Part shown: positions 1 through 64,000 of the stretch, piece after piece | How the letters are laid out: the number at the start of each line of letters is the position of its first letter | Position numbering within the stretch: the first letter of the stretch is position 1 | From: Algibacter mikhailovii | GTDB lineage: Bacteria > Bacteroidota > Bacteroidia > Flavobacteriales > Flavobacteriaceae | Reading direction: 5' to 3' | Assembly: GCF_014651495.1 (NCBI RefSeq) | Contig: NZ_BMWZ01000001.1 | Coordinates: 436,575-500,574, forward strand | DNA: 64,000 bases | The notes under the pieces: model-generated | Told to the model about the DNA's origin: nothing | What the model saw: the letters and a program-made list of their open reading frames with translations, nothing else | The model's database searches: none | Program-made: the position numbers and the translations under genes

Positions 1-741
1 TGCATCTGGATGTGCCTTAGCAAAAACACCTCTATCATTATCAAAATACTTACCTGAATCTGACGCATGTTCTTTTTGGATGGCAAGGTCATATAAAATA
101 TTCACCCCTTTTTCAGCAGGAGACCAATGTTGTCCATAGGCTTCATTAGCCATTTTAGTATTTAATAGGGACCCCGGATTAACAGCAATAACAGTAATAC
201 TGGGTTCTTGTTTTGCTAAATAAAAGCTCCACATGGTTATAGCTAACTTACTTTGAGCGTAGCTTGTACTGGCATCATGAATACTGTTACCTGCCAGTGT
301 TGCATCTGAAACGCTAGTCTGTGCGGCTGAGCTCAAATTTATTATACGTGTATTATATCCTTTCAGTAATACCGGTATTAGGGCTTTTGTTAATATAAAG
401 GGGGCTAAATAATTAACAACAAACCTGATATCAAAACCATGGTACCCAAGATTTTCTGTGGATTTAAAAACTCCAGCATTGTTAATTAATATATCTAATT
501 TAGAACATTTTTCTTTGACTTCATTAGCCATTTTTAATACGGTCTCTAAATTTGAAAAATCGGCAACCAGACCTATTATATTACTGTTTTTTGATTTGTT
601 CTTAATTTCTGTAACCACGGCATTTACTTTGGATGCATTTCTTCCATGTATAAAAATAGTGTGTCCGTCTTGAGCCAGTTTTAATGCTGTTAACTTCCCA
701 ATGCCATCGGTACTTCCGGTAATTAATATTGTTTTATTCAT
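1..741 (-). CDS. Short-chain dehydrogenase/reductase, C-terminus outside the window
   Basis: The minus strand encodes at least 247 residues of an NAD(P)-dependent SDR oxidoreductase. It starts MNKTILITGSTDGIGK, with the TGxxxGIG nucleotide-binding loop near residues 9-15. An LINNAG motif follows in the middle, then the catalytic Ser and YAQSK (the YxxxK pair), then a VNPGS segment. The frame is open to base 1, so the end is missing because of the window edge. The ATG at 739-741 overlaps the stop of the upstream monooxygenase gene by 8 bases (ATGAATAA), which indicates translational coupling in a three-gene operon under the HxlR-type promoter. The substrate cannot be read from sequence; the neighbours suggest reduction of reactive carbonyl or quinone compounds. 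Confidence 0.9.
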   Translation of the reverse strand, partial: MNKTILITGSTDGIGKLTALKLAQDGHTIFIHGRNASKVNAVVTEIKNKSKNSNIIGLVADFSNLETVLKMANEVKEKCSKLDILINNAGVFKSTENLGYHGFDIRFVVNYLAPFILTKALIPVLLKGYNTRIINLSSAAQTSVSDATLAGNSIHDASTSYAQSKLAITMWSFYLAKQEPSITVIAVNPGSLLNTKMANEAYGQHWSPAEKGVNILYDLAIQKEHASDSGKYFDNDRGVFAKAHPDA

Positions 742-1708
742 GATGCCTTATTTTCTTGTTGGAATGAAATTCTGGTAAAACTTTTTCTGCAATACGCTCT
801 AAGGTTTCGTCTATATTCAAGGCGTTAAAGCGTAAGTTCAATGCTAAATGATTAACACCAATACTTCTTAGTTTGTCTAAATAATCAACTAAATAGTTGA
901 CTCCTAATCTATACCCTAATTGAATAGGCTGTGGCCTATAATCATCTTCTTCTTGTAAATCTAAATACATGGGTTGCATAAAAGGTTTATCATACTTTTG
1001 CGTTTTAGCAATTAACTCTCTATACTGTCTTATTGTATTGTTTTGATTATAAAGATCACGTGGGTAATTCATCCAACCATCAGCATGGTTAACGTTCCAT
1101 TCTAAAGTTTGCCTGCTACTACCCGTCATAAGCAATGGAATTTTATGCGATGTTGATTTTGGCAACATATCGATATTACCTTTTAACTGTCCGTAGTTGT
1201 TTTTTGCAATGGTTGGGTAGGCATCATGAAGATTCCTAATATAATGAAAAGAATCTCTAAATAATGCACCTCTTGATTCATAATCAATACCCATAGCTGG
1301 GTATTCATCAAATCTGTCACCTGAGGCAACCCCTAACAATAATCTGCCTTGTGACAATTGATCTATTGTGGCAGCTGATTTTGCCACATGCAAAGGATGG
1401 TGCAGCGGCAGAGCTATACTAGAAACACCCAAAGCTATTACAGAAGTTTGTCCAGCAAGAAAGCCTAAATAAGTAAATGGATCATAGGTTTGACCAGCAT
1501 CACCAAAATTTGGTACATTAAATGGTATATCCCTCAGCCAAATTGATTTAAAACCTAAACGTTCTACTTTTTTAACGCGTTCTAAATGAGTTTCCATAGT
1601 TGGTATAGGACCACTGGTATAACTTTCAATTGGAACCACGACACCAAGACTTAAAGCGTTTTGTTGAAAAACCCTGTTATACGCTTTATTAATCTTTTCG
1701 AATTGCAT
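734..1708 (-). CDS. Luciferase-like (LLM class) flavin-dependent oxidoreductase
   Basis: This 324-residue protein has the TIM-barrel pattern of bacterial luciferase-like monooxygenases: an N-terminal LGVVVPIESY strand, the VERLGFKSIWLRD segment, TSVIALGVSSIALPLHHP, and the SQGRLLLGVASGD loop that contacts flavin phosphate in the family. Length and order fit the subgroup known in databases as luciferase-type oxidoreductase of the BA3436 kind (from memory). It should use reduced FMN, probably supplied by a separate reductase. The start lies 2 bases after the stop of the upstream quinone oxidoreductase and the stop overlaps the next SDR start, so the three genes form one transcript. The substrate is unknown. 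Confidence 0.88.
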   Translation of the reverse strand: MQFEKINKAYNRVFQQNALSLGVVVPIESYTSGPIPTMETHLERVKKVERLGFKSIWLRDIPFNVPNFGDAGQTYDPFTYLGFLAGQTSVIALGVSSIALPLHHPLHVAKSAATIDQLSQGRLLLGVASGDRFDEYPAMGIDYESRGALFRDSFHYIRNLHDAYPTIAKNNYGQLKGNIDMLPKSTSHKIPLLMTGSSRQTLEWNVNHADGWMNYPRDLYNQNNTIRQYRELIAKTQKYDKPFMQPMYLDLQEEDDYRPQPIQLGYRLGVNYLVDYLDKLRSIGVNHLALNLRFNALNIDETLERIAEKVLPEFHSNKKIRHHE

Positions 1709-1710
1709 CT

Positions 1711-2697
1711 TTAGTATTCCATTACAACCTTACCCATTCCTAGTCCACTTTCCAATCTGGCGTGTGCTTTACCCACGTCTTCTAAAGCAAATTGTTGATC
1801 ATCAAGAATTGGGGTTAATCCACCTTCTTCAATTATTTCAGTAATATTTTTAAGAATTTCGCCATGAGTTTCACGCTTATAATTATGTAACATTGGAATA
1901 AGCATAAATACCACATGCAAAGATAACCCCTTAAAATGAGCTAATGAGAGATCTAATTCGCATAAGGATACTGTAGTAGCAATTTGTCCATTTAGAGCGG
2001 CAGCATTAAACGAGTTTATAAGGTTAGCCCCTCCAACTGAGTCATAAACTACATCAAACCCATCACCACTAGTATATTTTTGTATATAGGCTTCAACAGT
2101 TTCTGTTTTATAATTAATGGCTGAAGCTCCTAGTTTTTCAATAAGTGCCAGTTGTTTATCGCCCCCACCTGTAGAGTAAACATCGGCGCCATAATAATTC
2201 GCTAATTGTAATGCTATATGACCTACGCCACCTGAGCCACCATGTACTAATATTTTTTGACCTGAAGTCACCCCTGCACGTTTTAAACCTTCATAGGCTG
2301 TAATACCAACTAATGGTAAAGCCGCAGCTTCCTTCATACTAATATTTTTTGCCTTTTTTGCAATTAATTTACTATCGGCGGCTACATATTCTGCTAGAGT
2401 TCCGGGTAAATCTGCTAGCCCACCAACACAACCATAAACCTCATCGCCAACGCTAAAGGCTGTAACATCATCTGCAATGGCTTCAATAGTACCGGCAACA
2501 TCCATCCCTAAAAGCGCTGGAGTTTCTGGAGATAACGGTAAGTCCTTCCCCATTTTTCTTATCATGGTATCCACTGTGTTCACACTCGAAGCTGCTATTT
2601 TAATTAATACCTCTCCATTTTTCAATACTGGCATAGAAATTTCAGTCACTTCAAATTCGGCATCTTCACCGTATGTATTAAGAATCATTGCTTTCAT
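1711..2697 (-). CDS. Quinone oxidoreductase-like zinc-type alcohol dehydrogenase family protein (MDR superfamily)
   Basis: The 328-residue protein is a medium-chain dehydrogenase/reductase of the NADPH:quinone oxidoreductase branch. It has an N-terminal GroES-like domain (GEVLIKIAASSVNTVD) and a Rossmann domain with VHGGSGGVGHIALQLA near residues 151-166. No cluster of structural-zinc cysteines is visible, as expected for the zinc-free quinone/enone reductases. It is the first gene of the minus-strand operon. Its promoter lies at 2746-2776 (minus strand) and a palindromic operator at 2726-2744 sits between promoter and gene. Reduction of quinones or unsaturated carbonyls is an inference from family and context. 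Confidence 0.9.
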   Translation of the reverse strand: MKAMILNTYGEDAEFEVTEISMPVLKNGEVLIKIAASSVNTVDTMIRKMGKDLPLSPETPALLGMDVAGTIEAIADDVTAFSVGDEVYGCVGGLADLPGTLAEYVAADSKLIAKKAKNISMKEAAALPLVGITAYEGLKRAGVTSGQKILVHGGSGGVGHIALQLANYYGADVYSTGGGDKQLALIEKLGASAINYKTETVEAYIQKYTSGDGFDVVYDSVGGANLINSFNAAALNGQIATTVSLCELDLSLAHFKGLSLHVVFMLIPMLHNYKRETHGEILKNITEIIEEGGLTPILDDQQFALEDVGKAHARLESGLGMGKVVMEY

Positions 2698-2725
2698 AAT
2701 TATAGTTTTTTTAATGAAAATTTTA

Positions 2726-2744
2726 TACTATCATTTTTATAGTA
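2726..2744. promoter_or_regulatory. Palindromic operator 1 of the HxlR regulon
   Basis: The 19 bases read TACTAT-N7-ATAGTA, with perfect 6-bp arms. The site lies just downstream of the minus-strand -7 element at 2746-2753, where a bound repressor would block the quinone oxidoreductase operon. The same arms recur at 2851-2869. From memory, HxlR/YodB-type regulators of bacilli use AT-rich palindromes of similar form. Confidence 0.7.
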
Positions 2745-2745
2745 C

Positions 2746-2776
2746 CAAAAGTATACATAGATTCCTAATAATACAA
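2746..2776 (-). promoter_or_regulatory. Bacteroidota-type promoter for the quinone oxidoreductase operon
   Basis: On the minus strand TTG (2774-2776) is followed after exactly 20 bases by TACTTTTG (2746-2753), a full match to the TTG / TAnnTTTG promoter of Bacteroidota. It is about 50 bases upstream of the ATG at 2697 and directly abuts operator 1. Confidence 0.7.
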
Positions 2777-2850
2777 TAACGGTCAAAAAGTATAGTATAG
2801 ACATGAGATTTCAACTTACTTAATTACAGTGTTTTAAATATGTATATTTT

Positions 2851-2869
2851 TACTATAAAATTTATAGTT
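2851..2869. promoter_or_regulatory. Palindromic operator 2 of the HxlR regulon
   Basis: TACTAT-N7-ATAGTT. The core 2852-2868 is a perfect 8-bp inverted repeat around a single central base. It overlaps the TTG (-33) element of the hxlR promoter, which suggests autorepression. Same arms and spacing as the site at 2726-2744. Confidence 0.72.
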
Positions 2870-2898
2870 GTATAACTAAGTATAGTAGCTTATATTTG
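2868..2898 (+). promoter_or_regulatory. Bacteroidota-type promoter for the HxlR regulator gene
   Basis: TTG at 2868-2870, 20 bases, then TATATTTG at 2891-2898: a complete match to the Bacteroidota consensus, about 20 bases before the ATG at 2919. The -33 element overlaps operator 2. Confidence 0.7.
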
Positions 2899-2918
2899 AA
2901 GAAATTATCTTTCAAAAC

Positions 2919-3287
2919 ATGTATAAGTTTAAAGGAAAAGAATACCCGTGTTGCGCTAGTTTGACTATGGGTATCATTGGAGGAAAATGGAAGACCGTGA
3001 TTTTATATCATTTATTGGATAGAACGCTTCGCTATAATGAATTAAGAAAAGAAATGCCTACTGTTACTGAGCGTACTTTAAGTTTACAATTAAAGCATTT
3101 AGAGGAAGATGGAATAATTAGGCGAAAGGTATATACATCAAAACCACCTTTAAAAGTTGAGTATTCATTAACCGATTTTGGAAAAACGCTAATTCCGTTG
3201 ATACAATCTATAGCAGATTGGGGTGTTGCAGTGGTTGAGAATAAAGAAAATAGGTCTCAAGTTAAAACTAAAACTTATCAAATTTAA
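2919..3287 (+). CDS. HxlR-family winged-helix transcriptional regulator with a Cys-Cys pair
   Basis: The 122-residue protein is a single HxlR-type winged-helix domain. Diagnostic stretches are GIIGGKWKTVILYHL near residues 18-32, RYNELRKEMPTVTERTLSLQLKHLEEDGII for the recognition helix and start of the wing, and YSLTDFGKTLIPLI at the dimer helix. Cysteines 11 and 12 lie just before the first helix, the position at which thiol-sensing relatives (YodB, HypR) carry their redox cysteine, so sensing of quinones, aldehydes or hypochlorite is plausible. It is divergent from the oxidoreductase operon and shares the two-operator intergenic. Its 3' end overlaps the convergent nuclease gene by 20 bases. 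Confidence 0.92.
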   Translation: MYKFKGKEYPCCASLTMGIIGGKWKTVILYHLLDRTLRYNELRKEMPTVTERTLSLQLKHLEEDGIIRRKVYTSKPPLKVEYSLTDFGKTLIPLIQSIADWGVAVVENKENRSQVKTKTYQI

Positions 3288-4407
3288 TTTTTAGAAACTC
3301 ATCACTACTTTCCGTTTGTATTTCTATCCAAACAGGTAAATGATCACTCATTTGATTGCGTTTCCAATAGGCATTAAAATATTTTTCGAATTTGGAATTA
3401 CTAGTCAATGTGTTTGGATTTTCTTTGTGTAAAAGCATGAGATCATGATATTGGGATAGCTCTTCAGGTATATTTTTATACACATAATCAAACAAATTAA
3501 ATACACCTCCCCGTTCTATACCATTGGTGTCTTTAGCAATTTTAAAATAGTCATCCACATTTAGGAATATCCGATCATATATTTGATTTAAACTGGTATT
3601 GGTGAATTCGCCTGTTAGGCCATTACGTTCTTTAAAACCGGTATCCGTAATTTGTTTTACTATATCTCCATCATCATCATACAAATTAGTATCCCCAAGA
3701 ATAATCATATTTCTATCTTCATAGGGCAGTGCATTTATTTTGTTTTTAACAATGCCCATAAGTAGGCGCACTTCCTCTTTCCTAATGGCTTTATTGGCCG
3801 TTCCATCTCCTGGATGCAAGTGAACACTTAAAATTGAGAATTTTCTCCATCCGCTTTCAAAACCAGTAAATATTGGTGTTCTCTTTAATTGACTAATACC
3901 TGAATTGCTATTCGCTAATTCTGGAGGAATGACAATTTCGCCGGATAATCCGGACTGATTTATACGGCGTGAATCATAAAGAAAACCAAAACGTTCATTA
4001 TTTCCATGATTGCCTTCCGTAACATCAGTAATAGTATATTTCCAATGACTTCCTAAAACGCGTAGTACTTTTCTAAAATCATCTAAATCTCTATTAATCT
4101 CTTGCAGGGCTACAATGTCAAAGCTATTGATTATTTCCGCTATATAATACAATGATTCAGCTGTCCTATTTTTTAAAGAACCAAAGTTCTTTATATTCCA
4201 GCTGCAGAGTAACAGGTTAGAATCTACCGTCTTTCTTGGAATTTTATCCATAATGCCATTTCTCAATCGCATTAGATTAAATAAGGTACGCTTTTTAACA
4301 TCTTCAGATAATAGACGCTTGTAATTGTCTTCTGAATCTAACATTACTAAGGCATACCTGTCATTTAATAGTTCACTATCTGGTCTTAAATCATTGTACC
4401 ACATCAT
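3268..4407 (-). CDS. Endonuclease/exonuclease/phosphatase (EEP, DNase I-like) family protein
   Basis: This 379-residue protein carries the EEP catalytic motifs in order: LCSWNIKNFG (Asn71), DIVALQEINRD (metal-binding Glu103), SVHLHPGDG (His196), IILGDTNLYDDD (Asp239 and Asn241) and SDHLPVWIEI (Asp355-His356). All expected active-site residues are present, so it should be an active metal-dependent phosphodiesterase; whether the substrate is DNA, RNA or a phospholipid head group cannot be told. There is no clear signal peptide; an unmatched N-terminal segment of about 60 residues precedes the domain. It is convergent with hxlR, with overlapping 3' ends. Confidence 0.85.
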   Translation of the reverse strand: MMWYNDLRPDSELLNDRYALVMLDSEDNYKRLLSEDVKKRTLFNLMRLRNGIMDKIPRKTVDSNLLLCSWNIKNFGSLKNRTAESLYYIAEIINSFDIVALQEINRDLDDFRKVLRVLGSHWKYTITDVTEGNHGNNERFGFLYDSRRINQSGLSGEIVIPPELANSNSGISQLKRTPIFTGFESGWRKFSILSVHLHPGDGTANKAIRKEEVRLLMGIVKNKINALPYEDRNMIILGDTNLYDDDGDIVKQITDTGFKERNGLTGEFTNTSLNQIYDRIFLNVDDYFKIAKDTNGIERGGVFNLFDYVYKNIPEELSQYHDLMLLHKENPNTLTSNSKFEKYFNAYWKRNQMSDHLPVWIEIQTESSDEFLKIKFDKF

Positions 4408-4771
4408 TTTTATTTTTTAGTTAATCATACAGATGATTTCACCCATATACAAATAAAATAGAGCTATTAAAATGACGCATTAGAAACTTCGAACTACTTA
4501 AGGATTAGGTAAATGTAGAAAAAAATATCAAGTTTTATAGTTTATATTTTTTTTTAAAATGCACATATTCCTATAAATATGTGGTTTTACTTAAGTCGTA
4601 TTCCCTTGTATAATTAGAAAAAATACGCGCTAATGTACTTCTGAATAAATACATGGCACTTATTAATTAATGGAATAGCCTATTACATTAAAAAACGAGA
4701 GAAGTAAAAACAAAAAAAGGAACCTCAAGAGATTCCCGTTTTTGTTCTTTAATGAAACATATGGCAACTAA
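4408..4771. other. AT-rich intergenic region
   Basis: No credible coding sequence. It contains the upstream region of the EEP gene and, at its right end, the terminator of the SYLF lipoprotein gene (4712-4736). Nothing else stands out. Confidence 0.6.
4712..4736 (-). terminator. Intrinsic terminator of the SYLF lipoprotein gene
   Basis: On the minus strand GGAATCTC and GAGGTTCC (4719-4736) pair over 8 bp with one T-G wobble and a very short loop, followed by seven T. It lies about 35 bases after the stop codon at 4772. Confidence 0.7.
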
Positions 4772-5458
4772 TTACATATCTCCATCAAATTTAAATTTTT
4801 GCGTACCTAATGAGGCTTCAGCCATAGCTCCTTTTTCACTCTCAACCACCGCAGCAATACCATCATTGTAGACCATATTAGCAGACACGCCAGATTTTAA
4901 TGCAACAGCAGAAGCTTCTGAAGAAAATTTAAATTTACCATTAGTAAAATTATCTAACGCTGCTTTATTTTCAAAAAACATCACTTGTGAATACTGTTGT
5001 GCACCTGCCTGAAGCCCCAAAGTAGCTTGCATTAATTTGGTTCCTCCAATAACTTGATCATTTTCAAAAACCAATCCTTTACCTCCAGCACCACCAACGC
5101 CTAAACCAGCCTTTGTAATTTGAGGAAAAACAGCATAACCGTAAGCCTTTTCAAACTCTGATTCTAAACTTGGGTGATCGCTTATAAGTTTTCTAATGGT
5201 GGCATCAACCTCTGCGGCCAGCTCACCGTCTTTAGGATAGTTAACGGTATAGCTGAAACCAGTGTCTTCAACTATTTCGACTTCCTCTACCTCCACTTCC
5301 TCTACTTCTTCTTGAACTACTTCTTCAGCTTGAACCTCTGAAATCTCTTCAACTGATTCGCTAACAGCTTCGCTTTGTTCTTCTTTTTTTGAATCTTTAC
5401 AGGAAATGATTAACGCACAAAAAAGCAAAATGGCAAAAAGGCCTTTTAAAATTTTCAT
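4772..5458 (-). CDS. SYLF/YSC84-domain lipoprotein
   Basis: The 228-residue precursor has a lipoprotein signal peptide ending in ALIISC (Cys about residue 20). A very acidic Glu/Val-rich linker follows at residues 25-65. A SYLF (YSC84-like, lipid-binding) domain fills the rest: SEFEKAYGYAVFPQITKAGLGVGGAGGKG, then a VMFFENKAALDNFTNGKFKF segment and the closing EASLGTQKFKF. Family members bind membrane lipids; the bacterial role is not established. The protein is probably tethered to the outer or inner membrane through the acidic stalk. It is monocistronic, with its own terminator. Confidence 0.85.
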   Translation of the reverse strand: MKILKGLFAILLFCALIISCKDSKKEEQSEAVSESVEEISEVQAEEVVQEEVEEVEVEEVEIVEDTGFSYTVNYPKDGELAAEVDATIRKLISDHPSLESEFEKAYGYAVFPQITKAGLGVGGAGGKGLVFENDQVIGGTKLMQATLGLQAGAQQYSQVMFFENKAALDNFTNGKFKFSSEASAVALKSGVSANMVYNDGIAAVVESEKGAMAEASLGTQKFKFDGDM

Positions 5459-5648
5459 AATAAATTAGGATTAAAGTAAATATTAAATTTCAATTACAGC
5501 TTAAATATAGGGCTTTTTTGTCAAAGAACAACGAAGATTTCTTGCTATGCACATATTGTATTTCAAGAACTTAGGCGTAATTATCTAATTAATTCTTGAT
5601 AGTATCCTAGAACATCTTAAGCGAATCTAAAATTTTGTTAAAAAAAAG

Positions 5649-5662
5649 AATGAACGTTCATT
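5649..5662. promoter_or_regulatory. TetR-type operator
   Basis: AATGAACGTTCATT is a perfect 14-bp palindrome directly upstream of the TetR gene. Its position immediately before the -7 element at 5669-5676 is right for autorepression. TGAACGTTCA-type sites are common for TetR regulators (from memory). Confidence 0.75.
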
Positions 5663-5668
5663 TTTTAG

Positions 5669-5676
5669 TAATTTTG
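5669..5676 (+). promoter_or_regulatory. -7 promoter element of the TetR gene
   Basis: TAATTTTG matches TAnnTTTG exactly and lies 18 bases before the ATG at 5695. No TTG is found at the usual -33 spacing; the palindrome occupies that area. Confidence 0.5.
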
Positions 5677-5694
5677 ATTTGATTTATAAATAAA

Positions 5695-6273
5695 ATGGAG
5701 AAACTTCAAAAAAAACTAGACAAACGTAATGCGCTTATAAAGGCAACTATAACCCTAGTTAATAATAATGGTTTTCATAATACCCCAATGAGTAAAATTG
5801 CAAAAATGGCAAATGTTTCACCAGCAACCATCTATTTATATTTTGAAAACAAACAAGATTTAGTGAACAAAACATATTTAGAGGTAAAAGAAAAATATAC
5901 CGATTTTGCATTTGCCACTTATTCCAAAACAATGCCTATAAAACAGGGGTTTGAGATAGTATGGAAGCGAATAGCTGAATTTAAACTTAAGGAATGCGAG
6001 GATGCCATGTTTTTAGTGCAATGTGATAATTCACCTATAATTGATGAGCCAAGTAGACAGGAAGGCATTAAACACTTAGAACCTTTATTGGAGTTATGGG
6101 AACGAGGCAAAATGCAAGGCATCATAAAGCCGTTATCTGACTACCTACTATACGCCTATACCATAGCGCCTTTATCTTTTTTAATGATAAATCAAGAACG
6201 TGGTGTATTTCAACTTAACAAAAAACATATTGAAGAAGCCTTTGACGCGGCTTGGAGTAGTATTAGAGTTTGA
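5695..6273 (+). CDS. TetR/AcrR-family transcriptional regulator
   Basis: The protein has 192 residues. The N-terminal helix-turn-helix is clear: RNALIKATITLVNNNGFHNTPMSKIAK..NVSPATIYLYFENKQDLVNKTY, about residues 12-57. The C-terminal ligand/dimer domain (residues 65-190) has no recognisable ligand signature. A perfect palindrome at 5649-5662 overlaps its promoter area. The next two genes on the same strand encode a nitroreductase and a DJ-1-family protein, so a redox or electrophile response is a reasonable inference, though the 213-base gap means the nitroreductase may have its own promoter. Confidence 0.92.
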   Translation: MEKLQKKLDKRNALIKATITLVNNNGFHNTPMSKIAKMANVSPATIYLYFENKQDLVNKTYLEVKEKYTDFAFATYSKTMPIKQGFEIVWKRIAEFKLKECEDAMFLVQCDNSPIIDEPSRQEGIKHLEPLLELWERGKMQGIIKPLSDYLLYAYTIAPLSFLMINQERGVFQLNKKHIEEAFDAAWSSIRV

Positions 6274-6486
6274 CACAGCATAAAACAAGCACTTAATATT
6301 GGAACAACTGGCTGTCTATTCAAAACTAATAAAGAAATCTTAGACCTGCAGTTTACCGCATTCCTATAGCAGATTGCAGCCATACCAATTACTATGAGAA
6401 GCGTTACTAGCTATATTAATTATACAGAACAAATACTATATTAAAGACATAAAAAAAATTGTAATGAATAAATAAAAATTAAAATT

Positions 6487-7119
6487 ATGGAATTATTAGA
6501 AAAATTAAATTGGCGTTACGCCGCAAAGGCCATGAACGGTGAAAAAGTATCTGAAGACAAAATAAATAACATTTTAGAAGCAGCCCGTTTGGCTCCAACT
6601 TCAAGTGGTTTACAGCCATTTGAAATAATAGTGATTAAAAATCAAGACCTAAAAGAAAAAATAAAACCGGTTGCTTGGAATCAATCTGTGATTTCTGACT
6701 GCTCGCATCTGCTTGTTTTTGCTGCTTGGGACACTTATACTGCAGAACGTATAAATTATATGTTTGATTTAACGAATGAAATCCGTGGATTTAAGAACGA
6801 AGGTTGGGAAAATTACCGTCAAATGTTGCTCAATTCTTATCCACAAAAAGATACGGAGGAAAACTTTAATCATGCAGCCAAACAAGCCTATATAGCTTTC
6901 TCACAGGCCATAATTGCAGCAGCTTTTCAAGGCGTTGATGCGACCCCATTAGAAGGCTTTGATCCTGCAGCTGTAGATGAAATATTAGAACTGCGACAAA
7001 AAGGTTTGCGCAGTGCCGTGCTTTTACCAATAGGTTACAGAGAAGAAAAAGAAGACTGGCTAGTAAATCTAACTAAGGTTAGAAAACCTATGGAAGATTT
7101 AGTCTCTGTTATTGAATAG
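6487..7119 (+). CDS. NAD(P)H-dependent nitroreductase family oxidoreductase
   Basis: The 210-residue protein matches the FMN nitroreductase fold (NfsB/NfnB type): N-terminal LNWRYAAKAMNGE, the FMN-binding ARLAPTSSGLQPFEIIVI near residues 36-53, and a C-terminal VLLPIGYREEKEDW segment near the second flavin-contact loop. Such enzymes reduce nitroaromatics, quinones or flavins in the cytoplasm. It follows the TetR gene and precedes the DJ-1-family gene by 66 bases. The ATG at 6487 is preceded by an A-rich leader typical of Bacteroidota. Confidence 0.9.
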   Translation: MELLEKLNWRYAAKAMNGEKVSEDKINNILEAARLAPTSSGLQPFEIIVIKNQDLKEKIKPVAWNQSVISDCSHLLVFAAWDTYTAERINYMFDLTNEIRGFKNEGWENYRQMLLNSYPQKDTEENFNHAAKQAYIAFSQAIIAAAFQGVDATPLEGFDPAAVDEILELRQKGLRSAVLLPIGYREEKEDWLVNLTKVRKPMEDLVSVIE

Positions 7120-7185
7120 AATCATCTAATAATTGGCCTCTAGATTTGGGCTGGAAAAGTATTTAACAACAATAAAAATAAAAAC

Positions 7186-7863
7186 ATGAACATATTATTT
7201 GTATTAACTTCCCACAATAAGCTTGGGAATACAGGAAGAAAAACAGGGTTTTGGGTTGAAGAGTTTGCCAACCCATATTATACTTTATTGGATAAAGGCG
7301 CTAAAATTACCATAGCAACACCTAAAGGTGGTGCTGCACCAATAGATCCTAGTAGTGACTCTCCAGATGCCGCAACCGCAGACACTGTGCGTTTCAACAA
7401 TGATGCGGATGCACAAAACAACATAGCTCAAACTAAAACATTATCTAAAATTAATGCTAATGACTTTGATGCTGTTTTTTATCCAGGTGGTCATGGCCCT
7501 TTATGGGACCTGGCAAACGATAAAACGTCAATTTCATTAATAGAAACATTCAATAATCAGGATAAACCTATAGCTTTTGTATGTCATGCTCCAGCTGCAC
7601 TAAAACAAGTTAAAGATTCAAAAGGTGACGCCTTAGTAAAAGGTAAAAAAGTAACTGGATTTACAAATAGTGAAGAGGCTGCTGTACAATTAACAGATGT
7701 TGTTCCTTTTCTAGTCGAAGATATGCTACAGGCCAATGGTGGCGAATTTAGTAGAAAAGAAGACTGGGCCGCTTATGCTGTTCAGGATGGCAATCTAATC
7801 ACAGGGCAAAACCCTGCTTCATCTAAATTGGTTGCTCAAAAGTTATTAGAAAGTTTAAAATAA
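7186..7863 (+). CDS. DJ-1/PfpI (Hsp31-like) family protein, class I glutamine amidotransferase-like fold
   Basis: The 225-residue protein has the DJ-1/PfpI fold with the nucleophile elbow FVCHAPAAL (Cys133 followed by His134) and the FYPGGHGPLWDLA loop at about residues 98-110. A Glu in FWVEE near residue 25 is in the right place for the conserved acidic residue beside the cysteine. The sequence style is that of Hsp31/glyoxalase III-like proteins acting on methylglyoxal or glycated targets (family knowledge). It lies downstream of the nitroreductase in the putative TetR-controlled cluster and is followed by a strong bidirectional terminator. Confidence 0.88.
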   Translation: MNILFVLTSHNKLGNTGRKTGFWVEEFANPYYTLLDKGAKITIATPKGGAAPIDPSSDSPDAATADTVRFNNDADAQNNIAQTKTLSKINANDFDAVFYPGGHGPLWDLANDKTSISLIETFNNQDKPIAFVCHAPAALKQVKDSKGDALVKGKKVTGFTNSEEAAVQLTDVVPFLVEDMLQANGGEFSRKEDWAAYAVQDGNLITGQNPASSKLVAQKLLESLK

Positions 7864-7940
7864 TACTTTTGAGATAACCAGTAATTTGATGTTGAGTCTT
7901 AAGGCATATACGTCATTACTGGCGCAATAATTTATAACAA

Positions 7941-7972
7941 AAAAAGCCCATCAAGATTGATGGGCTTTTTTT
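7941..7972. terminator. Bidirectional intrinsic terminator
   Basis: AGCCCATCAA and TTGATGGGCT (7945-7966) form a perfect 10-bp stem with a 2-base spacer, flanked by A-tract and T-tract, so it works for the DJ-1 gene on plus and the DEAD-box gene on minus. Confidence 0.9.
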
Positions 7973-7984
7973 AATACATGCTTC

Positions 7985-9298
7985 TTATAGTTTTGTAACT
8001 CGTACTTTCTTCTTTTTTAACCGGGTATTATTCAATTTTTGAATTAAGTCCTCCGCCTTCTTTAAGGGTATAGCAACAAAAGCACAATCTTGCTTTAATT
8101 CTATAGAACCTAACTCTTCCTTGCTTATTTGGCCTTTTTTTAAAAACAAACCGGCTATATCGCCTTTTGAAATTTTGTCTTTCCTCCCCCCTGAAATAAA
8201 CAAAGTTTGCCAATATTGCAGTTTAAAATTGGCCTTTTTAGAAATATTAATCCCTTCTGTCTCTTGAATGAAATCCGGTAACAATCGACCTTTCCTTTTC
8301 AATACATAAGCAGTTCCATTTGCATGCATTCTAGCTGTTCGACCATTTCTATGTATAAACTCTTCCTTGTGTATAGGCAATTCGTAATGAATGATATATT
8401 GCAATTCCGGAATATCAATACCACGTGCGGCTAAATCTGTTGCTACTAATATTTGGCAAGATCCATTTCTAAATTTAATTAGTGCACGTTCTCTATCCTT
8501 TTGTTCCATACCTCCCGAAAAACAGGCGTGATTTATGTTTTTACGCTTTAAAAAACGGCTTACTTCATTGATGCTATCTCGTAAGTTGCAAAAAATAATA
8601 CCGGGTTCATTCCCTATATGCTGCAATAAATCAATCAAGGTGTGTAACATGTTCTTATCTGGAGAAATTACTGTTTTAATATCCAAATTAGACCGTTGTG
8701 ATTCTTTAAGATAATTAATAATTGTAGGCTGGTTTAACTTTACAAACTCTGGTATTTTAACTCCTTGGGTTGCCGATGTTAACACACGTTTATTTAAATT
8801 ATTTAATTGACTGATTATGGCCTTCATTTCTTCTTCAAAACCGTCTTCTAAGGACTTATCGAATTCATCTAAAATTAGTGTCTTAATGGCCGTTTTAGAA
8901 AATCGCTCTTGGTCAAAATGATCTAATAGTCTTCCAGGTGTACCAATTAAAATTGCGGGATTATGTTTTATTTCAATTTTGTCTTTTGATATAGGTCTGC
9001 CTCCATAAACAGCATTTACTTTAAAACCTGAGCCCATACTCCGTATAACTTGCTCAATTTGAATTGCTAATTCCCGCGTAGGCACTATAATTAGGGCTTG
9101 AACTTCTTTGGAAGTAGGATCCAGTTCTCTCAACAATGGTAATGAAAAAGCTAATGTTTTACCTGTTCCTGTGGGCGATAATATAACAGTATTCGTTTTG
9201 TTTTCAATTACTGAAATTGCTTCCTCCTGCATGGGATTCAGTTCATGAATATTTAATTTAGTGAGAATATCCTGTTGATTTTTAACACTACTTGCCAT
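7985..9298 (-). CDS. DEAD-box RNA helicase with DbpA-like C-terminal RNA-binding domain (DEFD variant)
   Basis: The 437-residue protein has the two RecA-like domains of a DEAD-box helicase: SPTGTGKT (Walker A, residues 41-48), PTRELA, GTPGRLL, then DEFD at 144-147 in place of DEAD, SAT at 175-177, and ATDLAARGIDIPELQ and HRNGRTAR in domain 2. The last about 75 residues (ISKGDIAGLFLKKG..) resemble the DbpA RNA-binding domain, which in DbpA directs the helicase to 23S rRNA, so a ribosome-assembly role is likely. The stop of the upstream helicase lies 3 bases before this gene, so the two are one operon. The third motif II residue, Ala to Phe, is unusual. Confidence 0.9.
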   Translation of the reverse strand: MASSVKNQQDILTKLNIHELNPMQEEAISVIENKTNTVILSPTGTGKTLAFSLPLLRELDPTSKEVQALIIVPTRELAIQIEQVIRSMGSGFKVNAVYGGRPISKDKIEIKHNPAILIGTPGRLLDHFDQERFSKTAIKTLILDEFDKSLEDGFEEEMKAIISQLNNLNKRVLTSATQGVKIPEFVKLNQPTIINYLKESQRSNLDIKTVISPDKNMLHTLIDLLQHIGNEPGIIFCNLRDSINEVSRFLKRKNINHACFSGGMEQKDRERALIKFRNGSCQILVATDLAARGIDIPELQYIIHYELPIHKEEFIHRNGRTARMHANGTAYVLKRKGRLLPDFIQETEGINISKKANFKLQYWQTLFISGGRKDKISKGDIAGLFLKKGQISKEELGSIELKQDCAFVAIPLKKAEDLIQKLNNTRLKKKKVRVTKL

Positions 9299-9301
9299 AG
9301 T

Positions 9302-10630
9302 TTATCTTTTTGAGACCTCTTTCGTTGTAGACTTATCAGCCGTTTCAGCGAGGTAGTTGGCGAGTATCTTATCAACTAATTCCTCTTTTGTGGCGTGATG
9401 AAAAATAGTCTTTATTTTTGATTTAAACGCTTCTGAAACTTCCCGGTTAGGTTTTGTTTTAAAGATTTTCCTTGCCCATACCAATGCATTATTCTCGGCA
9501 ATACTTTGTGCATCTGCCTTAACAAATTCGCTAAAAGTAATACCTAATTCTTCCTCAAATTCTGGAATATCCTCAATTTCTTCTTTTTGAATGATACTTA
9601 AAGAAAGGCCTTTTCCTCCTGCCCGTGCCGTACGGCCACTTCTATGAACATAGGCGTCATAAGTATCAGGCAAATGGTAATTAACAACGTAAGCCAGTTC
9701 TTTGACATCAATACCTCGAGCTGCCAAATCGGTGGTTACCAGAATATTGATATATCCCGCTCTAAATTGTTCCATAATTCGATCTCTGATGCCTTGTGAT
9801 AAACTTCCGTGAATAGCACCAGAAGAGAACTTATTTATAGCTAATTTTTTTGCTAATTTATTTACCGCAGCTTTAGTTTTACAAAATATAATACCTCGAG
9901 CCCCTTCTTTTGAATTTAAAAAATGAAGCAATATTTCTAATTTTTCTATGGGCTCAACAACCACAAATTGATGATCTATGCCTTGATGCCCAGACGAAGC
10001 CATATCAGCTTCAATTTTCACAACATCCTTAGACATATAATTATGTACCAGTTGTTTAATATTTCCTGATATGGTAGCTGTAAATAAAAAAGTTCTCTTA
10101 GATTTTGGAATTCCACTAATAATCAAATCAACCTCTGCTTTTAAGGCACTAATCATTTCATCAGCCTCATCTAGCACTAGATATTGCACGGTATTAATAT
10201 TAATTGCTTCGCGCTTCATCAAATCTACTAAACGCCCTGGCGTTGCCACTACAATGTGCGCTGTTGATTTTAGACGTTCAATTTGTTGTTTTAAAGGAGT
10301 GCCTCCGTATACGACAGCTATGGAAACCTCTGGCATATTAGCGGCAAATACCATTAAGTTATCATAAATCTGCCGAGCTAATTCTCTGGTAGGAACCAAT
10401 ATAAGCCCCTGTAAATTAGAATTAGTTTCATTAATTAACTGCAATAAAGGTAAGCCAAAAGCAGCTGTTTTACCTGTACCCGTCTTAGCTAAAGCAACAA
10501 CATCCTCCTTTTGATTTAAAACAATTGGAATTGTTTTCTCTTGTATCTCTGTAGGATTAAGATAATTTAATTCTGCTAAACTTTGTTGTATTTTTTTAAT
10601 AACTCCTAAATCGGAAAAACCTTTTGACAT
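9302..10630 (-). CDS. DEAD-box ATP-dependent RNA helicase (RhlE/CsdA-like)
   Basis: The 442-residue protein shows all DEAD-box motifs: ALAKTGTGKTAAFGLPLL (Q-motif/Walker A region), LVPTRELARQI, VVATPGRLVDL, LVLDEADEM (canonical DEAD), FTATI, IIFCKTKAAVNKLAKKL, VTTDLAARGIDVKELAYVVNY and YVHRSGRTARAG. A short C-terminal extension of about 70 residues is lysine- and glutamate-rich with no named domain. It is the first gene of a two-helicase operon, with a TACCTTTG promoter element at 10646-10653. The cold-shock-domain gene just upstream on the same strand suggests a shared role in RNA unfolding at low temperature. Confidence 0.92.
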   Translation of the reverse strand: MSKGFSDLGVIKKIQQSLAELNYLNPTEIQEKTIPIVLNQKEDVVALAKTGTGKTAAFGLPLLQLINETNSNLQGLILVPTRELARQIYDNLMVFAANMPEVSIAVVYGGTPLKQQIERLKSTAHIVVATPGRLVDLMKREAININTVQYLVLDEADEMISALKAEVDLIISGIPKSKRTFLFTATISGNIKQLVHNYMSKDVVKIEADMASSGHQGIDHQFVVVEPIEKLEILLHFLNSKEGARGIIFCKTKAAVNKLAKKLAINKFSSGAIHGSLSQGIRDRIMEQFRAGYINILVTTDLAARGIDVKELAYVVNYHLPDTYDAYVHRSGRTARAGGKGLSLSIIQKEEIEDIPEFEEELGITFSEFVKADAQSIAENNALVWARKIFKTKPNREVSEAFKSKIKTIFHHATKEELVDKILANYLAETADKSTTKEVSKR

Positions 10631-10645
10631 AAAAATGCTTTTTTA

Positions 10646-10653
10646 CAAAGGTA
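10646..10653 (-). promoter_or_regulatory. -7 promoter element of the helicase operon
   Basis: On the minus strand TACCTTTG, an exact TAnnTTTG match, 15 bases before the ATG at 10630. A TTG at the right spacing is not clear. Confidence 0.45.
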
Positions 10654-10768
10654 ATGATACAAACGTTGGAATAACCTATATAACTCGTATTACCCCCTAA
10701 ATGGTAAGTAGACTTTTTTAAAAAAACAAAGCGCAATTAAAACAGGTGTATCTAGAGTTTACTAGTTT

Positions 10769-11017
10769 CTATTTAATGACACGTACATTGGTGGCAACTG
10801 GGCCTTTAGAACTCTTTTCTATATTAAAAGAAACACGCTTTTTTTCTCTAATTTTATCAATTAGATTTTTAGTGTGCACAAATATCTCCTCCCCAGAATC
10901 TTCAACAATAATAAATCCGTAGCCTTTTTTATAGTTAAAAAACTTAACCGTACCTTCTTTTAAATCGGATTCATTATTCAGGTTAAATAATTTATTAATA
11001 AAATTCTTAATCATCAT
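10769..11017 (-). CDS. Cold-shock-domain protein (CspA family)
   Basis: The 82-residue protein consists of an N-terminal extension of about 20 residues followed by a complete cold-shock domain: EGTVKFFNYKKGYGFI carries the RNP1-like GYGFI and EEIFVHTKNL the RNP2-like segment. The typical closing VATNVRVIK is present. These proteins bind single-stranded nucleic acid and act as RNA chaperones. The 5' leader is about 55 bases from the TACTTTTG element at 11074-11081. It lies upstream of the two DEAD-box helicases on the same strand but is separated by 138 bases and a second promoter. Confidence 0.93.
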   Translation of the reverse strand: MMIKNFINKLFNLNNESDLKEGTVKFFNYKKGYGFIIVEDSGEEIFVHTKNLIDKIREKKRVSFNIEKSSKGPVATNVRVIK

Positions 11018-11073
11018 TTCTGTTTTTACAAGGCTAACTTAATGGTAGCTATTACTTCAAATTAACAAGGCCA

Positions 11074-11081
11074 CAAAAGTA
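11074..11081 (-). promoter_or_regulatory. -7 promoter element of the cold-shock gene
   Basis: TACTTTTG on the minus strand, exact TAnnTTTG, about 56 bases upstream of the ATG at 11017. Confidence 0.42.
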
Positions 11082-11152
11082 AGTTAAAAAAAAGAGTTAA
11101 TAAAAAAACACTAGGAATTATAGCAGTTACTTTATTAATTTCATTTTCATAA

Positions 11153-11770
11153 ATGTTTGAATCCTTATCTTTACCCAGTAAACGCATAGAATTGGAAAAC
11201 CTACAACAGCTAAAAGGTCATTTAGAGGAAATTGCCCATATTTCTCAAACAGATTGGGCGTTTTTCACCTCTAAATTACAACGCCGTATCATTCCTAAGA
11301 AAACCATATTTTTAGAACTTGATGCTATAGAAAATCACATTTCCTTTATTGAGTCTGGTGTGGTACGTCTATATATCCCTAAAGATAACCCAGAAAAAGA
11401 AATTACATTTGGTTTTAGTTTTGAGAACCAGTTTGTAAGTGCATATGATTCCTTCTTAACACAAACGCCATCAGCGTATCAATTACAAGCACTTACAGAA
11501 ACTACTATTTTAAGCATTACTTATGATGACTTGCAGGCCGTTTACAGAACCACCCAAATAGGAAACCTTATTGGTAGATTGACAGCTGAACGTCTTTTTT
11601 TATTAAAATCTAGCCGTGAACAGAATCTATTAAATCTTACGGCTGAAGAGCGCTATATGAAATTGTTTAAAGAACGCCCTGAACTTCTTAAGGTGATTCC
11701 TTTAAAATACGTAAGTTCATATATTGGCATAACGGCACAAGCATTGAGCAGAATTAGAAAACGTTTGTAA
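11153..11770 (+). CDS. Crp/Fnr-family transcriptional regulator
   Basis: The 205-residue protein has a cyclic-nucleotide-binding-like beta-roll (FLELDAIENHISFIESGVVRLYI, then EITFGFSFENQFVSAYDSFL) over about residues 30-115, a long dimer helix, and a C-terminal helix-turn-helix ending VSSYIGITAQALSRIRKRL. It lacks the usual RxxxxS phosphate-binding signature of true cAMP receptors and has no Fe-S cysteines, as in many Bacteroidota Crp/Fnr paralogues whose ligand is unknown. It ends 61 bases before the desaturase gene on the same strand, which it may control. Confidence 0.88.
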   Translation: MFESLSLPSKRIELENLQQLKGHLEEIAHISQTDWAFFTSKLQRRIIPKKTIFLELDAIENHISFIESGVVRLYIPKDNPEKEITFGFSFENQFVSAYDSFLTQTPSAYQLQALTETTILSITYDDLQAVYRTTQIGNLIGRLTAERLFLLKSSREQNLLNLTAEERYMKLFKERPELLKVIPLKYVSSYIGITAQALSRIRKRL

Positions 11771-11831
11771 TTTTATTGATTTAGGTTCATTGTTTAGCAA
11801 AGGAGTGCAAATTATCTTTGCAAAAAAAATT

Positions 11832-12572
11832 ATGACCATAGTTATTTTTGTTTTAGTCCTTTGGTATGGTGGCCTGTTTTTCCAATCCTTCTTTTTACAT
11901 CGTTATGCTGCTCATCAGGTGTTTATCATGTCTAAAACCATGGAGCGCATTACATTTATTTTGACCTGGATTTTTCAAGGTTCTAGTTATTTAAGTGCTT
12001 ACGGATATGGTATCATGCACCGCATGCACCACGCCTATACAGACACGGATAAGGATCCACACTCCCCTTCTTATGATGCTAATGTTTTTGCTATGATGTG
12101 GAAGACCAAAACTATTTATCAAGACATCAATAAACAACGTATTGACGTAGACCCACGTTTTACCAAAAATGTTCCGCAATGGAAAACATTTGATGCTTTT
12201 GCCAGTTCACGTTTTTCCAGATTACTTTGGATTTCTTTGTATGTTTTGTTTTTTGTCTTTTTTACAACGGCTTGGTGGCAATGGTTGCTATTACCTATTA
12301 CCTTCCTAATGGCGCCAATTCATGGTGTAATAATTAATTGGTTTGGTCATATTTATGGTTATGTTAATTATAAAATGAATAACACGAGTAAAAATTTATT
12401 TCGGTTTGATTTTTTGATGATGGGCGAAGGCTACCACAATAACCATCATAAATTTGCAAATCGTGCTAATTTTGGTGTAAAATGGTATGAAATTGATTTA
12501 ACCTATATGATAATAAAGGTTTTAAACTACTTTGGTATAATTCAATTGAAACACCAAACAGTAAAAAAATAG
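11832..12572 (+). CDS. Fatty acid desaturase (acyl-CoA/stearoyl-CoA desaturase family)
   Basis: The 246-residue membrane protein carries the three histidine boxes of delta-9-type desaturases: HRYAAH near residue 23, HRMHH near residue 65 and GEGYHNNHH near the C-terminus. Four hydrophobic segments flank them. It introduces a double bond into acyl chains at the membrane, using oxygen and an electron donor not encoded nearby. I chose the ATG at 11832, since the longer frame from 11790 needs a TTG and adds 14 residues with no family match. It follows the Crp/Fnr gene, and homeoviscous membrane control is a plausible inference. Confidence 0.9.
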   Translation: MTIVIFVLVLWYGGLFFQSFFLHRYAAHQVFIMSKTMERITFILTWIFQGSSYLSAYGYGIMHRMHHAYTDTDKDPHSPSYDANVFAMMWKTKTIYQDINKQRIDVDPRFTKNVPQWKTFDAFASSRFSRLLWISLYVLFFVFFTTAWWQWLLLPITFLMAPIHGVIINWFGHIYGYVNYKMNNTSKNLFRFDFLMMGEGYHNNHHKFANRANFGVKWYEIDLTYMIIKVLNYFGIIQLKHQTVKK

Positions 12573-12636
12573 TAGAACAAATTCTTCATATAATTATATA
12601 TATTAGCATATCTTAAGTATTATAATTTAACAATAT

Positions 12637-13482
12637 ATGTTCAAGCACTTCTTAGTTACTAGATTTAATCTAAAAAAATCAGACTGGAAAACGAATAAGA
12701 ACAACAAAGATGTGCTTACCGATGAATGGCATAGAAATAGATTTAAGCTATTTACTGATTATTGTTTTCCCAGTGTTGTTGCTCAAACTAATACTAATTT
12801 TGACTGGATTGTCTTTTTTGATACATCTACCAAAGAAGAATTTCGAACAATAGTATCGAATTTAGCCAAGGAATTCCCCAATTTTAAACCGATATATATT
12901 GACGGCATGGACCTATACCTTCCTGCTGTTCAAGACTACGTTAAAGATTTTGATGAAGATTTTATTATTACAACAGGAATTGATAATGATGATTGTATTA
13001 GCAAGCACTTTATAGAAGAAATTCAAAAAAAATTTGATAAACAAGAGTTTATGGCCTTAGATTTTGTTGATGGATATACCATCCAAACACAATCTAATAT
13101 AAAAGTGGGCAAGAAACTGCATCAATACAATCCTTTTATTTCACTTTTTGAAAGAAATGTTAACCCCAAAACCATTAGAGACCGTTCACATAGAAATTGG
13201 AAAAAAGAGAAAAATGTGTTACAAGTAAGAGACGTAAAAATTTGGTCGTCTGTAATTCATGCTGAAAACAAGGTCAATGAGTTTACAGGATACGGTCATG
13301 TGAACATAGAAGATTTTTTTGAATCCTTTAAAATATCAAAAGCACAAGAGCATTATATAAAAGAAAACGCAATTCCGGTTACCAAATGGGGCTTTGAAAG
13401 CAAAATTAATTTCTTGTCTTCTTATTGGAAATTTAGTTCTAAAAACCTTAAGCGATCTTTAGGTTTTTATACAAAAAAATAG
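12637..13482 (+). CDS. Putative rhamnosyltransferase-type glycosyltransferase
   Basis: The 281-residue protein resembles the putative rhamnosyl transferase family (PF11316 type, from memory): N-terminal FKHFLVTRFNL, a conserved DEWHRNRFKLFTDYCFPSVVAQTN segment, FDWIVFFDTST, and a TTGIDNDDCISKHF region near residues 120-133 that holds the Asp cluster expected to bind metal and nucleotide sugar. It is a cytoplasmic GT-A-like enzyme with no membrane segment. It stands alone between the desaturase and a terminator, about 15 kb away from the main polysaccharide locus. The acceptor is unknown. Confidence 0.75.
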   Translation: MFKHFLVTRFNLKKSDWKTNKNNKDVLTDEWHRNRFKLFTDYCFPSVVAQTNTNFDWIVFFDTSTKEEFRTIVSNLAKEFPNFKPIYIDGMDLYLPAVQDYVKDFDEDFIITTGIDNDDCISKHFIEEIQKKFDKQEFMALDFVDGYTIQTQSNIKVGKKLHQYNPFISLFERNVNPKTIRDRSHRNWKKEKNVLQVRDVKIWSSVIHAENKVNEFTGYGHVNIEDFFESFKISKAQEHYIKENAIPVTKWGFESKINFLSSYWKFSSKNLKRSLGFYTKK

Positions 13483-13507
13483 ACTTTATAAATATTTTAT
13501 TTAAACA

Positions 13508-13538
13508 AAAAGCCCTCAATATTTGAGGGCTTTTGATG
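13508..13538 (+). terminator. Intrinsic terminator after the rhamnosyltransferase-like gene
   Basis: AAAAGCCCTCAA and TTGAGGGCTTTT form a perfect 12-bp stem with a 3-base loop, about 25 bases after the stop. Flanking A and T runs make it potentially bidirectional. Confidence 0.85.
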
Positions 13539-13750
13539 TAAATTAGTGAATGTTTCTTTTTAGCGATTTAAAAAATCAATTACTTTATGTTTCATTCAAT
13601 TACGTTATAAAATTAACTCAAAGAGCTCGATAAAAAAACAACATATTTACCTTAAAGATTATCTATTTTAACCATTTTCAAAAGCGATCACTCAATAGGA
13701 ATGAAACTGTTACCTTTAAACTAAATAAATTAAAAGTATGTGTCAATTTT

Positions 13751-14338
13751 TTATTCCCTTCTCACTATTGTAAATTTAATAATTCCGGTATCTACCTCCG
13801 ACTTTTGTAGCAAACCATTTTTGTAATAGTATTTGCTTTCACTTCCGTTTGGTGCTATTTTTAAATAGATGTGCTCCCCTATTTTCTCAAGGTTATGAAA
13901 ATCACCATGCTCTTCAGCATATATCGTCCTAACATTTATAGGTTCCTCCAACACAAGTTGAATGACACTATTATTAATAGGCGTATAAATTTCTTTTTTT
14001 AATTTTTCATTTGAATAAAACCAATATCTATTATCTTCTTTAACAGTCCTTACTTTTGTTTTATCCTTTCCCCTTAATGTTATATGCGCCTTAGCATCTT
14101 TTAAAAGACCATCAATAAAAGTTACATTATAGTTATAAACCAGAGGAACTTCTATTAATAAGTTAAATTCAATTTCAGTATGACTTTGATAATTAATTTC
14201 TCCTTCATTTGTGGTTTTAGATGCTTCTAGAGTCCCCAACAGGTTACCGCGATGAATAACGTTAAAACTATGAAACTGAGTTTGAGACGAAACCGTACAA
14301 CATAATAAAAACAAATACAGTATTATTAGTTTTCTCAT
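13751..14338 (-). CDS. Secreted protein of DUF6134 type, function unknown
   Basis: From the ATG at 14338 the precursor has 195 residues, beginning MRKLIILYLFLLCCTVSSQ, a clean signal peptide. The frame extends 12 codons further to 14374, but that extension would bury the signal peptide. An AAGGA-like stretch lies before 14338. The mature part (FHSFNVIHRGNLLGTLEASKTT.. to KNGLLQKSEVDTGIIKFTIVRRE) matches, from memory, a family of periplasmic Bacteroidota proteins with an all-beta repeat pattern. No enzyme motif is visible. It lies downstream of the dioxygenase-like gene on the same strand, but a terminator at 14400-14430 separates them. Confidence 0.65.
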   Translation of the reverse strand: MRKLIILYLFLLCCTVSSQTQFHSFNVIHRGNLLGTLEASKTTNEGEINYQSHTEIEFNLLIEVPLVYNYNVTFIDGLLKDAKAHITLRGKDKTKVRTVKEDNRYWFYSNEKLKKEIYTPINNSVIQLVLEEPINVRTIYAEEHGDFHNLEKIGEHIYLKIAPNGSESKYYYKNGLLQKSEVDTGIIKFTIVRRE

Positions 14339-14399
14339 ATATTTTTTTATTTCCTTAAATATATAAAAATACAAGAGTATTCATTTATTAATCTTTAGA

Positions 14400-14430
14400 A
14401 AACAAAAAAGACTCCTTAAAAGGAGTCTTT
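14400..14430 (-). terminator. Intrinsic terminator after the dioxygenase-like gene
   Basis: AAAGACTCCTT and AAGGAGTCTTT (14407-14430) form a perfect 11-bp stem with a 2-base spacer. On the minus strand it is followed by a T-rich run, 24 bases after the stop at 14454. Confidence 0.85.
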
Positions 14431-14453
14431 AAAGCTTCAAGAATCTATATTCC

Positions 14454-15056
14454 TTAAATATTTTTTTCTTTTTGGTTTAGTATTATATCTTTCTTAGCTA
14501 CTAAAATATCATTCTCCTTCTCAAGTGTAAGAATACAATCTACCCCTTGTTTTTTCATACGCTTACGACATATTTTAGATAATTTAGGGTCATCATCAAA
14601 AAGATATACTGGCAAATCATATTCCCTTTCATTAGGGGCCTTAATTATTGGATGAATATGTTTCAATTTGCGAGAAGACAAACGTTTACCAGGAACAAAA
14701 GTGAAAAAGGTGTATTCTCCATTTTCATTTGTTTTAACCCATGCTCTATGCTGAACATGTCGCTTAGAACCTGTCTTTACAATTTCATAACTACCGTCTT
14801 CATTGGGTTGTTCAATATATAGTATAACATCCTTTGCAGGTGTTACGCCATCACTTTGGTATATTGTTCCTGTAATTTTTAATTTTTCTAATTTACTATC
14901 ATAGTCAGGTATAGTAGCCACATTAGATAATACACTTTCTGAATAATCATAAAATGGATTTTTTGTACTAGACTTAAATGCAATTTCTTGAGCCGAAATT
15001 TTAGTAGTAGAAGATAAAATTAATCCGATGTAAAATAAAACTATAAATGGTCTCAT
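14454..15056 (-). CDS. Exported intradiol ring-cleavage dioxygenase-like protein, one iron ligand apparently missing
   Basis: The 200-residue precursor starts with a signal peptide (FIVLFYIGLILSSTTKISAQ). The remainder follows the intradiol dioxygenase fold: KITGTIYQSDGVTPAKDVILYIEQ, a DGSY tyrosine, AWVKTNENGEYTFFTFVPG and the KHIHPII histidine pair. In active enzymes of the protocatechuate dioxygenase type the iron is held by two Tyr and two His, and the second Tyr lies in a PGxYP-like motif before HIH. Here that position reads PGKRLSS, so the second Tyr seems lost. The rest is well conserved. It may be a binding protein or use altered metal coordination. It is monocistronic with its own terminator. 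Confidence 0.75.
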   Translation of the reverse strand: MRPFIVLFYIGLILSSTTKISAQEIAFKSSTKNPFYDYSESVLSNVATIPDYDSKLEKLKITGTIYQSDGVTPAKDVILYIEQPNEDGSYEIVKTGSKRHVQHRAWVKTNENGEYTFFTFVPGKRLSSRKLKHIHPIIKAPNEREYDLPVYLFDDDPKLSKICRKRMKKQGVDCILTLEKENDILVAKKDIILNQKEKNI

Positions 15057-15279
15057 GTTGATTTTTAGTTGGTTAAGCTGGGTCGAAATTAAAGCATTAG
15101 ATAGTTGCCATTACTATAAACCGCATGAACGCAAGAAATAAAACGTCGAAATGACAAGGTTTGCAAAATTCATCGGCAAAATACCTTTGCTAATGGTAAT
15201 GAGCACATTAAAAGGCCAAACAAGTGTATGGATTTCAGCAAAGCACAATTATCTGTGAACCCAATACTAAATCAAAAAT

Positions 15280-15819
15280 TTAAGGAGATACAATTTTACC
15301 TGAATACCTTATGGCTAGTCTAGAACCACCACTTATGGCGATATCGGCTTTTGAATTGGAGAATATAATAATATTTACATTGAATTTTTCGGATTTGCTC
15401 TTCGCTTCAAACGACACATCATACGTATTTTTTTTACTTAACTCAGCTTTGTAGTTTTCAACAAGACCATCAAATTGAATTGCACTATCATCCGTACCAT
15501 ATCCTACTTGCATTTGTCGTTCACCAAAATAAGGAAGAAATGATGATATACTGTCTTCTTTGATTTCCAAAAAATTAGGGTTACCTATCAAACTAATTGC
15601 ATTTGTATTACTTCCTGGTGGCATCAAACCAGAATTCATTACGCTCTGAAGTGCTGCAGTAACCTGAGGATAAGCCATATCAGATTCTATTCGATATGCT
15701 CTTTTTTCAATTAATAGATTAAAAGCATTCATTTCTGCTTCAGTCATGACAGGTTTAGATGATTTACACGCAATATGAGTAATCCCGCAAACCATTAAAA
15801 TAATTATCAATTTTTTCAT
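15280..15819 (-). CDS. DUF4251 family lipoprotein
   Basis: The 179-residue lipoprotein begins MKKLIIILMVCGITHIACKSS, with a lipobox ending at Cys18. I chose the ATG at 15819 rather than the longer frame to 15846. The mature domain (FNLLIEKRAYRIESDMAYPQVTAALQSV.. LPYFGERQMQVGYGTDDSAIQFDG.. SGGSRLAIRYSGKI) fits DUF4251, a Bacteroidota family of periplasmic or outer-membrane lipoproteins of unknown role. It lies 58 bases downstream of the GT9 gene on the same strand and could be the end of the pnt-GT9 transcript. Confidence 0.8.
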   Translation of the reverse strand: MKKLIIILMVCGITHIACKSSKPVMTEAEMNAFNLLIEKRAYRIESDMAYPQVTAALQSVMNSGLMPPGSNTNAISLIGNPNFLEIKEDSISSFLPYFGERQMQVGYGTDDSAIQFDGLVENYKAELSKKNTYDVSFEAKSKSEKFNVNIIIFSNSKADIAISGGSRLAIRYSGKIVSP

Positions 15820-15877
15820 CACAGTATAAGGTAATACAATTACCAATTAAATCAAAGAATAATAAAACTCTTTACTG

Positions 15878-16927
15878 TTACTTAAGGATGTTATCAATTG
15901 CTGTAATCCAATAATCTATATTTGTCTTATTAGTTTGTAATCCTATGTTTTTAGAACCATAGGGTTTATACATTTCCATATTAGTCACAGAAAAGAAACC
16001 TACTGTAGGGGCTAATGACGCACTAGCTAAGTGCATAACCCCATTATCGGCAGCTATAAAGACACTGGTATTTCGAATTATTGCAGCCATTTCCCTTATA
16101 TCCTGACTGTAAAAATTTGGAGATTTAAAATTAATTTTTGAAATATTCTCTATTGGTAACATTTCAATAATATTATAGTCTGGGTATTCTTTTAAAAGCC
16201 TTTCATAAAAAGTGCCCCACCATTCTTCAGAATAACATTTATCTCCTGTAGCATTGGTATAAATACAAATGGTTTCCTTATCTCCAGGTACTACACCATT
16301 CAATACTTGTTTTCCTTTTGCTATTTCTTGGTCATTTAATTTTACGTCCAATACCGGCACCTTGTTTTCTACCTGAATGTTAACTCCTAAGTTTTTTAAA
16401 TATAATCTTAAATTATATACCGGGTATATAGAGATATGTTGATAACCATCAAGATGTTTAAATTCGGAATCGTCAACTTCACCAAAAATTTTAAAATCAG
16501 CTTTTGCTATTTGAGTTAGTAATCGACCCGATGACGAGGTTCTATCCCCATTTATTACAAAATCATATTTCCGTTGCTTGATTGACGCCCATGAACTAAT
16601 ATACTTGACAATATGACTCCATGGTCTTTTTGGTAGCTTTATTACATTGACAACTTCTTTGTAATTTTCAAAAACAGGATGTGCCACCCCTCCTTTTACA
16701 AATAAATCAATTTCACAGTTTGGAAATACATCGATCACTTCTTGCACAAGTGGTGTTAAAAGTAATTGATTTCCTAATCTATGATTTGGTCTTATAATCA
16801 GTACTTTTTTAACTTTTAAAACATCACAAGACCCATAAGCTGGTTCAGTATAAGAATTACCAACTCCTTTTGCTAGGTTCCATATAACAGTTCTTCTAAT
16901 ATGATTAATACGGGATTTGAATGACAT
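15878..16927 (-). CDS. Glycosyltransferase family 9 (heptosyltransferase-like)
   Basis: The 349-residue protein has the GT-B layout of ADP-heptose:LPS heptosyltransferases: VLIIRPNHRLGNQLLLTPLVQEV near the N-terminus and, in the C-terminal half, ICIYTNATGDKCYSEEWWGTF and VFIAADNGVMHLASA, the GT9 nucleotide-sugar signature (DxGxxH). It is predicted to add a sugar to the LPS core on the cytoplasmic face of the inner membrane. It lies 31 bases downstream of pntB on the same strand and may be cotranscribed with the transhydrogenase genes without functional connection. Confidence 0.87.
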   Translation of the reverse strand: MSFKSRINHIRRTVIWNLAKGVGNSYTEPAYGSCDVLKVKKVLIIRPNHRLGNQLLLTPLVQEVIDVFPNCEIDLFVKGGVAHPVFENYKEVVNVIKLPKRPWSHIVKYISSWASIKQRKYDFVINGDRTSSSGRLLTQIAKADFKIFGEVDDSEFKHLDGYQHISIYPVYNLRLYLKNLGVNIQVENKVPVLDVKLNDQEIAKGKQVLNGVVPGDKETICIYTNATGDKCYSEEWWGTFYERLLKEYPDYNIIEMLPIENISKINFKSPNFYSQDIREMAAIIRNTSVFIAADNGVMHLASASLAPTVGFFSVTNMEMYKPYGSKNIGLQTNKTNIDYWITAIDNILK

Positions 16928-16958
16928 TAAAATCGATTTTATGTAAAGTGCTGCAAAA

Positions 16959-18338
16959 TTACATATTTTTCAACTCTCCAACTAATTCTGTCAATGCGGC
17001 TTTTGCATCTCCAAAAAGCATTGATGTTTTTGAATTATAGAATAACTCATTTTCAATTCCAGCATAGCCAGCGTTCATACTTCGCTTGTTTACAACAATG
17101 TGCTTGGCATTTTCCACATCTAAAATTGGCATACCATATATTGGACTACTTGCATCGTTATGTGCTGCTGGATTAACCACATCATTGGCTCCAACAACCA
17201 ATACCACATCAGTATTATTAAAATGAGGGTTAATATCTTCCATTTCTACTAGAATACTATAATCTACATTTGATTCGGCCAAGAGCACATTCATATGTCC
17301 TGGCATTCGCCCAGCAACAGGGTGAATTGCATATTTAACATTTACTCCTTTTCCAGTAAGAATTTCCTCCAATTCATGAATTACATGCTGCGCCTGAGCA
17401 ACCGCTAAGCCATAACCTGGAACAATGACTACATTTGAAGCATAATTCATCATTATTGCCGTATCACTTGCCGTAGCATTTTTAATAGAACCAAGTGTCT
17501 TATTAGTACCAGATATATCTTTACTTGCCGTAAATGAGCCAAAAATAACAGAAGTTAAAGTTCGATTCATAGCCTTACACATCGCAATAGTTAGGATTAT
17601 ACCAGCCGAACCAACCAAAATACCACCAACTAGCATAACCATATTATTATATAATATACCAGTAATCGCCGCGGCAATTCCAGTTAAAGAATTCAATAAT
17701 GATATGACCACTGGCATATCTGCACCTCCTATAGGTAGAACAAACAAGATACCATAAACTAAACCTCCAATTAATAAACCATAAAGTAATATAGGGTTAT
17801 AAACTCCAGTTGAAATCATAAAAATAGCTAAAGCAATAACAGCAATAAAGAATAGGTTATTTATAACATTATGCTGTGGCAGTTTTATAACACTTTTTAA
17901 TGATCCATTTAGTTTTCCCCAAGCGATTAAACTTCCTGAAAAAGTTATCCCGCCAATAATTATACCGGAAACTATAGTGGTAGCCTGCATCGTATTGTCT
18001 ACATTTTTACTGAACTCGACTAAGCCAATTAAGGTAGCACTAGCTCCTCCAAAACCATTAAAAAGGGATACCAATTCAGGCATTTTAGTCATTTCAACTT
18101 TTACAGCAATAAGCCACCCTATTATTGAACCTATTGCAATAGCGGCACCTATTAAAACATAAATGATTGTAGGCACTTCTAAATCATGAATAAAAACCGT
18201 TCCAATTATAGCTAGTCCCATTCCAAATGCGGCAATCAGATTACCTTTTTTTGCTGTTTCTGGATGACCTAGTTTATTTAAACCAAGAACAAAAGTTACT
18301 GTGGCTATTAGATATATAACACTTAATAAAACACTCAT
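16959..18338 (-). CDS. pntB: NAD(P) transhydrogenase subunit beta
   Basis: The 459-residue subunit has an N-terminal membrane domain with about nine helices, including GLNKLGHPETAKKGNLIAAFGM and VSLFNGFGGASATLIGLVEF, and a C-terminal NADP(H)-binding domain (VIVPGYGLAVAQAQHVIHEL, HPVAGRMPGHMNVLLAE, VVLVVGANDVVNPAA). It couples proton movement across the inner membrane to hydride transfer from NADH to NADP+. It overlaps the stop of the alpha-2 gene by one base. Length and all signature regions agree with the family. Confidence 0.96.
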   Translation of the reverse strand: MSVLLSVIYLIATVTFVLGLNKLGHPETAKKGNLIAAFGMGLAIIGTVFIHDLEVPTIIYVLIGAAIAIGSIIGWLIAVKVEMTKMPELVSLFNGFGGASATLIGLVEFSKNVDNTMQATTIVSGIIIGGITFSGSLIAWGKLNGSLKSVIKLPQHNVINNLFFIAVIALAIFMISTGVYNPILLYGLLIGGLVYGILFVLPIGGADMPVVISLLNSLTGIAAAITGILYNNMVMLVGGILVGSAGIILTIAMCKAMNRTLTSVIFGSFTASKDISGTNKTLGSIKNATASDTAIMMNYASNVVIVPGYGLAVAQAQHVIHELEEILTGKGVNVKYAIHPVAGRMPGHMNVLLAESNVDYSILVEMEDINPHFNNTDVVLVVGANDVVNPAAHNDASSPIYGMPILDVENAKHIVVNKRSMNAGYAGIENELFYNSKTSMLFGDAKAALTELVGELKNM

Positions 18339-18646
18339 TATTTCTTCTTTTTAAACATTTGTAACATTCTATGTGTCACGGCAAAACCACCGACAACATT
18401 TAATATACCTAATACAACCGCTAAAAAACCTAAGGTTAACGCGATAAAATCGTTTGGATCTGAATGTAGCATCACTAAAATAGCACCAACAATAACAACA
18501 CCACTAAGGGCGTTGGCTCCAGACATTAATGGCGTATGTAGTACTGCTGGAATACTTTTTATTACCTCTACACCGACAAAAATTGAAAGGATAAGAATGT
18601 ATGTGATTTGAATATTATCTTTAATAAACTCTAATAATTGATTCAT
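18338..18646 (-). CDS. pntAB: NAD(P) transhydrogenase subunit alpha-2 (membrane part)
   Basis: The 102-residue membrane protein has three to four hydrophobic helices (ITYILILSIFVGVEVI, HTPLMSGANALSGVVIVGAILVML, IALTLGFLAVVLGILNVVGGFAVTHRML). It is the C-terminal membrane piece that in E. coli is fused to PntA. Separate alpha-1/alpha-2 genes are normal in many bacteria, so this is not a frameshift. It lies between pntAA (8-base gap) and pntB (one-base overlap). Confidence 0.95.
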   Translation of the reverse strand: MNQLLEFIKDNIQITYILILSIFVGVEVIKSIPAVLHTPLMSGANALSGVVIVGAILVMLHSDPNDFIALTLGFLAVVLGILNVVGGFAVTHRMLQMFKKKK

Positions 18647-18654
18647 AAGTCTGA

Positions 18655-19755
18655 CTATTTTTTTCTGATTATACCATCCTTGACAATAAGGGTTTCATCT
18701 GTAATTTCCTCTTCTAAATCCCATTGAAAAACCCCATCTTTAGTAAGATGAATTATAAAATTGAAGATATTTTTAGCGAATAGTTCACTAGCATTTGTAG
18801 AAACACTTTCCGGAGCTATAGTTGTTCCAATGACTTTAACTCCATTTTTTATAACTGTTTTATTTAGTTTACTCACTTCACAATTTCCTCCCTGAGCAGC
18901 AGCTAAATCAATTATTACAGCACCATTCTTCATTTGTAAGACTTGATCTTCCGTGATTAAAATGGGCGCTTTTCTCCCGGGAATATTAGCAGTAGTAACT
19001 ACCAAATCTGCTTGAAAGAGTGACTTGTTAACGGCTGCTTTTTGTCTTTCCGCATAACCATCAGAGGCTTCTTTAGCATAACCTCCTTGAGATTCCTCTC
19101 CTTCATTTTTTACGGAAATAAATTTAGCGCCCAGAGATTCAGTTTGTTCTTTAGTTTCAGAACGAATGTCTGTTGCCTCAACTACAGCCCCCAAACGCTT
19201 TGCTGTTGCAATAGCCTGAAGTCCAGCTACACCAACGCCATAAACTAGAACCTTGGAAGGTGTAATAGTTCCGGCAGCTGTCATCATTAACGGAAATATT
19301 TTAGTCATTTCATAAGCCCCCAAAATCACCGCTTTATACCCCGCAAGATTATTTTGTGAACTCAAAACATCCATATCCTGAGCCCTCGAAATTCTAGGCA
19401 TAGCATCTAAAGAAAACGCGGTAGCATTTTTTGAAGCGATGGCTTCAATAAGTTTTGTATTAGATTTGTGATAAAGCTGACTTATAAGAACTTGTCCTTT
19501 ATTAACCAATTTTAAATCATCCTCATCAAAAGGATTTATCTTCAAGAGAATGTCCGATTCTTTAAAAACCACTCCCCTTTTTTCTATAGCGGCGCCGATG
19601 TTTTTGAAATCAGAGTTTTTATAAGATGAGTTTAAACCAGCATCTTCTTCAATAAAAACCTCAAAACCTTTAGATATAAATTGTTTTGCTATTATTGGTG
19701 ATAGTGAAACTCGTTTTTCCCCTTTTCGAGTTTCTTTAAGAATCCCTATTTTCAT
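18655..19755 (-). CDS. pntAA: NAD(P) transhydrogenase subunit alpha-1 (NAD-binding)
   Basis: The 366-residue soluble subunit is related to alanine dehydrogenase. It starts MKIGILKETRKGEKRVSLSP, contains LVYGVGVAGLQAIATAKRLGAVVEATD (Rossmann NAD loop), and the family motif RKAPILITEDQVLQMKNGAVIIDLAAAQGGNCE. It binds NAD(H) and passes hydride to the NADP domain of PntB. It is the first gene of pntAA-pntAB-pntB. A TATATTTG element at 19781-19788 on the minus strand is a likely -7 promoter site, 25 bases before the ATG. Confidence 0.95.
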   Translation of the reverse strand: MKIGILKETRKGEKRVSLSPIIAKQFISKGFEVFIEEDAGLNSSYKNSDFKNIGAAIEKRGVVFKESDILLKINPFDEDDLKLVNKGQVLISQLYHKSNTKLIEAIASKNATAFSLDAMPRISRAQDMDVLSSQNNLAGYKAVILGAYEMTKIFPLMMTAAGTITPSKVLVYGVGVAGLQAIATAKRLGAVVEATDIRSETKEQTESLGAKFISVKNEGEESQGGYAKEASDGYAERQKAAVNKSLFQADLVVTTANIPGRKAPILITEDQVLQMKNGAVIIDLAAAQGGNCEVSKLNKTVIKNGVKVIGTTIAPESVSTNASELFAKNIFNFIIHLTKDGVFQWDLEEEITDETLIVKDGIIRKK

Positions 19756-20199
19756 GTTAGTTGGTTCTGTATTAAGTCATCAAATATATTTAAAAGCCTC
19801 TTAAAAAATGTCTGTAAAAATACTTTTGCGGATATTAATGTAATCGATTAAATTCATTGAATAGAAAATATCAATTAATTAATAAAAAGGAAAATACTTC
19901 AATCTGATACTGTATAATTCTAGTGTTCTTAGAATAGATAAAGTATATAATCCTGTATTTGTAAAATACTCTCTGATTTTTAAGAAAAGCTTTGAAATAA
20001 ATAATTCACAAAATGATATAAGATTTTTTACGTATTGACGAGTCCGATTAAAGTAATCTTTATACTCCTAATTAATTATATGTATCATTTTTTCCTATTA
20101 TTTTTTTTTAAATGCAACCCTTTATATTTTTTCTTGTCTATAATAGTAACTGAAATAATAAAACTATTTTTAAAACAATTTAAAGCTAGCGAATTGTAA
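19756..20199. other. AT-rich divergent intergenic region between pntAA and the ECF sigma gene
   Basis: No coding sequence seen. It holds the pntAA -7 element and presumably the promoter for the sigma factor gene, for which I see no good consensus match; an autoregulated ECF promoter would not have one. No inverted repeats of note. Confidence 0.55.
19781..19788 (-). promoter_or_regulatory. -7 promoter element of the pnt operon
   Basis: TATATTTG on the minus strand, exact TAnnTTTG, 25 bases before the pntAA ATG. No TTG at the matching spacing. Confidence 0.4.
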
Positions 20200-20742
20200 T
20201 TGGAAACCAATATTTTATACACACATAAAGACCTTGTAGAGAAAAGCAAGTTGGGTGATAGAGTCTCGCAGTATAAATTGTATGAACTGTACGTGGATGC
20301 CATGTATAATGTTTGCATGCGTATGATGAAAGTGAAAGAAGATGCTGAGGATGTAGTACAAGATAGTTTTATTGAGGCTTTTAATAATATGGCCTCTTTT
20401 AGATACGAAAGTACATTCGGGTCCTGGTTAAAACGGATCGTAGTTAATAAGAGTATTAACCAATTAAAAAAGAAGAAAATACCAGTAGTCTCGATTGAAA
20501 AAGAAATGTATCATATAAAAACTGATATTGAAGATGAGGACACATCAATTTTAGATATAAAAAAAATTATTAAAAGTATAGCATTATTGCCTGCTGGGTA
20601 TCAGCAAATAATAAACCTGTATTTGGTTGAGGGATATGATCATGTTGAGATTTCTGAAATATTAGATATTTCTACTTCTACTTCCAAATCGCAGTATCAT
20701 CGAGCTAAGAAAAAATTAATAAACCTAATAAAAGCGTCATAA
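20200..20742 (+). CDS. ECF-type RNA polymerase sigma factor
   Basis: The 180-residue protein has sigma region 2 (LGDRVSQYKLYELYVDAMYNVCMRM.., DAEDVVQDSFIEAFNNMASFRYESTFGSWLKRIVVNKSINQLKK, about residues 17-92) and sigma region 4 (LLPAGYQQIINLYLVEGYDHVEISEILDISTSTSKSQYHRAKKKL). The start is a TTG at 20200: an in-frame TAA precedes it directly and no ATG occurs before region 2 begins. The next gene overlaps the stop by one base and encodes a single-pass membrane protein placed where an anti-sigma factor is expected. It probably controls an envelope regulon that includes the following genes. Confidence 0.92.
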   Translation: METNILYTHKDLVEKSKLGDRVSQYKLYELYVDAMYNVCMRMMKVKEDAEDVVQDSFIEAFNNMASFRYESTFGSWLKRIVVNKSINQLKKKKIPVVSIEKEMYHIKTDIEDEDTSILDIKKIIKSIALLPAGYQQIINLYLVEGYDHVEISEILDISTSTSKSQYHRAKKKLINLIKAS

Positions 20743-21287
20743 TGGACAAGTTTGAAAAATATATAAAAGAGAACAAAGGTGCATTTGATGTCCATAAGGC
20801 CAACAAAGATAAGCTTTGGGCAAATATTGAGTCTGGATTAGAAAAACAAGCTCCAAAAAGAAAAGTTATAAGGTTATGGAACAGAACAGTTTTTAAAGTA
20901 GCTGCCTCTATATTATTAGCTTTAGGCGTATTTACTTTGGCCAATCATATGATTACTAACTCTAATTCTCATGAGAACCAATTCATATCTCAAGAATTAC
21001 AGGATATAGATTCGCATTATAATGGATTAGTAGCCTATCAAGTAAAATTGATTAATAACACCCCCAAATTAACCGCGAGTCAAAAAAAGGATTTTTTATC
21101 CTTCATGGATGACCTTGATAATGAATATGATTTACTAATAGAGGAGTTAAAGAAAAATATTGACAATGAACGCGTTCTAGAAGCTATTGTCATTAATTAC
21201 AAAAAGCGAATTGAATTAATAGAGAACTTATTAAAGCAAATTAATAGTTCTAAAATAACAAATGATGAAGATGTATACATTTTATAA
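20742..21287 (+). CDS. Single-pass membrane protein, probable anti-sigma factor
   Basis: The 181-residue protein has a charged cytoplasmic N-terminus of about 48 residues (KLWANIESGLEKQAPKRKVIRLW), one hydrophobic segment near residues 50-69 (VFKVAASILLALGVFTLANHM), and a periplasmic part rich in predicted coiled-coil (KDFLSFMDDLDNEYDLLIEELKKN..). No zinc-binding HxxxCxxC motif is seen, so it is not a ZAS-type anti-sigma. The one-base overlap with the ECF sigma gene and the topology make an anti-sigma role the best inference. The downstream gene overlaps its 3' end. Confidence 0.7.
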   Translation: MDKFEKYIKENKGAFDVHKANKDKLWANIESGLEKQAPKRKVIRLWNRTVFKVAASILLALGVFTLANHMITNSNSHENQFISQELQDIDSHYNGLVAYQVKLINNTPKLTASQKKDFLSFMDDLDNEYDLLIEELKKNIDNERVLEAIVINYKKRIELIENLLKQINSSKITNDEDVYIL

Positions 21288-22353
21288 AAAAATAACATTT
21301 CTGTTCGTCATCATGATAAGCAGCACGTTGGTTTCGCAAGAAACACAAACAAAAACAATTGAAAAAACATTTAAAATGACCAATGCTGGCGAGTTACATT
21401 TAGATAACAAACATGGGAATATTACCATAACAGGTTGGGCAGAGAATAAAGTACTTATTACGATTGATGTGAGCGTAACCGATAAGAAAAAGGAAAACGC
21501 TAAGGCACTTTTAGATCGTATAGTACCCGAGATTAAATCCACAGGAGACTTTGTAAGTATAACTACTCTAATAAAAGAAAAAAGCTCAAGTGTTTTTTCT
21601 AATTATTTCAACAAAGTAAACCCTTTTGAATTTGATAAAAGTAATTTAGATATTAACTACACGGTTTATTTACCAGTTAATGCTGAAATTGATGTGACCA
21701 ATAAGTTTGGCGATGTATTTACAGATAACTGGACTGGAAAATTGAAAGCGAATGTTGAACATGGTGACTTATGGATAAATGATGCTATCGCAAATGCGAG
21801 AATTGACATGAAATTTGGGAAACTACGAGGCAATTCTATTGGCTACGGTGTTATTAGTTTGAAAAATGGTGATATTGATATTAAACAATCTGAGAACCTA
21901 TTACTTAATACAAGTGGAGCGAATATTGAACTGGAAGCTATTAAAGATTTAGAACTTACCTCTAGTAAAGATGAAGCCGTAATTGGCTTGGTTGAAAGCC
22001 TTCATGGCGAATTAAAATATTCCAATATTCAAATTGATTCCATCGGTAATAAAGCAGATCTCAAAATGCGCGTGGCCGAATTTCGAGTGGATAAAATAGT
22101 AAGTAAGGATGCCGAAATCAATATAACTCAAGAATCGTCAGACATTCATATTAATATTAAAGACACCTCCTTTAATCTTAAAGCCAACCTAGAACAAGGG
22201 GTACTTAGATTACCAAAAAGTTTTTCTAGCCTACAAAATAATGTCATTGATAAAGGCAAAAGGATCAGAGAAATTACTGGAACTTATGGTACTGAAGGAC
22301 TTGGAAGCATTACTTTCATTGGAGAAAAAGGTGTTATTGTACTAGATGAATAA
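21262..22353 (+). CDS. Exported DUF4097-like putative adhesin-type beta protein
   Basis: The 363-residue precursor has a signal peptide (FYKKITFLFVIMISSTLVSQ) and then a long stretch of short beta-strands (GELHLDNKHGNITITGW.., VDVTNKFGDVFTDNWTGKL.., GVISLKNGDIDIKQ) with the G-D/N-I/V pattern of DUF4097-type right-handed beta solenoids. Three in-frame ATGs (21262, 21265, 21271) make the exact start uncertain; the last gives the best signal peptide. It overlaps the anti-sigma-like gene by up to 26 bases, so it belongs to the sigma operon. It is presumably periplasmic or surface-exposed; its molecular role is unknown. Confidence 0.78.
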   Translation: MMKMYTFYKKITFLFVIMISSTLVSQETQTKTIEKTFKMTNAGELHLDNKHGNITITGWAENKVLITIDVSVTDKKKENAKALLDRIVPEIKSTGDFVSITTLIKEKSSSVFSNYFNKVNPFEFDKSNLDINYTVYLPVNAEIDVTNKFGDVFTDNWTGKLKANVEHGDLWINDAIANARIDMKFGKLRGNSIGYGVISLKNGDIDIKQSENLLLNTSGANIELEAIKDLELTSSKDEAVIGLVESLHGELKYSNIQIDSIGNKADLKMRVAEFRVDKIVSKDAEINITQESSDIHINIKDTSFNLKANLEQGVLRLPKSFSSLQNNVIDKGKRIREITGTYGTEGLGSITFIGEKGVIVLDE

Positions 22354-22510
22354 TCTATCTTCACTTATACATAAATAGGTGTTTAGTCTACTACCTTTCT
22401 CTAAAATTCTACATTCTATATAATTATTTTTAAAATAATTCAGAAAATATGCAACTTATTGATAATTAAGTTGTCTATACTAATAACTACTTTCAAAAAA
22501 CGAACACCAA

Positions 22511-23164
22511 ATGAAACAGTATTTCACACTTTTTTTAATAGCATTTATAAGCAGCATCAGCTTGTTAATAGCGCAAGAGACAGAACCCGACTATATTGAG
22601 TTTAATGATCGAAAAAACACAGTACATGGCGTATACTTAGGTTTAAGCTTGCATTATGGAACAATAGATAAAGCGGATACATTTATTTCCAGCCTTAAAG
22701 TGGCTTATGTGGCAAATCAACAATTTGAGATTGGTTTTGTAGGCACTGGGTTTTATACCGATTTAAATCAATTAGGAACTGATAACCCCAACAAGGATTT
22801 GGTTGGGTTTTATGGTGGCCTGCATTTAGAACCTATTTTCTTTGGTAAATCCAAATTTAATTTATCCATACCATTACTAATTGGAGGTGGTGCAGCAGGT
22901 TTATTAAATGAAGATGTTTTTGATGATGTAACCGTAGAAGATGATGAATGGAAAGGTGTATTTGTTTTTGAACCAGGAGTAAATCTTTTGTACAATATCA
23001 ATCGGTACATTCAACTTGAAGCAGGTGTAAAATATAGAATGTCCAGTAACCTTAGTTTTAGACCAGAATATAGCCTTAACAATATTAATGGTTTTTCAGT
23101 AGGAATTGGTGTTAAGCTTGGTGTTTTCAACATGGGTAGAAATCGATATAAACAAAAAATATAA
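22511..23164 (+). CDS. Predicted outer-membrane beta-barrel protein, function unknown
   Basis: The 217-residue precursor has a signal peptide (YFTLFLIAFISSISLLIAQ). Alternating amphipathic strands follow, such as HGVYLGLSLHYG, QQFEIGFVGTGFYTD, DLVGFYGGLHLEPIFF, FNLSIPLLIGGGAAG and GFSVGIGVKLGVF, compatible with a small 8-strand outer-membrane barrel. I do not recognise a named family. It lies in the sigma/adhesin cluster, 157 bases after the DUF4097-like gene, and may be regulated with it. Confidence 0.7.
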   Translation: MKQYFTLFLIAFISSISLLIAQETEPDYIEFNDRKNTVHGVYLGLSLHYGTIDKADTFISSLKVAYVANQQFEIGFVGTGFYTDLNQLGTDNPNKDLVGFYGGLHLEPIFFGKSKFNLSIPLLIGGGAAGLLNEDVFDDVTVEDDEWKGVFVFEPGVNLLYNINRYIQLEAGVKYRMSSNLSFRPEYSLNNINGFSVGIGVKLGVFNMGRNRYKQKI

Positions 23165-23167
23165 AAG

Positions 23168-23317
23168 ATGAGAACCAAGAGAAATAATGCCATATTAAAC
23201 ACGATACAAGTGGTATCAAAAAACAATATTGTCTTTTTGAAGTCAAATACAGAAGCTAATTCTTGGAGGCCCATTAATTTTAAGTGGATTCCGGTTTTTA
23301 AAATTGAAAAACCTTAG
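23168..23317 (+). CDS. Small ORF of 49 residues, uncertain
   Basis: An ATG 3 bases after the preceding stop opens a 49-residue frame, MRTKRNNAILNTIQVVSKNN to VFKIEKP. It has no signal peptide or motif. Its tight spacing suggests translational coupling to the barrel protein gene, but it may be chance. Confidence 0.25.
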   Translation: MRTKRNNAILNTIQVVSKNNIVFLKSNTEANSWRPINFKWIPVFKIEKP

Positions 23318-23358
23318 AATAAATGAATAATTCTTTCATCATCAAATAATCAATCATA

Positions 23359-24087
23359 ATGAAAACGAACAGCCCATTTTTAATACTTACACTTTTAATT
23401 TTCACCATATTTTCATGTCATGAAGACCGAATAGACGTATCCCCAAACGATCAAATTACGCATAGAAATATTTCTGTAGAGGATTATAACAGCGTTGAAA
23501 TAGAAAACGGATTTAATGCGTTCATTACTTTTTCTGATTCCGAAGAATCCATTCTAGTTGAAGGCAATACCAATTTACAGCACTTAATTATTGCAGAAAT
23601 ACGCGATCATATATTAACCGTTAAACTTAAGAATAATGTAAAAGTAAAAGGCTCCCCTACTTTGAACGTATACATACAATCAAATTCAATTGAAAACTTC
23701 AAAGTTACCGCCGATTCTAAAATAACTTTAGAAAACACTTTAGTATCGAAAAGTGCATATATCAGCATGTCTGCAGATAGTTATTTTACAGGTGAATTGG
23801 ATATTGATGATTTAAAAATTAAGGCATCAGCCGATGTTAGGGCTGACCTATATGGCCAGGTTGATTTTTTAGACGCAAACCTAACAGCAGATGTAAAGCT
23901 TTCAGATTATGATTTAGTTATAAACGATTTAAAATTGAAAATGGTAGCAGATTGTGACGCTAATTTAACCGTAAATAAAAGTATTTATTTGGATGCTAAC
24001 GCAGATTGTATTTTGACTTATAAAGGCGATGCACAAGTTGTCTATCAAAAGCTAAAAGCTGATTCTAAAATTAGGAAAGTGAATTAA
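23359..24087 (+). CDS. Head GIN domain (DUF2807) lipoprotein
   Basis: The 242-residue protein starts with a lipoprotein signal (PFLILTLLIFTIFSCHEDR, Cys about residue 20). The mature part is one DUF2807/head-GIN beta-solenoid: ISVEDYNSVEIENGFNAFITFSD at its start, regular strands such as LNVYIQSNSIENFKVTADSKITLEN, and a repeat of ADSxF/ADVxA turns. Family members are common in Bacteroidota surface clusters and often sit beside ECF sigma or DUF4097 genes. It is the last gene of the plus-strand cluster before the convergent TonB-type receptor. Confidence 0.85.
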   Translation: MKTNSPFLILTLLIFTIFSCHEDRIDVSPNDQITHRNISVEDYNSVEIENGFNAFITFSDSEESILVEGNTNLQHLIIAEIRDHILTVKLKNNVKVKGSPTLNVYIQSNSIENFKVTADSKITLENTLVSKSAYISMSADSYFTGELDIDDLKIKASADVRADLYGQVDFLDANLTADVKLSDYDLVINDLKLKMVADCDANLTVNKSIYLDANADCILTYKGDAQVVYQKLKADSKIRKVN

Positions 24088-24175
24088 GGTAGACAGTATC
24101 TAAGAATAGGAAAACCTAACTTAATAAGGATGCTTGAGAAACTTAAGTGTATTAAAAAAAACACCACAACGACCT

Positions 24176-26602
24176 TTATTTCGGTTGACTCAGTCGATCT
24201 CTTTCTTTAACTTCAGAACTACGCCTATTTTCATTTAATCTGAAATTTCCGAATTTGTAATTAAATCCAAATGTAAACATTCTGTTTTCCATAGTGGAAT
24301 CAGAGAAAAGATCTTGATTTAAATATTTTGATGTTGTTGAAAAATTCTGGGTGTTAAAAATATCAGTAACACCTACACTAACTGAGGCACGATTGTTCCA
24401 TAGATTCTTTCTTAATTTTAAATCTACTCCCGCTCTTTCACTAATAACTCTTGGTCCATTTATATATGGAGACATATACACTAAGGATAAATCGGCTGTT
24501 AAACTATTATCGCTTAGAAAGCTAAAATAATTTATCACTTGCCCATAAAAGGTCCAATTATCATTTTTAATTAATGTGTTATTATTATCAGGAACGAAAA
24601 AATTATTTTCATTATAAAATATAGAAGATAGGATGTATAGATTCCAATGTTTGCTAATAGGAGCATATGTTGTGAAGTCTAAGCCATATGACATCGCATA
24701 ATCTATATTCACATAAGAATGCCTAATTATTCTATTATCATTTTCTTGAAAAACAAAATCAATGTTAGGGTTATCCTCATACCTATAAAAAACCTCAAAA
24801 GTATAATTTTGGTTAAAGGTATATCCTAAAATAAATTGATCATCTATTTGAGGTAATAAGTTTGGGTTTCCAGATAAAATGGTATTATCATTTAAAAAAT
24901 ATTCAAATGGATTTAACTCATTATATTTTGGTCTATAAATACCCCTATTATAATTTAAATATACTTGGTTATTTTCATTGATATTCCGCTGAACATAAAG
25001 CGATGGAAAAAGTTTAAAATAATCATTTTTGTTCGTCACTCCTGTAGAAAGTGAATTCCCTATTAAATCGGTGTATTCTCCACGAAGACCTAATTTTAGA
25101 CTCCACGCCTCCCAATCTTTAGAATAACTTGAATACATGGCATAGTTTTTTTCGTCATACAAAAACATATCCCTTTCATCTATACGCTCGTTTCTTAATT
25201 GGTTTTGAACAGTATATTGATTTAATCTACCATCAGAATTTATGCTAGAAAATTTTAACCCTGCCTCAAAACTTTCGCTATTGCTTATGGGTAATATATA
25301 ATCTACTTGACCCGTATATAAATTCACATTTTGACTTGATATTGTTTGGAACCTGTTATTTCTTATTAAAGTACCGTCTGGGAAAGCATAATCTGTATCA
25401 ACATCTTGAAACCTAGAATAATCATAACTCGTATGGTGCGCACTAAAAGACAATTGTTCGCCTTCTTTTTTTAATTGATGCACATAATCTATAGTGAACG
25501 CTAAATTGAATGTTTCATAAACAGCCTTATTAATCGTTTCAAAAGTTGAATCCAAAACCTTATTGGAATCAAATATTTCTGTTAGTGAATTAACATCATT
25601 ACGTCCGCCTTCATTCGGCGCTAATAACATATTTGTTGAAAAACTAAGCGTATTTCTATCGTCAATCTCATAATCAATACTTGCATTAATGTTTTGATTT
25701 ATGGTTTCTCGCGTTCTATTGTAATCGCTATCCCAGCTCGAAACAATTTCAGAGTTCTCAATAAAATTAACCTTATCTTTTAAATTCCTAAAATCCTTCC
25801 TTGGACTTATACTATAATTAAAATAAGTATTTAGTTTTTTAGTCTTAAAAAAGTGGCTTGTTCCAAAAGAATACTTTGGATATTCACTACCTTGTTTATA
25901 ATCCCCCGTAACACTTCCCCTGTATCCTGAAACAATATTTTTAATTGTTTTAATATTTATTACAGCCCCACCTTCTGCATCGTATTTTGCAGGCGGATTA
26001 GTTATAACTTCAATGGATTTTATATTATTTGCTGTAGTTGCTTCTAACAATTGTAAAATTTCCTGCTCTGTTAAATAAACGCGTTTATCATTCATATACA
26101 CAACAGCATTTGACTGTTTAATTTTTATGGAACCATCATGCACAATAACCCCTGGCGTATGTTTAAGAACGTCAAGAACATTACTGTTTGAAAGTGTAGA
26201 GTTTTCTACATTAAAGACTAACCTGTCAACAGACCGCGTTACGGTGGGTCTTTTGGCTATAACAATTACGCCTTCTAGTTCTTGCTGGTTTTCTTCAAGA
26301 ACTATTTCCCCAAAATCGATATTATTATCAACAAAGATGTTTTTTGTAAACGGTTTAAAACCGAGATAAGTGATTTTTATCTCATATTTTTCCGGCTTAA
26401 TATTTGAAACAGTGAAATCACCCGACTCATTTGTAGTAGTTCCAAAAATTGGATTAGAGTCTTGCATATCCAAAAGCACCACATTGGCATATGCAATAGG
26501 TTCATCATTTATGTCAATAAGCTTACCACTTATGCTATATTCTTGAGAAAAACTTAAGAATGAACATAATAATACTAAGCAAGAAATAATTCTAATGATC
26601 AT
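24176..26602 (-). CDS. Outer-membrane beta-barrel (TonB-dependent receptor-like) protein with CarboxypepD-like N-terminus
   Basis: Read from the ATG at 26602 it has 808 residues and a signal peptide (IIRIISCLVLLCSFLSFSQ); the 21 extra codons up to 26665 would precede it. Then come a carboxypeptidase-regulatory-like domain (YSISGKLIDINDEPIAYANVVLLD..), a plug-like domain (VLDVLKHTPGVIVHDGSIKIKQSNAVVYMNDKRV, with IKSIEVITNPPAKYDAEGGAVINI) and a large barrel ending MFTFGFNYKFGNFRLNENR. This is the outer-membrane-beta-barrel family of Bacteroidota, not a SusC. There is no SusD neighbour, so the substrate is open. A TAATTTTG element at 26620-26627 is the likely promoter. Confidence 0.9.
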   Translation of the reverse strand: MIIRIISCLVLLCSFLSFSQEYSISGKLIDINDEPIAYANVVLLDMQDSNPIFGTTTNESGDFTVSNIKPEKYEIKITYLGFKPFTKNIFVDNNIDFGEIVLEENQQELEGVIVIAKRPTVTRSVDRLVFNVENSTLSNSNVLDVLKHTPGVIVHDGSIKIKQSNAVVYMNDKRVYLTEQEILQLLEATTANNIKSIEVITNPPAKYDAEGGAVINIKTIKNIVSGYRGSVTGDYKQGSEYPKYSFGTSHFFKTKKLNTYFNYSISPRKDFRNLKDKVNFIENSEIVSSWDSDYNRTRETINQNINASIDYEIDDRNTLSFSTNMLLAPNEGGRNDVNSLTEIFDSNKVLDSTFETINKAVYETFNLAFTIDYVHQLKKEGEQLSFSAHHTSYDYSRFQDVDTDYAFPDGTLIRNNRFQTISSQNVNLYTGQVDYILPISNSESFEAGLKFSSINSDGRLNQYTVQNQLRNERIDERDMFLYDEKNYAMYSSYSKDWEAWSLKLGLRGEYTDLIGNSLSTGVTNKNDYFKLFPSLYVQRNINENNQVYLNYNRGIYRPKYNELNPFEYFLNDNTILSGNPNLLPQIDDQFILGYTFNQNYTFEVFYRYEDNPNIDFVFQENDNRIIRHSYVNIDYAMSYGLDFTTYAPISKHWNLYILSSIFYNENNFFVPDNNNTLIKNDNWTFYGQVINYFSFLSDNSLTADLSLVYMSPYINGPRVISERAGVDLKLRKNLWNNRASVSVGVTDIFNTQNFSTTSKYLNQDLFSDSTMENRMFTFGFNYKFGNFRLNENRRSSEVKERDRLSQPK

Positions 26603-26619
26603 GGAGCAATTGTAGTTAA

Positions 26620-26627
26620 CAAAATTA
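26620..26627 (-). promoter_or_regulatory. -7 promoter element of the receptor gene
   Basis: TAATTTTG on the minus strand, exact TAnnTTTG, 17 bases before the chosen ATG at 26602. Supports that start. Confidence 0.4.
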
Positions 26628-26783
26628 AAATAATTAATTGAAATTTTACTACTGTAAACCCACATATTGTATGGGTTATTTTCCTACAAAATAGTATTAT
26701 TTAAGGAAAGTTTAATTTTTCAAAACTTTGGTTCTACTTTCAAATATTTATTTGTAATTTAAATTTTTTAAATAAGATTGCAC

Positions 26784-27983
26784 ATGTCAGAACCTCTTTC
26801 TCCATTTACCAAGCAACAATTACTTCCGCAAGAAGAAACATTGGAGATATTTAAGAAAAAAGGAGAATTATTTATTGGAATACCAAAAGAAACAGCCTTT
26901 CAAGAAAAAAGAATCTGCTTAACTCCTGATGCCGTTTACGCGTTGGTTAGCAATGGGCATAAAGTATTGCTTGAATCAGGAGCCGGTAAAGGTGCTAGTT
27001 TCAGTGATGTAGACTACAGTGAAGCCGGAGCAGAAATAACTAAAGATGTAGCAAAGGTTTTTTCATGTCCGATCATCTTAAAAGTAGAACCACCTACTAT
27101 TGAGCAGATAAAACTAATTAACCCACAGACCATATTAATCTCTGCGCTCCAATTAAAAACCCAATCTAAGAAATATTTTGAATTGTTAGCATCCAAACGT
27201 ATTACGGCGCTTGCTTTTGAATTTATTAGAGATACTGATGGTAGCTATCCCGCTGTAAAGTCACTAAGCGAAATTGCAGGAACTGCATCAGTATTGATAG
27301 CTGCCGAATTACTGTCAGAAACTAAAAATGGAAACGGATTAATGTTTGGAAATATTAGTGGCGTCCCTCCATTAGAAGTGGTTATTTTGGGGGCCGGAAC
27401 CGTGGGAGAATATGCCGCAAGAAGTGCTATTGGACTTGGTGCAGGAATTAAGGTATTTGACAATTCTATTACTAAACTAAGACAGATTCAAACTAATTTG
27501 GGTCGTACACTTTTCACATCAACAATTCAACCAAAAAATTTATTAAAAGCCTTAAAACGATGTGATGTGGTAATTGGTGCTGTACGAGGTACAAACAGAT
27601 CTCCTATTGTTGTCACTGAAGCCATGGTTGAACATATGAAAAAAGGAGCCATCATTATAGATGTAAGTATAGATATGGGTGGTTGCTTTGATACTAGTGA
27701 GGTAACTACCCATAAAGACCCTACATTCGTTAAACATAATGTTGTACATTATTGTGTGCCTAATATTCTTGCTAGGTATCCAAAAACGGCTTCAATCTCC
27801 ATTAGTAATATATTTACCCCTTATTTGCTTAAAATTGCAGAAGATGGCGGGATAGAAAATTCTTTAAGATTTGATAGAGGTTTAAAAAATGGATTGTACT
27901 TTTACCACGGAATTTTAACTAGTAAATCTGTTGGTGAATGGTTCGATTTAAAATATAGTGATGTTAACTTACTTATATTTTAA
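26784..27983 (+). CDS. ald: Alanine dehydrogenase
   Basis: The 399-residue enzyme interconverts L-alanine and pyruvate plus ammonia with NAD. It carries the N-terminal IGIPKETAFQEKRICLTPDAV motif (family signature with the catalytic Lys/Arg region), the NAD loop VVILGAGTVGEYAARSAIGLGAGIKVFD and KKGAIIIDVSIDMGGCFDTSEVT. Compared with the bacillar enzyme (about 370 residues) it has an N-terminal extension of about 30 residues, as in Bacteroidota homologues. The ATG at 26784 is preferred to the TTG at 26778. The DUF4258 gene follows after 34 bases. Confidence 0.93.
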   Translation: MSEPLSPFTKQQLLPQEETLEIFKKKGELFIGIPKETAFQEKRICLTPDAVYALVSNGHKVLLESGAGKGASFSDVDYSEAGAEITKDVAKVFSCPIILKVEPPTIEQIKLINPQTILISALQLKTQSKKYFELLASKRITALAFEFIRDTDGSYPAVKSLSEIAGTASVLIAAELLSETKNGNGLMFGNISGVPPLEVVILGAGTVGEYAARSAIGLGAGIKVFDNSITKLRQIQTNLGRTLFTSTIQPKNLLKALKRCDVVIGAVRGTNRSPIVVTEAMVEHMKKGAIIIDVSIDMGGCFDTSEVTTHKDPTFVKHNVVHYCVPNILARYPKTASISISNIFTPYLLKIAEDGGIENSLRFDRGLKNGLYFYHGILTSKSVGEWFDLKYSDVNLLIF

Positions 27984-28017
27984 TATTCATTATTACAGAA
28001 GTACCTAAATCAATTAA

Positions 28018-28392
28018 ATGAAACTTATCCAGCGTATAGGTTACTATCTTGGCGGCTTTTCCTTAGGATTAATTATTTTGGCCTTTTTTCTAAACGGAAA
28101 AAAGACATCTTGCAGTTATGGTCCAGAATCAAGAGTTTTAAAGAATATTACTTCTAAAAAAATTATAACGACAAATCATGCCAATAAGGTTATTAAAAGC
28201 ATATCTATTGATTCGAACTTAATACGTTCTATCATGAAGAAAGGTGATATTGATTTTTCAAAAAGTGATCCAAGAAATAAGCCCTGCGGAATTTATTTGA
28301 TAGAAGGTCAATTAAAGGAGCAAAACCTATTAATTACTATTGAAAATTGCGATAGTATTGCAACCATTACAGATTTTAAAATCTTAAAGTAA
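28018..28392 (+). CDS. DUF4258 domain-containing membrane-anchored protein
   Basis: The 124-residue protein has one N-terminal membrane segment (IGYYLGGFSLGLIILAFFL) and a small domain with SIDSNLIRSIMKKGDIDFSKSDPRNKPCGIYLIEG and ENCDSIATITDFKIL, matching DUF4258 proteins that I recall beside alanine dehydrogenase in Flavobacteriaceae. Function unknown. Its stop overlaps the start of the sugar transferase gene by one base (TAATG), so it is cotranscribed with the first polysaccharide gene. Confidence 0.72.
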   Translation: MKLIQRIGYYLGGFSLGLIILAFFLNGKKTSCSYGPESRVLKNITSKKIITTNHANKVIKSISIDSNLIRSIMKKGDIDFSKSDPRNKPCGIYLIEGQLKEQNLLITIENCDSIATITDFKILK

Positions 28393-28985
28393 TGCTGAAA
28401 CGAGTATTTGACTTTGTGTTTTCAATACTTGGTTTAGCACTGTTATCACCCATTCTACTCATAATCAGCATACTTATTAAACTTGATTCAAAGGGTCCTG
28501 TTTTTTTTAAACAGGAGCGCGTTGGTAAAAACAATATAAACTTTGTAATCTATAAGTTTCGTACTATGCGTATTCAATCTGATAAAAAAGGCTTACTTAC
28601 TATTGGAAACCATGATTCCCGTATTACAAAAATTGGCTACTTTTTACGACGTTACAAAATTGATGAATTCCCTCAATTGATTAATGTGGTTAAAGGAGAC
28701 ATGAGCTTTGTTGGACCAAGACCTGAATTAAGGCACTACGTTAATTTCTATTCTAAAAGCGATATGGAAATTTTTACGGTGAGACCTGGTATTACAGGAT
28801 TAGCCTCTCTAAAATATCGAAATGAAGTAGAACTATTAAAGGCAGCTAAAGACCCGGAAAAACTTTTTATTGAAACTATTATACCTGATAAACTAAAATT
28901 TAATAAAGAATACATTAAAAAACAAAGTTTCCTTTTTGATTTAAAGCTCATAATCCAAACAGTTTTTAAAGTAATTTCAAAATAA
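28392..28985 (+). CDS. Initiating sugar phosphate transferase (PglC/WcaJ-type monotopic phosphoglycosyl transferase)
   Basis: The 197-residue protein is a small monotopic PGT. It has one N-terminal hydrophobic re-entrant helix (FDFVFSILGLALLSPILLIISILI), then KLDSKGPVFFKQERVGKN, FVIYKFRTMR, YKIDEFPQLINVVKGDMSFVGPRPE, which contains the catalytic Asp-Glu pair, and VRPGITGLASLKYRNE. It transfers a sugar phosphate from a UDP-sugar to undecaprenyl phosphate, starting repeat-unit synthesis. The short PglC-like form often prefers UDP-bacillosamine-type or related amino sugars, which fits the dehydratase and aminotransferase genes in the locus. Confidence 0.92.
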   Translation: MLKRVFDFVFSILGLALLSPILLIISILIKLDSKGPVFFKQERVGKNNINFVIYKFRTMRIQSDKKGLLTIGNHDSRITKIGYFLRRYKIDEFPQLINVVKGDMSFVGPRPELRHYVNFYSKSDMEIFTVRPGITGLASLKYRNEVELLKAAKDPEKLFIETIIPDKLKFNKEYIKKQSFLFDLKLIIQTVFKVISK

Positions 28986-29078
28986 GAATAGCCACAAGCT
29001 TGCCATAAAATTGAAATATACTTACATTAGGATTTATTTTGTTTTTAAAATTTATAATGCATTGATACCTTTATTTAA

Positions 29079-30158
29079 ATGAATAATACAACCGCAAGTC
29101 ATATAGACTATTTAATAAACAACTGTGGTGTATTCTCCTCAAAACTAGATCAAAAAAATCATATATATGATCTGGACTTTTCAAATGAAAGTATACTTAT
29201 TACGGGAGCGGCAGGAACTATTGGCTCGGGACTTACAAAACAACTCATACATTGTAAATTCAAAAAGCTTATCCTTTTAGATATTGCTGAATCACCAATG
29301 TATGCCCTAATTAAAGATTTAGAATTTCACAATACTAATAATATTGAATATATAATATTAAACATTACAGATTACAAAGCATTGGAATGTCTTTTTGAAA
29401 AGCATAGGCCTACATTAGTGTTTCATACTGCTGCCTATAAACATGTTCCTTTGATGGAACAAAACCCACATGAGGCCATAAAAACTAATGTTTTTGGCAC
29501 AAAATTCCTTGCCGATTTATCAATAGAACATAAGGTTAAAAAATTTATTTTTGTCTCTACAGATAAAGCTGTTGATCCTGTTAGTATTATGGGGATTACA
29601 AAAGCCATTGGCGAGAAATATTTGAAATTTTTAAATTCTAAAAGCAAAACTTTCTTTGCAATAGCAAGATGTGGAAATATTATAGGATCGAATGGCTCCT
29701 TTTTACAAGTTCTAAAAAATCAAATAGAATCAAATCGCACTATTACGATTACAGATAAAGAAGTATCAAGGTTTTTTATCACTCAACAATCTGCCTGTGA
29801 TTTAATTCTAAGGATATCGACTTTCGAACATACAGAAAATGATACTTTCATTTTGAAAATGGGTGCACCGCTTAAAATTACAGATATTGTAAATAGAGTT
29901 TTATTGCATTACGGAAAACCTGATACAAAAGTAAATTTTAAGTATACTGGACTAAGAATGGGTGAGAAATTACATGAAAAACTAATTTCAGAAGATGAAA
30001 GTTTGAAGCCTTCAATAAATAAAAATATATTAATTATCGAACACAAAAAAAAGATGGAGTCGAAAGCTATTAAATTTTCCGAATTAGAAGCTATAACTGC
30101 ATTTGATTTAAACTCTAAAGTTAAAACAATCTTAGAAAATTTTCACAAAACCTTATAG
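29079..30158 (+). CDS. Soluble CapD/FlaA1-type nucleotide-sugar 4,6-dehydratase/epimerase
   Basis: The 359-residue extended SDR protein has no membrane helices. It shows ILITGAAGTIGSGLTKQL (NAD loop, about residues 35-52), VFHTAAYKHVPLMEQNPHEAIKTNVFGTKFLA and VSTDKAVDPVSIMGITKAIGEKY, with Met in place of the usual catalytic Tyr of SDRs, as in WbpM/FlaA1 (an Ser-Met-Lys triad), and GLRMGEKLHEKL near the end. It is a shorter paralogue of the membrane-bound protein at 35900-37849. It probably converts UDP-GlcNAc to a 4-keto-6-deoxy sugar. It follows the sugar transferase and its 3' end overlaps the convergent proline dehydrogenase gene by 6 bases. Confidence 0.85.
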   Translation: MNNTTASHIDYLINNCGVFSSKLDQKNHIYDLDFSNESILITGAAGTIGSGLTKQLIHCKFKKLILLDIAESPMYALIKDLEFHNTNNIEYIILNITDYKALECLFEKHRPTLVFHTAAYKHVPLMEQNPHEAIKTNVFGTKFLADLSIEHKVKKFIFVSTDKAVDPVSIMGITKAIGEKYLKFLNSKSKTFFAIARCGNIIGSNGSFLQVLKNQIESNRTITITDKEVSRFFITQQSACDLILRISTFEHTENDTFILKMGAPLKITDIVNRVLLHYGKPDTKVNFKYTGLRMGEKLHEKLISEDESLKPSINKNILIIEHKKKMESKAIKFSELEAITAFDLNSKVKTILENFHKTL

Positions 30159-31328
30159 CTGTTTTCTGCGTTTTTTTTCAGCGCTAATCAGAGCCAATTC
30201 TCGTCCTGTTTGCCCGGCAACAGATGTATTCTCTTCAGCCCTGCGTATTAAATATGGCATAACATCCTTGACAGGTCCAAATGGCATGTATTTGGCTACA
30301 TTATATCCAAGATGGCTTAAGTTATAACTAATATGGTCACTCATACCATATAATTGCCCAAACCAGACCCTAGGATCATTATTTAAAACACCTTTTGCCG
30401 ACATTAATTCCATTAATAGGTAGGAGCTATCTTCATTATGTGTTCCTGCAAAAAGGGACATACAATCTAAATGATCCATTACATAATGTAATCCATTATT
30501 GAAATTCTCATCGGTAAGTGCTTTTGTAGCACATATGGGAGATTCATAGCCTTTATCGTTAGCTCTTTCATTCTCCTTTTCCATATAAGCACCACGAACT
30601 AATTTGAAACCGAGAAAATAATTACCTGCTTTCGCCTTTTTATACTCCTCTTCTAAAAATTGTAATCGATCATGTCTATACAGTTGAATGGTATTATAAA
30701 CAACCGGTTTTTCAATATTATACTTCGCCATCATCTGCGTAACAAGTACATCAGCAGCTGGTTGAATCCAGCTCTCTTCGGCATCAATAAGCACGGCTAC
30801 ATCAATAGTTTTTGCTTTTTGGCATACCCTATCAAACCTATCTACAACTCTGTTCCATTCATTTTGTTCATCCTTTGTCAAATTAATACCTTGACTTACT
30901 TTTTCATATAGACTGAATCTTCCAAAACCAGATGGTTTAAAAACCGCAATAGGAATGGCTTCAATCGCTTTTGCAAAATCAATAATTTTTAAAACCTTAC
31001 TTACGGCTGAATCAAACTCTTTCTCATTATCCTTACCTTCTACAGAATAATCTAAGACTGAACTAACGCCTTTAGTATACATCTTGTCAATGACAGATAA
31101 GCAATCTTCTTCATTTACCCCTCCACAAAAATGATCAAAAACAGTAGACCTAATTAAGCCCTCAATTGGGAGATGGGCTTTTAAAGCAAAATTTGTTGCA
31201 GCTGTCCCAATCCTTACCAAAGGTTCTATGGAAATCATTTTAAACAAAAAATAAGCACGTTCTAATTCTGAATCCGTCTTCAATGTAAAGGCTATTTCAG
31301 TATTATCAAATATTAAATCTGTATTCAT
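30153..31328 (-). CDS. Proline dehydrogenase (PRODH, single-domain)
   Basis: The 391-residue flavoenzyme oxidises proline to pyrroline-5-carboxylate. It shows the PRODH barrel motifs VLDYSVEGK, VFKPSGFGRFSLYEKVSQG, LIDAEESWIQPAAD, FKLVRGAYMEKE, FAGTHNEDSSYLLMEL and the C-terminal YMPFGPVKDVMPYLIRRAEENTS. It lacks the P5C dehydrogenase half of PutA, which is usually separate in Bacteroidota. It is divergent from aroB, with 83 bases between. It has no visible link to polysaccharide synthesis and, with aroB, interrupts the locus. Confidence 0.93.
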   Translation of the reverse strand: MNTDLIFDNTEIAFTLKTDSELERAYFLFKMISIEPLVRIGTAATNFALKAHLPIEGLIRSTVFDHFCGGVNEEDCLSVIDKMYTKGVSSVLDYSVEGKDNEKEFDSAVSKVLKIIDFAKAIEAIPIAVFKPSGFGRFSLYEKVSQGINLTKDEQNEWNRVVDRFDRVCQKAKTIDVAVLIDAEESWIQPAADVLVTQMMAKYNIEKPVVYNTIQLYRHDRLQFLEEEYKKAKAGNYFLGFKLVRGAYMEKENERANDKGYESPICATKALTDENFNNGLHYVMDHLDCMSLFAGTHNEDSSYLLMELMSAKGVLNNDPRVWFGQLYGMSDHISYNLSHLGYNVAKYMPFGPVKDVMPYLIRRAEENTSVAGQTGRELALISAEKKRRKQL

Positions 31329-31411
31329 TTTTACTAAATATAATTATTGCTAAGTTATCATTTTATCCAAAATCTCCTTAATTTCACAGTCTCAAAATTA
31401 AAAAAAATATC

Positions 31412-32482
31412 ATGGATTCTATTTCGGCGAATGATAGCTTCATTCATTTCAACAAAAAATGCTATCATGCTTTAAATGAGCATCTTAAAAAAAATAATTT
31501 TTCAAAAATTTTCATATTAGTTGATGAAAATACACATCAACATTGTTTACCAATTTTTATAGATAAAATAGAAACAAATGTTGCTATTGAAATTATTGAA
31601 ATTGAATCGGGAGAAGAAAACAAAAATATAGATACTTGTGTTGGTGTTTGGAATACGCTCTCAGAATTAAATGCTGACAGAAAAAGTTTGATGATCAATG
31701 TGGGCGGTGGCGTAATAACAGATTTAGGTGGTTTTGTTGCTTGTACATTTAAAAGAGGTATTGCATACGTAAACGTACCTACAACACTATTGTCTATGGT
31801 TGATGCATCTGTAGGAGGAAAAACTGGTGTCGATTTGGGCGTTTTAAAAAACCAAATAGGTGTTATAAGCAATCCAGATTTAGTACTTATTGAAACACGT
31901 TTTCTCAACTCTTTACCGGTAAATCAAATGCGTTCTGGTTTAGCTGAAATGTTGAAACATGGTTTAATAACTGGAGAATCTTATTGGAATAAATTTCTTG
32001 ATCTTTCTAAACTTTCTTTAGATGATTTAGATGAACTGATTTATGAATCCGTAATCATTAAAAAAAATGTTGTGCTTCAAGATCCTTTTGAAAATGGATT
32101 GCGTAAAACATTAAATTTTGGTCATACTCTTGGCCATGCTATAGAATCTTTTTATTTAAGTGACCCTAAAAAACCGACCTTACTGCATGGTGAGGCCATC
32201 ATTATTGGAATGATTTTGGCTTGTTATATTTCGACAGAATTAGTCGGATTTCCTAAAGAATCAACTTTAGCCATAAAAGATTTATTTACAAATTATTATG
32301 GTCATACTAATATAGATAAAAATGATTATGCAAGTATTATTGACTTGCTTAAATATGACAAGAAAAATAATCACGGAAATATTAATTTTGTGCTTTTAGA
32401 ATCAATAGGAAAGTGTAAAATAGACTGTATTGTTCCCGAAGAAGTAATTATTGATGCTTTTAATTTTTATGCTTTAAAATGA
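31412..32482 (+). CDS. aroB: 3-Dehydroquinate synthase
   Basis: The 356-residue enzyme of the shikimate pathway turns DAHP into 3-dehydroquinate with NAD and a divalent metal. Signature stretches are VGGGVITDLGGFVACTFKRGIAYVNVPTTLLSMVDASVGGKTGVDLG, EMLKHGLI, and the metal-site HTLGHAIE and LHGEAI histidines. All are intact and length is normal. It is followed by a strong bidirectional terminator, so it is likely monocistronic. Confidence 0.96.
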   Translation: MDSISANDSFIHFNKKCYHALNEHLKKNNFSKIFILVDENTHQHCLPIFIDKIETNVAIEIIEIESGEENKNIDTCVGVWNTLSELNADRKSLMINVGGGVITDLGGFVACTFKRGIAYVNVPTTLLSMVDASVGGKTGVDLGVLKNQIGVISNPDLVLIETRFLNSLPVNQMRSGLAEMLKHGLITGESYWNKFLDLSKLSLDDLDELIYESVIIKKNVVLQDPFENGLRKTLNFGHTLGHAIESFYLSDPKKPTLLHGEAIIIGMILACYISTELVGFPKESTLAIKDLFTNYYGHTNIDKNDYASIIDLLKYDKKNNHGNINFVLLESIGKCKIDCIVPEEVIIDAFNFYALK

Positions 32483-32510
32483 TAAAATTCTAATTGCAGT
32501 AGTGCCACAA

Positions 32511-32552
32511 AAAAAGAGCCAAAATGATTAAAATCATTTTGGCTCTTTTTTT
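32511..32552. terminator. Bidirectional intrinsic terminator between aroB and wzc-like gene
   Basis: A perfect 19-bp stem (32511-32529 with 32532-32550) around a 2-base spacer, with GAGCC/GGCTC core and A/T flanks. Serves aroB on plus and the Wzc-like gene on minus. Confidence 0.92.
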
Positions 32553-32586
32553 ATTAATCCTAATCCTAATATTCTATTTTATTTCG

Positions 32587-34977
32587 TTATGACATGTACT
32601 TTTTTAAACGTCCAAAAAAAGTTCTTTTTCCAGTATTTTCATAATATCCGTACTTACCGCCATATCCAAAATTTGATTGCTTTACATCATTGACTACAAC
32701 CATCATATTGTTCAACTTTTTATCAGCATGTAACTCTTTAGCAAAATTCAAAAGTGGCTTTTCAGTATAATCTGCTCGAATCACATACATGGTATAAGCG
32801 GCATACTCACTTATTAGCAAAGTATCCGTGACCATCATGGAAGGAGCAGTATCTACAACCACATAATCATATTCTTCCGAAACTGTATCAAACAATTCTT
32901 TAATCTTATCACTCAAAAGTAATTCTGCCGGATTTGGAGGAATACTTCCTGAGGGTAAAATATCTAATTGTAAATCATTTATAGAATGTGAAGTAATAGC
33001 GTCCTTCAATTGGTAAGTATTATCACTAAGGTATTCCGACAACCCTATTTTTGAAAACTTCTCCTTTTTTATAGTACTCTTTAAAGATGATAATATTTGA
33101 GGGTTTCTCAAATCAGCACCAATTAATAATACCTTTTTACCGGTATTTGAAATTGTAAGAGCTGTATTTACACTAGTAAAAGATTTTCCTTCACCATTTA
33201 TGGTAGAAGTAACAAAAATTATATTCTTGTATTTTTTAGCCTCGGCATGACTTCTACTAATATGTCTGAAATTAGTTCTTATAATTCTAAAGGACTCTGA
33301 TAAAACAGATCTATCGTTGCGCTTTATTAGTTTAACTTCTTTAGAGGCAAGTTTAGGAATTTCACCAAGTATGTGTAAGTTTTTAAGAGCTCCTTCTATA
33401 TCTTCTCTATTATGAATCTTAGTATCAAGTAAACTATTAACATAAATAAATCCAAAAGGAATACATAATCCAAATATAATGGCTGCTAGATAAACTATCT
33501 TAACTTTTGGAGACACTGGTATCCCGCTAGAATGAGCCATATCGATAATTTTTGCATTAGCCGCTGAAGATCTTAATGATATTGTAGCTTCTTCTCGTTT
33601 TTGTAATAGAAATAGATACAGCGATTCTTTAATACCCTGTTCCCGTTCTATATCTCTTGATTTTCTAACTTGACCTGGTACTGAAAAAATTTTAGAACTT
33701 AATCGCGCAGATTGATTTTGTAGACTACGTATCCTCAGTTGAACTGTTTCGGCTGAATTATCTAAAGCTTGATGAAGTCCTGCTTTCAAATTATTAATTT
33801 CTTGATCCAAATTAACAATGATGGGGTTTTTTTCATTTGAGCTTTTTAATAGACGCTCTCTATCATCTAAAAGTTGATTATATCGGACAGCCATATTGTT
33901 TATTGAGGCATTACTCAAACCCACATTAAATGGAATACGCTCAGAAACATTATCATCAATTTGTGCCCTCATGTAATTCACCATATTTAATTCTGTCCTA
34001 CTAGCAGCCAGTTGCTGTTCTGTTTCAGAATTAGTCCTAATATATATATCTGCTTCTGAGGTGATATCCGTTAATTTATTTCCTGTTTTAAACTGCTCTA
34101 CTTCATCATCAACAGCGGACAAATCACTTGAAATCAAATTTATTCTTTTGTCAATAAAATCTGCTGTATTGGTAGCCACTAAGGTCTTTTCTTCTATTCC
34201 AACTCTATTGTATTCATCTATGAGCGTGTTTAATACCGCTTTGGCACGTACAATAGAATAATCATTCAAAGATAAATTGATGACTTTAGAAAACTCGTCT
34301 GCTGCAGTAATACCAATCTTAAATTGAAATGCTGCTGCTAAATTTTCTACTGGTAATATGTTAACATGAACTAATTTTTCCTTTAAACTTATAATATTTT
34401 CAGTATTTGGTGTAATCACAATATCACCTATGGGAGTAGAAATACTGTTACCAAAAGAACTTTTTTTAACAATTTCTTCGGATCCATTATAAGGAGCATA
34501 AATAAAATTAAAAGTTGTATTGGAGGTTACAGCTAAATCAAAACTAAATTGACTTTGATTTATGATTGAATCGGATTCTATAAAACTTACACTAACGGGT
34601 GCTTTTGAATTCGGAAAAAAATGTGTATCGTGCAATCTACCTGTAAGAGAATATTGAATATTCAAATCCAATTTCTCAATAACACCTTTCATCAATTTTC
34701 TTGACTGCAATATTTCAATTTCATCTTCAAGAGCCTTACGAGCCGTTACATTACCTTTTCCTAAATCCTGCAATAATGCGCCAGCTGGGGTAGATGATGC
34801 ATCTTCCATAGTTAGCATTATCTTTGCATTTGCATTGTATTCTGGGGTGGAATACCTTAATTTAAAGAAAGCCAATACTATGAAAACAAAACAACTTAAA
34901 ACAAACCATTTCCATTGTCTCGCATAAGGCTTAAGAGTTTTTTTTAAATCAAACTTTTCTTGGTTTAAATGTCTCAT
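32587..34977 (-). CDS. Wzc-like polysaccharide co-polymerase with BY-kinase domain
   Basis: The 796-residue inner-membrane protein has an N-terminal Wzz domain with a first membrane helix near residues 22-42, a long coiled-coil periplasmic part, a GNVR-type region, a second helix (IVYLAAIIFGLCIPFGFIYV) and a C-terminal tyrosine kinase. The kinase shows TSTINGEGKSFTSVN (Walker A), VLLIGADLRNP (Walker A') and YDYVVVDTAPS (Walker B). Five tyrosines lie in the last about 30 residues (FGYGGKYGYYENTGK.., KKYMS), the usual autophosphorylation cluster. It controls polymerisation and export with the Wza-like protein encoded 51 bases upstream. Confidence 0.95.
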   Translation of the reverse strand: MRHLNQEKFDLKKTLKPYARQWKWFVLSCFVFIVLAFFKLRYSTPEYNANAKIMLTMEDASSTPAGALLQDLGKGNVTARKALEDEIEILQSRKLMKGVIEKLDLNIQYSLTGRLHDTHFFPNSKAPVSVSFIESDSIINQSQFSFDLAVTSNTTFNFIYAPYNGSEEIVKKSSFGNSISTPIGDIVITPNTENIISLKEKLVHVNILPVENLAAAFQFKIGITAADEFSKVINLSLNDYSIVRAKAVLNTLIDEYNRVGIEEKTLVATNTADFIDKRINLISSDLSAVDDEVEQFKTGNKLTDITSEADIYIRTNSETEQQLAASRTELNMVNYMRAQIDDNVSERIPFNVGLSNASINNMAVRYNQLLDDRERLLKSSNEKNPIIVNLDQEINNLKAGLHQALDNSAETVQLRIRSLQNQSARLSSKIFSVPGQVRKSRDIEREQGIKESLYLFLLQKREEATISLRSSAANAKIIDMAHSSGIPVSPKVKIVYLAAIIFGLCIPFGFIYVNSLLDTKIHNREDIEGALKNLHILGEIPKLASKEVKLIKRNDRSVLSESFRIIRTNFRHISRSHAEAKKYKNIIFVTSTINGEGKSFTSVNTALTISNTGKKVLLIGADLRNPQILSSLKSTIKKEKFSKIGLSEYLSDNTYQLKDAITSHSINDLQLDILPSGSIPPNPAELLLSDKIKELFDTVSEEYDYVVVDTAPSMMVTDTLLISEYAAYTMYVIRADYTEKPLLNFAKELHADKKLNNMMVVVNDVKQSNFGYGGKYGYYENTGKRTFFGRLKKYMS

Positions 34978-35028
34978 ACTATTTTATAGATTAAGGCAGG
35001 GATGTGCGTAAAAAGTAATTTAAAATTA

Positions 35029-35802
35029 TTAATTTCTAGTGTAAATTATTACAGCTGAAGTTATAAGCAAGGATATAAACGAAACAATTACGGCAGTTCT
35101 ACTATCCATATATGAAGCAGTAATCGCAGATTTATTAGGTTCTATATACACCACATCATTTTGTGTTAAATAATAAACTGGTGAATTAAACAACTCCTTA
35201 GTTCTCAAGTCAACTCGAGTATATGTTTTAGTCCCATTAAAATCTCTAATTACCAAAACGTTATCTCTTCTGGCCTTTATCTTTAAATCTCCTGCTAAGG
35301 AAATGGCTTGTAATAGCGTCATTCTACCTCCAGCCACAGCATAATTGCCCGGTTTATTGACCTCACCAAGTACAGAAATATTGAAATTCAAAATCCGAAT
35401 ATTAATTACTGGATCCTTAAGATAGTCAGAAAGCTTATCTTTCAATAATTCTTTGGCCTCTTCGACACTAAGACCTAAAAGCTTTATCTTACCTAAAACA
35501 GGATAATCAATGTTTCCCTCCTCATCAATTAGATAATCAACATATTCTAACCTTCCAGTATTTGATTGTCCTTTCCTTAAATTAAACGCCTCGACAGCAG
35601 AAAGATCCAAGGTAGATACAAAGATACTTATGACATCATTTACCTTGAATAGAGGAGTAAAAGAATTCGTTTCAACTGTTGTTTCAAAATTTTCAGCATT
35701 TTGAAAGTATACCACTTCTTCTGAAGAACCACATGAAGCCAAAAAGGCTGAAAGTAAAATAATACAAAATTTAAAATACTTTGTTATAAATATTTTATTC
35801 AT
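35029..35802 (-). CDS. Wza-like polysaccharide export lipoprotein
   Basis: The 257-residue lipoprotein (signal ending in SAFLASC, Cys about residue 24) has a poly-export domain (FKVNDVISIFVSTLDLSAVEAFN.., YLIDEEGNIDYPVLGKIKLLGLSVEEAKELL) and one SLBB domain (INIRILNFNISVLGEVNKPGNYAV). The C-terminal hydrophobic helix IVSFISLLITSAVIIY could cross the outer membrane. It is shorter than E. coli Wza (about 380), as usual for Bacteroidota. It forms the outer-membrane exit of the polymer and is directly upstream of the Wzc-like gene. Confidence 0.93.
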   Translation of the reverse strand: MNKIFITKYFKFCIILLSAFLASCGSSEEVVYFQNAENFETTVETNSFTPLFKVNDVISIFVSTLDLSAVEAFNLRKGQSNTGRLEYVDYLIDEEGNIDYPVLGKIKLLGLSVEEAKELLKDKLSDYLKDPVINIRILNFNISVLGEVNKPGNYAVAGGRMTLLQAISLAGDLKIKARRDNVLVIRDFNGTKTYTRVDLRTKELFNSPVYYLTQNDVVYIEPNKSAITASYMDSRTAVIVSFISLLITSAVIIYTRN

Positions 35803-35899
35803 TTTTTAAACTATTTGGGGAGGGATATTACACATAACAGAATACTAATATGTCAAATATATATGATTTCGTTAAAATAACGGCTATAAATACTTTGAT

Positions 35900-37849
35900 T
35901 TATATTCGACTGTTAGCTTTGGTAGTTTTATTTAAAACTCCTTTCGCTTTTTTATAAGCTTTCACACGTGAATCAAATTTTTCATATTGAGAATTATTAG
36001 ATTTGTATTCTGGAATTAAACTTTTCATTTTCATTACAATATTATTGTTTTGAAAACGATTAGTTAAACACAATTCCTCTATACTAGACTTGACTTTAGC
36101 ATACTCCAAGTCTCTAGTCTTACTAATCAGGATTTTCTTGTGATATGTAGATAAGGTATTCTCACCGTTAGCCAACAACTCTTCGTATAGTTTTTCTCCT
36201 GGTCTCAAACCAGTTATTTTAATATCAATATCTTCAGGGTATCTTAAACCTGAAAGCTTAATCATATTCTGCGCTAATTCAAAAATCTTTACAGACTCAC
36301 CCATATCAAATATAAAGATTTCTCCACCTTTACCCATAGTTCCAGCCTCAAGAACTAGTTGAGAAGCTTCCGGAATAGTCATGAAATACCTAGTTATATC
36401 TTGATGTGTTACCGTTAATGGTCCTCCTGTTTCAATTTGTTTTTTAAACAAAGGAATAACAGAACCATTCGACCCTAAAACATTACCAAATCTTGTTGTT
36501 ATAAATTTAGTCTTACTTTCTTTTTGTAAACAACTAATATACATTTCTGCAATACGCTTGGTTGCCCCCATTACACTAGTCGGGTTAACCGCTTTATCTG
36601 TAGAAACAAATACAAACTTCCTTACATTATATCGAGAAGCGGTATCTGCCAACAACTTTGTTCCATTCACATTTATTTTTATCGCTTCATAAGGCGTTTC
36701 TTCCATTAGTGGTACATGTTTATAGGCTGCCGCATGGAATACCATAGTTGGTTTGTGCTTCTGAAAAATAGCATCTATTCTTAATCCGTCTCTTAAATCA
36801 GCAACAATAGCTTTGAAATTTTGCTTTCCATCGCGTCTTAATTCTTGTTGAACATCATATAATGGAGATTCAGCTTGATCCACCAAAATTAAATGTTTAA
36901 CATTAAAATTAGAAATTTGTTTTACCAACTCACTTCCAATAGATCCCGCAGCACCAGTAACAAGAACGGTTTCTCCGGCAAATTCACTTATTAAATTTGG
37001 GTTGTCAATCTCAATGGGTTGGCGTCCTAATAAATCTTCTATTTGAACTTTCTTGATTTGTTTGGTACTTAATTCACCTTTAATCCATTGCTCCATAGCC
37101 GGAATTTTAGTGATTTTCACATCAGATTCCCCGAGTCTATCTACCAATAACAATAACCGTTTAGCTTCTATAGTTTGTGAAGCAACTATAATTTCATCAA
37201 TACTATTTCTCTCAATGTAATCGTTAGTTATAAGCTTACTTGACAAAATTGATATCCCGTTTATTATTTTTCCTTCTTTCTTTTTATTGTCATCTATAAA
37301 AGCAACAACTTGAAATATCGTATTTGTATTACTAACAAGGGCATTGTAAGTTACAATACCGGAATCTGCGGCACCATAAATCAAAACACGCTTAGTCTTT
37401 TCATATTTAAATTTCAAATATTTAAATCCTATTTTAAACACCAATCTACTAGCTGCTAAAATAACAAAACTTAAAATTGAATGCATTACAATTATAGATA
37501 AGGGAATAGTAAATCCTGGTAAAAAACCAGCTGTTCTATTCAATAAAACAAAAGCTACACATATTGCTGAAAACAAAGCAATGGATTTAAATAAATTGAC
37601 AATATCAGTGAAACCTGTATGTCTTATAACACTTTTAAAAGACCCTATTGCGATAAAACTAAATGATGAAACAACAATTAAAAACGGGACTTGAATTATG
37701 AATTTTTCAATATCAAAATTAAAAGTAAAGTTAAACCGAATTAAGTAAGCTGTTAAAAAAGCTAAGAGCATTATACTTAGGTCAATACCAAAAACAAGCC
37801 ATTTAGAAGCATATTTTTGTGAAAGTTGGGAAAAGTAAATTTTTATCAT
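35900..37849 (-). CDS. Membrane-bound CapD/WbpM/PglF-type nucleotide-sugar 4,6-dehydratase
   Basis: The 649-residue protein has four N-terminal membrane helices (residues 18-140), a first Rossmann-like domain (RVLIYGAADSGIVTYNAL) and the C-terminal dehydratase with TVLVTGAAGSIGSELVKQI and VSTDKAVNPTSVMGATKRIAE (Ser-Met-Lys catalytic variant, as in WbpM). It removes water from UDP-GlcNAc to give the UDP-4-keto-6-deoxy sugar, the substrate for the aminotransferase encoded just upstream, whose stop overlaps this start by 4 bases. It is paralogous to the soluble protein at 29079-30158. Confidence 0.94.
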   Translation of the reverse strand: MIKIYFSQLSQKYASKWLVFGIDLSIMLLAFLTAYLIRFNFTFNFDIEKFIIQVPFLIVVSSFSFIAIGSFKSVIRHTGFTDIVNLFKSIALFSAICVAFVLLNRTAGFLPGFTIPLSIIVMHSILSFVILAASRLVFKIGFKYLKFKYEKTKRVLIYGAADSGIVTYNALVSNTNTIFQVVAFIDDNKKKEGKIINGISILSSKLITNDYIERNSIDEIIVASQTIEAKRLLLLVDRLGESDVKITKIPAMEQWIKGELSTKQIKKVQIEDLLGRQPIEIDNPNLISEFAGETVLVTGAAGSIGSELVKQISNFNVKHLILVDQAESPLYDVQQELRRDGKQNFKAIVADLRDGLRIDAIFQKHKPTMVFHAAAYKHVPLMEETPYEAIKINVNGTKLLADTASRYNVRKFVFVSTDKAVNPTSVMGATKRIAEMYISCLQKESKTKFITTRFGNVLGSNGSVIPLFKKQIETGGPLTVTHQDITRYFMTIPEASQLVLEAGTMGKGGEIFIFDMGESVKIFELAQNMIKLSGLRYPEDIDIKITGLRPGEKLYEELLANGENTLSTYHKKILISKTRDLEYAKVKSSIEELCLTNRFQNNNIVMKMKSLIPEYKSNNSQYEKFDSRVKAYKKAKGVLNKTTKANSRI

Positions 37850-38976
37850 AGGTTTGGGGTTTTAACAATTACGTCAATAATTCTATTTAGTTCTTCTTGT
37901 TTTAAATTTGATCCACTAGGCAAACAAAGACCTTTGTTAAACAAATCTTCAGAGACACCATTTGTAAAATGTAAGACATCTTTAAATACAGGTTGCATAT
38001 GCATAGGTTTCCATAAAGGTCTAGATTCAATATCATCATCAAGCAAAGCCAATCTAATTTGTTCTCTAGTTTCAAATGACTTAGTTTTGATGCATGTGAT
38101 CCATCGATTAGAATAGAATCCATCAGGTTCCTCCAAAAATTCGATGGAATCAAATTTTGATAAGTTCGCCTTATAAAATTTATAATTATTTCTTCTAGCC
38201 ATTACTCTTTCATCTAGTACCTCCATTTGCCCTCTTCCGATACCGGCTAAAACATTACTCAATCTATAATTATAACCAATATGTGAATGCTCATAATGAG
38301 CCGCGGAGTCCCGTGCTTGAGTTGCTAAAAAAACAGCCTTTTCCTTAAGTTCTCTACTTTTTGAAATTAAAGCGCCGCCACCAGAAGTTGTAATAATTTT
38401 ATTACCATTAAAAGATAAAACTCCTAAATCACCTAGTGTTCCACATTTCATAGAATGATACTTACTACCTAAAGCCTCTGCACTATCCTCTACTACAGGA
38501 ATATCATATTTTCTTGCAATTTGGTTTATTTCATTTGACATATATGGCATACCGTATAAATGGACAGCAATTATGGCCTTTGGCTTCTTGTACTTTTCAA
38601 TTCTATCCTTTATGGCAATTTCCATCAATTCTGGACTAATATTCCAAGTATGTTTTTCACTATCTATAAAAACTGGACTAGCACCTAGATATATTATTGG
38701 ATTAGCTGATGCAGAAAAAGTAAAACTTTGACAAAGCACTTCATCGCCTTTAGATACACCTAATAATTTTAAGGCTAAATGAATAGCGCCTGTACCTGAA
38801 CTTAAAGCTGCTGTATAACAATTGCCACCCAAATAATCATTGATATCATTTTCAAATCCATCCACATTAGGACCTAAGGGAGCAATCCAATTCGTTTGAA
38901 AAGCCTCAGATACATATTTCTGTTCTGAACCACCCATGTGAGGTGATGATAAGTATATTTTAGTTTTTGTCAGCAT
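37846..38976 (-). CDS. DegT/DnrJ/EryC1-family sugar aminotransferase (PglE-like)
   Basis: The 376-residue PLP enzyme starts MLTKTKIYLSSPHMGGSEQKY (ATG at 38976; the frame to 39021 adds 15 unlikely residues). It shows SGTGAIHLALKLLGV, VLCQSFTFSASANPIIYLGASPVFID, VVEDSAEALGSKY and LSFNGNKIITTSGGGALIS, with the Schiff-base Lys in GNK. It should transaminate the 4-keto sugar made by the overlapping dehydratase gene to a 4-amino sugar (bacillosamine pathway step 2). The N-acetyltransferase that normally completes that pathway (PglD-like) is not seen in the window. Confidence 0.92.
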   Translation of the reverse strand: MLTKTKIYLSSPHMGGSEQKYVSEAFQTNWIAPLGPNVDGFENDINDYLGGNCYTAALSSGTGAIHLALKLLGVSKGDEVLCQSFTFSASANPIIYLGASPVFIDSEKHTWNISPELMEIAIKDRIEKYKKPKAIIAVHLYGMPYMSNEINQIARKYDIPVVEDSAEALGSKYHSMKCGTLGDLGVLSFNGNKIITTSGGGALISKSRELKEKAVFLATQARDSAAHYEHSHIGYNYRLSNVLAGIGRGQMEVLDERVMARRNNYKFYKANLSKFDSIEFLEEPDGFYSNRWITCIKTKSFETREQIRLALLDDDIESRPLWKPMHMQPVFKDVLHFTNGVSEDLFNKGLCLPSGSNLKQEELNRIIDVIVKTPNL

Positions 38977-39845
38977 TATTTTACTTTTAGAAATAAAATT
39001 TAAGCAAAGCAATCTTATCACGATTACATAACCATGTCATCAATTGTAATAAAATGTTTTGAAAAATTTCGACTTAATCATAACAACAAAACGAACTTTA
39101 TATTAATCAACTTGATAAAAACTGTATTTTCTTCTTACTTCAATATAATTATAAGTTTGTGCTTCTTTGTTTCGATTCTTATAAATTATATTTTTTAACA
39201 ATAAATACAATTAAACTAATCATGCTATTAATCAATTCAATTTTGTGTTTTGCACGTTGTAAATTTAGTCATTGTTTTCATGTAACAAGAGTTGAATAAG
39301 ATTATTTCGTCAAAACAGTCCTTAAAATCGGTTAAATACAAGCTAACTGTGCTATACCTGTAAGACCTTGTCTTTTATCGATACCCGTTATTGTAAAATA
39401 AGTCGCTAAAGATAACCATTACAGTTTAGGTCCAAAAAGGTGCTTAATTACAATAACTTACAGGTTAAATTCAAATATTATCTAACAGTTTTCACCCTTA
39501 AATAAAACATATTAAAAATTGAACTAGCTATATGCATACACAATACAATCAAAATTTAATATTATCCATAGGATTGTAAAAATTAAAACAGACTTACCGG
39601 GTTTTATTAATACAAGTAGAACAGATAAAAAGCAAAAAAATAGTAAAGGTATAGTGCATGAATAGCCTTAAAAACATTTATACCCTTAAATTACAATTAT
39701 GTAAAAATCATTAAAAAACTTCAATAAATAACATTTCCTGATTGGACATTCAAATACAAAAAAAAACATTCAAAATATTTTTTGAATGTTTTTTGTCCTT
39801 ATAAATAATTTATATCAGAAAATAATAAATACCTTAATTCATCTA
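38977..39845. other. AT-rich intergenic region of about 870 bases
   Basis: I see no credible ORF on either strand. The left part must hold the promoter of the aminotransferase-dehydratase-wza-wzc operon, though no exact TAnnTTTG match was found near 38976. The right end contains the terminator of the malectin protein gene. A leader with regulatory function is possible but nothing specific is visible. Confidence 0.5.
39757..39795 (-). terminator. Intrinsic terminator of the malectin-repeat protein gene
   Basis: ACATTCAAAA and TTTTGAATGT pair, extended by long A and T runs, with a 4-base loop. It is about 50 bases after the stop at 39846. The stem is AT-rich but long. Confidence 0.75.
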
Positions 39846-42800
39846 TTATTTTTTTACCACTTTAAAATTATTTATCTTATTCTTATCCAAAACCTGAACT
39901 AAATAAATTCCGCTAGGGTAACCACTAAGATCTAAAGTCGTTTCGTAGTTAGAAACTTGCAATGATTGCAAAACCTGGCCTGAATAAGAAAAAACTGTAA
40001 TCGTTTTTAAATTATCAATTCCCTTTATTGTTAGCCTATCGGATGTAGGATTAGGAAAAACAACAATTTCTTGAACTTCATTAATAGTTTTAATATTATT
40101 GTTTTTTTCCAAATTGGAAGGCCGTGTTTCATTTGAAATTTTAATATTACTCGAACCTCCAGCTGCCGCAATACCAGTTATACCATTAGAAACCTTTCCG
40201 GTTATTTCTATAGCAGAAACCTTTGGCTGATCTCCATGATCAGATTCCAAAGCATCAAAGGTCAAATTTAACACTTCATCCGTTACATTGACCGTAAAGG
40301 TCTTCGTTACCTCAGTCTGAGAACCAACATCCTTATATATATCATAGTCGTTAAGTACTGTAACTCCTTCTATGTCGGCATCAAATATACGTACTCCAGT
40401 AGCTCCTGTCCCACCGCCATTAGCTCCCCAGTAAATCTCAGCTAAATGTAGGGTAACATCATAAGTCCCATTTTCTAATGGTATGTCATAGCTAAAAAAG
40501 GCCTCATCGGAACTACGCTCCGTTTGATATAAGCTAGCCACAGTGGCGTTAGTATTCTCATAAGTCTGACCACCCGAAAAGTACTGATCAGCTATAAAAG
40601 TTTCTCCCTTAAAATCTACGGTAGGTCCCCCGGCATTTATGCGCAAATCAAAATCTTGTATTTCTGATTTCTCTAGAATTTCAATTGCAGAAAGTTTAGG
40701 TTGATCCGTTCCATCTGATCCTTGTGACTCAAAAGTCATATTTAATTCTCCATCGGAAACTATTATATTAAAGGTCTTAATTATCACAGTTTCTGTTCCA
40801 ACTTCTTTAATAATATCATAGTTGTTTAGCTCAGTTACACCTTCTATATTAACATCAAAGATTCGGTCACTCACACCTCCTGAACCACCGCCGGTAGCAC
40901 CCCAATAAATCTCTGCAAAATGCAATTTTAACTCATACGTACCATTTGCTAAAGGAATATTATAATTAAAAATAGCTTCATCTGAACTACGCTCAGTCTT
41001 ATACAAGTTCGATACTTTAGCTTGTACATTCTCATAAGACTGTCCTCCCACAAAATACTCATCAGCGATAAAAGTATCTCCTTGAACCTCAATTGTTGGC
41101 CCGCCAGAATTAATTCTGAGTGGTAAGGACGTTGATGGCGTTTCAGGCACTTCCTCAGAAATCTCAAAAGCCGAAAGTTTCGGTTGATCGACACCATCTT
41201 CACCTAGGGTATGAAATTTCATGTTTAATTCCCCATCAAAAACTTTTACCTTAAAGGTCTTAGTTATTGCAGTCTCAGGTCCAATTTCGTTATTTAAATC
41301 AAAATTATTCAATACACTATCACCTTCTATCTCAACATCAAACACTCGTTTGCCTATGTCAGCGGATGCCCCCCCGGTAGCTCCCCAATATATTTCGGCA
41401 AAATGAAGGGTTATTTCGTATGTCCCATCAGGTAATGGAATGTTATAATTAAAAACAGAATCATCTGAACTACGTTCTGACTGGTATAACTCAGCTAAAA
41501 CAGTACTTGAGTTTACAAAAGAATCTCCACCTTGAAAAAACCTATCTCCAACAAACGTCTCTCCTTGATAAATAGCTGTTGCTCCTCCAGCATTAATACG
41601 CAACGGTAGTTCAATTTCTTCTTCGGGGACTTCTGCTCCTGATTCGTCGTGTATTTGAAAAAACAATTCGTTTTCACTACTTATTGTGTAATGGGAACTC
41701 GGTTGTAGACTTAAAGAGAAGTTCTCAACATTTTCCGAAACCCCATCTTTTCTTGGATATATCTCCATTGGATTAACAGAAGCATTAGAAGGAATTATTA
41801 TTGATTTTGAAAGCAAACCAAAATCATCTCCAGAAATGGCTTCACCCTGAATATCGTAGCTCACAGCCAGAGGAAAGGTAGTTGACCCCGACCTGTTTAC
41901 TTCATATTCTATAGGCTTTCCTATCGATTCAATAGCAATGTTATTTTTCTTACTAAAGGATACTTCAGACAATGGCAGTTTTGAAACAATGTCATAGGAA
42001 AAATCAACATCTATGTCTTTTGAAGTTCCTATATAGAGCGGATCAACATTAATTTTTGGATTGATTACTTTAAAACTACCCACAATATCATTTACACCTT
42101 TACCACTGAAATAACCAGCTTGCAAAAATGGCTTATCGGAAGTATATGAAATTAATACATTATCAAAATCAAAACCACCTATAAAATGACCCCTATTTTT
42201 ACCGGTTCCATCACCAGCCGTTTCTAAATAAATTGGATTGTATTGTCTTTCTGTATTTTGAGCAATATCCTTAAAAATACAGTCTTTAAAAGTGGTATGA
42301 TATGCATCACTTCCCTTTTTGGAAGTAACAGCCCTCCACTGACTATTTTCTATGAGAACCCTTTCGAAATTAACAAAACCCTTTATAGGATTTTCCCAAT
42401 TCCTACTTGATCCTAATTGTATTTCAGTAGCGGTATATTTATTAGTATAATCATGATTATTTGTTAAATAACAATCTCTAAAATTAATACTCATGGGAGG
42501 GGAATTACCATCTATATTTTGCAAAGAAAGAAATATCCCTGAATGATTATTATTAGTGAAGGAACAATTTTCAAAATTAACATTCACTAGCCTTTGATTT
42601 GCAGTATTGGGTTCAATACCTAATCCAGCCTCTGGTAAAGTACCTTTGGTTTCTGTAATGAAACAATTTTTTGCATAAAAATTCTCTACAGAAATAATAG
42701 TCAGCCCCATCCTGTATGCATTGGTGATTTTTATGTCCTCAAGGTAGATGTTTTGGGAATAATCAGTTTCCATGTCAGGCCCTGAGCCTATATATATACC

Positions 42801-43274
42801 ATCTCCACATGCATCCTTTATGTTCAGACCTTTTATAGTAATATTATCTCCACCTATAATCGAAATAGCATGTCGATACTCACTTTTCACTGTGTCTGGC
42901 AAGTCTAGCTCATATTTATTCATAATAAACTCCGCACCATAGCCTATTATCGTTAAATTTTTCGGGTAAACATGCCAAAAGAGACAGTTATTACCTGCGC
43001 TAAATTCATTTGGTAAAGCCCTTAAAACGACACCAGGTTCAAAAATAATTACTTTGTCTTCGATATTAAAAAACTTGTTGGGCTTTACATTCCAATCGGA
43101 AGCTTGTTTGTCAATAATAATCGTATCGTAATCTGCCTCGATGGCCTCTCTAAAAGCATCAGTAGCATCGGTAGCATTGAAACCGAATGAAGAAGCTTTA
43201 ATAGACTGAGCGTTGAGTTGTAACGTGCTGATAAGCACAGTAAAAAAAAGTGCTAATTTAATTGTAGTTTTCAT
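39846..43274 (-). CDS. T9SS-exported beta-helix protein with Calx-beta and three malectin domains
   Basis: From the ATG at 43274 the precursor has 1142 residues; 14 extra codons to 43316 would precede the signal peptide TTIKLALFFTVLISTLQLNAQ. Residues about 35-430 (numbering from 43316) form a right-handed parallel beta-helix of pectate-lyase or Pel28 type, with repeats such as DNITIKGLNIKDACGDGIYI. Residues 450-555 look like a Calx-beta domain. Three malectin-type carbohydrate-binding repeats follow (about 570-720, 730-881, 888-1040), each starting LRINxGG and holding ERSSD and LHxAEIYWGA. The C-terminus (VVFPNPTSDRLTI.. YPSGIYLVQVLD..) is a T9SS type A sorting tail. It is probably a surface or secreted polymer-binding or cleaving protein; no catalytic residues could be fixed. 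Confidence 0.9.
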   Translation of the reverse strand: MKTTIKLALFFTVLISTLQLNAQSIKASSFGFNATDATDAFREAIEADYDTIIIDKQASDWNVKPNKFFNIEDKVIIFEPGVVLRALPNEFSAGNNCLFWHVYPKNLTIIGYGAEFIMNKYELDLPDTVKSEYRHAISIIGGDNITIKGLNIKDACGDGIYIGSGPDMETDYSQNIYLEDIKITNAYRMGLTIISVENFYAKNCFITETKGTLPEAGLGIEPNTANQRLVNVNFENCSFTNNNHSGIFLSLQNIDGNSPPMSINFRDCYLTNNHDYTNKYTATEIQLGSSRNWENPIKGFVNFERVLIENSQWRAVTSKKGSDAYHTTFKDCIFKDIAQNTERQYNPIYLETAGDGTGKNRGHFIGGFDFDNVLISYTSDKPFLQAGYFSGKGVNDIVGSFKVINPKINVDPLYIGTSKDIDVDFSYDIVSKLPLSEVSFSKKNNIAIESIGKPIEYEVNRSGSTTFPLAVSYDIQGEAISGDDFGLLSKSIIIPSNASVNPMEIYPRKDGVSENVENFSLSLQPSSHYTISSENELFFQIHDESGAEVPEEEIELPLRINAGGATAIYQGETFVGDRFFQGGDSFVNSSTVLAELYQSERSSDDSVFNYNIPLPDGTYEITLHFAEIYWGATGGASADIGKRVFDVEIEGDSVLNNFDLNNEIGPETAITKTFKVKVFDGELNMKFHTLGEDGVDQPKLSAFEISEEVPETPSTSLPLRINSGGPTIEVQGDTFIADEYFVGGQSYENVQAKVSNLYKTERSSDEAIFNYNIPLANGTYELKLHFAEIYWGATGGGSGGVSDRIFDVNIEGVTELNNYDIIKEVGTETVIIKTFNIIVSDGELNMTFESQGSDGTDQPKLSAIEILEKSEIQDFDLRINAGGPTVDFKGETFIADQYFSGGQTYENTNATVASLYQTERSSDEAFFSYDIPLENGTYDVTLHLAEIYWGANGGGTGATGVRIFDADIEGVTVLNDYDIYKDVGSQTEVTKTFTVNVTDEVLNLTFDALESDHGDQPKVSAIEITGKVSNGITGIAAAGGSSNIKISNETRPSNLEKNNNIKTINEVQEIVVFPNPTSDRLTIKGIDNLKTITVFSYSGQVLQSLQVSNYETTLDLSGYPSGIYLVQVLDKNKINNFKVVKK
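40197..41607 (-). repeat. Three tandem malectin-domain repeats of about 460 bases
   Basis: Approximate units on the minus strand are 41155-41607, 40672-41127 and 40197-40653. They share near-identical blocks (ERSSDxxxFxYxIPL, HxAEIYWGAxGG, DQPKxSAxEI) and differ in the GG-rich loop, so they arose by internal duplication and have since diverged. Confidence 0.85.
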
Positions 43275-43296
43275 GAGAGATTTTAAAATAATTCTG

Positions 43297-43304
43297 CAAA
43301 TATA
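43297..43304 (-). promoter_or_regulatory. -7 promoter element of the malectin-repeat protein gene
   Basis: TATATTTG on the minus strand, exact TAnnTTTG, 22 bases before the chosen ATG at 43274; it would lie inside the longer frame and so supports the shorter start. Confidence 0.45.
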
Positions 43305-44012
43305 AACAAAATACACAAATCCACTTTTTATAAAAAAAAAAACACACTATAAAATGCTAACAAACTTGTTAACATTAATTAATAATGATAAGTCGACTTC
43401 TATAAATCTATATGTGCCCTATATTATGTAGTTTATAGTAAATGAAATGCCTCGTAAAAATTTTAATTATTCAGTTATGCCAAATATTATTATACCAAAT
43501 AAAGAGTCAAAAATAATTTTATATAACAACCAGCACAACCAAAATACTATCTATCAATGGAATCTTCAAACTCTGGTGAAGTTATTAATTGTTTTCATAA
43601 TAAGGCTCTCGAATACCTATATTTCGATAAACGATTTAATACTGTCGGTTAAACACATTTAAGTTTATACTTCATCCCCAATATTTTGATTTTTATCTAA
43701 ATCCCTAAAACACCATCCTTAACTCAAAAAAATACTACATATTACTTCGTGAGCCTGAATAATTTATTATTTTTTTTAACACCAAGAATAAAGTGTAAAA
43801 AATATTAATAATTTTAAGAATTATTTAATTAAAAAATTATGATTTATAACAAACTAAAAGCAAGGATAAATCTGGACTTGAGTTATTTCAATTAAAATCA
43901 TAAAGACAAATAAATGTGATATCAATGAGATTCTTGCGTATAATATAATCTGATTTTTCATTAATACCTTAGAGATATATTTTTATTGTTTTTTTAATAA
44001 AAGATAACTCCT

Positions 44013-44043
44013 GTAAATACTTTGAAAAATTCAAAGTATTTAC
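44013..44043. repeat. Perfect 14-bp inverted repeat with 3-base loop
   Basis: GTAAATACTTTGAA and TTCAAAGTATTTAC flank AAA. No T-tract follows on either strand, so it is a poor terminator. It is 270 bases downstream of the SGNH gene and 740 bases upstream of the malectin protein gene, in otherwise unstructured sequence. Confidence 0.7.
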
Positions 44044-44312
44044 ATTACCTTCTAAGTTCTAATTAATTTAATCATTAGTTAAACCTAGATCTATCCAATT
44101 TGAATACGAAGAATCTTAAAGAATTGCACACCCACCTAATTCAACAGGAGACTTAATTTCATTAATGTAATTACTACATAAAACCACATTATTTTAAACA
44201 TAGTTTTCATTAAAGGTCAAAATGTTAAAACTTTTATTGAAGACAAGTACAGCTGCTATAATTTTAAAACATTGAATTTGGTTCTTCAGAATATGACCCT
44301 ACACAGGTTATT

Positions 44313-45245
44313 CTATTTCTTTAAAGTATCGAATTCATGGTTTTTCAAATAAACAGAAACTTGCTGGGCGGCTTGCCGATGACCAAAGCAAGTCCAATGT
44401 TTATCATAGTCAAAACACCAACTTTTATAATTCTTTGATCTTAAACACATTGTTCTAAAACCTTCCTTAATACACATATCAATTAGTTTTTGGTTCGTAT
44501 TAGGATGAAAAACTAAAATATTATTATTCATATTATGATTATTTTTAGTATACTTTAATAATGCTAAAATTTCTTCCTCAAACTTTAAATCAATTAACTT
44601 AGTTGCATCTTGTTTGTTTATATTTTTTTTACTCTTTGAAGGCGTAGTCTTAAAATTAGTGTACAAGTAGTATAACAATTTCCAATTATATAATATTTTT
44701 TTTAATCCTGGAGATTTTATTTTTCCTGAAACAATTTTGTTCGTTTCAATACTCCACTGAGTTATACTTGGCCTTTCTCTAATTTCTTTAATACTTTCAA
44801 AAAAATCATTTGTATTTACGTAAATTAGGCTAAGTTTAGGGTTCAAAGTGTCAATGCTTTTTGAAATTTCAAATGCTTCAATAAAAGACACACCAGACCT
44901 TCCTGCTTCCATAAAATTGTACTTAACAAGTTGTTCTTTTAGCAAAACTGATTGTCTACAATCATCAGGATTCATTAAATTTTCCACAAAAGAATCCCCA
45001 ATAATAGTAATTAAATTGTCAAAATTTCTGGGTAAATCCCCCGGCCATCCAAGTTTATTAATAGTCCATTTATGTCCACCTCCTAACCAAAACCCAGTTT
45101 GAAAAGGGATATGTTTTTGTATTCCAAATTTATCGATTTTACGATGAGGAATATCAGACACTGAATGCGTTACTCTTACAATTACCTCACCCACTAATAA
45201 TGATAAAATAAGAAAAATCAAAATATTTTTTAGAAACTTAATCAT
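44313..45245 (-). CDS. Membrane-anchored SGNH-like protein, probable acylation partner of MBOAT
   Basis: The 310-residue protein has one N-terminal membrane segment (IKFLKNILIFLILSLLVGEVIV) and then a periplasmic domain with IIGDSFVEN (block I Ser in GDS) and, near the C-terminus, DKHWTCFGHRQAA, where Asp/His would complete an SGNH triad. Overall it resembles AlgJ/AlgX- or PatB-like enzymes that move acetyl groups from an MBOAT partner to a polysaccharide. Its ATG follows the stop of the MBOAT gene after 2 bases, so the pair is cotranscribed. I could not assign a named family; the acceptor is presumably the polymer of this locus. Confidence 0.75.
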   Translation of the reverse strand: MIKFLKNILIFLILSLLVGEVIVRVTHSVSDIPHRKIDKFGIQKHIPFQTGFWLGGGHKWTINKLGWPGDLPRNFDNLITIIGDSFVENLMNPDDCRQSVLLKEQLVKYNFMEAGRSGVSFIEAFEISKSIDTLNPKLSLIYVNTNDFFESIKEIRERPSITQWSIETNKIVSGKIKSPGLKKILYNWKLLYYLYTNFKTTPSKSKKNINKQDATKLIDLKFEEEILALLKYTKNNHNMNNNILVFHPNTNQKLIDMCIKEGFRTMCLRSKNYKSWCFDYDKHWTCFGHRQAAQQVSVYLKNHEFDTLKK

Positions 45246-45247
45246 AG

Positions 45248-46681
45248 TTAAAACTGAAAATAAATGAATGCTTGTTCTTCGCCCGTAAATTTAAACATGA
45301 GTAAAATCAAAATAATATAAAGGGACCACCTTATTGGCCTATTTAGAAAATCAATACGATCAATAGCGTACTCTCCTGTTCTTCCTAACCACTCTGTTAT
45401 CACGAATATGACTACCAAAAAAACAATGTGAATTGGAAAAATTTCTGGAATAGAGAACAATGATTTAGAAAACATATGACCGAGAAAATAAAATGCCTGT
45501 TCAACAGAATTTGATCTAAAAAACACCCAGGCTATTAGAGTTATAAAAAAAGTAATCATCATTTGAAAAAACTCTTTGATCTTAGGAAAGTAATAACCTT
45601 GTGCAATTATATCAGTATTAATTCTATTTCTATTTGTTAGCAGAAGAGGTAAAAAATATAAAGCATTTAAAAACCCCCAGATCACAAAGGTCCAATTTGC
45701 ACCATGCCAAAACCCACTAACCATAAAAATAATTAAAGTGTTTCTAATTTTCATCCATAAGCCACCTCGACTTCCCCCTAAAGGAATATATAAATAATCT
45801 CGAAACCAAGTTGACAAAGAAATATGCCAACGTCTCCAAAACTCAGCTATGTCTCTTGAAAAATAAGGAAAAGCAAAATTCCTTTTTAGATTAAAACCAA
45901 ATAATCTTGAAACGCCAATGGCAATATCTGAATAACCAGAAAAGTCACCATATATTTGAAAAGCAAAGAAAAATGCTCCCATAAATAAAACACTTCCTGA
46001 ATAATTTTCATAATCATTGAATATTAAATTAGCATATTTGGCACAATTATCTGCTATTACGATTTTTTTAAATAATCCCCATAATATTTGCCTGCAACCG
46101 TCTACAGCGGACATATAGTTAAACGTTCTCTTCTTATAAAATTGTGGTAATAAATTAGTTGCTCTTTCTATAGGACCAGCTACTAGTTGAGGAAAAAAAC
46201 TTACAAACGCAAGAAATGAAATTAAATTTTGCGTTGGTTCTAATTTTTTTTTATAAACATCTATTGTATAACTCAGCGTTTGAAATGTATAAAAGCTAAT
46301 ACCTACAGGAAGTATAATATTTAGAGTATTAAACTTTATTTCTGCATCAAAAAATTTAAAAGTATTTATAAAACTATCTATAAAAAAATTATAATATTTA
46401 AAAAAACCTAAAAAACCTAGATTAACAAAAATGCTCAACCACAGCAACATCTTTCTTTTAGATTGCTTTTCTTCCTTTTTTAGTTTCAATCCTATGCTAT
46501 AATCTAAAAGCGAGCTAAAAATAATGAGTGATAAAAAACGCCAATCCCACCAACCATAAAATAAATAACTAGCAAATACAACTAGTAGATTTTGGATATT
46601 CAAATTTCTATTAACAATAAACCAATAAACAATAAAAACTGAAGGAAGAAAAACTAAAAATTCAAATGAATTGAAATACAT
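45248..46681 (-). CDS. MBOAT O-acyltransferase (AlgI-like), copy 1
   Basis: The 477-residue polytopic membrane protein has about 11 helices. Typical AlgI motifs are LPVGISFYTFQTLSYTIDVYKKKLEP, FPQLVAGPIERATNLLPQF, FQIYGDFSGYSDIAIGVSRLFGF, EFWRRWHISLSTWFRDYLYIPLGGSRGG and the catalytic-His segment VSGFWHGANWTFVIWG. It transfers acyl groups (usually acetyl) across the inner membrane. A paralogue at 56506-57948 is nearly identical over the core. A two-part promoter at 46716-46746 precedes it and an SGNH partner follows after 2 bases. Confidence 0.95.
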   Translation of the reverse strand: MYFNSFEFLVFLPSVFIVYWFIVNRNLNIQNLLVVFASYLFYGWWDWRFLSLIIFSSLLDYSIGLKLKKEEKQSKRKMLLWLSIFVNLGFLGFFKYYNFFIDSFINTFKFFDAEIKFNTLNIILPVGISFYTFQTLSYTIDVYKKKLEPTQNLISFLAFVSFFPQLVAGPIERATNLLPQFYKKRTFNYMSAVDGCRQILWGLFKKIVIADNCAKYANLIFNDYENYSGSVLFMGAFFFAFQIYGDFSGYSDIAIGVSRLFGFNLKRNFAFPYFSRDIAEFWRRWHISLSTWFRDYLYIPLGGSRGGLWMKIRNTLIIFMVSGFWHGANWTFVIWGFLNALYFLPLLLTNRNRINTDIIAQGYYFPKIKEFFQMMITFFITLIAWVFFRSNSVEQAFYFLGHMFSKSLFSIPEIFPIHIVFLVVIFVITEWLGRTGEYAIDRIDFLNRPIRWSLYIILILLMFKFTGEEQAFIYFQF

Positions 46682-46715
46682 ATTTTAATTTAGAATATAT
46701 TATTTTAAAATTGCC

Positions 46716-46746
46716 CAAATATGCACTATCAATAAGTTATAATCAA
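46716..46746 (-). promoter_or_regulatory. Promoter of the MBOAT-SGNH operon, copy 1
   Basis: On the minus strand TTG (46744-46746), 20 bases, then CATATTTG (46716-46723), one mismatch from TAnnTTTG; about 35 bases before the ATG at 46681. Confidence 0.5.
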
Positions 46747-46825
46747 ATAAATTCCTTGAATTACCGATATATCCTATCTACGAAAACATAAGTTTTGAAT
46801 AATCGCTAAACTAAAGATTAGTAAA

Positions 46826-48820
46826 TTATTTATCAACCTGATTTAGATAGGTTTCTAGGTTATCATAACCGTCACCATTAAAGTCCCCTCTATAGCTTTG
46901 TTCTAAATTACCAAAGGTCCTCATTTCCCATGCATCGGCCATGCCATCATTATCCGTGTCATAGGATTCTGGTCTTGTGTTTTTTGGAAGAATAGGCAAC
47001 ACCCAATTACTAGCTTGCTTACCCTTATAACTAACATCATTATTTTCTACATAATTCAATTGTGAAGCATCAAAAGAATCTCTAAAAACTTGAACCAGAC
47101 CATTATCATCTAAATATTTAGAGGCACCAACATCTCCTTCGTTTATCAAATTCCTAAAGGCATTTGTAGCAGAAACAGCAACGTATTTGTGTGTAATAGA
47201 ATTAGTATGTGGAGTGTTTGTAAAGAATTGAGATTGCCCTCCAAATTTAGGTGGAGAAGTAAACTTATCTATATAATTACTCCACAACACTCTATCATTA
47301 TTAGCAGGATTACCATCCAGAACTATGGAATTATCACTTCTTTTTAGATAATTACCATCAGTGTATATTGAAGGCCTCGAATCTGGTTCAGTAGAAGAGG
47401 TGCCAGCACTTATGATTCTATTTCTAGCAAAACTAGAATTTATTCCTGACCCTTGCTTTTCACCCGTATAATAGTTCCCTATATGGTTTAGTTTAAGATT
47501 CCAAAAAGCAGTTGTATATTTATAAGGCACATCAAATATAACATTATTCATTATTTCCCCATAACCACCATAAGCCATGTTTGGATTTCTATTTGCTGAG
47601 GTCATAATATTATTGATAACTGATATATTATCAGGTACATTATGAGAACCACTACCATCATCGTTTTGCGCAAAATACATGTTTGTTCCTCCATCGGCCA
47701 CCATATTATTACTAAAAGTCCAATTCTGCATTATATCAGATGTATCCCAAATAAAGCCTCCCATGTTTTTGTCGGATGCAAAAGAAGCTGAGCAATGGTC
47801 TACTATTATTTTCTCTCCTCCAGTGAATAGAAAAGCCCAAGTATAGGCATCATCACCCACACCGCCTGCTGATTTTCCCGATTCTAATCTAAAATCTGTT
47901 TTAAAAGCAACATCTGGAGTATATCCGTATCTTGAAAGAACAGGTCTGGATCTAAAATATCTGAATGTTAAATCATGATTATCACCTGACGTATAATCAA
48001 ATTTAAACCTCCCTCCTGTTATAGTAATTCCTCCCTTTGGGGCAGATTGCCCATAAATAGTTTTATTAGAGACTCCCGAAAATGACGCCCCTCCAATTGG
48101 TAATTTAATATTTCCCGACACATTAAAAACAATATGGCCCACATTTTTATTTGTAATGGCCTCTTTAAGCCCCCCCGTATAGTATTCATCATTTGAACCA
48201 TTCGAACGGTGATAAGTTAACGGCGTATCATAATCTAATGTATTTACTATGCATAAAACCTTTCCACGTCCTCCAATACTTTCAGCACCACCTCCATAGG
48301 CATTAGGAAATGCCTTTAAAACTGATTCACGATCCATAGCATCTACGGTAATTGTAACTATGGCCGAACCACAATTCTCTGAATTTGTGGCATCACATAC
48401 GGTATACTCAAAAGTGTCCATGCCAGAATAACTTGGATCAGGTGTATAAGTAACAAAATCATCCATAAAATCTTCAGGGGTATTATTATCACTTAAAACA
48501 ATTTTTCCATTGCTAGGTTTACTTCCTGAAAACGTTATTGACTTAGGCATGTTCAAATCATTAGAATATAAAAACAAATCCACTGATATATTTTCACGAG
48601 TTCTACTTGCATAATCATTAACTTCAATTAGCGAAGATTCATCAGCATCTTCATTTCCATCGGTATCTTCATTTCCATCAGAATCCTCCTCATCGTTTTT
48701 TTCATTGGCAAGAACATATGATTCATCAATGAATAACTCTTCATTATTGCATGAAGGTAATAGGGCTAAAAAAAATAATACGATAATCAAAATTTTTGGT
48801 TTTAAATGTAGGTTTTGCAT
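46826..48820 (-). CDS. Pectate-lyase-like (PL1 type) surface lipoprotein
   Basis: The 664-residue lipoprotein has a signal peptide ending LALLPSC (Cys24), followed by a very acidic stalk (residues 41-62, with repeated DGNED units). An Ig/cadherin-like domain spans about 66-160 (GMDTFEYTVCDATNSENCGSAIVTITV). The catalytic-type beta-helix spans about 165-600: LKEAITNKNVGHIVFNVSGNIKL, KTIYGQSAPKGGITITGG, then KIIVDHCSASFASD, where Asp341-His342 correspond to the WxDH region of PL1 lyases. The end carries calcium-binding EF-like motifs DTDNDGMADAWE and DFNGDGYDNLE. It probably cuts or binds uronic-acid polymers at the cell surface. A TATATTTG element at 48845-48852 is its likely promoter. Confidence 0.88.
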   Translation of the reverse strand: MQNLHLKPKILIIVLFFLALLPSCNNEELFIDESYVLANEKNDEEDSDGNEDTDGNEDADESSLIEVNDYASRTRENISVDLFLYSNDLNMPKSITFSGSKPSNGKIVLSDNNTPEDFMDDFVTYTPDPSYSGMDTFEYTVCDATNSENCGSAIVTITVDAMDRESVLKAFPNAYGGGAESIGGRGKVLCIVNTLDYDTPLTYHRSNGSNDEYYTGGLKEAITNKNVGHIVFNVSGNIKLPIGGASFSGVSNKTIYGQSAPKGGITITGGRFKFDYTSGDNHDLTFRYFRSRPVLSRYGYTPDVAFKTDFRLESGKSAGGVGDDAYTWAFLFTGGEKIIVDHCSASFASDKNMGGFIWDTSDIMQNWTFSNNMVADGGTNMYFAQNDDGSGSHNVPDNISVINNIMTSANRNPNMAYGGYGEIMNNVIFDVPYKYTTAFWNLKLNHIGNYYTGEKQGSGINSSFARNRIISAGTSSTEPDSRPSIYTDGNYLKRSDNSIVLDGNPANNDRVLWSNYIDKFTSPPKFGGQSQFFTNTPHTNSITHKYVAVSATNAFRNLINEGDVGASKYLDDNGLVQVFRDSFDASQLNYVENNDVSYKGKQASNWVLPILPKNTRPESYDTDNDGMADAWEMRTFGNLEQSYRGDFNGDGYDNLETYLNQVDK

Positions 48821-48844
48821 TCGTTATAGATTTGTTGGGGGTAA

Positions 48845-48852
48845 CAAATATA
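48845..48852 (-). promoter_or_regulatory. -7 promoter element of the pectate-lyase-like gene
   Basis: TATATTTG on the minus strand, exact TAnnTTTG, 24 bases before the ATG at 48820. A TTG lies at a slightly long 23-base spacing (48876-48878). Confidence 0.45.
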
Positions 48853-49440
48853 TAAGCTTCAAATTATTTTAAAAACAAACAACGTCTTTTTTTACTTTTT
48901 ATCGATTATTGCAAACAAAAATTAAGACATTAATGCATTTCAACTGTATTATGTGCGTTTAATCTATTATTTGTAATAATTATAAATAAAAAATGATTTA
49001 CAGCATAAATATATCCTTTTTTTCTGTCAAAGAAAATATTCAAAATACCTTTTATAAAACAGATTAGCAGTAATCCTTTTTATTAATAACAATTTAGGAT
49101 AAATTATTTTAAGTGTTATCCGGATAATTAAATATTCACATAATACACGGGAAACTATGCGTAAAATACGTAATGCCTTAGGAAAATATTGAATAAATAA
49201 AAAGTAGATTTTTTGAAAAACAAAGCAGTAGCCCTTTTCCTATCCTTAAAAGCAGAATTCGAAAAAATCTCAAACACCTGTCAAGATCACTTCTGAAACA
49301 TCAATCTTTTCTTGGATTACAACTTGTCATTACATAAAAAATACATTTCATTTTGAGAATTGAAATATTAAATAATGATGATACAGAAATATCTAACCAC
49401 AATACAAATGCACAAACCTCGTAACTAAAAGCCTTATTTA

Positions 49441-49578
49441 TTATTCAATGTCCTCTTCATAGAAATCAAGTATGATCAACCCGGAAAACCGTTCCAAAAC
49501 AGAAGAACAGAACGTTTTTATCTCTTTTAAAAAAGACCTATTAAATGCCCTTGTTTTAACGACATCTGTTAATTTCAT
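49441..49578 (-). CDS. Small ORF of 45 residues, possible gene remnant
   Basis: On the minus strand an ATG at 49578 opens MKLTDVVKTRAFNRSFLKEI and ends LDFYEEDIE. Composition is protein-like (mixed charged and hydrophobic residues, not poly-Asn/Lys), unlike random AT-rich frames nearby. A further protein-like stretch follows on the same strand near 49140-49290. I recognise no family; a small protein or the decayed end of a larger gene are both possible. Confidence 0.25.
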   Translation of the reverse strand: MKLTDVVKTRAFNRSFLKEIKTFCSSVLERFSGLIILDFYEEDIE

Positions 49579-49766
49579 AATATAAAATGACTATCGAAAA
49601 GAAGATTATAATTTTCATCATTTCTTACCTTAATAATATTTTTTTTATCGATTTAATAGAGGTTTTAGTCATAAAAAAAACAAAATTAAATATAGGGTTT
49701 TCAATATTATAATTCTCAATAATAAAACAGAATATTTATCATTTATTTAATTCTTTATCATTTGAA

Positions 49767-49781
49767 TTTTACATCTTTGCC
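49767..49781 (+). promoter_or_regulatory. Promoter-like motif upstream of the UDP-glucuronate epimerase
   Basis: TTTTACATCTTTGCC, containing CATCTTTG (one mismatch to TAnnTTTG), about 70 bases before the ATG at 49851. The same 15-mer with one change occurs before the next gene (50991-51005). Confidence 0.4.
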
Positions 49782-49850
49782 TTAGATAATGTTATTCTTT
49801 ATGAAAACAATCAGATTTCTGACATAAATATATTTAATCATATTATAAAC

Positions 49851-50873
49851 ATGAAAATACTTGTAACCGGAGCCGCTGGATTTATTGGCTTCTATACTTC
49901 AAAAGTTTTATTAACTAACGGTCATTATGTTGTCGGTCTTGATAATATTAATGATTATTACGATGTCAATTTAAAATATGACCGACTAGAGGAATTAGGT
50001 ATAAATCAAGATCAGGCCTCAAACTTTAATAATTTATGCAAAAGTGAAAAAAATGAACAATTTTCATTTGTACGTATGAATGTAGAAAACCGTGAGGACT
50101 TGCCTAAACTTTTTGAAACTGAAAAATTTGACATAGTTTGTAATCTAGCTGCTCAAGCGGGAGTTAGATATAGTCTAGAAAATCCTGAATCATATGTCGA
50201 TTCCAATCTAGTTGGATTTTTAAATATCCTTGAATGTTGTAGGAATTTCAATATTAAACATTTAGTGTACGCCAGTAGTTCTAGCGTTTATGGATTGAAC
50301 AAAGAAATCCCCTTTTCAACAGATGATAATGTAGACCATCCAATTAGTTTATATGCTGCAACCAAAAAAAGCAACGAATTAATGGCCCATACTTACAGTC
50401 ATTTGTTTAATATCCCCACTACAGGCCTGCGGTTCTTTACGGTTTATGGGCCTTGGGGAAGGCCAGACATGGCTATGTTTCTTTTTACAGATGCTATAAT
50501 TAATGGTAAACCAATAAAAGTATTCAATTACGGAAAAATGGAACGTGATTTCACCTATATAGATGATATCGTTGAAGGTGTTGTAAGAATACTCGAGGGG
50601 TCTTCTAAAGAGCGCATTGAAAAAAACGAATTATACAAAGTCTACAATATTGGGAATAATAATTCTGTAAAATTGTTAGAATTTATAAAAGAGATAGAAA
50701 TTAATCTTGAAATGGAAGCTCAAAAAAATATGCTTCCTATTCAACCGGGAGATGTAGAACGAACATGGGCCAACGTAGACGATTTAATAAATGATTACAA
50801 TTATAAACCAAACACCTCAATTAGTCATGGTGTAAAAGCTTTTGTAGATTGGTATAAAACTTATTACAAATAA
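49851..50873 (+). CDS. UDP-glucuronate 4-epimerase-like NAD-dependent epimerase
   Basis: The 340-residue extended SDR begins MKILVTGAAGFIGFYTSKVL and has VVGLDNINDYYDVNLKYDRLEEL, the pattern of UDP-GlcA 4-epimerases, LAAQAGVRYSLENPESYVDSNLVGFLNILE, the catalytic SSSSVYG and YAATKKSNE, and LRFFTVYGPWGRPDMAMFLF. It should interconvert UDP-GlcA and UDP-GalA. The UDP-glucose dehydrogenase that supplies UDP-GlcA is encoded at 52302. The neighbouring genes 51033-54985 complete a uronic acid precursor set. Confidence 0.9.
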   Translation: MKILVTGAAGFIGFYTSKVLLTNGHYVVGLDNINDYYDVNLKYDRLEELGINQDQASNFNNLCKSEKNEQFSFVRMNVENREDLPKLFETEKFDIVCNLAAQAGVRYSLENPESYVDSNLVGFLNILECCRNFNIKHLVYASSSSVYGLNKEIPFSTDDNVDHPISLYAATKKSNELMAHTYSHLFNIPTTGLRFFTVYGPWGRPDMAMFLFTDAIINGKPIKVFNYGKMERDFTYIDDIVEGVVRILEGSSKERIEKNELYKVYNIGNNNSVKLLEFIKEIEINLEMEAQKNMLPIQPGDVERTWANVDDLINDYNYKPNTSISHGVKAFVDWYKTYYK

Positions 50874-50990
50874 CTTATGTCTAGTTGTATACCGCATTTA
50901 TATCGATTAAGTTCATATAAGAATTAACATCACGATGTTTATCGTACAAAACGGCAACTTCGTATAATAATTGTAGGTATTTAAATAATA

Positions 50991-51005
50991 TTTTACATAT
51001 TTGCC
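50991..51005 (+). promoter_or_regulatory. Promoter-like motif upstream of the UDP-GlcNAc epimerase
   Basis: TTTTACATATTTGCC, with CATATTTG at 50996-51003 and a TTG at 50971-50973 (22-base spacing), 28 bases before the ATG. Shares 14 of 15 bases with 49767-49781. Confidence 0.45.
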
Positions 51006-51032
51006 GTGCTATTAACAAAAAACCCAAATTGA

Positions 51033-52016
51033 ATGCTAGAAAATTTAAAAAACAAGACTGTTTTGGTTACTGGAGGTGCAGGTTTCATTGGTTCTAACCT
51101 ATGTGAAACACTGCTCTCAAACAATATAAAAACTGTATGTCTAGACAACTTCTCAACTGGAAAACGTGAGAATATAGATCCTTTTTTAAGTGACAATAAC
51201 TTTAAACTTGTTGTGGGTGATATTAGAAACCTTGATGACTGTCACAAGGCATGTAAAGATGTTGATTATGTATTACATGAAGCGGCTCTAGGTTCTGTTC
51301 CAAGGTCTATTAATGACCCCATAACAACAAATGATGTAAATGTGTCTGGTTTTTTGAACATGCTAGTTGCTGCGAGAGATGCAACCGTAAAGCGTTTTGT
51401 TTATGCAGCTAGCTCATCTACCTATGGAGACCACGAAGCCTTGCCAAAAGTTGAAGACGTAATTGGCAAACCTTTATCACCGTATGCCATTACTAAATAT
51501 GTTAATGAACTTTATGCCGATATATTTCAAAAAGCATATGGACTAGATACAATAGGATTGCGCTATTTTAACGTTTTTGGGCAACGACAAGACCCTAATG
51601 GCGCTTATGCTGCTGTAATACCACTTTTTGTAAAACAATTTATTAATCATGAATCGCCTATGATTAATGGAGACGGCAGTTACTCCAGAGATTTCACGTA
51701 CATAGACAATGTTGTTCAAATGAATATACTTGCTCTAACAACAAATAATGAAACTGCATTGAATACGGTTTATAATGTAGCTTATGGAGATAGAACCACA
51801 CTATTGGAGTTAACTTCTTTACTAAAAGAACATCTTTCAGCATTTGATAATGAAATTAAAAACATTGAAATAAAACACCGTGAAAACAGAGTTGGCGATA
51901 TTCCTCATTCTTTGGCATCTGTTGATAAAGCAAAAAAATTATTAAACTATACCCCCAAATATAATATAAATGATGGCATAAAGGAAGCTGTTAATTGGTA
52001 CTGGAAAAACTTATAG
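51033..52016 (+). CDS. UDP-GlcNAc/UDP-GlcNAcA 4-epimerase-like (WbpP/TviC type)
   Basis: The 327-residue extended SDR has TVLVTGGAGFIGSNLCETLL, CLDNFSTGKRENI, LHEAALGSVPRSINDPITTNDVNVSGFLNML (the SVPRS motif typical of WbpP-type C4 epimerases of N-acetylated sugars), SSSTYGDHEALPKVE, YAITKYVNE, and YFNVFGQRQDPNGAYAAVIP. It should make UDP-GalNAc or UDP-GalNAcA. Together with the dehydrogenase at 53705 this gives UDP-GalNAcA, the precursor pair known from Vi antigen (TviB/TviC). Confidence 0.9.
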   Translation: MLENLKNKTVLVTGGAGFIGSNLCETLLSNNIKTVCLDNFSTGKRENIDPFLSDNNFKLVVGDIRNLDDCHKACKDVDYVLHEAALGSVPRSINDPITTNDVNVSGFLNMLVAARDATVKRFVYAASSSTYGDHEALPKVEDVIGKPLSPYAITKYVNELYADIFQKAYGLDTIGLRYFNVFGQRQDPNGAYAAVIPLFVKQFINHESPMINGDGSYSRDFTYIDNVVQMNILALTTNNETALNTVYNVAYGDRTTLLELTSLLKEHLSAFDNEIKNIEIKHRENRVGDIPHSLASVDKAKKLLNYTPKYNINDGIKEAVNWYWKNL

Positions 52017-52150
52017 GATAATCTTTTTTCTTTAAAAAAGGTTAATTCTGTTTTTAATTAATAAAAAGTTGAAATTAATTTAATTATAGTTGTATTATTT
52101 GTCGCCAAAATTAGCATATGTTCTACCAACTATTATTATCGACGAAACGC

Positions 52151-52180
52151 TTGTTTTACACGATTAATTGCGTAAATTTG
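52151..52180 (+). promoter_or_regulatory. Bacteroidota-type promoter upstream of ugd
   Basis: TTG at 52151-52153, 19 bases, TAAATTTG at 52173-52180: full consensus. It is about 120 bases before the ugd ATG and overlaps the palindrome at 52177-52194. Confidence 0.65.
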
Positions 52181-52194
52181 GCGTAAACGCCAAA
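52177..52194. promoter_or_regulatory. Palindrome at the ugd transcription start region
   Basis: TTTGGCGT-AA-ACGCCAAA: perfect 8-bp arms, GC-containing in an AT-rich region. It begins inside the -7 element and covers the expected +1, an ideal repressor site; as RNA it could form a 5' hairpin. Confidence 0.6.
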
Positions 52195-52301
52195 ACATAT
52201 AGTCCCAAACATGAAAACATCCCTAATTCAGAAAAAAATAATCTTAGCATAACTTTAAAAAAAGCTATTAATTTATAGAGAAAACATTTATACCACAAGA
52301 A

Positions 52302-53681
52302 ATGAAAGTAACAAAGATTTGTTGTATTGGAGCGGGTTACGTCGGCGGTCCAACAATGGCCGTAATTGCCAAGAATAATCCCAATATTAAGGTAACCATT
52401 GTAGATATTAATCAAGAGCGAATTAATGCTTGGAATGATTCAGATACGTCTAACCTTCCTATTTATGAGCCTGGTTTAGCCGGGATTGTCGAAGAAACTA
52501 GAGGAAAGAACTTATTTTTTTCTACGGAAATAGATAAAGCAATCGACGAATCTGAAATGATTTTTATATCCGTAAACACCCCGACCAAAACATATGGTAA
52601 AGGAAAAGGGATGGCTGCAGATTTAAAATATGTAGAACTTTGTGCAAGAAATATAGCCAAAGTTGCTAAAACAGACAAAATTGTTGTTGAAAAATCAACC
52701 TTACCAGTGAGAACAGCTCAAGCTATTAAAAGTATTTTAGACAATACTGGTAGTGATGTTAATTTTAGTATTCTATCCAATCCAGAATTTTTAGCTGAGG
52801 GAACAGCTATCCAAGATTTATTAAACCCGGATCGTGTTTTAATAGGTGGAGAATCAGAAGAAGCTATAGAAAGTTTAGCAAGTATTTATGGAAGTTGGGT
52901 TCCAGAATCACAAATTCTAAGAACCAATGTTTGGTCTTCTGAGTTATCTAAACTTACAGCTAATGCCTTTTTAGCACAGCGTATTTCGTCAATAAATGCC
53001 ATTTCAGAATTATGTGAAAAAACAGAAGCAAATGTTGATGAAGTTGCAAAAGCAATAGGCATGGATTCTAGAATAGGTTCAAAATTCTTGAAATCATCAG
53101 TCGGTTTTGGCGGATCCTGTTTTCAAAAGGACATATTAAATCTTGTATATATAGCAAGAAGTTATAATTTACAGGCCGTAGCAGACTATTGGGAACAAGT
53201 CATTACTTTGAATAATCACCAAAAAAGACGTTTTGCAGATAATTTAATAAGTACACTTTACAATACCGTTTCAGGTAAAAAAATTGGTTTCTTGGGCTGG
53301 GCCTTCAAAAAAGATACGAACGACACTAGAGAATCTGCAGCCATATATGTAGCTGACCATTTATTAAATGAACAAGCGCATATTGCAGTTTATGACCCAA
53401 AAGTATCTTCTGTGAAAATCCAATCGGATCTTAACTATTTAAACACGCGTTCTGAAGATGAAAATAAAAGACTAATTGAAGCTAAGGATTCTCCCTATGA
53501 AGCTTTAAATGATGCTCATGCTGTGGCTATCATGACAGAATGGGATGAATTTAAAACATATGATTGGCATAAAATCTATACTAAAATGAAAAAGCCTGCC
53601 TTTATTTTTGATGGTCGAAATATACTTGATCAATCAAAAATGGAAAAAATAGGTTTTGATTATTATTCAATTGGTAAATAA
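52302..53681 (+). CDS. ugd: UDP-glucose 6-dehydrogenase (eukaryote-like branch)
   Basis: The 459-residue enzyme oxidises UDP-glucose to UDP-glucuronate with two NAD. It begins [22 protein letters not shown] and has [58 protein letters not shown] and the catalytic-Cys segment [20 protein letters not shown], the longer type shared with animal UGDH. Later, [17 protein letters not shown] is conserved. It supplies the epimerase at 49851. A strong promoter with an overlapping palindrome lies at 52151-52194, so it seems separately regulated. Confidence 0.95.
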
Positions 53682-53704
53682 AATACTTTAATAAATAGAA
53701 TATT

Positions 53705-54985
53705 ATGAATACAGAAAAACTAGCAATTATAGGATTGGGTTATGTGGGCTTACCTCTCGCTCGATTATTTGCTACAAAATATTCAGTTGTCGGTTTTGAT
53801 ATTAATGAAAATCGAATTGCTGAATTACAACAAGGCAAAGATACAACTCTAGAAGTAGAAGATGATGTGCTGAAAGCTGTACTTAAAACTAGTTCTGACA
53901 ATAATATTGGATTGTATTGTTCATCTAATATGGACGATATAAAAGATTGTAATTATTATGTCGTTACCGTTCCCACACCTATTGACAAAAATAATAGACC
54001 AGATTTAACACCTTTATATAAGTCTAGTGAAACAGTTGCTCAAGTTCTAAAGAAGGGGGACATCGTAATATATGAATCCACGGTGTACCCCGGTGTTACT
54101 GAAGATGAGTGTGTTCCTATATTAGAGCAAAGTAGTGGCCTAATTTTTAATACGGACTTTTTTGCAGGCTATTCACCGGAACGCATCAATCCAGGTGATA
54201 AGGAACATACTGTTGATAAAATATTAAAAGTAACTGCCGGATCTACGCCTGAAATTGGAGTAAAAGTTAATAACCTCTATGCTAGTGTTATTACTGCAGG
54301 CACACACCTTGCCCCTACTATTAAAGTGGCAGAAGCTGCCAAAGTTATTGAAAACTCACAAAGAGACATCAATATTGCCTTTGTTAACGAACTCGCTAAA
54401 ATATTCAACCTAATGAATATAAATACCCATGATGTTCTTGAGGCGGCAGGCACAAAATGGAATTTTCTTCCTTTCAAGCCAGGTTTAGTTGGTGGGCATT
54501 GTATTGGTGTTGACCCATATTATCTGGCTCAAAAAGCACAAGAAGTTGGCTATCATCCCGAAATCATATTGGCAGGTAGGCGTGTTAATGACAGTATGGG
54601 GCAATATGTAGCCAGTGAGGTAGTAAAAATGATGCTCAAAAATGATTTAAAAGTAAATGGAGCAAAAATTTTGATGCTAGGCATCACTTTTAAAGAAAAC
54701 TGTCCCGATATTCGAAACACCAAAATAGTAGATGTTATAAAACATTTAAAAGAATATGGTCTTGACATCACCATTTATGATCCTTGGGTAAATTCAGAAG
54801 AAGTTAAAAAAGAATACGATTTAGAGGCTACAAACACGCTCCCTCATGAACTTTTTGACACCATAGTGCTTGGTGTGGCCCATTCTGAATTCCTTAAAAT
54901 GAATTTCACCGATTTATTAGTTGAAAATGGTTTAATTTATGATGTAAAAGGAATTATAAAAGAAAATGTAACTGGCAAATTATAA
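53705..54985 (+). CDS. UDP-N-acetyl-hexosamine 6-dehydrogenase (WbpA/WbpO/TviB type)
   Basis: The 426-residue nucleotide-sugar dehydrogenase shows KLAIIGLGYVGLPLARLFA, VVTVPTPIDKNNRPDLTPL, ESTVYPGVTEDECVPILE, GYSPERINPGDKEHTVDKI and the catalytic LVGGHCIGVDPYYLAQKA. Its pattern is that of UDP-GlcNAc/UDP-GalNAc dehydrogenases such as TviB, WbpO and WbpA, which differ from UDP-glucose dehydrogenase. It makes UDP-GlcNAcA or UDP-GalNAcA and pairs with the epimerase at 51033. It starts 23 bases after ugd, so the two dehydrogenases are probably cotranscribed. Confidence 0.92.
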   Translation: MNTEKLAIIGLGYVGLPLARLFATKYSVVGFDINENRIAELQQGKDTTLEVEDDVLKAVLKTSSDNNIGLYCSSNMDDIKDCNYYVVTVPTPIDKNNRPDLTPLYKSSETVAQVLKKGDIVIYESTVYPGVTEDECVPILEQSSGLIFNTDFFAGYSPERINPGDKEHTVDKILKVTAGSTPEIGVKVNNLYASVITAGTHLAPTIKVAEAAKVIENSQRDINIAFVNELAKIFNLMNINTHDVLEAAGTKWNFLPFKPGLVGGHCIGVDPYYLAQKAQEVGYHPEIILAGRRVNDSMGQYVASEVVKMMLKNDLKVNGAKILMLGITFKENCPDIRNTKIVDVIKHLKEYGLDITIYDPWVNSEEVKKEYDLEATNTLPHELFDTIVLGVAHSEFLKMNFTDLLVENGLIYDVKGIIKENVTGKL

Positions 54986-55284
54986 AGTAAATACTGAAAT
55001 TAAATAGCTGAAACTAATTTTACATTCCTTTGATTTTGTGTTAATTTAAAATATCAAATATAATCTTGAAAAATTCTAGTTGAGATTTTACAGCAGTGGA
55101 TATTGGCACTTTCTTTAATTATTTTCCATTACCTCTATTTGTGATGATCCAAGTGAGCATACTTTAGTTGATAATGATAGGAGAAACCAAAAATGGTAAC
55201 TTTTTATTTTTCGTCTATTTATTAATCTATTTAGAATATGGGACTAATAATGTAATTGAATAAAATTGTTAAAAGTATTAAACT
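54986..55284. other. AT-rich intergenic region of about 300 bases
   Basis: No ORF, hairpin or clear promoter consensus seen. It separates the nucleotide-sugar genes from the ATP-grasp gene. Confidence 0.45.
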
Positions 55285-56400
55285 ATGAAAAAAGGTATAA
55301 AAGACATAGCTAATTTAACGTACTTAAATTCTATTTTGATTTATTCATCTTTGAAGGCCTATAACTATTTTACGAAGTTATCACATGCTGCAAAATGGAA
55401 AAACAAGTCAAAAAAATTAATTGACATAAGTGCTGCCAATAAATTATCAAGGGAACAGGAAGATAAAATTATTGGATATTATAAAAATCTGGGTTTTGGC
55501 CATATTAACTTTAATTGGCATAGGTTTTATACGAATTCCAATAAACAATTTTCTGTCAGTTATGTTCCTGAGGATTTATTTTATATGAAAATTGAACCAC
55601 GTTTAAATAAAACCAATTTAACCAAAGCTTTAGCTGATAAAAACTTACTGGACACTATTTTTAAAGATATAAAACAACCTAAAACCGTTATAAAAAATAT
55701 TAATGGATTTTATTACGACTGCGAAAATCTAATTACTAAAGAAATAGCCCATAAAAAATGTGAAAATCAAAAATTAATTATTAAACCAACTATAGAAGCT
55801 GGAGGCGGTAAAAATGTTAATGTTTTTTATACTCATAACGGTGATACTGATTATAAGGATTTTAGTATTGACAAACTTTTTAAAAATTATGATAAGGATT
55901 TTATTGTACAAAAAATAGTAAAACAACATCCTAAAATGAAACAGTTAAATAGTACTTCTTTAAACACTTTTAGGGTAATGAGTTTTTTAAAGGGCACCTC
56001 TGTACAAATTCTATCTATTGTAGTACGTATGGGTAAGGAAGGCTCTATAACTGACAATTCAGCGACAGGAGGTATTGCTTGTGGTGTTAATGAAGACGGC
56101 ACACTTAACGCTATCGGATTTGAAAATAATACTGGAGGCGCTCATACAAGTACCGATGCTGGAATTCCATTCAATCAAATAACACTTCCATTTATTAACG
56201 AAATTAACACTTTGGTTAACAAAATGCATAAAAAAGTGCCCTATTTTCGATTGATTTCTTGGGACTTGGCCGTTGATGAATCGGGTCAATTAGTCTTTGT
56301 CGAATATAATATACATGGGCAAGGTGTAAATATTCATCAGTTAAACAATGGTCCTGTATTAAAAGATATTCTTGAAGAGTCTAGCAAAATAAAAGACTAA
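55285..56400 (+). CDS. Sugar-transfer-associated ATP-grasp protein
   Basis: The 371-residue protein resembles the ATP-grasp family found in polysaccharide clusters (ATPgrasp_ST type, from memory). It has SREQEDKIIGYYKNLGFGHINFNWHRFY in the N-terminal part, QKLIIKPTIEAGGGKNV (ATP-binding Lys and Gly-rich loop), LNTFRVMSFL, VRMGKEGSITDNSATGGIACGVNEDG, and RLISWDLAVDESGQLVFVEYNIHGQG, which contains the metal-binding acidic residues. ATP-grasp enzymes join a carboxylate to an amine or thiol through an acyl phosphate. With a locus that makes several uronic acids, amidation of the sugar carboxyl is possible but unproven. It precedes an MBOAT-SGNH pair. Confidence 0.82.
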   Translation: MKKGIKDIANLTYLNSILIYSSLKAYNYFTKLSHAAKWKNKSKKLIDISAANKLSREQEDKIIGYYKNLGFGHINFNWHRFYTNSNKQFSVSYVPEDLFYMKIEPRLNKTNLTKALADKNLLDTIFKDIKQPKTVIKNINGFYYDCENLITKEIAHKKCENQKLIIKPTIEAGGGKNVNVFYTHNGDTDYKDFSIDKLFKNYDKDFIVQKIVKQHPKMKQLNSTSLNTFRVMSFLKGTSVQILSIVVRMGKEGSITDNSATGGIACGVNEDGTLNAIGFENNTGGAHTSTDAGIPFNQITLPFINEINTLVNKMHKKVPYFRLISWDLAVDESGQLVFVEYNIHGQGVNIHQLNNGPVLKDILEESSKIKD

Positions 56401-56505
56401 CCTGATGCCTTTGTAAAGAACCCATAACTGTTCTAGCACATTAAAATTATAGTCAAAATTAGTTATGCAAACCAATTATCATAACCTTTAAAATGATCAG
56501 TTACT

Positions 56506-57948
56506 ATGCTATTTAATTCTATAGATTTTGCAATTTTTTTGCCCATTGTTTTTCTCCTTTATTGGTTTGTAACACAAAGAAATTTAAAATCACAAAACCT
56601 ATTAATAATTATAGCTAGTTATCTATTTTATGGTTGGTGGGATTATAGATTTTTGGCTCTAATTATTTTTAGTAGTTTGCTAGATTACTCCATAGGTTTA
56701 GGGCTTAGTAAATATGAAGAAAAAAGAAAGCGTAAAGCTCTATTACTTTTAAGTTTGTTTGTTAATCTAGGTTTTTTAGGTTTTTTTAAATATTACAATT
56801 TTTTTCTTGAAAATTTTATAGATGCATTTAGTTTATTTGGCAATAAGATAAGTATTCAAGGACTTAATATCATTTTGCCTGTAGGAATTAGTTTTTATAC
56901 TTTTCAAACCCTTAGCTATACTATTGATGTTTACAAGAAAAAGTTGGAACCAACAAAAGACATTATATCGTTTCTCGCTTTTGTTAGTTTTTTTCCTCAG
57001 CTTGTTGCGGGCCCAATAGAAAGAGCCTCAAATCTACTTCCGCAATTTTATAAAAAAAGAAAGTTTGTCTATTCTCATGCCGTAGATGGAATGAGACAAA
57101 TTCTTTGGGGTCTTTTTAAAAAAGTAGTGATCGCAGATAACTGTGCAACTTTTGCCAATCAAATTTTTGATAATTATTCTGATAATTCGGCAAGTACCCT
57201 ATTTTTTGGAGCTATGTTTTTTACTTTTCAAATTTATGGGGATTTTTCTGGTTATTCGGATATTGCCATTGGAACGTCTCGTTTGTTTGGTTTTAATTTG
57301 ATGAGAAACTTTGCATTCCCCTATTTTTCTAGAGATATTGCTGAATTTTGGAGGCGTTGGCATATATCTCTATCTACTTGGTTTAGAGATTATTTATATA
57401 TTCCTCTTGGTGGAAGTAAGGGCGGGTTAGTAAAAAAGGTTACAAATGTATTTATAATCTTTATTGTAAGCGGGTTTTGGCATGGAGCCAATTGGACTTT
57501 TATCATCTGGGGAGCTCTAAATGCTTTATACTTTATTCCTATAATGTTAATGAAAAAAAACAGAGTTAACACCAACAATGTAGCTGAAGGACGCTTGTTT
57601 CCAACTTTTGTTGAGTTTAGGCAAATTGTTTTTACTTTTTTACTCACAATGATCGCATGGGTGTTTTTTAGGGCGCCTAGTGTTGCGGATGCTTTTCTTT
57701 ATTTAAAAGGGATTTTTAATAATAGTATTTTTACTGTTCCTGATAAATTTAATAATTGGTTAATAACATTATGCTTTATTTTTGTTTTGGTGTTCATTGA
57801 ATGGCTCCAAAGAGAAAAAGAACATACTTTAGAATTGCAAAACACTAATATTCCAAGTTACCTTCGTAGGAGTTTTTATTTAATTATATTTTTTACCATA
57901 TTTTGGTTTGGAGGTTCTCAGCAAGATTTTATTTATTTCCAATTCTAA
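56506..57948 (+). CDS. MBOAT O-acyltransferase (AlgI-like), copy 2
   Basis: The 480-residue polytopic protein is a close paralogue of the minus-strand copy at 45248-46681. The central 150 residues agree almost throughout, including SFYTFQTLSYTIDVYKKKLEP, EFWRRWHISLSTWFRDYLY and VSGFWHGANWTF with the catalytic His. Differences cluster in the first loop, the residues around 180-225 and the C-terminal third. It lies on the opposite strand 10 kb away and is likewise followed by an SGNH-type gene (15-base gap). It moves acyl groups to the periplasm for polymer modification. Confidence 0.95.
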   Translation: MLFNSIDFAIFLPIVFLLYWFVTQRNLKSQNLLIIIASYLFYGWWDYRFLALIIFSSLLDYSIGLGLSKYEEKRKRKALLLLSLFVNLGFLGFFKYYNFFLENFIDAFSLFGNKISIQGLNIILPVGISFYTFQTLSYTIDVYKKKLEPTKDIISFLAFVSFFPQLVAGPIERASNLLPQFYKKRKFVYSHAVDGMRQILWGLFKKVVIADNCATFANQIFDNYSDNSASTLFFGAMFFTFQIYGDFSGYSDIAIGTSRLFGFNLMRNFAFPYFSRDIAEFWRRWHISLSTWFRDYLYIPLGGSKGGLVKKVTNVFIIFIVSGFWHGANWTFIIWGALNALYFIPIMLMKKNRVNTNNVAEGRLFPTFVEFRQIVFTFLLTMIAWVFFRAPSVADAFLYLKGIFNNSIFTVPDKFNNWLITLCFIFVLVFIEWLQREKEHTLELQNTNIPSYLRRSFYLIIFFTIFWFGGSQQDFIYFQF

Positions 57949-57963
57949 TAATTCATTATTGTC

Positions 57964-58854
57964 ATGAAAAATTTCTTTAGTAATTGTTTGAAGTTATTAG
58001 GACTATTTTTATTAATATGCCTGAGCGCTCTAATATTTAATTCCTTCCTGATAAATCATTTCTATAATGGTTACAAAATAAACAAAGAACAAAATATTTT
58101 AATATTAGGCGATTCTCACACAGAACACGCTATTGATGATAATATTTTTACAACAAGTCTCAATTTATCACATAGTGCCGATTCTTATTTTTACTCATAT
58201 TTGAAATTAAGAAAAATAAAAAAAGAAAATCCACAGATTGATAAAGTTCTATTAGGATTGTCAAATCATAATTTGTTTATTGAATACGAAGATAGATGGC
58301 TTTTTAATACTTCCCGTATTAAAAGTAAATTAAGAATTTATATGGATTTAATGAATTTCTCTGAATTTTTGTTTTTATTTAAATCAAATCCTTCAGGAGT
58401 CATACAAGGTTTTATTGAATCTCCAAAATATTCAATAAAACTGATAATTAAGGGAGGTGCTTTAAAGGAAAGAGATTTAGGAAGGTTTCAATCTTCTCAA
58501 AGAAATAGCTTAAAGGAAGCCATTAATCGTATTAAAAAGAGTAAGAAACAAAGGGTTCTAGAATATTCAAAAATAGAAACTGAATATTTGTTTAAAATTG
58601 TTGATTTCTGTAACAAAAACAATATTGAACTAATCTTTGTTAGTACACCTTTACACCCTGAATACACCAAAAGAAAAGAAAACGAATTTCAATTATTAGA
58701 TGAATTTTATAGTTCAAGCCTATCTCAGTTTAAATTTTTTAATTGCTCTAAATTTGATCTTTCTGATGGTTATTTCCAGGATTTGGACCATTTAAATGAC
58801 AAGGGAGCTAAATTATTTACATCATACTTAATGAAAAAATTGGATGATAATTAA
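57964..58854 (+). CDS. Membrane-anchored SGNH-like protein, partner of MBOAT copy 2
   Basis: The 296-residue protein has an N-terminal membrane segment (LKLLGLFLLICLSALIFNSFLI). A periplasmic domain follows with NILILGDSHTEHAID (block I, GDS with adjacent His) near residue 45 and QDLDHLNDKGAKLF near the end, which gives the Asp and His of an SGNH-type triad. It shares topology but little sequence with the partner of MBOAT copy 1 at 44313, so the two pairs probably modify different positions or sugars. It is cotranscribed with the MBOAT gene. Confidence 0.78.
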   Translation: MKNFFSNCLKLLGLFLLICLSALIFNSFLINHFYNGYKINKEQNILILGDSHTEHAIDDNIFTTSLNLSHSADSYFYSYLKLRKIKKENPQIDKVLLGLSNHNLFIEYEDRWLFNTSRIKSKLRIYMDLMNFSEFLFLFKSNPSGVIQGFIESPKYSIKLIIKGGALKERDLGRFQSSQRNSLKEAINRIKKSKKQRVLEYSKIETEYLFKIVDFCNKNNIELIFVSTPLHPEYTKRKENEFQLLDEFYSSSLSQFKFFNCSKFDLSDGYFQDLDHLNDKGAKLFTSYLMKKLDDN

Positions 58855-59380
58855 TGTATTTCTGAATGTGTTATAGTTCCTTTTACCTCAAGTTTGACAA
58901 CAACCAGATTTTATATATAATCCAAAATATCTTAAAAGGAGCTAACTAGAATGGTAATCGGTATGCTTCAATAATTTTAACAGGATTGGAATAACGAACC
59001 TCCAATTTATGAACACTATTTATGAATTTGAATTTTTCATATGTTTAAGTAATTAATTATCATGTAAGTCTTCCGAAGGTTCTGAAGTATGCCATTTTAT
59101 CGAATTCTGTTATACCAGAAAAAAAAATGTAACAACAAAATTTTAATAACATATTGCAAGTTATTCGAGATATGAAATGTCCCTTAATATTATTTAAAAA
59201 CTTACGAGACATTAAACCGAATATTTTAATCGATTGACGAAAAAATAAGTAGAAATTTACCTCTTTTTTCATCTTTACAAAAGATTTTCGAATTTAGAAT
59301 TGATTTTAATTAAATAATAGTCATAGTTTCACGAATTAATTTCATTGCCCTCTAAAAAAGAACACTGATCAAATATAACC
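58855..59380. other. AT-rich intergenic region of about 530 bases
   Basis: No credible gene; the 70-residue minus-strand frame at 59060-59272 has no motif or signal peptide. No hairpin terminator and no exact TAnnTTTG element seen. Confidence 0.5.
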
Positions 59381-60475
59381 ATGAGTAAAAATAAAATTTC
59401 GTTTATTATTGGAACACTGGGTGCAGGAGGTGCAGAACGTGTAGTCACAACACTTTCAAATGAACTTGTAGAGAACTACGACGTTCATATTATATTACTC
59501 ACAAAATGTGAACCTTTTTACAAGCTTAACACTCGAGTTAAGTTGTATTTTTGCCGGGAAGCATATAAACCAAGTAATAATATTTTTCAAGCATTAAAAG
59601 GCAATTATTCTCTATATAAAACTATATCTGGTTACTTAAAAAAAGAAAAAATAAATTTAGCCATAGGTTTTATGACGGGTGCGAATAATTTAGCGATTTT
59701 AGCGTCTCGAAAAAATAATATTCCTTGTATAATTAGCCAAAGGATTTATTCGAAAAAATCAAGCACTAAACTTTCAAACCGGGTTATAAGAAATTTCTTA
59801 TACCGAAAGGCAAGTTTTTTAGTCGTTCAAACTACTGAAATTAAAGCTGAATTTGAATCCATACTTGAAAGCAACAAAATAGTTATTTTAAAAAATCCCA
59901 TTTCACCAGAACTATCTGAAGCTCGTGATGTCGAATTTAAGAAAGAAAACATCATTTTAAACATTGGACGATTATCAAGTCAAAAAGCGCAAGATGTTTT
60001 GATTAGAGCTTTTGCCAATATAGAAAATGAAAATTGGAAATTAATAATAATTGGGAAAGGAGAAAAGCAAAAAAACTATGAAGCATTAATCGATGAGTTG
60101 AATTTAAAGAAAAAAGTAGAGCTAATGGGTCGTTCAAAAGATATAGCTCATTATTATAATAAATCTAAAATATTTGCTTTCACATCCATTTTTGAAGGAT
60201 TCCCAAATGCACTAACAGAAGCTATGCATTTTGGATTGCCATGTATCTCTACAGACTGTCCCACAGGTCCTTCAAAATTAATAAATAATAATCATAATGG
60301 CTATCTAATACCAATGGGTGATCAAAAACAGTTGGAGCATTGTTTATCAAGTCTCATTCAAAATAAAAACTTAAGAGACAAGTTTGGAAGCAATGCTCGT
60401 AAAAGCGTGCAATCCTATAAAGCTGATGCTGTTACTTTGGAGTGGATTGGTTTATTTGAAAAATTACTAAATTAG
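59381..60475 (+). CDS. Glycosyltransferase family 4 (GT-B)
   Basis: The 364-residue enzyme has the GT4 layout: ISFIIGTLGAGGAERVVTTLSNEL at the N-terminus (the GAGGAER acceptor loop), NIGRLSSQKAQDVLIRAFANI, and the donor site FTSIFEGFPNALTEAMHFGLPCISTDCPTGP with the EGFPN..E motif. The sequence style resembles PglH/PglJ-type GalNAc transferases, which fits a locus that makes UDP-GalNAc-related sugars, but the donor cannot be fixed. It starts a run of glycosyltransferase, flippase and polymerase genes with gaps of 13 and 1 bases. Confidence 0.92.
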   Translation: MSKNKISFIIGTLGAGGAERVVTTLSNELVENYDVHIILLTKCEPFYKLNTRVKLYFCREAYKPSNNIFQALKGNYSLYKTISGYLKKEKINLAIGFMTGANNLAILASRKNNIPCIISQRIYSKKSSTKLSNRVIRNFLYRKASFLVVQTTEIKAEFESILESNKIVILKNPISPELSEARDVEFKKENIILNIGRLSSQKAQDVLIRAFANIENENWKLIIIGKGEKQKNYEALIDELNLKKKVELMGRSKDIAHYYNKSKIFAFTSIFEGFPNALTEAMHFGLPCISTDCPTGPSKLINNNHNGYLIPMGDQKQLEHCLSSLIQNKNLRDKFGSNARKSVQSYKADAVTLEWIGLFEKLLN

Positions 60476-60488
60476 AAAAAACACCAAA

Positions 60489-61823
60489 ATGAATTATTTT
60501 GATTTGAAGAAACAGGTGCTGAATTACTCAAAAAGCACTGTGCTAAAAAATATTCTTTTAGTAGGAGGCTTAACTATAGTTGTTAAGTTGCTAAGTTTCT
60601 ACAAAGAAACGGTTGTGTCTTCATCTTTTGGATTATCTGAATTATTAGATACTTATTTTATTGCAATGCTTATTCCAGGTTTTATTAATAATGTATTTAT
60701 TGGTGCTTTTGGAAGTGTTTTTATCCCAAACTATATTCAGGCATCCAAGACTGAGACCGATTTAAAAGCTTTTCAATCAACTGGTTTTATAATTACATTA
60801 TCTGTATCCAGTATTTTTACCTTAATAGCCGTATTATTTACTGATTTTTTTCTTGAAAATTTTTTCAGTGGTCATTCAGCTTCCTACTATGAATTAATTA
60901 AGTTACAATTTTATTATGTAGTTCCATGTATCTTTATTTGGGGATTGGGTTCATTATTAAGAGGGTTATTATACGTTAATAATGAATTTAGTAAACCAAC
61001 ACTAATTGGTGTTATCACTCCTATAACATTTATTGTTTGTATTTATTTTTTTAAAGATCAATTAGGACAAAAAGTACTAGCAGTCAGTTCACTAATTGGC
61101 GCTTTTATCAATTTTCTATTTTTACTGTATATAGCGTACAAAAAAAATATAATTAAATTATCTAAACCTGATTTTAATAATCCAAATATAAAAACAATGT
61201 TAAAACAAGTCCCAGCAAAAGTTTCTTCTGGGTTTTTAACAGGTCTTATACCCGCAACAGATCAATATTTCGCAGCGAAATTAGCTATTGGTTCCATAGC
61301 TGCTTTAAATTATGGGCTTAAAGTCCCTCTTTTTCTTACTTCTATACTAATAGTATCGCTTGGTAAAGTTTTACTCCCACATTTTTCAAAGATCGTTATT
61401 GAAGATAAAAAATCGGCCTTTAAAAAGCTTTTTTCGGCTTTAAAATACCTGTTTCTAATCACATCATCTGCAGCCGTTCTCCTCATTATTGTAACTCCGT
61501 GGATAATTGAACTGCTATTTGAACACGGGGAATTTACAGCAGAAAACACAAAAACAGTTTCTCAAATACAAATTATATTTTTAATTTACACTCCCTTTGC
61601 TGTATGTGGTATGGTTATAGTAAAATTCTTAACCAGTTTGAATGAAAATAATTTTATGGCATTGGTATCGTTAATTGGTGTTTCCCTTAATGTCGTTTTT
61701 GATTTAATTTTTATGAAATATTATGGCCTTTACGGCATTGCTCTTGCTACTACTGGGGTTATGATAATAAGAACATCAATATTATATAAATACACTTTAA
61801 ATCTTAAACACAAAATAAATTAG
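60489..61823 (+). CDS. MurJ/MviN-type flippase, probable Wzx of the locus
   Basis: The 444-residue protein belongs to the MOP/MviN fold. It has about 12 predicted helices and motifs such as VVSSSFGLSELLDTYFIAMLIPGF (TM1 and the following loop), FGSVFIPNYIQA and LFEHGEFTAENTK, the conserved loop of MurJ-like proteins. True MurJ has 14 helices and about 510 residues, so this shorter version in a polysaccharide cluster is better read as a lipid-linked oligosaccharide flippase (Wzx role). The ATG at 60489 follows the glycosyltransferase stop by 13 bases. Confidence 0.85.
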   Translation: MNYFDLKKQVLNYSKSTVLKNILLVGGLTIVVKLLSFYKETVVSSSFGLSELLDTYFIAMLIPGFINNVFIGAFGSVFIPNYIQASKTETDLKAFQSTGFIITLSVSSIFTLIAVLFTDFFLENFFSGHSASYYELIKLQFYYVVPCIFIWGLGSLLRGLLYVNNEFSKPTLIGVITPITFIVCIYFFKDQLGQKVLAVSSLIGAFINFLFLLYIAYKKNIIKLSKPDFNNPNIKTMLKQVPAKVSSGFLTGLIPATDQYFAAKLAIGSIAALNYGLKVPLFLTSILIVSLGKVLLPHFSKIVIEDKKSAFKKLFSALKYLFLITSSAAVLLIIVTPWIIELLFEHGEFTAENTKTVSQIQIIFLIYTPFAVCGMVIVKFLTSLNENNFMALVSLIGVSLNVVFDLIFMKYYGLYGIALATTGVMIIRTSILYKYTLNLKHKIN

Positions 61824-61824
61824 T

Positions 61825-62973
61825 TTGAAAAAAATATTAAGAATACTCATACTTATCTTTGTTTTGTGGAATTTCGATACGTTTTCACTTTTTTTTATAA
61901 GCCCGGTTATAGGAGGTATTGTTAGTTATTTAACAATTTTTTTATTACTAGTTTATTTCATATTATTTGTTGAAGATTATGGCAAGCCACTTTTCCCTTT
62001 CTTACTCCTTGGAATTTCATATTACACTATAGGTGGACTTAATTTTACACAAGTTAGTATTGACGATTTTCTTAAAAATTATATTAAGTATATACTGGTT
62101 GTATTATGCTTTACAGAATTGGTCAAAGACACTAAAATAGAAGAAATATATATTCTCTTTCTTTTCGGGGCAGGTAGTATTCTTATTCATGCTGTTTTTT
62201 TTTCAAATACTTTTATAATGGGCACAGAGAACTATGGCAGGTACAGTGGTTTCTATTTAAACCCGAATGCAGCAGGTTCTATTTGTCTTTATGGCTTTAG
62301 TCTAAGCTATATTATAAAAAACACTAAACTCAAACTATTTGGTCAACTTCTTTTTTCTTTAGCGGGACTATTAACCATGTCCAGATACTTTATTTTAATT
62401 TGGGTACTTATCAATATTATTGCGGTAGTTATGAATAGAAAAAATTTAGTTACGCCTGTTTTGGGTTCAATAGCTCTTATTTTTGTTCTGGTTTCAGGTA
62501 CCATATCACTTAATTCATCTAGATTTGGTGCTCTTGAAAGTCTTTTTAATGATGAAAAAGTTAAAACAAAAGTAATAAGTAATGATAGTAGAACCGAGAC
62601 TTGGGCCACCTACACTGACATTATATTGGACAAACCTTTTTTTGGAAATGGGTATCCTAAATTGCATGGTAATCATTTTGGGTTAACAGCTGGAGTTCAT
62701 AATTTTTATTTACTCATACTTGGTGAAGCTGGTATAATTCCTTTTTTCATTATTTTATGGATTGTCTTTTTCCTAATAACCAAGGCTATTAAGCATTATA
62801 AAAATAATTTATCTTTTTTATTTTTAACAATTACTATTACATCAGGTTTACTGGTGGCGCATACTGGTTTTGATAATTTTAAGCTGATATTTATGATGAT
62901 ATTTTTGTATTTAAATTTTCAGAATCTAGAAAACAGACAGATTAATGTAAATAAACCAACCTTATTATCTTAG
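61825..62973 (+). CDS. Wzy-type O-antigen polymerase/ligase
   Basis: The 382-residue polytopic protein has about 11 hydrophobic segments and a large periplasmic loop near residues 240-290 (NDSRTETWATYTDIILDKPFFGNGY..), the hallmark of the Wzy_C/O-antigen ligase superfamily. The start appears to be TTG at 61825, one base after the flippase stop; the first ATG comes only after several helices. It should join repeat units delivered by the flippase. Wzy proteins diverge strongly, so sequence alone gives no linkage information. Confidence 0.85.
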   Translation: MKKILRILILIFVLWNFDTFSLFFISPVIGGIVSYLTIFLLLVYFILFVEDYGKPLFPFLLLGISYYTIGGLNFTQVSIDDFLKNYIKYILVVLCFTELVKDTKIEEIYILFLFGAGSILIHAVFFSNTFIMGTENYGRYSGFYLNPNAAGSICLYGFSLSYIIKNTKLKLFGQLLFSLAGLLTMSRYFILIWVLINIIAVVMNRKNLVTPVLGSIALIFVLVSGTISLNSSRFGALESLFNDEKVKTKVISNDSRTETWATYTDIILDKPFFGNGYPKLHGNHFGLTAGVHNFYLLILGEAGIIPFFIILWIVFFLITKAIKHYKNNLSFLFLTITITSGLLVAHTGFDNFKLIFMMIFLYLNFQNLENRQINVNKPTLLS

Positions 62974-63098
62974 AAGAAAATCATATTTATTTGTTGCTAA
63001 CCTTAACCTTCATATAATTGTCAACGTTTAATAATTTTTTATGACAGGCGAAGAGTTACTTGATCTTGGAAAAACAAACTCATCAAAAATTTAATGAA

Positions 63099-64000
63099 AT
63101 GAAAAATTCACTAAAATATTTATACAAAAAAACAACAGTTGGACATTATATTATATCAAAACTTATTCGCGTAAATACTTTTTATTTACACTATATTAAA
63201 CCTGAAAAAAAATACTTAACAGATATTTTTGAGCGTAGATATGGTAGAAAAATAGATTTAAACAAGCCAAAAACGTTGAATGAGAAGATTATCTGGTTAA
63301 AACTGTATGACAGGACACCTTTGCACACTATTTGTGCTGATAAATATGGTGTAAGGGCTTACATTGAAGAAACGATTGGCGATAATTATTTAGTACCACT
63401 GTTGTACATGACTAAAAATGTGAAGGACATAACTCCTGAGAATTTACCCAACTTCCCATTAATAATAAAAACTAATCACGATAGCTCTGGTGGGGTATTT
63501 GTTTATGATAAGACTAAAATTGATTGGAATGAAACTAGATCTAGTCTTAAAAAACGATTAAAAAAGAATTATTATCCACAAAGTAAAGAATGGCAATACA
63601 AAAATATAGATCCTTGCATTATAGTGGAAAAGCTTCTGATAGATAAAAACGGAAATATTCCTAATGACTATAAAGTTCATTGTTTTAATGGCAAAGTTAA
63701 TATGATTTCAGTAGATGTTGGTCGTGATTCAGATGATCATTATAGAAATTGGTACAATGCAGAATGGCAAAGAGAACCATATGCATGGTCTTCTTCAAAA
63801 GGAGAAGGAAAAAAAACTGACCCTTCAGATGAAGACGTTGATAAACCATTAACTCTTGATGAAATGATAGTTCTTTCTGAAAAATTATCTAAACCTTTCT
63901 GTTATGTAAGGGTTGATTGGTATGATGTAGATGGCAAATTATATTTTGGAGAATTAACGTTCCATCATGATGGGGGCATGAAGCCTATTCTACCTGAAAA
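63099..64000 (+). CDS. TupA-like ATP-grasp protein, C-terminus outside the window
   Basis: At least 300 residues are open to the window edge. They follow the TupA-type ATP-grasp fold: KPKTLNEKIIWLKLYDRTPLHTICADKYGVRAYIEE, NFPLIIKTNHDSSGGVFVYD (ATP-binding Lys and Gly-rich loop), CIIVEKLLIDKNGNIPNDYKVHCFNGKV and VRVDWYDVDGKLYFGELTFHHDGG (metal-binding acidic residues). The namesake acts in teichuronopeptide synthesis, where uronic acid polymers are joined to peptides (from memory). It is the second ATP-grasp enzyme of the locus. The ATG at 63099 was chosen because the frame at 63094 stops at once. Confidence 0.85.
   Translation, partial: MKNSLKYLYKKTTVGHYIISKLIRVNTFYLHYIKPEKKYLTDIFERRYGRKIDLNKPKTLNEKIIWLKLYDRTPLHTICADKYGVRAYIEETIGDNYLVPLLYMTKNVKDITPENLPNFPLIIKTNHDSSGGVFVYDKTKIDWNETRSSLKKRLKKNYYPQSKEWQYKNIDPCIIVEKLLIDKNGNIPNDYKVHCFNGKVNMISVDVGRDSDDHYRNWYNAEWQREPYAWSSSKGEGKKTDPSDEDVDKPLTLDEMIVLSEKLSKPFCYVRVDWYDVDGKLYFGELTFHHDGGMKPILPE

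Follow-up and report, generated by a model that had tools for sequence, protein, structure and literature searches.

The right half of the 64,000-nucleotide stretch of the Algibacter mikhailovii genome analysed here (the window) holds a large set of genes for making and exporting a polysaccharide and, among them, genes for two exported beta-helix proteins, which raises the question of whether such a locus encodes enzymes for its own product. We consider it probable (at roughly 0.7) that this is a Wzx(MurJ)/Wzy exopolysaccharide (EPS) or capsule locus encoding its own polymer-active exported enzymes, the catalytic module being exchanged on a constant leader and stalk. Six things were computed: gene content, recurrence near EPS genes, the catalytic arginine, the separation of the PL1 domains, the shared leader and the module exchange.

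Extent and gene content of the locus

The sequence from 32587 to about 16.5 kb beyond the right window edge is one Wzx/Wzy-type EPS locus, in which initiating transferase, flippase, Wzy, Wzc and Wza occur together (Table 1). Every gene class that the first-pass annotation had named between 28392 and 64000 is present, with corrections: the flippase, for instance, is there and is of the MurJ type. Those two positions do not hold as bounds. On the left, an initiating transferase (28392–28985; PF02397, 212 bits) and its neighbouring dehydratase are split off by two housekeeping genes, for proline dehydrogenase and 3-dehydroquinate synthase (30153–32482), and on the right the locus ends at gcvT, about 16.5 kb past position 64000. 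The window contains one short and one long PF02719 dehydratase. A dehydroquinate synthase gene also adjoins wzc in one relative (L056).

Right of the window lie a second initiating transferase (L008:11065-11685, inside the EPS locus), second TupA and ATPgrasp_ST proteins, a PylC-like ATP-grasp protein, FemAB- and GNAT-type proteins, a third SGNH-like protein recognised from its motif only, and three GT4s. Rfam gave no matches in 26000–64000.

Table 1. Features of the EPS locus within the window, with the basis of each assignment.
Feature	Position	Strand	Basis
Wzc-type chain-length regulator / tyrosine kinase	32587–34977	-	Wzz, GNVR, AAA_31
Wza-type outer-membrane export lipoprotein	35029–35802	-	Poly_export, SLBB
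Long UDP-sugar 4,6-dehydratase, WbpM/PglF type	35900–37849	-	family profiles
DegT/DnrJ aminotransferase	37846–39021	-	LegC-like, below cut-off
T9SS-exported beta-helix + three malectin + Por_Secre_tail protein	39846–43274	-	profiles, model, start by eye
SGNH-like membrane-anchored protein, likely MBOAT partner	44313–45245	-	GDS, D..H motifs; no family above cut-off
MBOAT O-acyltransferase 1, DltB/AlgI type	45248–46681	-	profile and structure matches
Lipoprotein: leader SCNNEELF, Big_9 stalk, PL1-like lyase domain	46826–48820	-	profiles
NAD-dependent nucleotide-sugar epimerase, UDP-GlcA 4-epimerase candidate	49851–50873	+	profiles
TviC-like UDP-GlcNAcA C4-epimerase candidate	51033–52016	+	below cut-off
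UDP-glucose 6-dehydrogenase type, TuaD-like	52302–53681	+	below cut-off
TviB-like UDP-N-acetylhexosamine 6-dehydrogenase	53705–54985	+	below cut-off
Sugar-transfer-associated ATP-grasp (ATPgrasp_ST)	55285–56400	+	PF14397
MBOAT O-acyltransferase 2	56506–57948	+	68% identical to MBOAT 1, opposite strand
SGNH/DltD-like acyl-transfer partner	57964–58854	+	DltD profile, motifs
GT4-like glycosyltransferase	59381–60475	+	by eye and similarity
MurJ-family flippase, Wzx role	60489–61823	+	PF03023
Wzy_C polymerase	61825–62973	+	profile
TupA-like ATP-grasp, continues beyond window	63060–64000	+	76% identity to L008:861-1841

Sugar-acid, acylation and ATP-grasp genes

The EPS locus contains two UDP-uronate routes, and the scores of the TviB-like (533 against 592), TviC-like (400 against 760) and TuaD-like (354 against 700) proteins lie below the NCBIfam equivalog cut-offs. 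Judged by these enzyme families, the polymer would contain GalA/GalNAcA; it would also be acylated and possibly amidated. The MBOAT assignment, of the AlgI type known from alginate loci, is backed by PF03062 and by matches to DltB structures (E = 1.4e-23). Both SGNH-like proteins of the window keep the GDS and D..H motifs, while their profile matches are weak (DltD, 24.8 over a cut-off of 22.7, at 57964) or sub-threshold (only NERD, 21.4 against 22.1, at 44313). The TupA-like copy right of the window matches PF14305 with 171 bits; the one ATP-grasp protein used as a query returned no solved relative.

The first-pass reading made acylation, amidation-type enzymes and lyase parts of a single system, which the comparison does not support. 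Among 55 loci, mostly seen as 20-kb views and picked for holding the exported enzyme or its leader, an MBOAT occurs in 16, an ATP-grasp protein in 19 and both in only two, the window included; thus acylation and amidation do not form a fixed system. The combination has a parallel in Vibrio cholerae, whose VPS is described as carrying N-acetyl groups, partial O-acetylation and amide-linked glycine; RbmB, encoded in that biofilm gene cluster too, cleaves it (PMC11637428).

A PL1-type lipoprotein

Behind its leader, the lipoprotein consists of the Big_9 stalk (aa 67–158), the PL1-like domain (aa 168–664) with an acidic tail. As a single sequence it found nothing in the PDB, and most weak matches in searches with it were discarded as relatives, their coverage being limited to the stalk. 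Kinship with PL1 surfaced only by profile search, in which the lyase domain matched the solved members PfPL1 (9buj, E = 1.8e-67), VexL (6fi2, E = 1.5e-22) and 3zsc (E = 2.6e-13). Its putative catalytic Arg411 aligns with Arg220 of PfPL1, described as the proton-abstracting residue (PMC11229556), and this arginine is kept in all 29 EPS-locus PL1 domains, the window's included, and in 20 of 21 other PL1 domains. A model of the domain is poor (pLDDT 60), with PfPL1 ranked first by Foldseek (E = 1.3e-9). By sequence, the lipoprotein is a candidate PL1-type beta-eliminating lyase.

Pectins are degraded by flavobacteria, and a lyase of this kind could serve nutrition, attacking pectin or algal polyuronides and lying beside EPS genes by chance. 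The characterised PL1_2 members are indeed reported to be pectin lyases (PMC11229556), but no SusC/SusD-type families were found among the 30 proteins scanned, and a tree parts EPS-locus PL1 from other PL1, making a nutritional role very improbable. In that tree of 29 EPS-locus and 21 other domains (the latter from genes whose surroundings were annotated only as free of EPS genes), the labels change twice, against a mean of 16.3 when shuffled (0 of 500 as low); the window's own domain has a long branch (2.0) and an unsure placement.

The EPS-locus PL1 domains have a median identity of 35%, with Wzy at 40, GT4a at 43 and MurJ at 45%, unlike the TviB-like protein (75%), Ugd (75%) and Epim1 (71%). 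The idea that PL1 tracks Wzy and the glycosyltransferases failed for the most part, as the Mantel correlation with Wzy and GT4b distances was gone once Winogradskyella was left out; without that genus, PL1 distances still correlate with those of MurJ (r = 0.38, p = 0.027) and GT4a (r = 0.29, p = 0.039; both p-values uncorrected). That the leader half is far better conserved than the lyase domain also proved too strong a statement (41–46% against 35–37%, in three relatives). The same-genus genome G017 had no PL1 match.

A T9SS-exported malectin and beta-helix protein

The second exported protein, whose start we set by eye at an internal ATG ahead of the signal peptide (the listed ORF starts at 43316), combines an N-terminal right-handed beta-helix with three malectin domains and a C-terminal sorting domain that marks it as T9SS cargo (Por_Secre_tail, 43.5 over 27; TIGR04183, 41.3 over 23). 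The helix model (window 41937–43235; pLDDT 90.6) has the epimerases AlgE6/AlgE4 as its top structural neighbours (AlgE6: Z 37.4, 2.6 Å, 348 aligned), and also resembles RbmB (Z 35.4, 2.3 Å, 332 aligned, 13% identity). Position 206 of the window helix is Gly; Asp stands there in at least 90% of the rows of alignment A3, and 14 of the 16 distant stretches of the family that align at this site have it as well, so this copy may be inactive. We take the protein for a probable enzyme of beta-helix fold (lyase, C5-epimerase or hydrolase), although the window's copy may do no more than bind.

The beta-helix proteins could, more broadly, have a structural role, binding the polymer without cleaving it and keeping it attached to the cell, with malectins and helix as the anchor. 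Three malectin domains and a T9SS tail in one protein would suit such a role, the adhesin PfbA is among the Foldseek matches, and the window helix lacks the conserved Asp206. We nevertheless hold this to be unlikely, given the invariance of the PL1 arginine in EPS-locus domains, the retention of Asp145, Arg175 and Glu208 in 17, 18 and 16 of 20 distant stretches of the helix family (gaps counted as misses), and the other enzymes borne on the same leader (see below).

Recurrence near EPS genes

Exported enzymes of the locus's own kind recur beside acidic-polymer genes. The tailspike-like family lies within 25 kb of a TviB-like gene in at least 17 of 31 genomes (0.5 expected) and the PL1-like family in at least 15 of 47 (1.1 expected), and none of 200,000 simulations reached the observed counts, which supports the first-pass proposal that an acidic-polymer locus here includes lyase-like proteins for export. 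Among the matches listed, 14 of the 31 and 32 of the 47 genomes lack a member this close to a TviB-like gene, some members being on other contigs, and neither the strong helix matches in G195 and G019 (L053, L054) nor L083 have EPS genes within 20 kb. Homologous loci thus do not consistently lack the secreted proteins, but most show none in these searches: of the 156 genomes that have a TviB-like gene, 28 carry either family nearby, or 37 when leader scans are added. Because of this figure of 28 and the missing Asp206, we weighed our preferred reading slightly lower, and the binder reading slightly higher.

A shared leader with exchanged modules

A scan of 199 genomes for the leader yielded 17 'DLL' matches in 15 genomes. 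Each is in frame and follows a lipoprotein-type signal peptide, and 16 have a TviB-like gene within 25 kb, which further argues against a nutritional lyase; eight were unseen when the pattern was written, and all eight lie within that distance. Their cargo comprises seven PL1-like, two tailspike-like, four probable alpha/alpha and three other helix-like domains and one PF14099 polysaccharide-lyase domain (32.2 over 29.9). The alpha/alpha call (L185, L186, L190, L191) comes from profile matches that are weak, the best reaching 2.3e-6 across 39 positions, and one leader-borne family has weak GH76 / six-hairpin glycosidase matches. By eye, L188, L189 and L192 look like beta-helices, with Pfam below cut-off or empty. 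The 'EELF' pattern gave 18 matches (15 real leaders), of which 14 precede PL1-like (2) or tailspike-like (12) domains and 12 are no more than 25 kb from a TviB-like gene. Both patterns together give 28 of 35 within that range, and a genome that has the motif shows it once or twice. An exchange is seen between L068 (1–515) and L111 (1–487), which are 51% identical there (E = 2.65e-156) and differ in their C-terminal catalytic domains. The leader motif is missing from six or more of the exported proteins (L050, L052, L061, L063, L115, L119).

We tentatively propose a Flavobacteriaceae cassette in which the leader, C-x-K-D-[ST]-D-L-L or C-N-x-E-E-L-F, and the stalk deliver one of several exchangeable EPS-depolymerases (PL1 beta-helix, tailspike-like beta-helix, probable alpha/alpha type or PF14099-type lyase) to the cell's own EPS exporter or surface. 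The leader would serve as an address or docking tag specific to EPS, and the enzyme would be replaced as the polymer evolves. This stops short of even odds, as does the alternative that the leader is a recombination remnant at conserved 5' ends and its motif a general export signal of lipoproteins, without any function particular to EPS. The motif does resemble the described Bacteroidetes lipoprotein export signal (LES), C-X-K-(D/E)2-X (PMC5080379), and the window's CNNEE has the acidic pair, with Asn rather than Lys at +3; long N-terminal blocks, as in L068/L111, are likewise shared. A mere remnant would fit less well with the scarcity of the motif and its proximity to TviB-like genes, or with post-Cys columns 4, 6, 7 and 8 holding 3.2–3.6 bits against mostly 0.8–2.3 in the signal peptide before Ser(-1), in 32 leaders picked for showing the motif. 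EPS self-lyases (RbmB, WceF, VexL) are already known; as to interchangeable enzymes on one leader, open-licence PMC text, queried by terms other than the motif, yielded no account of EPS loci in which different lyases share an anchor.

Proposed role and implications

In the reading we prefer, a polymer with galacturonic-type sugar acids would be made by the Wzx(MurJ)/Wzy-dependent route, and the leader would probably hold the lipoprotein at the outer face of the outer membrane, with the malectin domains of the T9SS protein binding sugar. We infer surface exposure, cleavage of the own polymer and its purpose: once Wza has exported the polymer, the two proteins would most likely shorten it, free it or remodel it, and thereby set chain length or loosen the matrix. 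Across the family, leader and stalk persist and the catalytic module changes, presumably to match a changing polymer.

A testable rule follows: the exported enzyme of a locus should cut the polymer made by the same locus. If true, this would provide specific depolymerases for EPS of unknown structure, and, with enzymes swapped as polymers evolve, the enzyme in a locus would report the polymer linkage and help to predict polymer chemistry. The leader could serve as a sequence tag for finding new lyase families, and bacterial self-lyases would be linked to phage tailspike-like folds, which encounter polymers of the same kinds.

Comparison with known systems

The VexL gene is inside the Vi locus. 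VexL, the Vi-antigen depolymerase of Achromobacter denitrificans (PL1 subfamily 13), is likewise a PL1-type enzyme from a GalNAcA-polymer producer, and the present locus shares with the Vi locus relatives of TviB and TviC, both below equivalog cut-offs. VexL is termed periplasmic, however, whereas a lipoprotein leader is found here, and Vi uses an ABC transporter where this locus has Wzy/Wza/Wzc and no ABC transporters among the 30 proteins scanned. The MBOAT/SGNH acylation resembles AlgIJX of alginate producers, and AlgE6/AlgE4 are fold neighbours of the T9SS helix; the alginate locus differs in its processive Alg8/44 synthase, absent among the 30 proteins scanned, where a Wzx/Wzy pathway stands instead.

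PfPL1 of Pseudoalteromonas fuliginea (PL1_2), the best solved relative of the lyase domain and sharing its catalytic arginine, is reported from a pectin-degradation locus (PMC11229556), unlike the EPS locus here. The Bacteroidetes LES as described, a polar or basic residue and then an acidic pair just past the lipid Cys (PMC5080379), resembles our leader, which is extended by L-F or L-L and lies mostly beside EPS genes in the scans made. WceF of the Pantoea stewartii stewartan cluster is a phage-tailspike-like EPS-cluster enzyme encoded alongside wzc, whose mutation is reported to give a larger polymer (PMC7949094); it is described as Tat-secreted, and the lyase here is a lipoprotein. RbmB of the V. 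cholerae rbm cluster (9ozd, 9ozl) is likewise a beta-helix lyase acting on an O-acetylated, glycine-amidated acidic EPS of its own cluster (PMC11637428), while the malectin and T9SS parts and the separate PL1 lipoprotein are found here only.

Extent and gene content of the locus

Pfam and NCBIfam bore out the gene inventory of the first-pass annotation, which had placed one exopolysaccharide (EPS) locus at 28392-64000 in this member of the Flavobacteriaceae. The single locus stands and its limits shift: the core begins at Wzc, adjoining 3-dehydroquinate synthase, and runs ~16.5 kb past position 64000 to gcvT. Proline dehydrogenase and dehydroquinate synthase separate the transferase/dehydratase pair from this core, and the pair may lie outside the EPS locus. 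Acylation and amidation, put forward as a special feature, are ordinary and mosaic: among 55 loci picked for an exported enzyme or leader, mostly in 20-kb views, MBOAT genes occur in 16, ATP-grasp genes in 19 and both in 2.

Positions of features in the window, its surroundings and related loci
Feature	Position	Strand	Remark
Window	G000:C1:436575-500574		4.4-Mb genome
Transferase/dehydratase pair	28392-30158
Wzc	32587		left edge of core
T9SS protein	39846-43274	-	beta-helix part at 41937-43235
MBOAT genes	45248-46681; 56506-57948
Lyase lipoprotein	46826-48820	-
TviB-like gene	53705-54985
Gaps	39022-39845; 43317-44312; 48821-49850		0.8-1.0 kb
Tandem TupA-like genes	63060-64000; L008:861-1841		L008, right of window
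Apparent decayed genes	L008:8593-10400
Second TviB-like gene	G000:C12:45145-46389		one internal TAG
DLL-leader, Big_9-stalk family	L185:8317-9753; L186:10092-11657; L190:9847-11319; L191:9785-11401		39-56% identity to L185

The lyase and uronate genes are flanked by a long inverted repeat (834 nt, 73%) made up of the two MBOAT genes; a locus in another genome (L056 of G163) likewise has two MBOAT matches. The TupA-like ATP-grasp genes, 76% identical overall, are near-identical across their final ~114 aligned residues, which looks like gene conversion. Between a GT4 and a second initiating transferase, short open frames resemble, by eye, pieces of PLP enzyme and FemAB-like genes decayed within the locus. 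The three gaps lie beside exported-protein genes; their open frames are all ≤71 aa, with no Rfam match.

Exported beta-helix proteins recur beside EPS genes

Across 199 genomes, with scoring limited to the best few candidates per genome, the beta-helix (tailspike-like) family of the T9SS protein was matched in 31 (E up to 1e-10) and the PL1 family of the lipoprotein in 47 (E up to 1e-20). A TviB-like gene stood no more than 25 kb away in at least 17 of the 31 genomes (0.5 expected by chance) and at least 15 of the 47 (1.1 expected), respectively. The union is at least 28 genomes, with both families in G000 (the window's own), G021, G110 and G189; since 156 genomes have a TviB-like gene, most carry neither family there by these searches. 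In nine further genomes (G018, G019, G061, G070, G126, G152, G172, G182, G184) a leader-bearing gene (described below) lies within 25 kb.

EPS genes surround the helix gene in nine of 11 genomes of one set, and were absent within 20 kb at the helix loci of G195 and G019. Among 46 loci from named genomes (17 Flavobacteriaceae, 29 other), at least two EPS genes were present at 16 of the 17 Flavobacteriaceae loci (L083 has 0), which include Winogradskyella, Zobellia, Maribacter, Cellulophaga, Aquimarina, Euzebyella, Pareuzebyella, Cerina and Confluentibacter. Outside the family, four or more occur in Caballeronia (L099, L103), Mucilaginibacter (L096) and Holophagaceae (L093); many of the 29 (e.g. 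Paenibacillus, Lentisphaerae) had zero with the queries used.

A shared leader with exchangeable enzymes

In both beta-helix families, many lipoproteins of EPS loci share a common start, SCNNEELF in the window and SC-[ST]-K-D-[ST]-D-L-L elsewhere. The motif is missing from six or more of the set's exported proteins (L050, L052, L061, L063, L115, L119), and T9SS proteins are without it. A scan of the 199 genomes for the window-type (EELF) pattern yielded 18 hits, against one for the reversed-pattern control, and 12 of the 18 lie no further than 25 kb from a TviB-like gene. Three of the hits are short chance frames; the other 15 are lipoprotein leaders, carrying 12 tailspike-like proteins, two PL1-like and one kelch-type with no EPS genes around. 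The second (DLL) pattern was found 17 times across 15 genomes (control, 3), each time in frame after a lipoprotein-type signal peptide and in 16 cases within 25 kb of a TviB-like gene. The scan brought up eight of the 17 for the first time (G184, G172, G126, G152, G182, two in G018, one in G129); all eight lie within that distance, an independent test of the leader-EPS association. Over 32 leaders, selected for bearing the motif, post-Cys columns 4, 6, 7 and 8 carry 3.2-3.6 bits; most signal-peptide columns ahead of Ser(-1) carry 0.8-2.3 bits in these same leaders. The leader-bearing tailspike-like gene has four to six consecutive GNAT-like gene matches nearby in five genomes, including same-genus G017 (L193-L197).

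The enzyme behind the leader is exchanged. DLL leaders carry seven PL1-like proteins, two tailspike-like, four probable alpha/alpha-type (weak profile matches), one PF14099 polysaccharide lyase (32.2 over a cut-off of 29.9) and three others that are beta-helix-like by eye. In two relatives' loci, L068 and L111, the proteins have their first ~500 residues in common (51% identity), after which the catalytic family differs, being tailspike-like in one (4.6e-153) and PL1-like in the other (4.2e-117, with an additional faint helix-profile match, 1.4e-7). Within the window's own genus, the EELF leader precedes a tailspike-like protein in G017 (L197) and PL1 in the window. In the catalytic part of the DLL-leader, Big_9-stalk lipoproteins in the table no Pfam domain scores above cut-off; they are a candidate new lyase or glycosidase family.

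The two probable catalytic domains

Residues 168-664 of the lipoprotein are, judged by sequence, a PL1-type lyase domain. As a single sequence the protein found no match in the PDB; a 10-row profile matched PfPL1 (9buj, E=1.8e-67) and VexL (6fi2, E=1.5e-22). Published work describes VexL as a depolymerase of a Vi-antigen producer, solved with an alpha-1,4 GalNAcA trisaccharide (PMC11229556, PMC9597891), and names PfPL1 Arg220 as the proton-abstracting residue (PMC11229556). Arg220 (chain position 220, HMMER alignment) corresponds to window Arg411, whose equivalent is present in 29/29 EPS-locus PL1 domains and 20/21 others; the second catalytic Arg given in PMC11229556 found no secure position in the alignment. 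The predicted lyase-domain model is weak (pLDDT 60), its best Foldseek match being PfPL1 (E=1.3e-9).

The helix part of the T9SS protein is modelled confidently (pLDDT 90.6, 33 rows). By sequence profile its nearest matches are phage proteins (crAss001 gp22, 1.3e-22; Fri1 tailspike 6c72, 9.7e-8), and tail spikes are among its matches to viral predicted structures, the best being an unnamed protein (E 4.2e-15). In VIA-align, the AlgE6/AlgE4 epimerases (Z 37.4-36.8) and RbmB (Z 35.4) rank at the top. Among 20 aligned distant stretches, Asp145 is kept in 17, Arg175 in 18 and Glu208 in 16. The window copy has Gly at position 206, where 90% or more of the 33 rows have Asp; this counts against activity of the copy.

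Lineage of the PL1 domains

A tree of 50 PL1 domains held 27 with at least three EPS genes in view, two with two (classed as EPS) and 21 with none, 'non-EPS' here meaning solely absence of EPS genes in view. Of 20 control regions, taken mostly by rank from matches away from TviB-like genes, three proved EPS-like (L137, L146, L147). The label changes twice on the tree versus 16.3 times in shuffles (0/500 as low), and one group holds 20 of the 21 non-EPS rows, the exception (L131) having its view shortened by the contig's end. The window row falls in an EPS-only group of eight (SH-aLRT 100), with its exact position made unsure by its long branch. Median end branches are 0.67 for EPS rows versus 0.25 for non-EPS rows, and median identities 35% and 47%. 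The divergence among EPS rows is akin to that of specificity-bearing proteins (Wzy 40%, GT4a 43%, MurJ 45%) and unlike that of precursor enzymes (TviB-like 75%, Ugd 75%, Epim1 71%). Matrix correlations of PL1 with Wzy and GT4b were Winogradskyella-driven and are not relied on.

Proposed working and known systems

The sequence analyses establish gene content, association with EPS genes, the catalytic Arg and the exchange of enzymes. Beyond these, we suggest that the precursor genes would supply UDP-GalA/UDP-GalNAcA-type donors, and that the MurJ-type flippase would flip the repeat unit, which Wzy would polymerise and Wzc/Wza export. MBOAT/SGNH pairs would acylate the polymer, and ATP-grasp and FemAB-like enzymes might add amide-linked groups. 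Cutting or remodelling of the polymer at the surface would follow, by the lipoprotein lyase and perhaps also by the T9SS helix protein.

We found no description of swapped lyases on one leader in EPS loci in open-licence PMC text. What a specialist would not expect is that enzymes are interchangeable on one leader whose sequence serves as a predictive tag. Self-lyases in EPS loci are already known, so the system is not a new kind; its nearest tested precedents are WceF, whose mutation enlarges stewartan (PMC7949094), RbmB, which cleaves O-acetylated, glycine-amidated VPS (PMC11637428), and VexL.
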